From a virus, in IMG/VR virus record IMGVR_UViG_3300020457_001453, positions 1-22,862 of that record: DNA of 22,862 nucleotides, one strand, 5' to 3'. How positions within the stretch are numbered: position 1 is the stretch's first letter; each line of letters starts with the position of its first letter. The position numbers and the translations under genes are program-made. Under the pieces are notes generated by a model. The model searched no databases. It had not been told where the DNA came from and saw only the letters and a list, made by a program, of their open reading frames with translations. Of this stretch, positions 1 through 22,862 are shown piece by piece.

Positions 1-1
1 T

Positions 2-286
2 AATGTTTCTGGTGTTTATACTGGATGGAGAGAAAGACAGTATGAAATGTTTGAGAAAAGAGAATTGTGTGCAAAGTTAGTAAAACAAGGTGCAGTTACT
101 TCACAGTTTTGTAATGAAGAAATCAAATATGGTAGTGGACCACAAGAAGAGTTTGATTATAGAGTTACACCAATATTCAAGCATGTTGACATAGCTGGTT
201 TATATATAAATCAATACTTTATGTTAGTTTGGGATTGGGTTTGGATCAGAGTGGTTAATTTTGAAACATGGGTAAAGACACTATGA
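2..286 (+). CDS. Unknown protein, 5' end outside window
   Basis: The frame is open from base 2 to the TGA at 284-286, giving 94 visible residues with no stop on the left, so the true start is probably outside the window. An internal ATG at 47 would give a 79-residue protein, but the open codons upstream argue for a longer one. The visible part is rich in aromatic residues, especially near the end (LVWDWVWIRVVNFETW). I do not recognise the family. It is translationally coupled to the next gene by an ATGA overlap at 283-286. Confidence 0.6.
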   Translation, partial: NVSGVYTGWRERQYEMFEKRELCAKLVKQGAVTSQFCNEEIKYGSGPQEEFDYRVTPIFKHVDIAGLYINQYFMLVWDWVWIRVVNFETWVKTL

Positions 287-561
287 TTGAAAAAGGCGAC
301 AAGATAGTTCAGATGGTTTTGATTAGTCCTCACGAGGCAGATCACTTATATAAAAAACCAAACGGTACATTCTATTGGCAGCATCATAGAAAGGATGGTG
401 ACACCTTTTCTATACCTGAGATACAGATGGAGATGTTCCCACCTCCACCACCTAAGAAGATAGAGATCCCGAAAGAAAAAAGAAGGATAGACGTACTAAA
501 GAAACACTATGGTGAAGATTGGAAACCTACACCACAAGAAGGACTGGAGGATCATTACTAA
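283..561 (+). CDS. Small unknown protein with Pro/Lys-rich stretch
   Basis: A 92-residue protein. I chose the ATG at 283, which overlaps the previous stop as ATGA, rather than the ATG 15 bases upstream. It begins MIEKGDKIVQMV, has an aromatic/His patch (FYWQHHRKDGD) and then a run of five prolines followed by a Lys/Glu-rich segment. The C-terminal part (VLKKHYGEDWKPT) looks like a short amphipathic tail. There is no recognised domain, signal peptide or membrane segment. It sits in a chain of small coupled genes typical of hyperplastic regions in T4-like cyanophages. Confidence 0.65.
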   Translation: MIEKGDKIVQMVLISPHEADHLYKKPNGTFYWQHHRKDGDTFSIPEIQMEMFPPPPPKKIEIPKEKRRIDVLKKHYGEDWKPTPQEGLEDHY

Positions 562-722
562 TGTTTGTTGTACCTGAATATGCTAATAAGAATACTAGAG
601 TACACCCACACCACAATACTGTTGACCTAATGTATGATGAGATCAATAAGCATGAGGTTGGTCAAGAGGAATGGTATACGTACATTGATTTTATAAATGA
701 AAACCAATACGCTTTCCAATGA
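561..722 (+). CDS. Small unknown protein (53 aa)
   Basis: The start is the ATG at 561, which shares one base with the previous TAA (TAATG). It is preceded by GGAGG at 546-550, ten bases upstream, which supports this start over an in-frame ATG at 519. The product begins MFVVPEYANKNTRVHPHHN and is acidic and His-rich, with no membrane segment. The family is not recognised. It ends in an ATGA overlap with the next gene. Confidence 0.6.
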   Translation: MFVVPEYANKNTRVHPHHNTVDLMYDEINKHEVGQEEWYTYIDFINENQYAFQ

Positions 723-916
723 GTAAAATAGATACACAAGGATTAAGTGGACCTGCAACTGAAGGATGTACTGACAATGTATATCCTAGAGATGAAAATG
801 GTGAACCAATTTACCCACCATTTAATCCAACACCCTTGCCTTTGATTGAACCTAAATTGAGACAAGAACTAAAAGATCTTATCAACGAGGTATTAGATGA
901 GCGAGAAGCACCCTAA
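719..916 (+). CDS. Small Pro-rich unknown protein (65 aa)
   Basis: Starts in the ATGA at 719-722. The N-terminal half is Pro/Gly-rich with an acidic stretch (YPRDENGEPIYPPFNPTPLP), and the C-terminal 20 residues are predicted helical and acidic (LRQELKDLINEVLDEREAP). The phrase E-N-G-x-x-I-Y-P recurs in the next gene (DENGKYIYPEG), so the two small neighbours may be distantly related or share a motif. No function can be assigned. Confidence 0.6.
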   Translation: MSKIDTQGLSGPATEGCTDNVYPRDENGEPIYPPFNPTPLPLIEPKLRQELKDLINEVLDEREAP

Positions 917-1199
917 CGGTTACACTAAAGAAATGATCAAGGAGATCTTAGGATCTTCTTGGCCTCAACCTTCTGGTGAGTCTGGTTGTGAAGAGAGAAA
1001 GAGAAAGGGTAGAGAGATGAGAGAAGGAAAGATACCTAAAACCACATATCCATCAGCAGAATCAAGAGCAAAGTTACCTAACTTCGATGAGAATGGTAAA
1101 TACATTTACCCTGAAGGTCATGGGTTTAGTTATGTTCAGTATCTAAAAGATAATCCTGACTCAACAGAGGCAGGTACATATGGAAGTAAAGTATCATGA
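897..1199 (+). CDS. Small charged unknown protein (100 aa)
   Basis: ATG at 897 with GAGG at 887-890, six bases upstream, and a 20-base overlap with the previous gene. The middle is very basic (CEERKRKGREMREGK) and the end contains FDENGKYIYPEG, similar to a motif in the preceding protein. No domain is recognised. The last codons overlap purN by ATGA at 1196-1199, so it is likely co-transcribed and translationally coupled with it. Confidence 0.6.
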   Translation: MSEKHPNGYTKEMIKEILGSSWPQPSGESGCEERKRKGREMREGKIPKTTYPSAESRAKLPNFDENGKYIYPEGHGFSYVQYLKDNPDSTEAGTYGSKVS

Positions 1200-1750
1200 G
1201 ACTAGGAGTTATGTGTTCTGGCAACGGAACAAACTTTGAGAACATTATTACAAATCCTAATTGTAATAAACATGAAGTGGTGTTGATGATACACAACACT
1301 AAGAAGTGTGGTGCTATAGCAAGAGCAGCAAAATGGGGAATACCTCATTGTAGGGTTGCTCATAAAGATGAAGATCAGATGATAAAACTCTTTGAGGCAT
1401 ATCGTGTAGATCTTATAATTCTTGCAGGGTACATGAGGGTTATTAAAAATCCATCTGCATTTCCTGCTCCTATTATAAATGTCCATCCATCTTTATTACC
1501 TAAGTATAAGGGATTACATGCAGTAGAACAGGCAATGGAATCTGGTGATACTATTACTGGATGTACAGTTCATTATGTGAATGAAGAATTAGATGGAGGT
1601 GAGATTATAATTCAAGGAGAAGTACCTATTCTACCTGATGATACGGTAGAATCATTAACAAAAGCAATTCAAAGACAAGAATATGCTTTACTACCTTATA
1701 CTATAGCAAAACTATGTACGACAAAGGAATTAGCTACATCTTTGATGTAG
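1196..1750 (+). CDS. purN: Phosphoribosylglycinamide formyltransferase (PurN)
   Basis: Transfers a formyl group from 10-formyltetrahydrofolate to GAR in step 3 of purine synthesis, in the cytoplasm of the infected cell. The 184 residues fit a compact single-domain PurN. Visible motifs are the phosphate-binding start (CSGNGTNF, residues 7-14), the catalytic Asn95 and His97 in INVHPSLLP, and Asp133 in NEELDGGEI; these correspond to the known Asn-His-Asp triad. purN is a recurrent auxiliary metabolic gene in cyanophages, thought to raise nucleotide supply for phage DNA. The start overlaps the previous stop as ATGA. The last 37 bases overlap the start of the phosphomannomutase gene, an unusually long overlap for this window. 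Confidence 0.95.
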   Translation: MRLGVMCSGNGTNFENIITNPNCNKHEVVLMIHNTKKCGAIARAAKWGIPHCRVAHKDEDQMIKLFEAYRVDLIILAGYMRVIKNPSAFPAPIINVHPSLLPKYKGLHAVEQAMESGDTITGCTVHYVNEELDGGEIIIQGEVPILPDDTVESLTKAIQRQEYALLPYTIAKLCTTKELATSLM

Positions 1751-2442
1751 ATGGTACTCTGACTCCCAGTCGCAAAGAGATTGAGCATGAGTTTTGGGCT
1801 CCATTTCTTATATTCTGTCGTCATCATGATGTGTATCTTGTTACTGGTAGTGATAGGCAGAAGACATTAGAGCAGTTGGGATTAGATATATGTTACACTT
1901 GTAAACGAGTATATAATTGTTCTGGTAGTGATGTATGGGAGCGTGATAGGAATGTTTATACTGACGACTGGACACTTCCAACAGAGGTAGAAGATTTTTT
2001 ATTAGATGAATTATATTTCAGTACATTTCCTCTTCGTAATGGGAATCATATTGAGAGGAGACCTGGTACTGTCAACTTTAGTATCTTAGGTAGAGACAAG
2101 GATCCCTTTTTAGGTAGGCAAGAGTATGTTGACTGGGATAAAAGGACTAATGAGAGAGCAGATATAGCAGACAGACTAAGGAATCAGTTTCCTGATCTAT
2201 ACGTTGCTCTTGGTGGGCAGACTGGTCTTGATATAGCACCTAAAGGTAGAGGAAAGGAGCAGATTCTTAGAGATTTTCCTAACGGAAATGTAAAATTTTA
2301 TGGAGATAAAATGGATGTGGGTGGTAATGATTATTCATTAGGACAATCTATAGTAAAGGGTGGATTAGGAAGCATATATACTGTACGTGATTACAGACAC
2401 ACTTGGGAGTTATTACAGCATGAAGTCAACGGAGAATTATGA
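1714..2442 (+). CDS. Phosphomannomutase, eukaryotic (PMM2/Sec53-like) HAD type
   Basis: Predicted to interconvert mannose-6-phosphate and mannose-1-phosphate, the step before GDP-mannose. The 242 residues match the eukaryotic alpha-PMM type, not the larger bacterial ManB/AlgC type. Visible features are the HAD nucleophile motif FDVDGTLTPSR (Asp11, Asp13), then TGSDRQKTLEQLG, the substrate-binding RRPGTVNFSILGR (115-127, like RNGMLNVSPIGR of PMM2), GGQTGLDIAPKG (168-178) and the Mg-binding FYGDKMDVGGND (195-206). The ATG at 1714 is needed because the nucleophile lies at residue 11; this gives a 37-base overlap with purN. It fits functionally with the phosphomannose isomerase at 9024 and the GDP-mannose 3,5-epimerase at 12452, although they are 7-10 kb away. 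Confidence 0.88.
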   Translation: MYDKGISYIFDVDGTLTPSRKEIEHEFWAPFLIFCRHHDVYLVTGSDRQKTLEQLGLDICYTCKRVYNCSGSDVWERDRNVYTDDWTLPTEVEDFLLDELYFSTFPLRNGNHIERRPGTVNFSILGRDKDPFLGRQEYVDWDKRTNERADIADRLRNQFPDLYVALGGQTGLDIAPKGRGKEQILRDFPNGNVKFYGDKMDVGGNDYSLGQSIVKGGLGSIYTVRDYRHTWELLQHEVNGEL

Positions 2443-2647
2443 ACAGCTTTTAGAGAGGTTTTATAAGAGAACCACTCAACTAGAAGAAAGACAAGTTGAA
2501 CTTGAAGACGCTCACCTAGAATATATAAAATTAGAAAGAGATCTTGATAGACTCCAAGGATCTATTCAAGCAATTGAATACTGTGCTTATGGTAAGTTAC
2601 CTCATGATGGTAATCATGGTGGTATGAAGGATCATAATCCACAATGA
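2420..2647 (+). CDS. Small coiled-coil protein
   Basis: A 75-residue protein from the ATG at 2420, with GGGAG at 2405-2409 ten bases upstream. Residues about 5-50 are a continuous charged heptad-like helix (LLERFYKRTTQLEERQVELE and onward), a likely coiled coil, followed by a short Gly/His-rich tail (HDGNHGGMKDHN). It overlaps the phosphomannomutase by 23 bases and the next gene by ATGA. An in-frame ATG at 2387 would add 11 residues inside the mutase gene and looks less likely. Function is unknown. Confidence 0.6.
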   Translation: MKSTENYEQLLERFYKRTTQLEERQVELEDAHLEYIKLERDLDRLQGSIQAIEYCAYGKLPHDGNHGGMKDHNPQ

Positions 2648-2967
2648 AACCACAGTCTGCTAAAGCGAAGGGAAGAAAATTACAACAGTGGGTTAGAGAT
2701 CAACTCATTGAACATCGTAACATTCATCCAGAAGATATAGAGTCTAGGAGCATGGGTGCAGGTGGTGAAGACCTGATAATGGCAAGAGATGCTCGACAAA
2801 AGTTTCCATATTCGATAGAATGTAAGAACCAAGAGAAATTAAATGTTTGGGAAGCTTATGCACAAGCAGAAGCCAACTCAGGTAACCATGAACCTATTTT
2901 ATTCATTAAAAAGAACGGTAAAAAACCGTTGGTTGTCCTCTCTGCGGAACACTTTATTGGAACCTAA
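2644..2967 (+). CDS. PD-(D/E)XK-type nuclease / resolvase-like protein
   Basis: A 107-residue protein with a basic N-terminus (SAKAKGRKLQQWVRDQL), then GAGGEDLIMA (38-47, Asp43), and SIECKNQEKLNVWEAYAQAE (58-77). The spacing of Asp43 to Glu59-x-Lys61 is the classic D...ExK core of the restriction-endonuclease-like fold, and the Gln/Glu helix after it resembles Holliday junction resolvases and similar small phage nucleases. The expected role is metal-dependent cleavage of DNA, perhaps of branched structures, during replication or packaging. Exact substrate cannot be read. Starts in an ATGA overlap. Confidence 0.65.
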   Translation: MKPQSAKAKGRKLQQWVRDQLIEHRNIHPEDIESRSMGAGGEDLIMARDARQKFPYSIECKNQEKLNVWEAYAQAEANSGNHEPILFIKKNGKKPLVVLSAEHFIGT

Positions 2968-2971
2968 AGAC

Positions 2972-3181
2972 ATGGATGACCCAAGATACTCTGACGAAAA
3001 ATTGATGCTAAGAGCAGAAGCTTTCAGAGCTTTGACACATCATTTGACTGATCATTGTCGTGCAGTTTATGAGTTTTGTAGTGAGTGGGTAGAGACTCAT
3101 GATAATATAGATAATATAGAACAAAACTTTCAAAATTACCTAAGGTCAGTCGTAGAGAGGTCTTATGCAAAAAGTAGTTAA
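2972..3181 (+). CDS. Small helical unknown protein (70 aa)
   Basis: Starts at the ATG at 2972, four bases after the nuclease stop, beginning MDDPRYSDEKLMLRAEAFRA. An in-frame ATG at 2843 would lie wholly inside the nuclease gene and is rejected. The protein is acidic, helical and His/Cys-containing, with no membrane segment. No family is recognised. It overlaps the next gene by 17 bases. Confidence 0.6.
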   Translation: MDDPRYSDEKLMLRAEAFRALTHHLTDHCRAVYEFCSEWVETHDNIDNIEQNFQNYLRSVVERSYAKSS

Positions 3182-3389
3182 TTTTATTGCTCTTTTATCA
3201 GGTGCAGTATCACTTGCTGTAGTAGGTGCAGGTGGATATGTTTATCTTAATAAAGATGCTCTTATCGATAAAGCAAAGAGTTATGCTCAAGAAGCAATAA
3301 CTGGTGCTTTATCTTCTAACATGCCATCAGTTGATCTACCATCATCAACTGGACCAGCAGTCCCAAATATACCAACACTTCCTAAATAA
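3165..3389 (+). CDS. Small membrane-anchored protein (74 aa)
   Basis: ATG at 3165 with GAGAGG at 3155-3160. Residues 5-28 (NFIALLSGAVSLAVVGAGGYVYL) form one hydrophobic segment, either a membrane anchor or an uncleaved signal. A charged helix follows and then a Pro/Ser-rich tail (SSTGPAVPNIPTLPK). The role is unknown. It is the first of several small membrane proteins in a row on this strand, which suggests a membrane-linked function for the block, but no specific one can be shown. Confidence 0.7.
   Translation: MQKVVNFIALLSGAVSLAVVGAGGYVYLNKDALIDKAKSYAQEAITGALSSNMPSVDLPSSTGPAVPNIPTLPK
3382..3389 (+). promoter_or_regulatory. T4-type late promoter box (CTAAATAA)
   Basis: CTAAATAA spans the stop of the previous gene and matches the T4 late -10 element TATAAATA at six of eight positions. 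The ATG at 3408 lies 19 bases after the box, so a transcript starting about six bases after it would have a leader of roughly 12 bases. The placement resembles that of the perfect box at 3937, which supports it moderately. Confidence 0.4.
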
Positions 3390-3407
3390 GCCAGTTATAT
3401 TAACATA

Positions 3408-3887
3408 ATGGCTGAAGATAAAAAGGTAGAGAAAGATAGTCCTGACAGTAAGAAGGATGATATCCCTACAAGCCAAAAGGGTTTCTTTGGTAAGATAAAG
3501 GACACTGTAGTACCAGATGCTGAGGAACAAGCAGCAATCGTCAGTCAATTAGTCCGTCTCGGAATTTTGATTTGGAGTGGAGGAATATTAACTTTAAATT
3601 ACGTTACCATCCCAGGGTTTCCACAAGGTAAAATTGATCCCACCTTCATAGCTTCGGTGTTTACTGGAGTTTTAGCCACTTTTGGCGTTCAGACAGCAAA
3701 AAATAAGCAGAATGGTGGTACTAATGGAGGAGGTGTTAATATAACTAAGAAAGATATGGAGATGCTTATTGCTAAAGCATCCGAAGCAGCACCAGCACAG
3801 ACTCTTAGGATAGAGCAAGCACCATTAGTGATAGCACCAACTGTACCTCCAGCTAAGGGTACTAAGCCACCTGTGCCGAAAGTCTAA
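3408..3887 (+). CDS. Two-helix membrane protein, holin-like topology
   Basis: A 159-residue protein. The N-terminal 40 residues are charged (KKVEKDSPDSKKDD). Two hydrophobic segments follow, about 46-66 (SQLVRLGILIWSGGILTLNY) and 78-96 (PTFIASVFTGVLATFGVQ), joined by a short loop (TIPGFPQGKID). Then come a Gly/Asn linker (NGGTNGGG), a helical stretch and a Pro/Lys-rich tail. Two membrane helices with charged ends would suit a holin or spanin-partner role, but this is only topology; I recognise no diagnostic motif. A late promoter-like box 19 bases upstream of its ATG would fit late expression. Confidence 0.7.
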   Translation: MAEDKKVEKDSPDSKKDDIPTSQKGFFGKIKDTVVPDAEEQAAIVSQLVRLGILIWSGGILTLNYVTIPGFPQGKIDPTFIASVFTGVLATFGVQTAKNKQNGGTNGGGVNITKKDMEMLIAKASEAAPAQTLRIEQAPLVIAPTVPPAKGTKPPVPKV

Positions 3888-3916
3888 CACTGTCTTGTAG
3901 TCAACACACAATTAGG

Positions 3917-3924
3917 TATAAATC
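3917..3924 (+). promoter_or_regulatory. Possible second late promoter box (TATAAATC)
   Basis: Matches TATAAATA at seven of eight positions, 13 bases before the perfect box at 3937, in the only sizeable plus-strand gap of this region. It could be a weaker tandem late promoter or chance in AT-rich DNA. Confidence 0.35.
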
Positions 3925-3936
3925 ACTACTTTATGC

Positions 3937-3944
3937 TATAAATA
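3937..3944 (+). promoter_or_regulatory. Perfect T4-type late promoter box (TATAAATA)
   Basis: An exact copy of the T4 late -10 element read by the phage late sigma factor (gp55 type). It lies in the 81-base gap 3888-3968, and the ATG of the next small gene is 25 bases downstream, giving an expected leader of about 18-20 bases. It would drive the three tiny genes at 3969-4376 and the larger gene at 4348. No rho-independent terminator for the upstream gene is seen in the gap. Confidence 0.65.
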
Positions 3945-3968
3945 ATAGTGGTACGGGATTGAAAGATC

Positions 3969-4142
3969 ATGCCCCTGACTACAAAGCATTACACCGTCGG
4001 ATATCACGACACTCAAAAGCATCACTACGAAATATGTGAGTATGCAATGAGTGCCTACGACGCAATAGAACATAGTAAAGAGGATGTCTCCTATCTAAGG
4101 GAGCATCCTCATTTTATTGACTATGCAACGGTAGAACGATGA
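3969..4142 (+). CDS. Tiny unknown protein (57 aa)
   Basis: An ATG-to-TGA frame beginning MPLTTKHYTVGYHDTQKHHY and ending YATVER. It is rich in His and Tyr, with no membrane segment. It is supported by the perfect late box upstream and by the ATGA overlap (4139-4142) with the next tiny gene. Inside it lies a strong hairpin followed by a T-rich stretch (4080-4117), described separately. Function is unknown. Confidence 0.6.
   Translation: MPLTTKHYTVGYHDTQKHHYEICEYAMSAYDAIEHSKEDVSYLREHPHFIDYATVER
4080..4117 (+). terminator. Terminator-like hairpin inside a tiny gene
   Basis: GAGGATG (4080-4086) pairs with CATCCTC (4104-4110), and CTCC (4088-4091) with GGAG (4100-4103), leaving one bulged T and an eight-base loop. 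That is an 11-bp stem, followed directly by ATTTTAT. It looks like an intrinsic terminator or attenuator, yet it is wholly inside the 57-residue frame. Partial readthrough could set the ratio of the upstream tiny gene to those after it. Coding for EDVSYLREHPHF may alternatively create it by chance. Confidence 0.4.
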
Positions 4143-4252
4143 CTAATATAACAAAGAATAAGCATGAGATCATGTGGTGGATGAGCCGACTCACCATCAT
4201 GGGAACTTCTCTAGGACTATCAACGTGGCTTGCTGCACAGGCATATGTCTGA
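4139..4252 (+). CDS. Tiny single-pass membrane protein (37 aa)
   Basis: Starts in an ATGA overlap with the 57-residue gene. It begins MTNITKNKHEIMWW, and residues 17-36 (RLTIMGTSLGLSTWLAAQAY) form one membrane helix. It is coupled on both sides: its end overlaps the next tiny gene by eight bases. Function is unknown. Confidence 0.55.
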   Translation: MTNITKNKHEIMWWMSRLTIMGTSLGLSTWLAAQAYV

Positions 4253-4376
4253 GGTAGTACACTCAGTCAATATAATGATTGCCATCTTGTTAGGTGGAAC
4301 TTCGTATGTAATTTACTACATACTAAGAATGGCTTATGCAGAAGTGAATGGATCCGATCCAGCCGATAAGAATTAG
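4245..4376 (+). CDS. Tiny single-pass membrane protein (43 aa)
   Basis: ATG at 4245 to TAG at 4374-4376. A hydrophobic helix at about residues 9-31 (NIMIAILLGGTSYVIYYILR) is followed by a short polar tail (NGSDPADKN). A later in-frame ATG at 4275 would remove ten residues but keep the helix. The overlaps with both neighbours (8 and 29 bases) fit the dense packing here. Function is unknown. Confidence 0.5.
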   Translation: MSEVVHSVNIMIAILLGGTSYVIYYILRMAYAEVNGSDPADKN

Positions 4377-5187
4377 TCCAATCTACATTAGGCAGTTAGA
4401 TATACCAAATCTTTATATTAGTGATGTATTTGGTTATGCTCCTACTGCTACACCACCTGTGGTACCTGTTGTAGTAAATATCGGTAAACCAATAGTAAAT
4501 ATACCTGGATGTGTAGAAGTACATCCAGAGAATAAGTATCCAAACGGTACTAAGAATAAACAATTAGCAGAAGATGATGATACAGTAACGTATTGTGATG
4601 CTCATACTCCATCGTTTACACCGATGAACTATGAGCCAGAACAGTTAACTATTATACAAGATATACCAGCACCAGAGGTAGAACCACCACCAGAACCAGA
4701 AGTTAATACACCAGAGACACCATCTATACCCAGTACATCTAAAGAAGAAGTTGAATGTCCTAGTCCAGGTCAACCACGAATAGGTGACTTATCTCAGAAT
4801 GGAGATGAGAAAGTAGTTGGTCACGAACTGAATGAAGATAAAACTATCTGTATAGTATTATATGAACCTACGACTGCAGTTGAAAAGTTTTTACCTCAAG
4901 CAAATGTTGTAACAACAACTGCTGTTATTGCTACTGTAGCGACTGCGAGTGCCCTATTTGCCAAACCCCTAGCGGATTTGATCCTTCGGGCTCTGAAACC
5001 TGCAATAAAACAGGCAACCCAAAAGGTGCAGAAGCTTTTAGGTCAGAAACAGACTTCTCCTGATCGGAATCTTGTGATTGCGAATCAGTATCGTTTGAAG
5101 AAGGGACTCCCTCCTCTACCGAAGAAGAAGCCGAAGAAGTTGAAGAAGACGAAGAAGGGATTATTGAAGTTTCTGCCTTGGGGATAG
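4348..5187 (+). CDS. Pro-rich protein with membrane segment and Lys-rich tail
   Basis: A 279-residue protein. The N-terminal half is Pro/Val-rich and contains few possible membrane helices. Residues about 105-130 are a Pro/Glu linker (PAPEVEPPPEPEV), residues about 187-216 a hydrophobic segment (TTTAVIATVATASALFAKPL), and the last 30 residues a strongly basic tail (KKKPKKLKKTKKG). There are Cys at 55, 83, 137 and 168. I do not know the family; a virion or membrane-associated protein is possible given the late box upstream. From residue 195 onward the gene overlaps, on the opposite strand, the end of the minus-strand gene 4931-5827, so the basic tail and the Ser-rich tail of that gene are encoded by the same DNA. 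Confidence 0.7.
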   Translation: MDPIQPIRISPIYIRQLDIPNLYISDVFGYAPTATPPVVPVVVNIGKPIVNIPGCVEVHPENKYPNGTKNKQLAEDDDTVTYCDAHTPSFTPMNYEPEQLTIIQDIPAPEVEPPPEPEVNTPETPSIPSTSKEEVECPSPGQPRIGDLSQNGDEKVVGHELNEDKTICIVLYEPTTAVEKFLPQANVVTTTAVIATVATASALFAKPLADLILRALKPAIKQATQKVQKLLGQKQTSPDRNLVIANQYRLKKGLPPLPKKKPKKLKKTKKGLLKFLPWG

Positions 5188-5827
5188 AATGAGTATGATT
5201 GGGTAGTACGTTAGGTGGGTTTACAAGTACTACGTCTGCACATACAGCAGCATAAGGTGACTTTGGATGGAACATAATTCCAGCCTTCATCAATTCTCCA
5301 CAATTTTTTAGTCTAGCTATTTCAAAATCCAATCTCTTATTAGCAGTATTCTGAGCCAATGCTTCCATCTGTGTAGTTGCTGCTTGCTTACATAGTGCTT
5401 GTAGTTCTTTGTCTAATGGACGTGACCATGTAGCAGATACACCTGCTGATATAGTTGTATTATTTTTTTGTCCTGTACGGGTGGGAATGTAATATAAAAT
5501 TTCACCTGGATTATCTGGAACACCGTCGTCGTTAGCATCTACATTATTATAGACGGGATCATTATATAATAACTCCCAAGGATGCTGTTGAGATAAACTT
5601 CCTGTTACGTATGGCGTGACATTAGCGGTAGCACCTTGACACTGGATACCACCCCCATAAGTATTTGTTATATATGGACCTTGTAAAACCTGTATAGCTT
5701 GATTGGTTACTGAGCCAGAAGAATTAGCAATCGGGTTTGCTGTCGCACTAACACCACCTACGTCTGTTTGTGCTAGTACTGGTAATCCAGAAGGTATTAT
5801 AGTAAGACTCGCTATTATTGCTGAAAT
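4931..5827 (-). CDS. Exported Ca-loop protein, start codon unclear
   Basis: From a possible ATT start at 5827 the protein is about 298 residues, beginning with a Sec-type signal (SAIIASLTIIPSGLPVLAQ). It continues with a Gly/Ser/Asn-rich part, a DANDDGVPDN loop that resembles a DxDxDGxxD calcium site, an all-helical Ala/Gln part (KELQALCKQAATTQMEALAQ) and a Cys-containing end (KNCGELMKAGIMFHP). The last 85 residues are a Ser/Asp/Glu-rich low-complexity tail antisense to the plus-strand gene. The frame is open back to an ATG at 5992, but there it overlaps the preceding gene by 178 bases and gives a signal peptide at residue 56. No ATG, GTG, TTG or CTG lies between. I do not know the function; an exported or virion-surface role is inferred. 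Confidence 0.6.
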   Translation of the reverse strand: MSAIIASLTIIPSGLPVLAQTDVGGVSATANPIANSSGSVTNQAIQVLQGPYITNTYGGGIQCQGATANVTPYVTGSLSQQHPWELLYNDPVYNNVDANDDGVPDNPGEILYYIPTRTGQKNNTTISAGVSATWSRPLDKELQALCKQAATTQMEALAQNTANKRLDFEIARLKNCGELMKAGIMFHPKSPYAAVCADVVLVNPPNVLPNHTHSIPKAETSIIPSSSSSTSSASSSVEEGVPSSNDTDSQSQDSDQEKSVSDLKASAPFGLPVLLQVSEPEGSNPLGVWQIGHSQSLQ

Positions 5828-6258
5828 ATACTTGTTGTATCGGTGACGCTTGTTACTGTTTGGGTGCGTTGTATTACTGTGTGAGTCTGAAGCCCAGGTC
5901 CGCTGTAATGTTCCGTGTATTGGAACGCTGCTCCTGGTACTGATTGAACGAAGTTCGGTTTGTTTTGTGTTGAAAGATCTAATCCAGTCCATGTTGTAGT
6001 CACACCATCTAAGGTATTGTTTTGTGTTGTAGTCACATCAGGTGCTACATTTGTTGATCCTGATTCAAGTTCTACCCCTGTACCAGAAACTGAATACGTC
6101 CAGCCTGTAGCATAATCCATCGAATTAATGGTTTCCGTTACGGTACTGGTAGTTTCCGTATGGCTCGTCATCGAGCCTTGGGTAAAATTTGGGACCACGG
6201 GAACTGCATTCGCTGCAGTTCCAGTTCCTAAGAGAAGTAGTAATAAGACTCTTCTCAT
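5815..6258 (-). CDS. Exported Ser/Thr-rich protein (147 aa)
   Basis: Begins MRRVLLLLLLGTGTAANA, a clear Sec signal peptide with probable cleavage after residue 18. The mature part is Thr/Ser/Val-rich with repeated beta-like strings (TETTSTVTETINSM, TTTQNNTLDGVTTTW, TVIQRTQTVTSVTDTT), consistent with a beta-rich extracellular or virion-surface protein. It starts five bases after the stop of the upstream minus-strand gene, so the two are co-transcribed. It ends CAA TAA TAG, just past the point where the signal peptide of the next gene begins. No specific family is recognised. Confidence 0.7.
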   Translation of the reverse strand: MRRVLLLLLLGTGTAANAVPVVPNFTQGSMTSHTETTSTVTETINSMDYATGWTYSVSGTGVELESGSTNVAPDVTTTQNNTLDGVTTTWTGLDLSTQNKPNFVQSVPGAAFQYTEHYSGPGLQTHTVIQRTQTVTSVTDTTSIFQQ

Positions 6259-6263
6259 TTTAC

Positions 6264-6764
6264 TTAGTTGATTGTAAGCTCAGTTACAAATTGTGCAGTC
6301 GTTACAGTACCTGCACCACCACCAACAGCAGTTGCTGTATGTCCTGATGTTACAGTACCTGTACCAGTTCCACTACCAACAGCTGTTGATGTCTGGATAG
6401 AGTAATCACTAACTGCACCTACTGCTGGAGCAGTAGTTTCAATTACATCACCCTGAATAAATGATTGGCTAAAGCTATATGCACCACCAGCACTTGTCTG
6501 TGTGGCTGTAGCGATAGAACCAGCTCCTACTCCTGATGACAGTGAACCAATACTACCAACGTTACCATCAGCAGAGTTACCACCACCAACGTCCATAGTC
6601 ACACCAGATCCTGAGGCAGTATAAGTACTACCAATTCTCTGTACCTGAGTAGCTGCAGCATTCGTCATAAGCTGAGTACTAGATGACATTCTGTGCGTGA
6701 TATCTGCACGAGCCACACCACCACCAAATGTCAGCAGTGCAACAAAAAATAAAAGTTTCTTCAT
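6264..6764 (-). CDS. Exported Gly/Ser-rich protein (166 aa)
   Basis: First gene of the leftward operon. From the ATG at 6764 it begins MKKLLFFVALLTFGGGVARA, a typical Sec signal; an ATG at 6785 would add seven residues. The mature part is Gly/Ser/Thr/Ala-rich, with loops such as VGGGNSADGNVGSIGSLSSG and GSGTGTGTVTSGHTATAVG, suggesting a repetitive beta or fibre-like fold. It resembles its downstream neighbour in composition, so the two may be related. A late-like box at 6787-6794 on the minus strand would start transcription between the two candidate ATGs, favouring 6764. Function is unknown. Confidence 0.65.
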   Translation of the reverse strand: MKKLLFFVALLTFGGGVARADITHRMSSSTQLMTNAAATQVQRIGSTYTASGSGVTMDVGGGNSADGNVGSIGSLSSGVGAGSIATATQTSAGGAYSFSQSFIQGDVIETTAPAVGAVSDYSIQTSTAVGSGTGTGTVTSGHTATAVGGGAGTVTTAQFVTELTIN

Positions 6765-6771
6765 ACAAAAC

Positions 6772-6800
6772 TGTACACGCTTCATGTATTTAGATATAAT
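6772..6800 (+). promoter_or_regulatory. Sigma70-like promoter before talC
   Basis: TGTACA (6772-6777, four of six to TTGACA), 17 bases, then a perfect TATAAT (6795-6800). Transcription would start near 6807, sixteen bases before the ATG at 6823. This is a host sigma-type (early or middle) promoter and the only one I see for the long rightward operon, since no gap of note exists from here to the right edge. It overlaps the leftward late box, so the two directions may be used at different times. Confidence 0.6.
6787..6794 (-). promoter_or_regulatory. Late-like promoter box for the leftward operon
   Basis: On the minus strand the box reads TCTAAATA, seven of eight to TATAAATA. It lies 22 bases before the ATG at 6764, the same geometry as the boxes at 3382 and 3937. 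Its position directly before the ATG at 6785 makes that longer start unlikely if this promoter is used. Confidence 0.4.
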
Positions 6801-6822
6801 ACTAAGTAAAATTACATACATA

Positions 6823-7500
6823 ATGGAAAACTCAGTCACTCCAATGAAGATCTTTCTCGATACAGCCGATACCGAGATAATCAATAAGCACTTTGCCACT
6901 GGACTTATTGATGGCGTAACAACAAATCCTACACTAATCCGTAAAAGTGGAAGAGATCCTGAAGATGTTTATCAGGAACTAATAGACTTAGGTCTAGGTG
7001 ATATAAGCATGGAAGTTGGTGGTAATGCTATACAAATGCTAGAAGAAGGACGTAGGTTATATGCTAAGTTCGGTCATCACTCTACTATCAAAGTACCATG
7101 CACACCTGAAGGTCTATGGGTATGTAAGGAATTACATAGAGATCATATCGATGTTAATGTTACTTTGATCTTTGATGCTGCACAAGCAATACTTGCTGCT
7201 AAAGCAGGTGCTAAGTATGTGTCTCCTTTCGTTGGTAGATTGGATGATAACTCTATTACTGGATTGGATTTGATCACAGATATCAAACACATATATACAG
7301 TACAGAGAGTACATGAGACCCAAATATTATCAGCATCAATCCGCTATGTGAATAGCGTTTCTCAATCATTTGCTAATGGTGCAGACATAGTTACTATGCC
7401 TCCAGCAGTTTTTGAAAAAATGTACAACCATGTATTGACTGATAAGGGTCTAGAAATCTTTAACAAAGATCTTGAAGTTATAGCAAATGAGAATCATTGA
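6823..7500 (+). CDS. talC: Transaldolase, short TalC/FSA type
   Basis: Transfers a dihydroxyacetone unit between sugar phosphates in the pentose phosphate pathway. Cyanophage TalC is known to push host carbon toward NADPH and pentoses for phage DNA synthesis during infection. It has the typical short MipB/TalC length: 225 residues from the ATG at 6823, or 218 from the ATG at 6844, which gives the classical MKIFLDTADTEII start. Counting from 6844, the catalytic Asp is residue 6 in FLDTA and the Schiff-base Lys is 83 in TIKVPCTPEG; GVTTNPTLI and NVTLIFDAAQA are family hallmarks. The promoter position (start near 6807) allows either start. First gene of the rightward operon. Confidence 0.95.
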   Translation: MENSVTPMKIFLDTADTEIINKHFATGLIDGVTTNPTLIRKSGRDPEDVYQELIDLGLGDISMEVGGNAIQMLEEGRRLYAKFGHHSTIKVPCTPEGLWVCKELHRDHIDVNVTLIFDAAQAILAAKAGAKYVSPFVGRLDDNSITGLDLITDIKHIYTVQRVHETQILSASIRYVNSVSQSFANGADIVTMPPAVFEKMYNHVLTDKGLEIFNKDLEVIANENH

Positions 7501-8011
7501 AAATGCAATCTCTGATGAGTTGATTGATGCATGTATTGAAGAAATTCAAGGCAAAAAGAAGCAAGATGTATGGGGTATAAGTAAGTGGAAGTGGGGAGTA
7601 CCACTTCAACAAGCATATCGTCTTACTGCTTGTCTATCTAATAAACCTGATGTACATAACTACAATCAGATTAGGAATGAGACAACTAGGCATTTTGAAA
7701 CACCAGCATCCAATATTAATTACCATGTCTGGTTACCTGGATCTGGTATAGGTTGGCATGATGATGATAATTATAGTTATGGTGCTACCTTATATCTAAA
7801 TGATTGGCCACCTGAGAAGGGAGCAATCTTTATGTGGAAGGAAAAATATACTGGGGAATTAAATTGTCTAAACCCCAAGAGAAATCTTCTTGTAATAAAT
7901 GATTGTGGTGAGGATCATGCAGTAAGTCCTGTATTAGCAGGTGAAGATTTGGGACTTAGAATGTCAATTCAAATGTTTTCAGTTAAGATAAATCCAGACT
8001 ATCATGAATGA
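7487..8011 (+). CDS. 2OG-Fe(II) oxygenase family protein
   Basis: A 174-residue protein predicted to be a 2-oxoglutarate and iron-dependent oxygenase. The iron ligands would be His91 and Asp92 or Asp93 (GIGWHDDDNYSYG), and His144 (EDHAVSP); Arg158 (LRMSIQMF) would bind 2-oxoglutarate. This is the compact double-stranded beta-helix type abundant in cyanophages, whose substrates are largely unknown. It overlaps talC by 14 bases, so the two are translated together. Hydroxylation of a protein, a sugar or a nucleic acid base are all open possibilities. Confidence 0.8.
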   Translation: MRIIENAISDELIDACIEEIQGKKKQDVWGISKWKWGVPLQQAYRLTACLSNKPDVHNYNQIRNETTRHFETPASNINYHVWLPGSGIGWHDDDNYSYGATLYLNDWPPEKGAIFMWKEKYTGELNCLNPKRNLLVINDCGEDHAVSPVLAGEDLGLRMSIQMFSVKINPDYHE

Positions 8012-8237
8012 GATAAAAATTAAATGTTTACTATGTGGTAAGATAATAGATCATGGAACTTGTGGCTGTCCTAATTCTGCAAGAATTACTAAGGATGGAT
8101 ACAGTGCTATGGATATGAATAAGGTGATAGAAGTAAAATCTAAACCTATCAAATATAAACCCAGTGATTCTGATATAGCTTTCCAAGAAAGCCGTAGCAG
8201 AAGGAAGGTACGTAAACTTGACTTTGAAGTACGTTGA
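8004..8237 (+). CDS. Small zinc-ribbon-like protein (77 aa)
   Basis: An N-terminal CLLCGKIIDHGTCGC (Cys8, 11, 20, 22) can bind one zinc, followed by a basic tail (QESRSRRKVRKLDFEVR). A nucleic acid or protein-binding role is possible but not shown. It overlaps the oxygenase before it by eight bases and the one after it by 20 bases. Confidence 0.6.
   Translation: MNEIKIKCLLCGKIIDHGTCGCPNSARITKDGYSAMDMNKVIEVKSKPIKYKPSDSDIAFQESRSRRKVRKLDFEVR
8201..8208 (+). promoter_or_regulatory. Ribosome binding site deciding a TTG start
   Basis: AAGGAAGG nine bases before the TTG at 8218. It supports TTG as the initiation codon of the next gene, which has no suitable ATG before its conserved part. Confidence 0.5.
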
Positions 8238-8760
8238 ATCAATCCATATCGGTACTGATTGGACTGATGATTATGAATCTATTTGCAATAAACTTGTTAC
8301 TCAACATAAGTGGAGTCACAAGAGATATAAGTCTGGGAAATATGTATTTGATATTGCTCCGAATAATATAAGATATTTTCAACCATTATTTGATAGAGTT
8401 TACCATGAGGTAAAGGGGTTATATCCTCGTGCAGATATACCAGAGAAGTTTGCTTCTGCAATATGGGCATACGTATCTAATAAAGACAGGAGTGTTACCT
8501 TCCTTCACAATCATATGAAGGAGAAAATTCAGAGAGATATATCCACTGTTTACTATCTTAAGAAGCCAGAAGGTAGTGGTGATATAATGTTTTTAGTTGA
8601 CGGTGAAAAGGTTATACATACACCAGAGGAAGGAGATCTATTAGTATTTCCAGCCACTATGTACCACGCTCCAATGCCAACAGAGTGTGATGAATATCGT
8701 ATTGCTATTAACATAAACGTTATTACTAATAACGATTATTCAAACTTCTTGACACGGTAA
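8218..8760 (+). CDS. 2OG-Fe(II) oxygenase-like protein (TTG start)
   Basis: A 180-residue protein initiated at TTG, supported by AAGGAAGG upstream. The likely iron site is His97 and/or His99 (TFLHNHMKE) with His150 (ATMYHAPMP), and Arg161 (EYRIAININ) for 2-oxoglutarate. The strands WAYVSN, STVYYLKKPEGSGDIMF and GDLLVFPATMYHAP follow the order of the phage 2OG oxygenase family with a divergent first motif (H-x-H or H-x-N instead of H-x-D), so activity is less certain than for the gene at 7487. Confidence 0.65.
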   Translation: MTLKYVESIHIGTDWTDDYESICNKLVTQHKWSHKRYKSGKYVFDIAPNNIRYFQPLFDRVYHEVKGLYPRADIPEKFASAIWAYVSNKDRSVTFLHNHMKEKIQRDISTVYYLKKPEGSGDIMFLVDGEKVIHTPEEGDLLVFPATMYHAPMPTECDEYRIAININVITNNDYSNFLTR

Positions 8761-9027
8761 GTGGAGTATTCTATAATAACGACGTACTCTAAGAAGACCA
8801 TGACACGAGGTGTATTCCTGTCTAAATTCAAACTTGATTCAAAAACTTTAGTCGATGCAGTAGAAGAGAAAATTGATCTGGAGTATGATCATCCAGATCT
8901 ATACCAAAAGGTTTACCAATTCTACAAAGACCAAGATGTTTATTTCTATGATGATAAAGATAAGGACTATAACATCATATTAGAAAGTTTAGAATATGAT
9001 TTACTTGATTCGGAGTTACTAAGGTGA
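8761..9027 (+). CDS. Small acidic unknown protein (GTG start)
   Basis: The frame starts with GTG directly after the previous TAA, giving 88 residues beginning MEYSIITTYSKKTMTRG; an ATG at 8800 would give 75. The protein is rich in Asp, Tyr and Phe (YFYDDKDKDYN), with no membrane segment or known domain. It ends in a GTGA overlap with the isomerase gene. Function is unknown. Confidence 0.5.
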   Translation: MEYSIITTYSKKTMTRGVFLSKFKLDSKTLVDAVEEKIDLEYDHPDLYQKVYQFYKDQDVYFYDDKDKDYNIILESLEYDLLDSELLR

Positions 9028-9407
9028 GTTTTCAGAGAGATCGTCCATGGGGATGGTACAAATGCATATGTCGATCAGAGACCTATGCAGTGAAAAAAAT
9101 TTATGTTGCACCTAACCAAAGGTTGTCACTACAATATCATCAACACAGGACTGAGGACTGGGTGGTAGTTGAAGGTAGTGGTACTATTACCCAAGGTAAT
9201 CTTGATTCACCTGCTAAAGTGGGTGATACATTTTTTATTGGTATAGAACAACGTCACCGTTTAGCAGGTGGTCCTGATGGTATTGTTATCATTGAGGTTC
9301 AACGTGGTATATGTAAAGAAGATGATATTATAAGACTCGAAGATGATTATGGTAGAGTCCAAACCCGTAGTCTTTATGCCTCCCTCAATGAGTACGGAAC
9401 AGAATGA
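9024..9407 (+). CDS. Type II phosphomannose isomerase (cupin)
   Basis: Predicted to interconvert fructose-6-phosphate and mannose-6-phosphate. The 127 residues correspond to the isomerase domain found at the end of ManC/AlgA-type bifunctional enzymes, here standing alone without the GDP-mannose pyrophosphorylase part. Visible are RPWGWYK (7-13), the cupin metal site RLSLQYHQHRTEDWVVVEG (His39, His41, Glu44), GDTFFIGIEQRHRL (His78) and the closing EVQRG and IIRLEDDYGR. The GTG start lies in a GTGA overlap with the previous stop, and the end overlaps the next gene by ATGA. With the phosphomannomutase at 1714 it would supply mannose-1-phosphate. Confidence 0.88.
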   Translation: MSFQRDRPWGWYKCICRSETYAVKKIYVAPNQRLSLQYHQHRTEDWVVVEGSGTITQGNLDSPAKVGDTFFIGIEQRHRLAGGPDGIVIIEVQRGICKEDDIIRLEDDYGRVQTRSLYASLNEYGTE

Positions 9408-10351
9408 CTTATATTGTTACAGGTGGAGCTGGTTTTATCGGTAGTAATTTTCTTCATTACTTGAAGAATGAGACTGAAATAGATGATCAAGTTATTGTTA
9501 TAGACAATCTATCTTATGCTGCTGACTTGGAGTATGTTCCCAAGAACAAGCAGTTTATTTTTGAGTGGTGTGATATCTCTAATGAGGATCATGTCACTTA
9601 TATTTTTGATAAGTATAAACCAAAAAAGGTTTTTCATTTTGCTGCTGAAAGTCATGTTGATAGATCTATAAAAAATTACAGACCGTTTCTAGAAACAAAT
9701 GTTGTTGGCACAATCAACCTACTTAATGCTAGTCTAAAGCATGAGGTTGAAAAGTTTCATCATGTTTCTACTGATGAGGTGTATGGATCCCTCGAATATG
9801 ATGACGTTGAATTATTTAAGGAGACTACTCCCTATGACCCAAGAAATCCCTACTCGGCAAGCAAAGCAGCGTCCGACTATTTTGTCAAAACATGGCACAA
9901 CACTTACGGTATACCTTACCTTATTACTAACTGTTCTAATAACTATGGTCCTCATCAACATGTAGAGAAGTTGATACCATTGGTTGTAAGTAACGCATTA
10001 CAGGATAAGGTAACATATATGCATCAAGGTGGTCATCAAGTAAGGGATTGGTTATATGTTTATGATCATTGTGCTGCTATCTGGGAACTAGAATGGCAGG
10101 GAATTATTAATAATCATTTCAATATAGGTGGTGGATGTGAGCTGAGGAATATAGATGTAACTAAGATGATATTATCATTGATGAAGAAACCATATACACT
10201 CATTGGTATTAACGATGAGCGTCCAGGTATTGATAAAAGATACGGTATGGACTATAATAAGATGACTCAGTGGACTACGTGGAAACCATTCACTGATTTT
10301 GATCTTGGATTGAGGGCAACTGTAACATGGTACCTAGACCGTTTAACATGA
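9404..10351 (+). CDS. dTDP-glucose 4,6-dehydratase-like (RmlB family)
   Basis: An NAD-dependent extended short-chain dehydrogenase making NDP-4-keto-6-deoxyglucose. The 315 residues show the Rossmann motif VTGGAGFIGSN (5-15), FAAESHVDRSI (79-89), STDEVYG with Thr123-Asp124-Glu125, YSASKAASD (Tyr150, Lys154), NCSNNYGPHQHVEKLIP and RDWLYVYDH. The Asp-Glu pair after Thr marks the dehydratase rather than an epimerase. The sequence order is that of RmlB, so a dTDP sugar is the first guess; a CDP sugar cannot be excluded because an RfbH-like enzyme follows two genes on. The product could be the substrate for that enzyme. Start and end are both ATGA overlaps. Confidence 0.9.
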   Translation: MTYIVTGGAGFIGSNFLHYLKNETEIDDQVIVIDNLSYAADLEYVPKNKQFIFEWCDISNEDHVTYIFDKYKPKKVFHFAAESHVDRSIKNYRPFLETNVVGTINLLNASLKHEVEKFHHVSTDEVYGSLEYDDVELFKETTPYDPRNPYSASKAASDYFVKTWHNTYGIPYLITNCSNNYGPHQHVEKLIPLVVSNALQDKVTYMHQGGHQVRDWLYVYDHCAAIWELEWQGIINNHFNIGGGCELRNIDVTKMILSLMKKPYTLIGINDERPGIDKRYGMDYNKMTQWTTWKPFTDFDLGLRATVTWYLDRLT

Positions 10352-11163
10352 TCTCATTGTATGGAGCTGGATTTGTCGGTGGACATTTCGCTAAGATGTA
10401 CCATGAGTTTGTAGATGTACAAGGTAGGGATGAACGTAATCCTAAACATAAAGATATACTTTATTTCATATCAACTGTGGACAATTACAATGTCCATGAT
10501 AAAATAACACTTGACGTTGACACTAATTTACATGTCCTTTGCGAGGTTCTTGACCATTGTAGGTCAGAAGACATTACCTTCAACTTCATTTCCAGTTGGT
10601 TTGTCTATGGAAAAGGAGACACACCAGCATCAGAAACTTCACCATGCAACCCACAAGGGTTCTACTCAATCACAAAGTACTGTGCAGAAAATCTTATTAG
10701 GTCTTTTGCACAGACCACTGGGATGAAGTATAGGATCCTTAGACTATGTAATGTCTTGGGACCTGGAGATCATAAAGCAAACCGTAAAAAGAATGCTATA
10801 CAGTGGATGGTAAATGAATTGAAAGCAGATCGGGATGTGAAGTTATACGATAACGGATCTCATTGTCGTGATGTTATGCATGTTGATGATGTATCTCGTG
10901 CTATCTTTATGATCCTTGAAAAAGGACAACGGAATGAGATCTATAATATAGGATCAGGTAAACCAACTTCTGTTTCTGAGTTGATGTTATTAGCAAAACA
11001 ATACTCAGAATCAAAGGGTGAACTTTTGAACATGGATCCACCTGATTTCCATAAGAATGTTCAGACACAAAACTTCTGGATGGATGTTACTAAACTAAAA
11101 GAGTTGGGACATCAACAATTCCTAAACAATGAATACATTATCAGAGACTTATGTACAGCATAA
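10348..11163 (+). CDS. NAD-dependent sugar epimerase/reductase (SDR)
   Basis: A 271-residue extended SDR. I chose the ATG at 10348, which overlaps the RmlB-like stop as ATGA; an ATG at 10327 would add seven residues. Visible are the N-terminal cofactor motif LYGAGFVGGHF (4-14), a catalytic Ser in FISSWFVYG (80-88), YSITK (Tyr106, Lys110), RLCNVLGPGD and a substrate-side VMHVDDVSRA. The N-terminal domain is shorter than in typical epimerases. The gene lies between a 4,6-dehydratase and a 3-dehydratase, so a 4-keto reductase or epimerase of a deoxysugar is a likely role. Exact substrate is unknown. Confidence 0.8.
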   Translation: MISLYGAGFVGGHFAKMYHEFVDVQGRDERNPKHKDILYFISTVDNYNVHDKITLDVDTNLHVLCEVLDHCRSEDITFNFISSWFVYGKGDTPASETSPCNPQGFYSITKYCAENLIRSFAQTTGMKYRILRLCNVLGPGDHKANRKKNAIQWMVNELKADRDVKLYDNGSHCRDVMHVDDVSRAIFMILEKGQRNEIYNIGSGKPTSVSELMLLAKQYSESKGELLNMDPPDFHKNVQTQNFWMDVTKLKELGHQQFLNNEYIIRDLCTA

Positions 11164-12455
11164 AGGATCAAATAGGTTCTTTTATTATGGCTTTGGAATC
11201 GGAAGGGTATGATCTCTTTCCTTTCTTACCTAATAAAAATTGGAAACCAGGTGATCAGATATTATATTCTGGACCTTACTGGGATGATCAAGAACCGATA
11301 GCTGCTATGGCAGCATTACTTACTGGTAAGTGGTTACCTGCTGGTGAGAATGTAAATAAGTTTGAACGTGGATTTGGTAAGAGATTTGAGCATGACTATT
11401 CTGTCATGGTAAACAGTGGATCATCTGCTAATCTAGTGATGATTGCTGCACTGAAGAAGTACTTTGATTGGAAAGATGGTGATGAGATATTAGTATGTGC
11501 TTGTGGTTTTCCTACTACTATCAATCCTATTATTCAGAATGGATTGAAGCCAGTCTTTGTTGATATAGATTATAATGATTTGAATTGGAACCTTGATCAA
11601 TTAGAATCAAAGATAACAGATAGAACTGTTGCAGCATTTAGTTCACCCGTCCTTGGAAATCCCTATGACTTTGATAAGTTCCTCGACATTATTGATAGGC
11701 ATGGGTTGAAGTATATTGCTGACAACTGTGACTCCCTCGGTAGCAAGTGGAGAGGTGATCTTCTTACCAAACGTGCCGTCGCATCGTCTTGTTCTTTTTA
11801 TCCAGCTCATCATATTACTACTATCGAAGGAGGAATGGTCTCCTCTGACATCGAAGAGGTGGTTCAGATCGCTAGATCTTACGCCTGGTGGGGTCGTGGT
11901 TGCTACTGTGTAGGAGCCCAAAATAAATTGCCCAACGGTGTTTGTGGAACTAGATTTGACCGTTGGTTGGAGGGGTATGATAAGGATGTCGATCATAAGT
12001 ATGTCTTTGGAGTCCAAGGATACAATCTCAAGCCTGCCGATTTGCAGGGGGCGATTGGGTTGGTGCAACTGACTAAGCAAACTGAGATACATCACGTCCG
12101 TCGTCTCAACAAAAGTGCGATGACTCAAATCTTCTCTCAGATTCCTGGTTGCAGGGTTATCGAAGAGAAAGAACATGCTGAGACCTCATGGTTTGGGTGT
12201 CCTATTATCTATGAGGACGGTAAACACCACCTCGTAAAATACCTAGAGTCAAAAGGTATACAAACTAGAAACTATTTTGCTGGTAATATTTTGATGCACC
12301 CTGCATACAAACATATAGAACCAGCTTCTAACTATCCTGAAGCCTCAAAGGTGTTAGATAACGTATTCTTTGTAGGAACATCTCCCGTAATAACGATGCC
12401 TATGCTAGACTACATAGATGAGGTTGTTCAATCTTACATAAAGGAAATTAAATGA
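11151..12455 (+). CDS. RfbH/E1-type NDP-4-keto-6-deoxyhexose 3-dehydratase
   Basis: A member of the DegT/DnrJ/EryC1 fold, 434 residues. Where aminotransferases have a PLP-binding Lys it has SFYPAHHITTIEGG with His220, the hallmark of the PMP-dependent 3-dehydratases (E1/AscC/DdhC, RfbH, SpnQ) that remove the C3 hydroxyl to give 3,6-dideoxyhexoses. As I recall, E1 binds a [2Fe-2S] cluster by Cys193, 251, 253 and 261 (C-x57-C-x1-C-x7-C). Here Cys193, 251 and 253 are at the same positions, with the fourth at 265 (x11 instead of x7). Cluster and radical chemistry are therefore probably kept. These enzymes need electrons; no E3-type reductase is in the window, so host or phage ferredoxin may serve. 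It overlaps the SDR by 13 bases. Confidence 0.88.
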   Translation: MYSIKDQIGSFIMALESEGYDLFPFLPNKNWKPGDQILYSGPYWDDQEPIAAMAALLTGKWLPAGENVNKFERGFGKRFEHDYSVMVNSGSSANLVMIAALKKYFDWKDGDEILVCACGFPTTINPIIQNGLKPVFVDIDYNDLNWNLDQLESKITDRTVAAFSSPVLGNPYDFDKFLDIIDRHGLKYIADNCDSLGSKWRGDLLTKRAVASSCSFYPAHHITTIEGGMVSSDIEEVVQIARSYAWWGRGCYCVGAQNKLPNGVCGTRFDRWLEGYDKDVDHKYVFGVQGYNLKPADLQGAIGLVQLTKQTEIHHVRRLNKSAMTQIFSQIPGCRVIEEKEHAETSWFGCPIIYEDGKHHLVKYLESKGIQTRNYFAGNILMHPAYKHIEPASNYPEASKVLDNVFFVGTSPVITMPMLDYIDEVVQSYIKEIK

Positions 12456-13591
12456 GCAAAAAGACTGCATTAGTTTTAGGAGCAGGTGGATTCATCGGTT
12501 CTCATATGGTAAAGAGACTTAAGTCTGAAGGTTACTGGGTCAGAGGTGTTGATTTAAAGCATCCTGATTTTTCAGAGACAGAAGCAGATGAGTTTCTTAC
12601 AGGTGATCTAGCTGAAGCAGACTTCATGAAAAGAGTAATTGCTTTTAGAGGAGAGCAAGGAAATTTTTATGCTAGTGTTCCGTTTCAATATGAAACTCCT
12701 TTTGATGAGATCTATCAGTTCGCTGCTGACATGGGTGGTGCAGGGTTTATTTTCACAGGTGAAAATGATGCCGAAATAATGCACAACTCAGTGAGTATTA
12801 ATATAAACCTATTACGTGAACAACTTAAGATGAATGCTAGTTATCCACGTCTTCTGGTTCCCGTACCAGATAACGTTGGTAAGACAAAAATTTTCTACAG
12901 TTCATCTGCATGTATGTACCCAGAGTACAATCAACTTGATCCAAACAACCCCGACTGCCGTGAATCATCAGCCTATCCAGCCCAACCAGACTCCGAGTAC
13001 GGATGGGAAAAATTATTCTCCGAGAGGTTATATCTCACTTATAATCGTAATTATAACATTGATGTTAGGATCGCTCGTTACCATAACATCTTCGGACCAG
13101 AAGGAACCTGGCATGGAGGACGAGAAAAAGCTCCAGCAGCAATCTGTAGAAAGGTTGCCTATGCCGACCAATCCAATGGCGAAGTAGAAGTATGGGGTGA
13201 TGGTAAACATACTAGATCATTCCTTTACATTGATGAATGTATTGAAGCAACAAGAAGACTAATGGAATCAGACTTCTTAGGACCTATCAACATTGGTTCA
13301 GAAGAAATGGTTACTGTTGATGAACTTGTAGATACTGCTGCAAGAGTTGCTAAGAAAGACATTGTAAAGAAATATCTTGATGTTCCTCACACTGGTGTTC
13401 GTGGTAGAAATTCTAACAATGATCTCATTCGTGAGAAACTTGGTTGGGATTATGAACAGACACTTGAAGAAGGAATAAAAAAGACTTATAATTGGATCAT
13501 GGGACAGATCGCTAAAGAAATGTTCCCTGTTGAAGCTGATAAAGATATCACAGGTAAAAAGTATCTCGCCTATGGTAACTGCAACAAATGA
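12452..13591 (+). CDS. GDP-mannose 3,5-epimerase (plant GME-like)
   Basis: Predicted to convert GDP-D-mannose to GDP-L-galactose, and GDP-L-gulose as a side product. The 379 residues match plant GME in length and motifs: LGAGGFIGSHM (9-19), QFAADMGGAGFIFTG (89-103), FYSSSACMYPEYNQL (148-162), EYGWEKLFSE (Tyr183, Lys187), RYHNIFGPEGTWHGGREKAP and WGDGKHTRSFLYIDEC. Plant GME uses Cys145, Tyr174, Lys178 and Lys217; the matching residues here (Cys154, Tyr183, Lys187, Lys226) keep the same spacing. In plants this makes ascorbate and cell-wall L-galactose; in a phage a role in glycan building is likelier. The last 40 residues extend beyond the SDR core. Confidence 0.92.
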   Translation: MSKKTALVLGAGGFIGSHMVKRLKSEGYWVRGVDLKHPDFSETEADEFLTGDLAEADFMKRVIAFRGEQGNFYASVPFQYETPFDEIYQFAADMGGAGFIFTGENDAEIMHNSVSININLLREQLKMNASYPRLLVPVPDNVGKTKIFYSSSACMYPEYNQLDPNNPDCRESSAYPAQPDSEYGWEKLFSERLYLTYNRNYNIDVRIARYHNIFGPEGTWHGGREKAPAAICRKVAYADQSNGEVEVWGDGKHTRSFLYIDECIEATRRLMESDFLGPINIGSEEMVTVDELVDTAARVAKKDIVKKYLDVPHTGVRGRNSNNDLIREKLGWDYEQTLEEGIKKTYNWIMGQIAKEMFPVEADKDITGKKYLAYGNCNK

Positions 13592-14244
13592 ACACAACTT
13601 ATGATTATGAAAAGGATACCCTAAAGCATCCTTTCAGTGGACACACAAAAGTATTTCGTAATTACTCACAAGCATATCAAGACATGTTTGCCTTGTCTAT
13701 GTTGAAGGGTAAGAAGAAAGGTAAGTATGTAGAGGTTGGTGCTAATCATCCTCAATCAATGAGTAATACTTTTCTACTTGAGAGTACATTCGAGTGGCGA
13801 GGTTACTCAGTAGAGATTGAGAAGTCTATGTGCGAATTATTCAATGGTGATATGGCAAGACAGAACCATTGTTATGAATCAGATGGTAGGTACTTTGATT
13901 ATTTGAAAGCAATAGAAGGTGAGGGATGGAAGAATAGAGTTGACTATCTTTCATTAGATTGTGAACCACCCAATGTTACCTTTGAAATTCTAAAGAAGTA
14001 TCCTTTAGAAGATTACCCTGCATCTGTTATTACATTTGAACATGATGCATATAAAGATGGTCCTACTATCATGGATCACTCTCGTATATTTTTGAAGGAT
14101 AAAGGTTATCAATTAGTATGTTCTAATGTTTGTAATGGAGGAGCACCGTTTGAAGATTGGTGGGTTGATCCTCGTGTGGTAAATGAAAATATTTGGAAAC
14201 CATTTGAGTGTTCTAATAAGGAGGCACGGAGTATCTTTGTATGA
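13588..14244 (+). CDS. FkbM-type methyltransferase
   Basis: A 218-residue S-adenosylmethionine-dependent methyltransferase of the FkbM type. Visible are SQAYQDMFAL (27-36), the SAM-binding KYVEVGANHP (46-55), NTFLLE...WRGYSVEIE (60-78, with the ribose-binding acidic residue in EIE), SLDCEPPN and VITFEHDAYK. FkbM proteins usually O-methylate sugars or glycolipids, and the position between sugar-nucleotide genes and glycosyltransferases fits methylation of a glycan. ATGA overlaps at both ends. Confidence 0.8.
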   Translation: MNTTYDYEKDTLKHPFSGHTKVFRNYSQAYQDMFALSMLKGKKKGKYVEVGANHPQSMSNTFLLESTFEWRGYSVEIEKSMCELFNGDMARQNHCYESDGRYFDYLKAIEGEGWKNRVDYLSLDCEPPNVTFEILKKYPLEDYPASVITFEHDAYKDGPTIMDHSRIFLKDKGYQLVCSNVCNGGAPFEDWWVDPRVVNENIWKPFECSNKEARSIFV

Positions 14245-15011
14245 AGATATCTCATTGGTATGGTAGGTTGGGTAATAATATCCAACAGTGTGCTGTTGGA
14301 GTTATGGCAGCTTATAAGTTTGAAACTAACTTTGAAAGTATTGATCATGATATTATAAAAAAATTCTATTATCTTAATGGAGAAAGATATGATGAAAGTG
14401 AATCAAAATTCTTCTATTGGGAAGGACCATATCAGGAGGTCGATATACCATCGGACTTCATATACCGATCAATGCGAAAGACTTGCAAAGATTACATCTT
14501 TCCACAGCTCAGAGTTCCAAGAGTGGTTGTGGCTGACGACACTCTCGTTATTCATATTAGGAGTGGAGATGTCTTTGACAAAGGGGTATCTAACCCTAGT
14601 CAATATGCTCCTAATCCTTTGTATTTTTATACCACATTACTTGAGGGGTTCAATAAGGCGATTGTGGTCACGGAACCTGACTCCCATAATCCAGTGGTTC
14701 AAGAACTTAAGAGACATCCTAAGGTCACTGTTCAGTCTCTAAGTGTAGCAGAAGATTTTGCTACGTTATTAGCAGCAAAGCATCTAGCTAACTCAGGAGT
14801 AGGAACCTTTGCAGTTGCTGCTGCATTGTGTAGTCATAAGATAGAAAACTTTTACTGCTCTGATCTTGCAATAACAGAGCACTTGAATTATAATATGTTG
14901 GTTGGAACCGATGTTAAAGTAAACCTAATGGAACTACCTAATTGGATTCGACCTGGTGAGTGGAAAAATAGTGATGAGCAAAGGAGGATGATAATTGATT
15001 ACAAGATATAA
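14241..15011 (+). CDS. Fucosyltransferase-like glycosyltransferase
   Basis: A 256-residue protein with YGRLGNNIQQCA (7-18) near the N-terminus and VIHIRSGDVF (103-112, His105, Arg107, Asp110), the HxRxGD donor-binding motif shared by GT11 alpha-1,2-fucosyltransferases and protein O-fucosyltransferases. The later SGVGTFAVAAAL probably corresponds to the NSSFSWW region of GT11. It is shorter and more divergent than the clear GT11 at 19394. The donor would be a GDP-beta-L-hexose such as GDP-fucose or GDP-L-galactose; the acceptor is unknown. Confidence 0.7.
   Translation: MKISHWYGRLGNNIQQCAVGVMAAYKFETNFESIDHDIIKKFYYLNGERYDESESKFFYWEGPYQEVDIPSDFIYRSMRKTCKDYIFPQLRVPRVVVADDTLVIHIRSGDVFDKGVSNPSQYAPNPLYFYTTLLEGFNKAIVVTEPDSHNPVVQELKRHPKVTVQSLSVAEDFATLLAAKHLANSGVGTFAVAAALCSHKIENFYCSDLAITEHLNYNMLVGTDVKVNLMELPNWIRPGEWKNSDEQRRMIIDYKI
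14981..14987 (+). promoter_or_regulatory. Strong ribosome binding site deciding a TTG start
   Basis: AAGGAGG seven bases before the TTG at 14995. It is one of the best Shine-Dalgarno matches in the window and fixes the start of the next gene, whose frame has no early ATG. Confidence 0.6.
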
Positions 15012-15516
15012 ACTAAAGATTACTCATCAGAAACTAATAGAAAAGATATGTCACAAACTTCCTTACTATTTCTTTGAAGACTGTGCTTATGGTAACAATA
15101 AACATCCTCTAAGGAAGGATCTCCATCCTTACTTCAGTCATACTTTATTGAATGAGCAAGGTGAACAGTCTGAGAATTTTCGTAAGTTTCCTTGGAATGA
15201 TATTGGTAAGGTAATTGAAATGCCTGACAATCAAATGTTGAGGGCACATATGACATTACAATATCCCAGACCAGATGTATTTGGGGTACCTCACAATTCA
15301 CATATAGATCAACCTATAAGACCATCTATTGTTGCATTATATTATCCCAATGATGCTGATGGTGACACGTTTTTCTTTGACAATGAACAAAACATTATAC
15401 ATAGAGAAACACCTGAACGAGGAAAGATTATAGTCTTTGAGGGAATGCAATATCATTCCAGTTCATCACCATCAAAGAACGTAAGATTTACTCTCAATAT
15501 TAATTACAAACCATGA
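14995..15516 (+). CDS. 2OG-Fe(II) oxygenase family protein (TTG start)
   Basis: A 173-residue protein. The iron site is His103-x-Asp105 (NSHIDQPIRP) with His154 (MQYHSSSSP), and Arg164 (NVRFTLNIN) for 2-oxoglutarate; the strands ALYYPNDADGDTFFFD and GKIIVFEG lie between. The motif order is complete, so an active oxygenase is likely. It starts within the last 17 bases of the fucosyltransferase-like gene and overlaps the following GT17 gene by ATGA. Position inside the glycosyltransferase block suggests hydroxylation of a glycan or of a glycosylated protein, but this is inference. Confidence 0.82.
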   Translation: MITRYKLKITHQKLIEKICHKLPYYFFEDCAYGNNKHPLRKDLHPYFSHTLLNEQGEQSENFRKFPWNDIGKVIEMPDNQMLRAHMTLQYPRPDVFGVPHNSHIDQPIRPSIVALYYPNDADGDTFFFDNEQNIIHRETPERGKIIVFEGMQYHSSSSPSKNVRFTLNINYKP

Positions 15517-16370
15517 AAATTTTTGACGTATTCACTTTTTATAATGAGCTTGATCTTCTTGAACTGAGGATGAATATCCTAGGTGATGTGGTAGATCATT
15601 TTGTTATTAACGAAGCAAACATTACTTTCACAGGTAAGAAGAAACCACTTTACTTTGCAGAGAATAGAAAGCGTTTCAAGAAGTGGGAAGATAAAATAAT
15701 ATATCATCTAACTGAAGATGATAACCAGACTTACGAAGCATACTATGAGGGTGTACCTTATCATCGTAGTATGATAGAAGAGAACATAAAAGATTTACCA
15801 TTACATTATCAGAGAGCATGTTTCCATAAGGACTCAGCAATATATGGACTACTTGATCATGCTAAAGATGAGGATCTTATTCTGACTAGCGATGCAGATG
15901 AAATTGCTAATCCAGAATGTATAAAGATTCATAAGAAGTGGTTCAATCCAGACAATCATTATGTACTAACTGGTCCTTTATATTACTACTTCCTCAACGT
16001 ACAATGTGAAGAGCAGTGGATGGGTACAAGAGTCTGTAACTTCAAGACACTGAAGAGTATGAGTGTAGATAAGTTACGTCAGTCACATAAGAATGCATGG
16101 AAGATAGAGAATGCATCATGGCATTGGAGTTTCTTTGGTAATGCTGATACAGTAAGACAGAAGATGGATGCCTATGAACATCAGGAGAATAATAAAGACG
16201 AGTTTAGATCTAGTATGGAAGATCGTATTGAGAATAACTTAGATCCTTATGGTAGAGACTATCTCTATAAACCTATTGTAGTTCCTATTGATGAGACATT
16301 CCCCCAGTATATTAGAAGTCAGAAGAATAGGAAAATGAAAAAGTTCATCAAGCCTTATGAAACTGCTTAG
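15513..16370 (+). CDS. GT17-like glycosyltransferase
   Basis: A 285-residue protein with the typical start of GT17 (beta-1,4-mannosyl-glycoprotein N-acetylglucosaminyltransferase family): KIFDVFTFYNELDLLELRM, then VINEANITFTGKKKPLYF (31-48). The metal-binding motif is LTSDADEI (124-131), followed by YYYFLN and SWHWSFFG. GT17 enzymes add GlcNAc to mannose in eukaryotes, but bacterial and phage relatives have unknown specificity. No membrane segment, so it would act in the cytoplasm. Confidence 0.85.
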   Translation: MKIFDVFTFYNELDLLELRMNILGDVVDHFVINEANITFTGKKKPLYFAENRKRFKKWEDKIIYHLTEDDNQTYEAYYEGVPYHRSMIEENIKDLPLHYQRACFHKDSAIYGLLDHAKDEDLILTSDADEIANPECIKIHKKWFNPDNHYVLTGPLYYYFLNVQCEEQWMGTRVCNFKTLKSMSVDKLRQSHKNAWKIENASWHWSFFGNADTVRQKMDAYEHQENNKDEFRSSMEDRIENNLDPYGRDYLYKPIVVPIDETFPQYIRSQKNRKMKKFIKPYETA

Positions 16371-17271
16371 TGGACCAGCGATAGCAAATCATTGTGATTA
16401 TGATTTCGGAGATCAGGCAGGGTGTTTAGGTGGTGTACCCGATGCCTTCATGGAAGATGCAAATAATAAGAACAAAAATTTTATGAGTATGGTAAAGGGT
16501 CGTGAATGGATGACCCTATTCATTGATAATATACGTTTATATAAAAGACCTATAACATGTAATAACTATGATGATCAGATGAGAGTTGATAATATGATGA
16601 AGAGAGATAATCTACTCAAGTTATGTAAGTCATTACCTGATACTAAGTTTATAATATTTTGTAGTAATGAGGACACACCTATTACAGATGATATAAAAAT
16701 ACCAGATAATGTTAGAGCAATCTTCGCAGCAAATGCTGTAGGGTATAGTGGCAAACTATATCCATTTCCTTATGGTGTACAGAGAGTATTATATAAAGGT
16801 GATGTAAGACAGAAGCAACTTCATATCGCTATGCAAGAGGATTCTAAACCTAAGAAGTTATTGTATATCAATCATTCAGAACATACTAATCTAAGTGAAC
16901 GTGGAAACATAAGAGAACTGTTTAGTGGTAAATCATATGCTACGGTGAGTGAACGTGTATCTTATATTGAGTATGTCAATCAGATAAAGGAACATAAGTT
17001 TATGATATGTCCTGAAGGTAATGCTGTGGATTGCCATAGAAATTGGGAGGTACTATGTCTAAAGAGAGTACCTATTATGAAGAGGAATCCATACTTAGAA
17101 GAGGTTTATAAAGATTATCCTATACTATGGGTTGATGATTATGGTAAGATAAACAAGACGTTATTAGCAGGTCATGATGATTTGTTTATAAGGGCTAGAA
17201 ATTTAGACGATAATCTGCTAGACTTATATTCAGTAATGAATAGGGCAATTCGCTTTGCAAAAAATTCCTGA
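16357..17271 (+). CDS. Exostosin-like glycosyltransferase
   Basis: A 304-residue protein. The C-terminal half has SYIEYVNQIKEHKFMICPEG (202-221), VDCHRNWEVLCLKRVPIM and LEEVYKDYPILWVDDY, the nucleotide-sugar binding signature seen in exostosin-like proteins of bacteria and large viruses: a Ser/Cys-Pro-Glu-Gly loop, an acidic residue before HR, and a Glu in a conserved helix. The N-terminal half is variable and probably binds the acceptor. It overlaps the GT17 gene by 14 bases. Donor and acceptor are unknown. Confidence 0.72.
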   Translation: MKLLSGPAIANHCDYDFGDQAGCLGGVPDAFMEDANNKNKNFMSMVKGREWMTLFIDNIRLYKRPITCNNYDDQMRVDNMMKRDNLLKLCKSLPDTKFIIFCSNEDTPITDDIKIPDNVRAIFAANAVGYSGKLYPFPYGVQRVLYKGDVRQKQLHIAMQEDSKPKKLLYINHSEHTNLSERGNIRELFSGKSYATVSERVSYIEYVNQIKEHKFMICPEGNAVDCHRNWEVLCLKRVPIMKRNPYLEEVYKDYPILWVDDYGKINKTLLAGHDDLFIRARNLDDNLLDLYSVMNRAIRFAKNS

Positions 17272-17926
17272 CGTTACATTGTTGATGCTTGCTGATCTGG
17301 ATATTCCAGATGCTGTTCATGCTGTCAATAAATCCTGTGAAGATATACAATGGGGTGCTGCTAAGTTTCTTAGTAGTAAGGGAAGACCTAAAGGTTTGAA
17401 TCCCAATGTAGATTATGAAGAAGTATATCCTATTCAAAGTATCAATGACTTTAATTTTTATTGTATCTACAATCTAAGAAACCATGTTGAAACTTCTCAC
17501 TCCCTCCTCATCCACCCTGATGGTTATGTTATTCGCCCTTGGTTGTGGGACAATACTTGGCTTGAATACGACTATATCGGTGCACCATGGAGAGATGATC
17601 CCAAGGCATATCTCGATCCTTGGGGCAAGAATCAACGTGTCGGGAACGGAGGATTCTCTCTTAGGAGTAAGAAACTCCTCGACGTACCCAGTAAAGTCAC
17701 AGTCCCTTGGGAAGTAAATGTAGGAAATTTTTACAAGCATATGGATGCTGGACTATATAATGAAGACGGGAACATATGCTGCCACAACAGACACATCTTC
17801 GAGGAACAGGGATGTGTGTATGCTCCCGTCAGTGTGGCGGCTCGTTTCAGTAAAGAAGTAGAGTGTCCAGAACACGAAGGCATTGAGACCTTTGGTTTTC
17901 ATTATCATTTTCAAAGTATACGATGA
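17255..17926 (+). CDS. DUF5672-like putative glycosyltransferase (TTG start)
   Basis: A 223-residue protein. Initiation at TTG 17255 includes the family-like beginning KIPDVTLLMLADLD; an ATG at 17285 would cut it. Visible are HPDGYV (87-92), EYDYIGAPW (104-112) and VGNGGFSLRSKKLL (129-142), the signature of DUF5672 proteins, which occur in capsule and LPS loci and have a GT-A-like fold. An HEGIETFGFHYH motif closes the protein. The middle third (about 17480-17840) has more G+C and C-ending codons than the genes around it. It overlaps the previous gene by 17 bases and the next by ATGA. Confidence 0.78.
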   Translation: MQKIPDVTLLMLADLDIPDAVHAVNKSCEDIQWGAAKFLSSKGRPKGLNPNVDYEEVYPIQSINDFNFYCIYNLRNHVETSHSLLIHPDGYVIRPWLWDNTWLEYDYIGAPWRDDPKAYLDPWGKNQRVGNGGFSLRSKKLLDVPSKVTVPWEVNVGNFYKHMDAGLYNEDGNICCHNRHIFEEQGCVYAPVSVAARFSKEVECPEHEGIETFGFHYHFQSIR

Positions 17927-18711
17927 AGACAGCACATTATTATCCCCTATGGTGGAACCCTTGGGTTGATGATCCTCAACAATATGATAAGCAAGTCAGT
18001 ATTTCTATTGATAACTTAGCTTGCAACGAAGAAGCAGACTATAAGATATTATTTTTAGCAGAACCATATTCTATTTTACCTACAGTTACAGAGGGTGCTC
18101 TTCGGGGTGCAATGAAGTTTGATAAGATCTATACATTTACTCAAAAGATATTAGAACATTATCCACAAGCAGAATTATTTGAGTGGGGATCTAGTTGGTT
18201 AGATTTTACTGATCTAAAACTAATGAAAGGTAACAATGTTACTTTTGTCACCAGTAATAAGAACCAAACTGTTGGTCATAAAATGAGGTTGGAAATATAT
18301 GATCTATTGAAAGGTGTTGATGTTTCTAATGGATTACAATACTATAGTCATATATCTCCACCCTTTCATCAAAGAAGGAATGATTTCTTTGAGACTGCAA
18401 AGTTTCATATTGCTGTAGAAAATTCTAGTCAGATAAATTATTTTACTGAAAAGGTTATTGATTGCTTTGCATCTAAAACTATTCCAGTGTACTATGGATG
18501 TCCTAACCTAGGTGACTGGTTCAATATGGATGGTGTTATTCAGTTTGAAGATATTCATAATTTAGAATTGATATTGAAACATCTTGATGCTGATCAGTAT
18601 GAACGTAGGAGGAAAGCTGTAGAGGAAAACTATGAGACTGCTAAACTTTTCCATAGTAGTAATGATGTTGTTCCTAGATTGACTAAGAAGATAAGTGAGG
18701 TAGTCAAATGA
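17923..18711 (+). CDS. GT10-like alpha-1,3-fucosyltransferase
   Basis: A 262-residue protein with the GT10 C-terminal signature FHIAVENSSQINYFTEKVID (161-180) and TIPVYYGCPNLGDWF (186-200), which bind the GDP moiety of the donor. The N-terminal acceptor domain is short. The family transfers L-fucose to GlcNAc or related sugars, and some fucosyltransferases accept GDP-L-galactose. As no GDP-fucose synthesis gene is visible but a GDP-mannose 3,5-epimerase is, L-galactose is a reasonable alternative donor sugar. Confidence 0.88.
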   Translation: MKTAHYYPLWWNPWVDDPQQYDKQVSISIDNLACNEEADYKILFLAEPYSILPTVTEGALRGAMKFDKIYTFTQKILEHYPQAELFEWGSSWLDFTDLKLMKGNNVTFVTSNKNQTVGHKMRLEIYDLLKGVDVSNGLQYYSHISPPFHQRRNDFFETAKFHIAVENSSQINYFTEKVIDCFASKTIPVYYGCPNLGDWFNMDGVIQFEDIHNLELILKHLDADQYERRRKAVEENYETAKLFHSSNDVVPRLTKKISEVVK

Positions 18712-19397
18712 AAGTAAGTTATTGTATCCCTACTCATGATGGTAACATGAGATGTCAACAGTATTTGTTTGATATTTTTCATGCATTAGAACAACAAGAT
18801 GATAAGAATTTTAACGTTTGGATATCAGATCATAGTAAATCTGATAAGGTACTAAAAGTATGTCAGGAGTATGCAGATGTTTTTGAAATCAATTATGTTA
18901 AGAATACAAATAGCTTGGGCAACATTTCTGCTAATAGTAATCATGCATTACGCAACGCAGACGGGGATATCCTAAAGGTATTATTTTCTGATGACTTTAT
19001 TCTTACTAGAACATTAAATTCAGAATTACAAAAAGCATTTAGTAATGATGAAGTTAGTTGGGCAGTCACTGGGTTTGCTCATACATTAGATAATGGACGG
19101 ACACATTATAATCCTAAGGTACCTGTCTGGAATGATAGGTTATTAGAAGGTGTAAATACATTAAGTTCTCCTTCTATACTTGCTATTCGTAATGGTATTG
19201 GTGAGTATTTTGATGAAGATCTTACCATGCTTATGGATTGTGATATGTTCTATAGACTCTATAAGGATCATGGTAAACCTGCTGTATTGAAGGACTTTCA
19301 TATCTCTAACAGAGAACATCCTAATCAAACACAGAGACAACATGAAGATCTCTTACCTAAAGAGGTTGAATACTTGAAAAATAAACACAAATCATGA
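18708..19397 (+). CDS. GT2 family glycosyltransferase
   Basis: A 229-residue GT-A protein: VSYCIPTHDGN (3-13), WISDHSKSD (38-46, in place of the usual DDGS), GNISANSNHALRNADGD (71-87) and VLFSDDF (91-97, metal-binding acidic pair). DCDMFYRL later would orient the acceptor. No membrane segment. ATGA overlaps with both neighbours place it firmly in the operon. Confidence 0.85.
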   Translation: MKVSYCIPTHDGNMRCQQYLFDIFHALEQQDDKNFNVWISDHSKSDKVLKVCQEYADVFEINYVKNTNSLGNISANSNHALRNADGDILKVLFSDDFILTRTLNSELQKAFSNDEVSWAVTGFAHTLDNGRTHYNPKVPVWNDRLLEGVNTLSSPSILAIRNGIGEYFDEDLTMLMDCDMFYRLYKDHGKPAVLKDFHISNREHPNQTQRQHEDLLPKEVEYLKNKHKS

Positions 19398-20185
19398 CAA
19401 TAGGCTTCAATCATTTAGGGAGACATGGTAGACTAGGGAACCAGATGTTCCAGTATGCTGGACTTCGTGGTATCGCTGCACATCGTGGCTTTGATTTTGC
19501 AATTCCACCTAGTGATTTCAAAGATGAATGGAATGACCATCAACTCTTTGAAGCATTCAAGTTAGTTGGGTTGACAAACATCCAAGAAATACCTGGCCCG
19601 TATGTTCAAGAACAAACCTTTCACTTTGATAAGAAACTCTTTGATAATATGCCTGACGGACATAATGTCTATGGGTATCTACAAAGTACTAAATGGTTTG
19701 AACATATTGAGAAGGAAATTCGTGAGGATTTCCAGTTCAAAAATGACATACATAAACCATGTCATGATATGATATCTTCTGTAGAAGATCCCATAGCATT
19801 ACACGTTAGACGTGGCGATTACATAACTAATTGTGATAATCATCCACCATGTTCCAAGGACTATTATGACTCTGCTCTTTCTAGATTTGATAGTGATCGG
19901 TCTGTTATTGTTTTCTCCGATGATCCCAAGTGGTGTGGGGAAACTTTTCAAGAAGATCGTTTCTTGATATCTGAAGGTGGTGACAACCTTGCAGATTTAT
20001 GTATGATGTCTATGTGTACTGACTTTATCATTGCCAACTCCTCTTTCTCTTGGTGGGGATCTTGGCTAAGCGAAAATCCAAATAAAAAAATTGTCGCTCC
20101 ATCTAAATGGTTTGGCACGGGTTACACCAAGAACCATATCACAGCAGATTTGTATTGCGACAACTGGGAGGTTATTAATGACTAA
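19394..20185 (+). CDS. GT11 alpha-1,2-fucosyltransferase
   Basis: A 263-residue protein with all GT11 motifs: GRHGRLGNQMFQYA (9-22), ALHVRRGDYI (135-144) and FIIANSSFSWWGSWLS (211-226). The family links L-fucose alpha-1,2 to galactose. It is close to normal length. In this operon it stands with a GT10 and a second HxRxGD protein, giving three putative users of a GDP-L-hexose. Confidence 0.92.
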   Translation: MTIGFNHLGRHGRLGNQMFQYAGLRGIAAHRGFDFAIPPSDFKDEWNDHQLFEAFKLVGLTNIQEIPGPYVQEQTFHFDKKLFDNMPDGHNVYGYLQSTKWFEHIEKEIREDFQFKNDIHKPCHDMISSVEDPIALHVRRGDYITNCDNHPPCSKDYYDSALSRFDSDRSVIVFSDDPKWCGETFQEDRFLISEGGDNLADLCMMSMCTDFIIANSSFSWWGSWLSENPNKKIVAPSKWFGTGYTKNHITADLYCDNWEVIND

Positions 20186-21143
20186 CACTATTGTTCAAGA
20201 AGGAGTAGAGATTCCTGATCTTGGAATGTATGAAGATTTACAGATTCAACCTTTGAATTCTTGGGATCTTACTAAAACTACTTTTATTATTCCATTGAGG
20301 ATTGAAAGTAGAGATAGGATGAGGAACATTGTATGTACATTAGTATATCTGTTACGTAACTTTGATACTCAGATAATAATCAAGGAGCATGACATGGAGT
20401 CTGTCTTCTTGAAGCAGGTTGTTCCTATTCTTGATGATTGTGTACCTCCAATCAAGATGCACAACATACATCATATCTTTGAACAGTCTGAAGATGTAGT
20501 GTTCCATAGAACAAGACTACTCAATGACATGTTGATGTTGGTGAAGACACCTGTTGTGTCAGTATATGATTGTGATGTCATGCTCCCAATGAATACTTAT
20601 ATTCAAGCACAGAATGTTATTCTAAAGGGATATGATAACCCTGCAACTCCAGATGCAGCACCTGAACCTATCAAATGTGTTTATCCATATGGGTATGGTG
20701 ATTACCAGTGGCAACTTAGATGTGATGATAATGATATTACTAGATTTATAAATTCAAATTTCAATTTCAATGCTTTCCAAGGTAAAGGAACAGTTTACGA
20801 TGCCAAGTTTGGATTCGTTCAGTTCTTTGATACTAAACATTATCTAAAGCATGGTGCAGAGAATGAAGGGTTTGTATCATATGGTTATGAAGATGATGAA
20901 AGATATAATAGATTCAATACTATAGGTGGTGTACTAAGAATCAATGAACCTATCTTCCACTTAGAACATAAGAGAACACCTAACTCATGGTTCAACAATC
21001 CTCATATAGAATCTAACAGAGCATTGTGGGAGAAGCTAAGGACTAAGAGTAAGGAAGGTTTCATTGAATATTATAAAAATCCTGAGTACCTAAAGGTACG
21101 TGGGGTTGTTGATGGTGAGCTTCCAGATGACGGACAGGAATAA
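20178..21143 (+). CDS. Glycosyltransferase, galactosyltransferase-like (GT2/GT7 type)
   Basis: A 321-residue protein. The ATG at 20178, with GGGAGG at 20168-20173, is preferred over an in-frame ATG at 20091 that lies inside the GT11 gene. Visible are FIIPLRIESRDRMRN (36-50), the DxD-type SVYDCDVML (128-136) and GFVSYGYEDDERYNRF (231-246), which resembles the WGWGxEDD acceptor/metal motif of beta-1,4-galactosyltransferases (Glyco_transf_7C). It ends in HLEHKR, a likely metal-binding His region. Confidence 0.82.
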   Translation: MTNTIVQEGVEIPDLGMYEDLQIQPLNSWDLTKTTFIIPLRIESRDRMRNIVCTLVYLLRNFDTQIIIKEHDMESVFLKQVVPILDDCVPPIKMHNIHHIFEQSEDVVFHRTRLLNDMLMLVKTPVVSVYDCDVMLPMNTYIQAQNVILKGYDNPATPDAAPEPIKCVYPYGYGDYQWQLRCDDNDITRFINSNFNFNAFQGKGTVYDAKFGFVQFFDTKHYLKHGAENEGFVSYGYEDDERYNRFNTIGGVLRINEPIFHLEHKRTPNSWFNNPHIESNRALWEKLRTKSKEGFIEYYKNPEYLKVRGVVDGELPDDGQE

Positions 21144-21948
21144 ATCTCTTTATAAGTTAGAAGGGTTCCCTAATGTTCTCTGGATAAATCTTGACAGGGT
21201 TCCAGAGAGAAAGAAATATATGGAGGAGCAATTCTCCTACTGGGGTATAGATAAACACCATAGAATTTCTGGTGTTGATGGAGATGAGTACGAAGAATAT
21301 CTAAAGGGATCTGTTCCTCATAATATGAATAAAGGTGAGATAGCATGTGTTATGTCACATCTAAATGCTTTGAAGTATTTTGTTGAGGAGACAGACCTTG
21401 ATGAGATAATGATCATGGAAGATGATGTAGATCTATCTACAGTAAAGTATTGGCCATTTACATGGAAGGAAGTTCGTAAGCGTGTTCCAATAAATTTTGA
21501 TTGTTTACAGTTGACTATTATAAATCCTAATGGTATAACTTTAAAACTACATCATAGATTTATCAATGACTTTTCTGCTGCTTGTTATCTTATTACTCGT
21601 CATCATGCAACTAAGTGCCTCAGGTTACATAGGAGGAAAGGACAATGGAAACTCGACCAAAACATCAGACCAAGAGCAGTCTCGGAAGACTTGATACTTG
21701 ATAGTGGTAAGAGTTATTCAACACCACTGTTCAACTATAGATTAGACATGGGTTCTGCTATACATGAAGAACATATAGATATATTTCACAAAGGAAGTAA
21801 CAACGCTCTCAAAGATTTTTGGGAACGTGAAGCCATCGACATTCCACTTGAACAAATTATGGAATTAGATGAATACTGTGGTAGAATACCACCACAGGTT
21901 TATATCAACCAAGCACTGAAACAAAATGACGGAACAGCAGACACCTAA
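21127..21948 (+). CDS. GT25 family glycosyltransferase (LPS type)
   Basis: A 273-residue protein. I chose the ATG at 21127, since the earlier GTG at 21100 adds a stretch with no family likeness. Motifs are the GT25 start WINLDRVPERKKYMEEQF (19-36), HRISGVDGDE, GEIACVMSHLNALK (70-83) and IMEDDVDL (96-103, metal site). GT25 includes LPS beta-galactosyltransferases of the LgtB/LpsA group and collagen galactosyltransferases. It overlaps the previous gene by 17 bases and the next by 23. Confidence 0.88.
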   Translation: MTDRNKSLYKLEGFPNVLWINLDRVPERKKYMEEQFSYWGIDKHHRISGVDGDEYEEYLKGSVPHNMNKGEIACVMSHLNALKYFVEETDLDEIMIMEDDVDLSTVKYWPFTWKEVRKRVPINFDCLQLTIINPNGITLKLHHRFINDFSAACYLITRHHATKCLRLHRRKGQWKLDQNIRPRAVSEDLILDSGKSYSTPLFNYRLDMGSAIHEEHIDIFHKGSNNALKDFWEREAIDIPLEQIMELDEYCGRIPPQVYINQALKQNDGTADT

Positions 21949-22657
21949 GTATGAAGGCATACAATTTTATGATCACATTGGTGTACTAGATAATTTTGCT
22001 ACCAATGAATTTTGTGATTCTCTTATAGATCTATTTGAATTCTGGTATACTAAGAAGTACTTTAAGAATGAACGATCTGATCAAAATAAAGTTACATCTA
22101 TAGATGGTCATGATTTTACGTTAGATCATTTCAATGATGGTCAATCACAGTTTCCTCAAGGTGGAATGGGTAGAAAGGATCATCAATTATATCTTGAGAT
22201 CTGTGACTGTACTATGACGGCAGAAGTTAATAAGGTTATTGGTTTAGCATTTGAACAGTATGTAAAAGAGTATAAAGGATTGGTGTCTGATGCAGATCCA
22301 GTATCATCATGGACAGTCAAGCTACAAAGAACTGATCCTGGTGGTGGGTATCATGTATGGCATTGTGAAAATGGTAACTTCTTATATCGTGACAGGGTTC
22401 TTACATGGATGATATATCTAAATGATATTCCACTTGAATCTGGTGGTGGTACTGACTTCTATTATCAGAAGAGAACATTTCATCCTAAGAAAGGTACTGT
22501 AGTTCTTTGGCCAGCAGCATATACTCACATGCATCGTGGAGCATTTCTAACAGGAGAACAGTCTAAGTACATTGCAACTGGTTGGTTTATAAGAGAACCT
22601 GGTAACGTAACTGAAAAGGAAATTAGTGACAAGAGACAGATGAAATTAGAGGAATGA
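21926..22657 (+). CDS. 2OG-Fe(II) oxygenase, prolyl-hydroxylase-like
   Basis: A 243-residue protein. The core is TDPGGGYHVWHCENG (136-150, His146-x-Glu148 with Glu in place of the more usual Asp), VLTWMIYLNDIPLESGGGTD (158-177) and VVLWPAAYTHMHRGAF (192-207, distal His201 or His203), with Lys214 possibly binding 2-oxoglutarate. This is the layout of P4H-like phage oxygenases. Of the four in the window it is the longest. It ends in an ATGA overlap with the last, partial gene. Confidence 0.8.
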   Translation: MTEQQTPKYEGIQFYDHIGVLDNFATNEFCDSLIDLFEFWYTKKYFKNERSDQNKVTSIDGHDFTLDHFNDGQSQFPQGGMGRKDHQLYLEICDCTMTAEVNKVIGLAFEQYVKEYKGLVSDADPVSSWTVKLQRTDPGGGYHVWHCENGNFLYRDRVLTWMIYLNDIPLESGGGTDFYYQKRTFHPKKGTVVLWPAAYTHMHRGAFLTGEQSKYIATGWFIREPGNVTEKEISDKRQMKLEE

Positions 22658-22862
22658 TATTATGGACAGAACAGTTTGTCCTGAAGGATAGTACTGTCAG
22701 AAATTTGAAGAGTAAGTATAGAGACCCTTACTTTTTGAAGGGTGATCCTGGTTGGGGTCAACATTATACAGGTTACCATAGGAATCCTAACAACACTGCT
22801 AACACAGTGGATGGTAACTTTGTAGATAAAGAACTACTTCAACTTTACATACCAAAACTGAA
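22654..22862 (+). CDS. Unknown protein, 3' end outside window
   Basis: Starts in the ATGA at 22654-22657 and is open to the right edge, giving 69 complete codons. The visible part begins MILWTEQFVLKDSTVRNL and contains KGDPGWGQHYTGYHRNP. I do not recognise it from this part. It continues the same operon past the window. Confidence 0.6.
   Translation, partial: MILWTEQFVLKDSTVRNLKSKYRDPYFLKGDPGWGQHYTGYHRNPNNTANTVDGNFVDKELLQLYIPKL

Follow-up and report, generated by a model that had tools for sequence, protein, structure and literature searches.

The stretch of DNA analysed here (the window) comprises 22,862 nucleotides of IMG/VR record IMGVR_UViG_3300020457_001453 and is a fragment of a T4-like cyanophage. 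As the initial annotation proposed, positions 6823-22862 hold a glycan gene run of about 16 kb, in which 23 genes of the plus strand follow each other without intergenic space, the last being cut by the window end (Table 1). Its statement that nearly all of these genes are joined by ATGA overlaps was too broad: 4-base NTGA overlaps occur at 10 of the 22 junctions, while 11 genes overlap the next by 8-95 bases as called (some gene starts are uncertain) and one junction abuts. The operon extends past the window: in a second contig, identical to the window over a 1740-base overlap (0 mismatches), the cut 2OG-Fe(II)-oxygenase-like gene is followed by a tandem array of five TOD1/MUCI70-like genes, about 4.3 kb beyond the window. 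The gene list missed talC, the five 2OG-Fe(II) oxygenases and a phosphomannomutase upstream of the run. TalC, a typical cyanophage gene product, scores 209 bits on TIGR00875, under the cut-off of 246. No Rfam match to an RNA element, of wcaG type or other, was found in the window up to E 1.

Table 1. Genes and promoters of the glycan locus, in window coordinates.
Feature	Position	Strand	Evidence
Eukaryote-type phosphomannomutase, HAD fold, FDVDGT motif	1714..2442	+	PF03332 E 1.6e-18
Candidate sigma-70-like promoter before talC, the weaker site	6772..6800	+	TGTACA-17-TATAAT
TalC transaldolase, first gene of run	6823..7500	+	PF00923 E 5e-50
2OG-Fe(II) oxygenase a	7487..8011	+	PF13640 E 3.5e-6
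Small Cys-rich, zinc-ribbon-like protein	8004..8237	+	phrog_8074; CxxC pattern
2OG-Fe(II) oxygenase b	8218..8760	+	PF13759 E 1e-8
Conserved internal sigma-70 promoter of glycan genes	8749..8777	+	TTGACA-17-TATAAT, 12/12 consensus
Small protein phrog_552	8761..9027	+	likely true start ATG 8800
Monofunctional type II mannose-6-phosphate isomerase (cupin)	9024..9407	+	PF01050 E 1.1e-24
dTDP-glucose 4,6-dehydratase (RmlB)	9404..10351	+	TIGR01181 370.6 vs cut-off 365.1; PDB 1g1a E 9e-82
SDR sugar epimerase/reductase	10327..11163	+	PF01370 E 2.7e-34
RfbH-type NDP-4-keto-6-deoxyhexose 3-dehydratase	11151..12455	+	PDB 3bcx E 1.6e-66
GDP-mannose 3,5-epimerase (GME), giving GDP-L-galactose/L-gulose	12452..13591	+	plant GME 2c59 E 7.8e-79
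FkbM-like methyltransferase, tentative	13588..14244	+	5/16 orthologs match PF05050, best E 0.003
GT-B fucosyltransferase-like protein	14241..15011	+	invariant GRLGN and HxRSGD motifs
2OG-Fe(II) oxygenase c, weak	14995..15516	+	PF13640 E 0.0026, below cut-off
GT17 glycosyltransferase	15513..16370	+	PF04724 E 2e-27
GT114 glycosyltransferase, A075L homolog	16357..17271	+	hmmsearch E 3.3e-24; phmmer E 1.9e-17
DUF5672 glycosyltransferase-like protein	17255..17926	+	PF18922 E 2.8e-16
GT10 (fucosyltransferase family) protein	17923..18711	+	PF00852 E 6e-9
GT2 glycosyltransferase	18708..19397	+	PF00535 E 1e-10
GT11 (alpha-1,2-fucosyltransferase family) protein	19394..20185	+	PF01531 E 2e-25
GT7C/beta-4-galactosyltransferase-like GT-A protein	20178..21143	+	PF02709 E 0.0045; phrog_15655
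GT25 glycosyltransferase	21100..21948	+	PF01755 E 4e-13; phrog_2835 (T4-GC 266)
2OG-Fe(II) oxygenase d, prolyl-4-hydroxylase-like	21926..22657	+	PF13640 E 1e-10; PDB P4H 3itq/5hv0 E 4e-5
Fifth 2OG-Fe(II)-oxygenase-like gene, start only, cut by window	22654..22860	+	

The window encodes both the synthesis of activated sugars and their transfer, as had been claimed, and all five donor enzymes first named (phosphomannose isomerase, 4,6-dehydratase, SDR, RfbH-like enzyme and GME) were matched by profiles or structures. RmlB passes the NCBIfam TIGR01181 equivalog cut-off, which makes it the dTDP-glucose type. The 3-dehydratase, aligned to 3bcx, keeps the four Fe-S Cys and, at the PLP site, a His instead of Lys; since it misses the NCBIfam RfbH equivalog cut-off (339 vs 423), it is called RfbH-type rather than RfbH, and the adjacent SDR is its likely partner. 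In GME, the catalytic Cys and Lys of the plant enzyme (Cys145 and Lys217) are aligned and are invariant in 14 phage orthologs. The phosphomannomutase, whose closest match among PDB structures of such enzymes is 5ue7 (E 1.1e-21), probably feeds GDP-mannose synthesis from outside the operon; its co-transcription with the run is putative. The FkbM methyltransferase of the initial annotation remains a tentative assignment: the Pfam matches come from orthologs and none from the window's own protein, no PDB profile matches convincingly, and hhalign found no match between the FkbM-like set and the RN05-S protein annotated as FkbM.

Nine glycosyltransferase-like genes, the number originally given, were confirmed: GT114, GT17, DUF5672, GT10, GT2, GT11, GT7C-like, GT25 and fucosyltransferase-like. 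Two of them, GT114 and the fucosyltransferase-like protein, had been without a name. The AlphaFold model of the latter (pLDDT 90) resembles FUT8, POFUT1 and NodZ (structural Z up to 10.7), and the heptosyltransferases WaaC and WaaF match it as well (Z 9.3-9.9). The GT7C-like protein, whose alignment starts at 20178 although the listed ORF opens at TTG 20091, has invariant DxD and GYEDD motifs and no convincing match to PDB profiles. GT25, the transferase with which cyanophage glycan clusters usually end, is also the last in the main run here, and the P4H-like oxygenase adjoins it in nearly all relatives that reach that gene.

The earlier comparison with chlorella viruses gained substance from the GT114 protein, a homolog of the PBCV-1 capsid-glycan xylosyltransferase A075L. 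Its structure model, with a pLDDT of only 73, matches A075L with a Foldseek E of 3.6e-9 and a Z of 15.4, vs 10.4 for the next fold. The A075L donor-site residues Asn148, Arg158, Arg208 and Asn202, whose roles have been described (PMC11571054), correspond to N172, R182, R228 and N222, invariant in 23 orthologs; the numbering was matched by allowing for an offset of 2 residues in the construct, as derived from the alignment, and the aligned stretch leaves out the catalytic base Asp73. GT114 is also found in bacteria and eukaryotes (PMC11571054), and homology therefore does not fix the acceptor.

The gene order of the window recurs in 88 marine viral loci, where 21 of the 631 steps depart from it. 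Retrieval went through GT25 for 80 of the loci and through the fucosyltransferase-like gene for 15, and the conservation of these two genes is therefore biased, that of the others unbiased. All 17 genes tested are under purifying selection, with dN/dS of 0.04-0.21; these values were counted pair by pair (Nei-Gojobori type) between moderately diverged sequences, rather than taken from a phylogenetic fit. A 192-kb record of a relative holds the whole window order and places the run between talC and psbA/psbD. One further contig with cassette genes, labelled Rhodobacteraceae, was taken as a mis-binned cyanophage rather than as a cellular relative. The order in 88 loci and the dN/dS values put the gene run far beyond chance, and a selected function is the only plausible reading of such strict order and selection. 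The suggestion that few cyanophages would carry so many transferases does not hold, since clusters are known in P-SSM2, S-SM2, S-SSM7, S-SCSM1 and RN05-S and dozens of marine contigs carry the cassette itself. Comparison of gene order, proposed at the outset as a check of novelty, found this order in the 88 marine loci and a different one in the clusters of RN05-S, RB11-B, S-B05, S-H68 and S-SCSM1. The cassette is a new, widespread, uncultured variant of the cyanophage 'LPS clusters' long known from P-SSM2 onward; after two decades of annotation, the function of these clusters is still to be demonstrated.

The run had been placed behind one promoter, but a sigma-70 site of full consensus lies inside it, besides the weaker site before talC. 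Five diverged lineages, with flanking DNA at 36-67% identity, keep this internal site upstream of the same gene, a footprint spotted by inspection, with a chance probability that is not formal. In window-wide sigma-70 and terminator scans, promoter-like sites were no commoner than in shuffles, and from the sigma-70 scan only the conserved site is used in our argument. The late-promoter motif ATAAATA occurs once in the window (at 3938) vs about 10 expected, and is absent from the operon and from the region before talC; in one relative it is adjacent to the internal promoter, where the window has none. The internal promoter is of the early type.

It is very probable that this conserved operon makes a specific oligosaccharide. 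The data show the genes and their families, key active-site residues, the kept gene order, the selection and the promoter footprint; the sugars, order of steps and acceptor are predicted, as follows. Host RNA polymerase would start the operon at the internal sigma-70 promoter, and one specific branched oligosaccharide would be built in the host cytoplasm. PMI and PMM, with a host-supplied GDP-mannose pyrophosphorylase, would yield GDP-mannose, which GME would convert to GDP-L-galactose/L-gulose; RmlB, the RfbH-type 3-dehydratase and the SDR would make a 3,6-dideoxyhexose donor from host dTDP-glucose. Assembly and capping of the chain would fall to about nine soluble transferases, the FkbM-like methylase and further GT-like proteins. 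The acceptor may be a phage virion protein, and the 2OG oxygenases may hydroxylate the residues to which the glycan is attached; to the pathway with this acceptor we assign a little under an even chance.

We lean toward virion proteins rather than the host envelope because of what the run lacks: none of its proteins has a hydrophobic segment that would mark a membrane protein, and the families identified in it include neither a flippase, polymerase or ligase nor an initiating transferase. Phage O-antigen conversion relies on membrane Gtr proteins. The transferases of PBCV-1 are soluble and cytoplasmic (PMC9614988), and by this analogy soluble transferases lacking membrane partners would count for virion glycosylation. 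The kinship of GT114 with a capsid-glycan xylosyltransferase counts in the same direction, as does its near-absence from 151 host-family genomes (one family), which gave 2 weak matches. GT25 had no match among the same genomes, in a search that had no positive control among them. Neither transferase is therefore a recent host borrowing. The P4H-like oxygenase adjoining GT25 in relatives and the tail fibre gene directly after GT25 in S-CAM7 also count for a virion acceptor, and phage capsids with a glycan coat exist, e.g., in Che8 (PMC11256854). Counting the other way, our literature search found no glycoprotein data for these phages, and no collagen-like substrate turned up in eight cassette-bearing records.

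The strongest rival is that the oligosaccharide is added, early in infection, to a glycolipid of the host, either the LPS core or a lipid-linked precursor, the host doing the flipping and export, so that the altered surface acts against co-infecting phages or grazers. This hypothesis has been published for P-SSM2 (PMC2984593) and S-SCSM1 (PMC9602691), and we consider it credible, though clearly short of an even chance. The early-type promoter favours it and counts against a virion acceptor, as do the host relatives of the donor enzymes: a few Prochlorococcus-family genomes contain relatives of GME and RfbH (in AG-349-P01, GME lies beside ManC) and SDR-RfbH neighbours are present in one host-family genome, which keeps the envelope reading alive. 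Cultured relatives carry LPS-type genes, and the S-SM2 cluster, with the same GT25 at its end, holds heptose and LPS-type genes; Pfam names GT25 as an LPS biosynthesis family. However, the missing membrane, flippase, ligase and initiating enzymes and the scarcity of GT114 and GT25 in hosts weigh against envelope remodelling, and a near-fixed transferase set in diverged phages would be an awkward match for hosts, whose surface-gene islands vary (PMC2984593).

Hypermodification of DNA, with 2OG-Fe(II) oxygenases hydroxylating bases and transferases glycosylating them in the manner of T-even or TET/JBP-type phages, would account for the interleaving of oxygenase and transferase genes, but we rejected it as very unlikely: the run has no DNA methyltransferase or other base-modifying gene, its transferases belong to oligosaccharide families, and cyanomyoviruses show no evidence of DNA modification or glycosylation (PMC2984593). 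Sullivan et al. (PMC3037559) left open that LPS clusters might be non-functional filler that serves headful packaging. For this run, that reading is scarcely conceivable given the dN/dS values in all 17 genes, the kept order and the promoter footprint, and it was rejected on the selection test.

Returning to virion glycosylation, the full proposal, that widespread uncultured T4-like cyanophages coat their virions with their own oligosaccharide through an operon of >20 genes, with GT114 and oxygenase-hydroxylated attachment residues, is tentative and on balance doubtful. If true, this coating would be the phage counterpart of giant-virus capsid glycosylation, and ideas on how abundant marine viruses adsorb, decay and are recognised would have to be revised. 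The link of GT114 to a capsid-glycosylating enzyme makes the choice between virion and envelope directly testable.

Among known systems, the window most resembles cyanophage LPS-type clusters in its contiguous sugar-nucleotide and transferase genes with talC/psbA neighbours. The T4-like phages P-SSM2, S-SM2 and S-SSM7 have such genes ending in GT25 (T4-GC 266) before hli/psbA, but their donors differ (S-SM2 has the heptose type), as do most of their transferases. The Synechococcus phages RN05-S, RB11-B, S-B05, S-H68 and S-SCSM1 carry glycan/LPS clusters whose gene order differs from that of the window. RN05-S has PMI, RmlB, SDR, GME, RfbH, GT17, GT11, DUF5672, GT25 and talC in one run, with RmlC in addition; MPI, GME, fucosyltransferases and other GTs are reported in S-SCSM1 (PMC9602691). 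GT114 was found in no cultured phage of the collection. Mimivirus L230 (lysyl hydroxylase and GT25) parallels the GT25 beside a 2OG hydroxylase; however, L230 is one fused protein, whereas the window has separate overlapping genes with a P4H-like hydroxylase, and eight cassette-bearing records of 54-192 kb hold no collagen-like substrate (the window's own genome is incomplete). Capsid glycosylation in mycobacteriophage Che8 likewise involves phage-encoded glycosyltransferases, as a precedent and not a claim of homology. PBCV-1 shares with the window virus-encoded soluble transferases and a homologous GT114, A075L, the enzyme that adds xylose to its capsid glycan; in contrast, GDP-fucose synthesis genes were not found in the window, only one transferase is shown to be homologous, and the acceptor of the window's glycan is putative.

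The window, a 22,862-base virus record of IMG/VR, bears the marks of a cyanophage: besides talC, it carries a RusA-like resolvase and cyanophage PHROGs, and its DNA-level relatives are cyanophages. The stretch between 6823 and the end of the window contains 23 plus-strand genes that follow one another without intergenic space. An identical contig (1740-base overlap, 0 mismatches) takes the run further: it has the fifth 2OG-oxygenase-like gene in full and then a tandem array of five genes of TOD1/MUCI70-like type. In the compared contig L020, five tandem paralogous genes of this glycosyltransferase-like type, with the start motif ITNGY, lie after the cassette (2074-6034); L035 and L056 have one TOD1/MUCI70-like product of about 825 aa. 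The left-hand minus-strand neighbours (DUF6322 and others) are common to the window and its relatives. At 4348-6899, a convergent pair precedes two further genes on the minus strand, DUF6322 and phrog_564, each with a signal-like start, an arrangement found again in loci L196 and L009.

Features of the window (genes of the run by start)
Position	Strand	Feature
1196-1750		PurN glycinamide ribonucleotide formyltransferase (above NCBIfam cut-off)
1714-2442		eukaryote-type phosphomannomutase
3938-3944		sole ATAAATA, in the intergenic gap upstream of ORF 4348-5187
4348-5187	+	ORF, overlapping the next by 257 bases
4931-5992	-	ORF
6823	+	talC
8800	+	likely ATG of gene preceding PMI
9024	+	PMI
9404	+	RmlB
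10327	+	SDR
11151	+	RfbH-type
12452	+	GDP-mannose 3,5-epimerase (GME)
13588	+	FkbM-like
14241	+	fucosyltransferase-like
14995	+	2OGc
15513	+	GT17
16357	+	GT114
17255	+	DUF5672
17923	+	GT10
18708	+	GT2
19394	+	GT11
~20178	+	GT7C-like
21100	+	GT25
21926	+	2OGd (P4H-like)
22654	+	fifth 2OG-Fe(II)-oxygenase-like, cut by window end

Relatives of three genes yielded 95 IMG/VR loci. In the 88 left after exclusion of near-identical loci, the window order is kept in 610 of 631 neighbouring steps. PMI, RmlB, SDR, RfbH, GME, GT2, GT11 and GT7C occur in 100% of loci spanning their position, while GT17, FkbM and 2OGc are variably present. Median dN/dS was 0.04-0.21 in all 17 genes tested. In one 192-kb record, the genes between and including RusA and 2OGd keep the order of the window, and psbA and psbD come next. 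The closest record in the annotated collection, AG-345-D19, belongs to a plate sorted with the extracellular gate (PMC6122165), and its genes were therefore probably inside a virus particle. RfbH, GT2, DUF5672, GT17 and two GT114 relatives are also grouped in an unannotated 642-kb uncultured huge phage (LR756502.1 445659-462543); the same glycan gene families are thus present in a clearly distinct lineage of phages. Cyanophage glycan cassette genes in NZVE01000057.1, binned as Rhodobacteraceae MAG NAT686, are probably mis-binned viral DNA.

Upstream of the gene preceding PMI, a TTGACA-17-TATAAT site ends 22 bases from the likely ATG. At the equivalent place, five lineages that share 36-67% identity in the flanking DNA have a site matching at least 11/12 positions, against a background of only ~0.09 such sites per kb, which suggests that the glycan genes have their own early-type promoter, apart from talC. 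In the 192-kb relative, the late motif ATAAATA immediately precedes this site, a pairing reminiscent of cyanophage middle genes, for which an early-plus-late layout has been described (PMC2984593). Within the window this late-promoter core is strongly depleted (1 observed, ~10 expected).

Among the donor-sugar enzymes, the 9024 product is a phosphomannose isomerase domain of the cupin type; monofunctional type II enzymes of this sort have been reported in cyanophages (PMC9602691). The 9404 product exceeds the cut-off for dTDP-glucose 4,6-dehydratase. That of 11151 aligns to CDP-4-keto-6-deoxyglucose-3-dehydrase, keeping the PLP-site His and 4/4 iron-sulphur cysteines, and does not reach the RfbH equivalog cut-off; the dideoxyhexose would presumably be dTDP-linked. 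GME retains its catalytic residues in alignment. The phosphomannomutase upstream of the run, eukaryote-type though in a cyanophage, matches phrog_29277, a PHROG without annotated function.

Pfam assigns GT17, DUF5672, GT10, GT2, GT11, GT25 and, weakly, GT7C. Two further proteins were resolved through alignments of relatives and AlphaFold models. By sequence and predicted fold, 16357 is a GT114 member: it matches PBCV-1 A075L (profile E 3.3e-24; single-sequence E 1.9e-17; Foldseek E 3.6e-9; Z 15.4, next fold 10.4), whose donor-site residues are invariant across 23 orthologs of 16357. A075L adds the distal xylose of the PBCV-1 capsid glycan (PMC11571054). The 14241 product is a GT-B protein with invariant GRLGN and HxRSGD motifs; FUT8, POFUT1 and NodZ are its top structural matches, with heptosyltransferases only slightly lower.

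Across 151 Prochlorococcus-family genomes, GT25 gave no match and GT114 weak matches in two; GME occurred in one, DUF5672 in 22, and RfbH orthologs (60-66% identity) in two, one of them next to an SDR like the phage gene. Host counterparts were thus found, if rarely, for the donor enzymes but not for GT114 or GT25. In a Prochlorococcus single-cell genome, host ManC adjoins GME.

None of the 23 proteins of the run has a membrane-type hydrophobic segment; the pathway and soluble transferases indicate that an oligosaccharide would be assembled in the cytoplasm. As acceptor we tentatively give virion proteins a slight preference, as a judgement rather than a result, counting GT114, the soluble enzymes, the phage-only transferases, the constant pairing of GT25 with the P4H-like gene, and chlorovirus and mycobacteriophage precedents. 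Modification of the host envelope, already proposed (PMC9602691, PMC2984593), is somewhat less probable yet a serious candidate, favoured by the early promoter, donor enzymes related to those of the host and LPS-type genes in cultured relatives.

Clusters of similar kind are known from the cultured cyanophages P-SSM2, S-SM2 and S-SSM7 (PMC3037559, PMC2984593) and S-SCSM1 (PMC9602691). RN05-S holds much of the window's gene content, but in a different order, and the GT114 gene is absent from every cultured phage of the annotated collection. What is new is a conserved uncultured variant of the cluster, the selection and promoter evidence for it, and its predicted GT114 member.

Follow-up and report, generated by a model that had tools for sequence, protein, structure and literature searches.

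We analysed a viral DNA fragment of 22,862 bases (IMG/VR record IMGVR_UViG_3300020457_001453, hereafter the window) and found that one of its genes encodes a relative of E1 (AscC) of Yersinia and RfbH (DdhC) of Salmonella, the CDP-4-keto-6-deoxyglucose 3-dehydrases. The protein belongs to a clade of its own, marked by an eleven-residue spacing before the last of four conserved Cys (x11, as against x7 in E1/RfbH), and is likely to be a PMP- and [2Fe-2S]-dependent E1-type nucleotide-sugar 3-dehydratase in a dTDP route, with electrons from ferredoxin and a partner SDR acting at C4.

The window most likely comes from a T4-like cyanophage, since its PurN is an 80% match to Prochlorococcus phages P-SSM5 and P-SSM2 and megablast returns pieces of P-RSM6 and viruses from marine single cells. 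The E1-like gene (Table 1) lies in the order talC-cupin-RmlB-SDR-E1-SDR-glycosyltransferases, which is conserved throughout close relatives, and shows the mark of purifying selection in pairwise comparisons with three viral homologues (dN/dS of roughly 0.11-0.15). Genes resembling 2OG-Fe(II) oxygenases are also found among the sugar genes of the window (7487-8760, 14995-15516 and 21926-22657) and perhaps modify the same glycan; 14995-15516 has a weak likeness to FlmC and 8218-8760 is oxygenase-like by Pfam, the others by sequence appearance only.

Table 1 Features of the E1-like gene and its surroundings in the window
Feature	Position	Strand	Basis
E1/RfbH-like 3-dehydratase, x11 clade, 434 aa, ATG start	11151..12455	+	PDB 3bcx, NCBIfam RfbH, tree, fold match
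Cys193 codon, predicted first Fe-S ligand	11727..11729	+	translation; invariant in alignments
His220 codon, replaces PLP Lys	11808..11810	+	translation; invariant in alignments
Cys251-x-Cys253 codons, predicted Fe-S ligands	11901..11909	+	translation; invariant in alignments
x11 loop and Cys265, clade marker, 4 residues longer than in E1/RfbH	11910..11945	+	
Compact SDR, 278 aa, partner of E1-like gene, probable 4-ketoreductase	10327..11163	+	
RmlB, dTDP-glucose 4,6-dehydratase	9404..10351	+	TIGR01181 370.6 bits vs cut-off 365.1
Second SDR (nucleotide-sugar epimerase/reductase)	12452..13591	+	kept 3' of E1-like gene in marine cyanophage operon, 77/81 loci
Cupin, mannose-6-phosphate isomerase C-terminal type	9024..9407	+	PF01050 87.3 bits; upstream of RmlB, conserved
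Methyltransferase-like, glycosyltransferase-like and 2OG-Fe(II) oxygenase-like genes, same glycan cluster	13588..22657	+	gene context

The window protein aligns with E1 at the active site and at four Cys

Translation of the gene places Cys at 193, 251, 253 and 265 (spacings x57, x1 and x11) and His, not Lys, at 220. A phmmer search of the PDB gave Yersinia E1 as the best match (3bcx, E = 1.6e-66) and ColD as the second (2gms, 6e-55). In the alignment to E1, His220 and the four Cys are in register with a four-residue insertion preceding the last of them; because Cys265 pairs with the fourth E1 Cys across this gap, x11 in place of x7 is the correct description. The initial annotation, which had reported a His where the PLP Lys would stand, three Cys at E1 spacing and a displaced fourth, is thus borne out, and residues, alignment and tree support its prediction of an E1-type 3-dehydrase with an Fe-S Cys set.

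Identity to E1/RfbH is about 32-35%. The window protein matches PF01041, the Pfam model of the superfamily; on the NCBIfam RfbH equivalog (NF011936) it scores 339 bits, under the cut-off of 423; among the x11 members tested on this model only the deepest (L095) exceeds it, at 443.6. The AlphaFold model has a mean pLDDT of 90 and finds its best fold match in E1 (VIA Z 50.4, rmsd 2.5-2.6 over 404-406 residues), matches to aminotransferases and ColD having Z of 45.8 and below. A loop at residues 245 to 290 or so, which contains Cys251, Cys253 and Cys265, is modelled at low pLDDT (10-residue means 48-73), so that the model speaks neither for nor against a site formed by the four Cys, and the four-residue insertion could alter or abolish cluster binding.

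This loop bears on a reading in which the protein performs ColD-like chemistry, a PLP-dependent dehydration without electrons, its Cys set being structural or binding another metal. ColD, the GDP-4-keto-6-deoxymannose 3-dehydratase, has the same fold and the same replacement of Lys by His, and the low confidence of the modelled Cys loop also counts in favour of this reading. However, ColD has no such Cys set and requires no electrons, whereas the four Cys are invariant throughout the x11 clade; the ColD-like proteins of phages, which include cyanophages S-CAM7 and ACG-2014f, have a Cys at the 193 position and none of the other three, and they form a separate clade whose genes lie beside those for Gmd and fucose synthase. 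We regard ColD-like chemistry as very improbable and favour the E1-type enzyme.

The x11 spacing marks a single clade

The pattern C-x57-C-x-C-x11-C together with the His was found in 84 of the 87 sequences of a first set, the exceptions being the x7 protein RfbH of Salmonella and two phage proteins of the ColD-like kind, in which the last three Cys are missing. All five residues are identical in the 84 viral x11 proteins of this set and in the 80 proteins of another viral set, more distant and drawn from at least 585 relatives (164/164 in total), and they do not vary across 40 aligned sequences from viruses and bacteria, which rules out a chance match of the Cys. Among bacterial genome loci nine show the x11 spacing and the remaining 71 the x7 spacing; Salmonella RfbH and L108 look like x3 but prove to be x7, their loop containing one additional Cys.

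In a tree built after removal of residues 251-265, the columns of the trait itself, the x11 proteins form one clade (support 100/99) that is sister to an x7 RfbH clade (100/96). ColD falls outside both (100/97), and five Lys aminotransferases form a separate clade farther out. The x11 spacing is therefore a clade marker and no local oddity. The phylogeny was proposed in the initial annotation as a check against an aminotransferase identity; the window protein groups with RfbH/E1 and no aminotransferase placement was seen. This position and the His at 220 rule out a misread Lys aminotransferase of the DegT/DnrJ/EryC1/StrS kind.

Two other bacterial proteins are of note. An RfbH-like protein of Rhizobacter (L097, 8001-9242) has the x11 loop with DWGR and a LYPSHH active site; its place in the tree is uncertain (87/46), and it is possibly an intermediate between the x11 and x7 clades. 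A distant DegT-type protein of Brevinematales (L152, 4664-5875) has the active site FYIAHN and a Cys-rich loop (MCDCVVCTRSQGTC) and may be another Fe-S enzyme of the same fold.

Gene neighbourhoods point to a dTDP-linked substrate

The window protein has the fold, His220, the four Cys in register and an adjoining SDR gene in common with E1/RfbH; it differs in the loop spacing, in having WWGR rather than DWGR, in belonging to a clade of its own and in the gene partners of that clade. Around x7 RfbH genes (n=71), RfbG, the CDP-glucose 4,6-dehydratase, was present in 49 loci and RfbF in 47. Neither gene was found near an x11 gene in any of 9 bacterial, 80 wider viral and 81 close viral loci (0/170), and in four large phage records, longer relatives of the window, nothing scored over the NCBIfam cut-off for either CDP-glucose 4,6-dehydratase or glucose-1-phosphate cytidylyltransferase. 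The absence of a CDP-glucose 4,6-dehydratase that had been reported for the window thus holds in these relatives too.

The x11 loci carry RmlB instead, and some of them also RmlA. Among the 81 close viral loci RmlB occurs in 69, and short contigs account for many of the others; RmlA occurs in 33 of the 80 wider viral loci, mostly with overlapping genes in the order RmlB-RmlA-E1-SDR. Three of four RmlA proteins score above the NCBIfam equivalog cut-off of 360.65 (422-431) and the fourth just below it (345); both RmlB proteins tested from the wider viral loci exceed theirs (396 and 444 vs 365.1). One such four-gene operon (L269) adjoins genes for a phage DNA polymerase, UvsX and a DnaB-like helicase, and two further contigs carry phage endolysins, so these are genuine phage operons. 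In bacteria, RmlA and RmlB lie beside the SDR-E1 pair in two Bacteriovoracales (L091, L096) and a Polyangiaceae genome (L092). One Nitrosomonadaceae genome has both types, an x7 gene next to RfbF/RfbG and an x11 gene on a different contig. Two Prochlorococcus single-cell genomes with x11 contain RmlA and RmlB over the cut-off and no match above it for either CDP-glucose gene; because these genomes are incomplete, such absences are weaker than the presences. The contrast between CDP and Rml genes recurs in different groups of phages and in several phyla of bacteria, in loci that are related by descent, so that the counts are not independent events.

Several of these observations bear on whether the enzyme acts on CDP-4-keto-6-deoxyglucose, as E1 does, with the host supplying CDP-glucose. 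E1 is the nearest characterised relative, and the S-H68 copy is annotated in GenBank as CDP-4-dehydro-6-deoxy-D-glucose 3-dehydratase. The 170 loci without an adjoining CDP-glucose gene, the Prochlorococcus genomes and the operons that join RmlA/RmlB to x11 all argue against a CDP-linked substrate, which we consider improbable. The x11 enzyme very probably works on dTDP-linked sugars, as judged from these neighbours. A dTDP-linked route had been proposed from the RmlB-like gene upstream; its product clears the RmlB cut-off, and the neighbourhood comparison strengthens the proposal.

Electron supply

E1 takes its electrons from the E3 reductase, whereas SpnQ, the dTDP-linked 3-dehydrase of spinosyn biosynthesis, takes them from ferredoxin or flavodoxin with their reductases (PMC8987622). 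An NAD_binding_1 domain (E3/FNR type) was found in none of 18 phage records, in searches whose controls gave matches, and the earlier statement that no dedicated reductase is present therefore extends to these records, which differ in this from the E1/RfbH systems. A [2Fe-2S] ferredoxin is encoded in 6 of 16 records with an x11 E1 (G005, G006, G007, G008, S-B43 and S-H68, the last so annotated in its record) and in none of 20 other, wider x11 viral records; it was found in the cyanophage branch only. Since ferredoxin genes are common in cyanophages generally, this distribution is weak evidence of a partnership. The x11-bearing Prochlorococcus genomes have one NAD_binding_1 domain each, presumably that of FNR. 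By analogy with SpnQ, ferredoxin is the likely donor in cyanobacteria; outside them, a host ferredoxin would have to serve.

The likening of the enzyme to SpnQ in the initial annotation stands for function, in that a dTDP substrate and ferredoxin instead of E3 are predicted for the x11 enzyme and known for SpnQ (PMC8987622), but not for kinship. The actinobacterial proteins near RmlA/RmlB that served as stand-ins for SpnQ (e.g. L139) have the x7 spacing and fall within the RfbH clade, separate from x11, and the tree gives no support to a close relationship.

The partner SDR and a proposed pathway

The start of the E1-like gene is overlapped by 13 bases by the gene for the compact SDR, a homologue of which is present in 78/81 close viral, 8/9 bacterial x11 and 50/80 wider viral loci. 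The SDR keeps the YxxxK motif (YSITK) and lacks the Asp-Glu pair of 4,6-dehydratases (SSWFVYG vs STDEVYG in RmlB); in compactness it matches the CDP-paratose synthase of Salmonella, an enzyme that holds a similar place beside RfbH. Because of these motifs, its compactness and its place beside the E1-like gene, it is probably a C4 ketoreductase, an epimerase being the possible alternative.

In the pathway that we propose, host RmlA would make dTDP-glucose and phage RmlB would convert it to dTDP-4-keto-6-deoxyglucose. By analogy with E1 and SpnQ biochemistry, the x11 enzyme would hold this sugar via PMP, His220 would take a proton and the C3 hydroxyl would depart, while two electrons would arrive singly via a cluster at Cys 193/251/253/265 from a ferredoxin of host or phage origin, which photosystem I or FNR would recharge. 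The product would be dTDP-4-keto-3,6-dideoxyglucose. The gene context suggests that the partner SDR would then reduce C4 and that, in the course of infection, downstream glycosyltransferases would place the dideoxy sugar on a surface glycan. A variant with prior C5 epimerisation, leading to an L-sugar of the ascarylose type, would fit S-H68, in which a gene annotated as RmlC sits between RmlB and SDR, and two wider viral loci with an RmlC homologue; RmlC is absent from the window and from most x11 loci, and we judge this variant unlikely.

A broader reading extends the proposed dTDP pathway: the x11 enzymes would be a separate, mainly viral, dTDP-specific Fe-S 3-dehydratase with an origin apart from SpnQ, and some phages would encode a complete RmlA-RmlB-E1-SDR pathway from glucose-1-phosphate to dTDP-3,6-dideoxyhexose, run on light-reduced ferredoxin in cyanophages. 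We put the chances of this reading at about even. 3,6-Dideoxyhexoses are surface sugars recognised by many phages and antibodies, and the presence of an operon for making them in viruses suggests that phages remodel the host surface or decorate their own proteins. In cyanophages the pathway, if it operates as proposed, would couple the making of surface glycans to the flow of electrons in photosynthesis. How E1-type enzymes run on plain ferredoxin as against an E3 reductase, and what sets CDP versus dTDP specificity, are further questions for which the x11 clade is a natural test case.

Distribution in viruses and hosts

Close relatives of the window protein are encoded on 130 viral contigs and at least 585 wider viral relatives were confirmed. 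The enzyme had been called unexpected in a phage, a view that does not survive these numbers, the GenBank naming of the S-H68 copy or the listing of ascC/ddhC/rfbH among marine viral metabolic genes (PMC10653327); a phage oddity or single acquisition is ruled out by the wide spread. In the part of the literature covered by our search, we found no paper describing the four-gene phage operon, the x11 proteins as a clade or their dTDP context, and no viral paper naming KEGG K12452.

In Prochlorococcus AG-347-J21 the SDR-E1 pair is chromosomal, adjoining argF, ftsH, ribD, a precorrin methyltransferase gene and NAD kinase. Its E1 nests within the viral clade (100/100 with L035), which points to gene transfer between phages and their host, with passage into the host as the simplest case.

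Other sugar genes were seen in phage records. A 642 kb uncultured phage (L084, LR756502) encodes both a ColD-like 3-dehydratase (2380-3549) and an x11 E1-like enzyme (9938-11239); the ColD-like protein is without C251/C253/C265 and its gene lies beside a fucose-synthase-like gene. S-CAM7 (L086, 6028-9086) and ACG-2014f (L087, 5993-9110) carry a Gmd/fucose-synthase/ColD-like trio separate from the x11 gene, perhaps a GDP-linked route to a colitose-like dideoxy sugar. The record OR851175 ('Salmonella phage S.Kent 1-2-1', L085), which served solely as an RfbH reference, matches a Salmonella stretch of rfbG, rfbH and the next gene and is probably host DNA inside a phage assembly.
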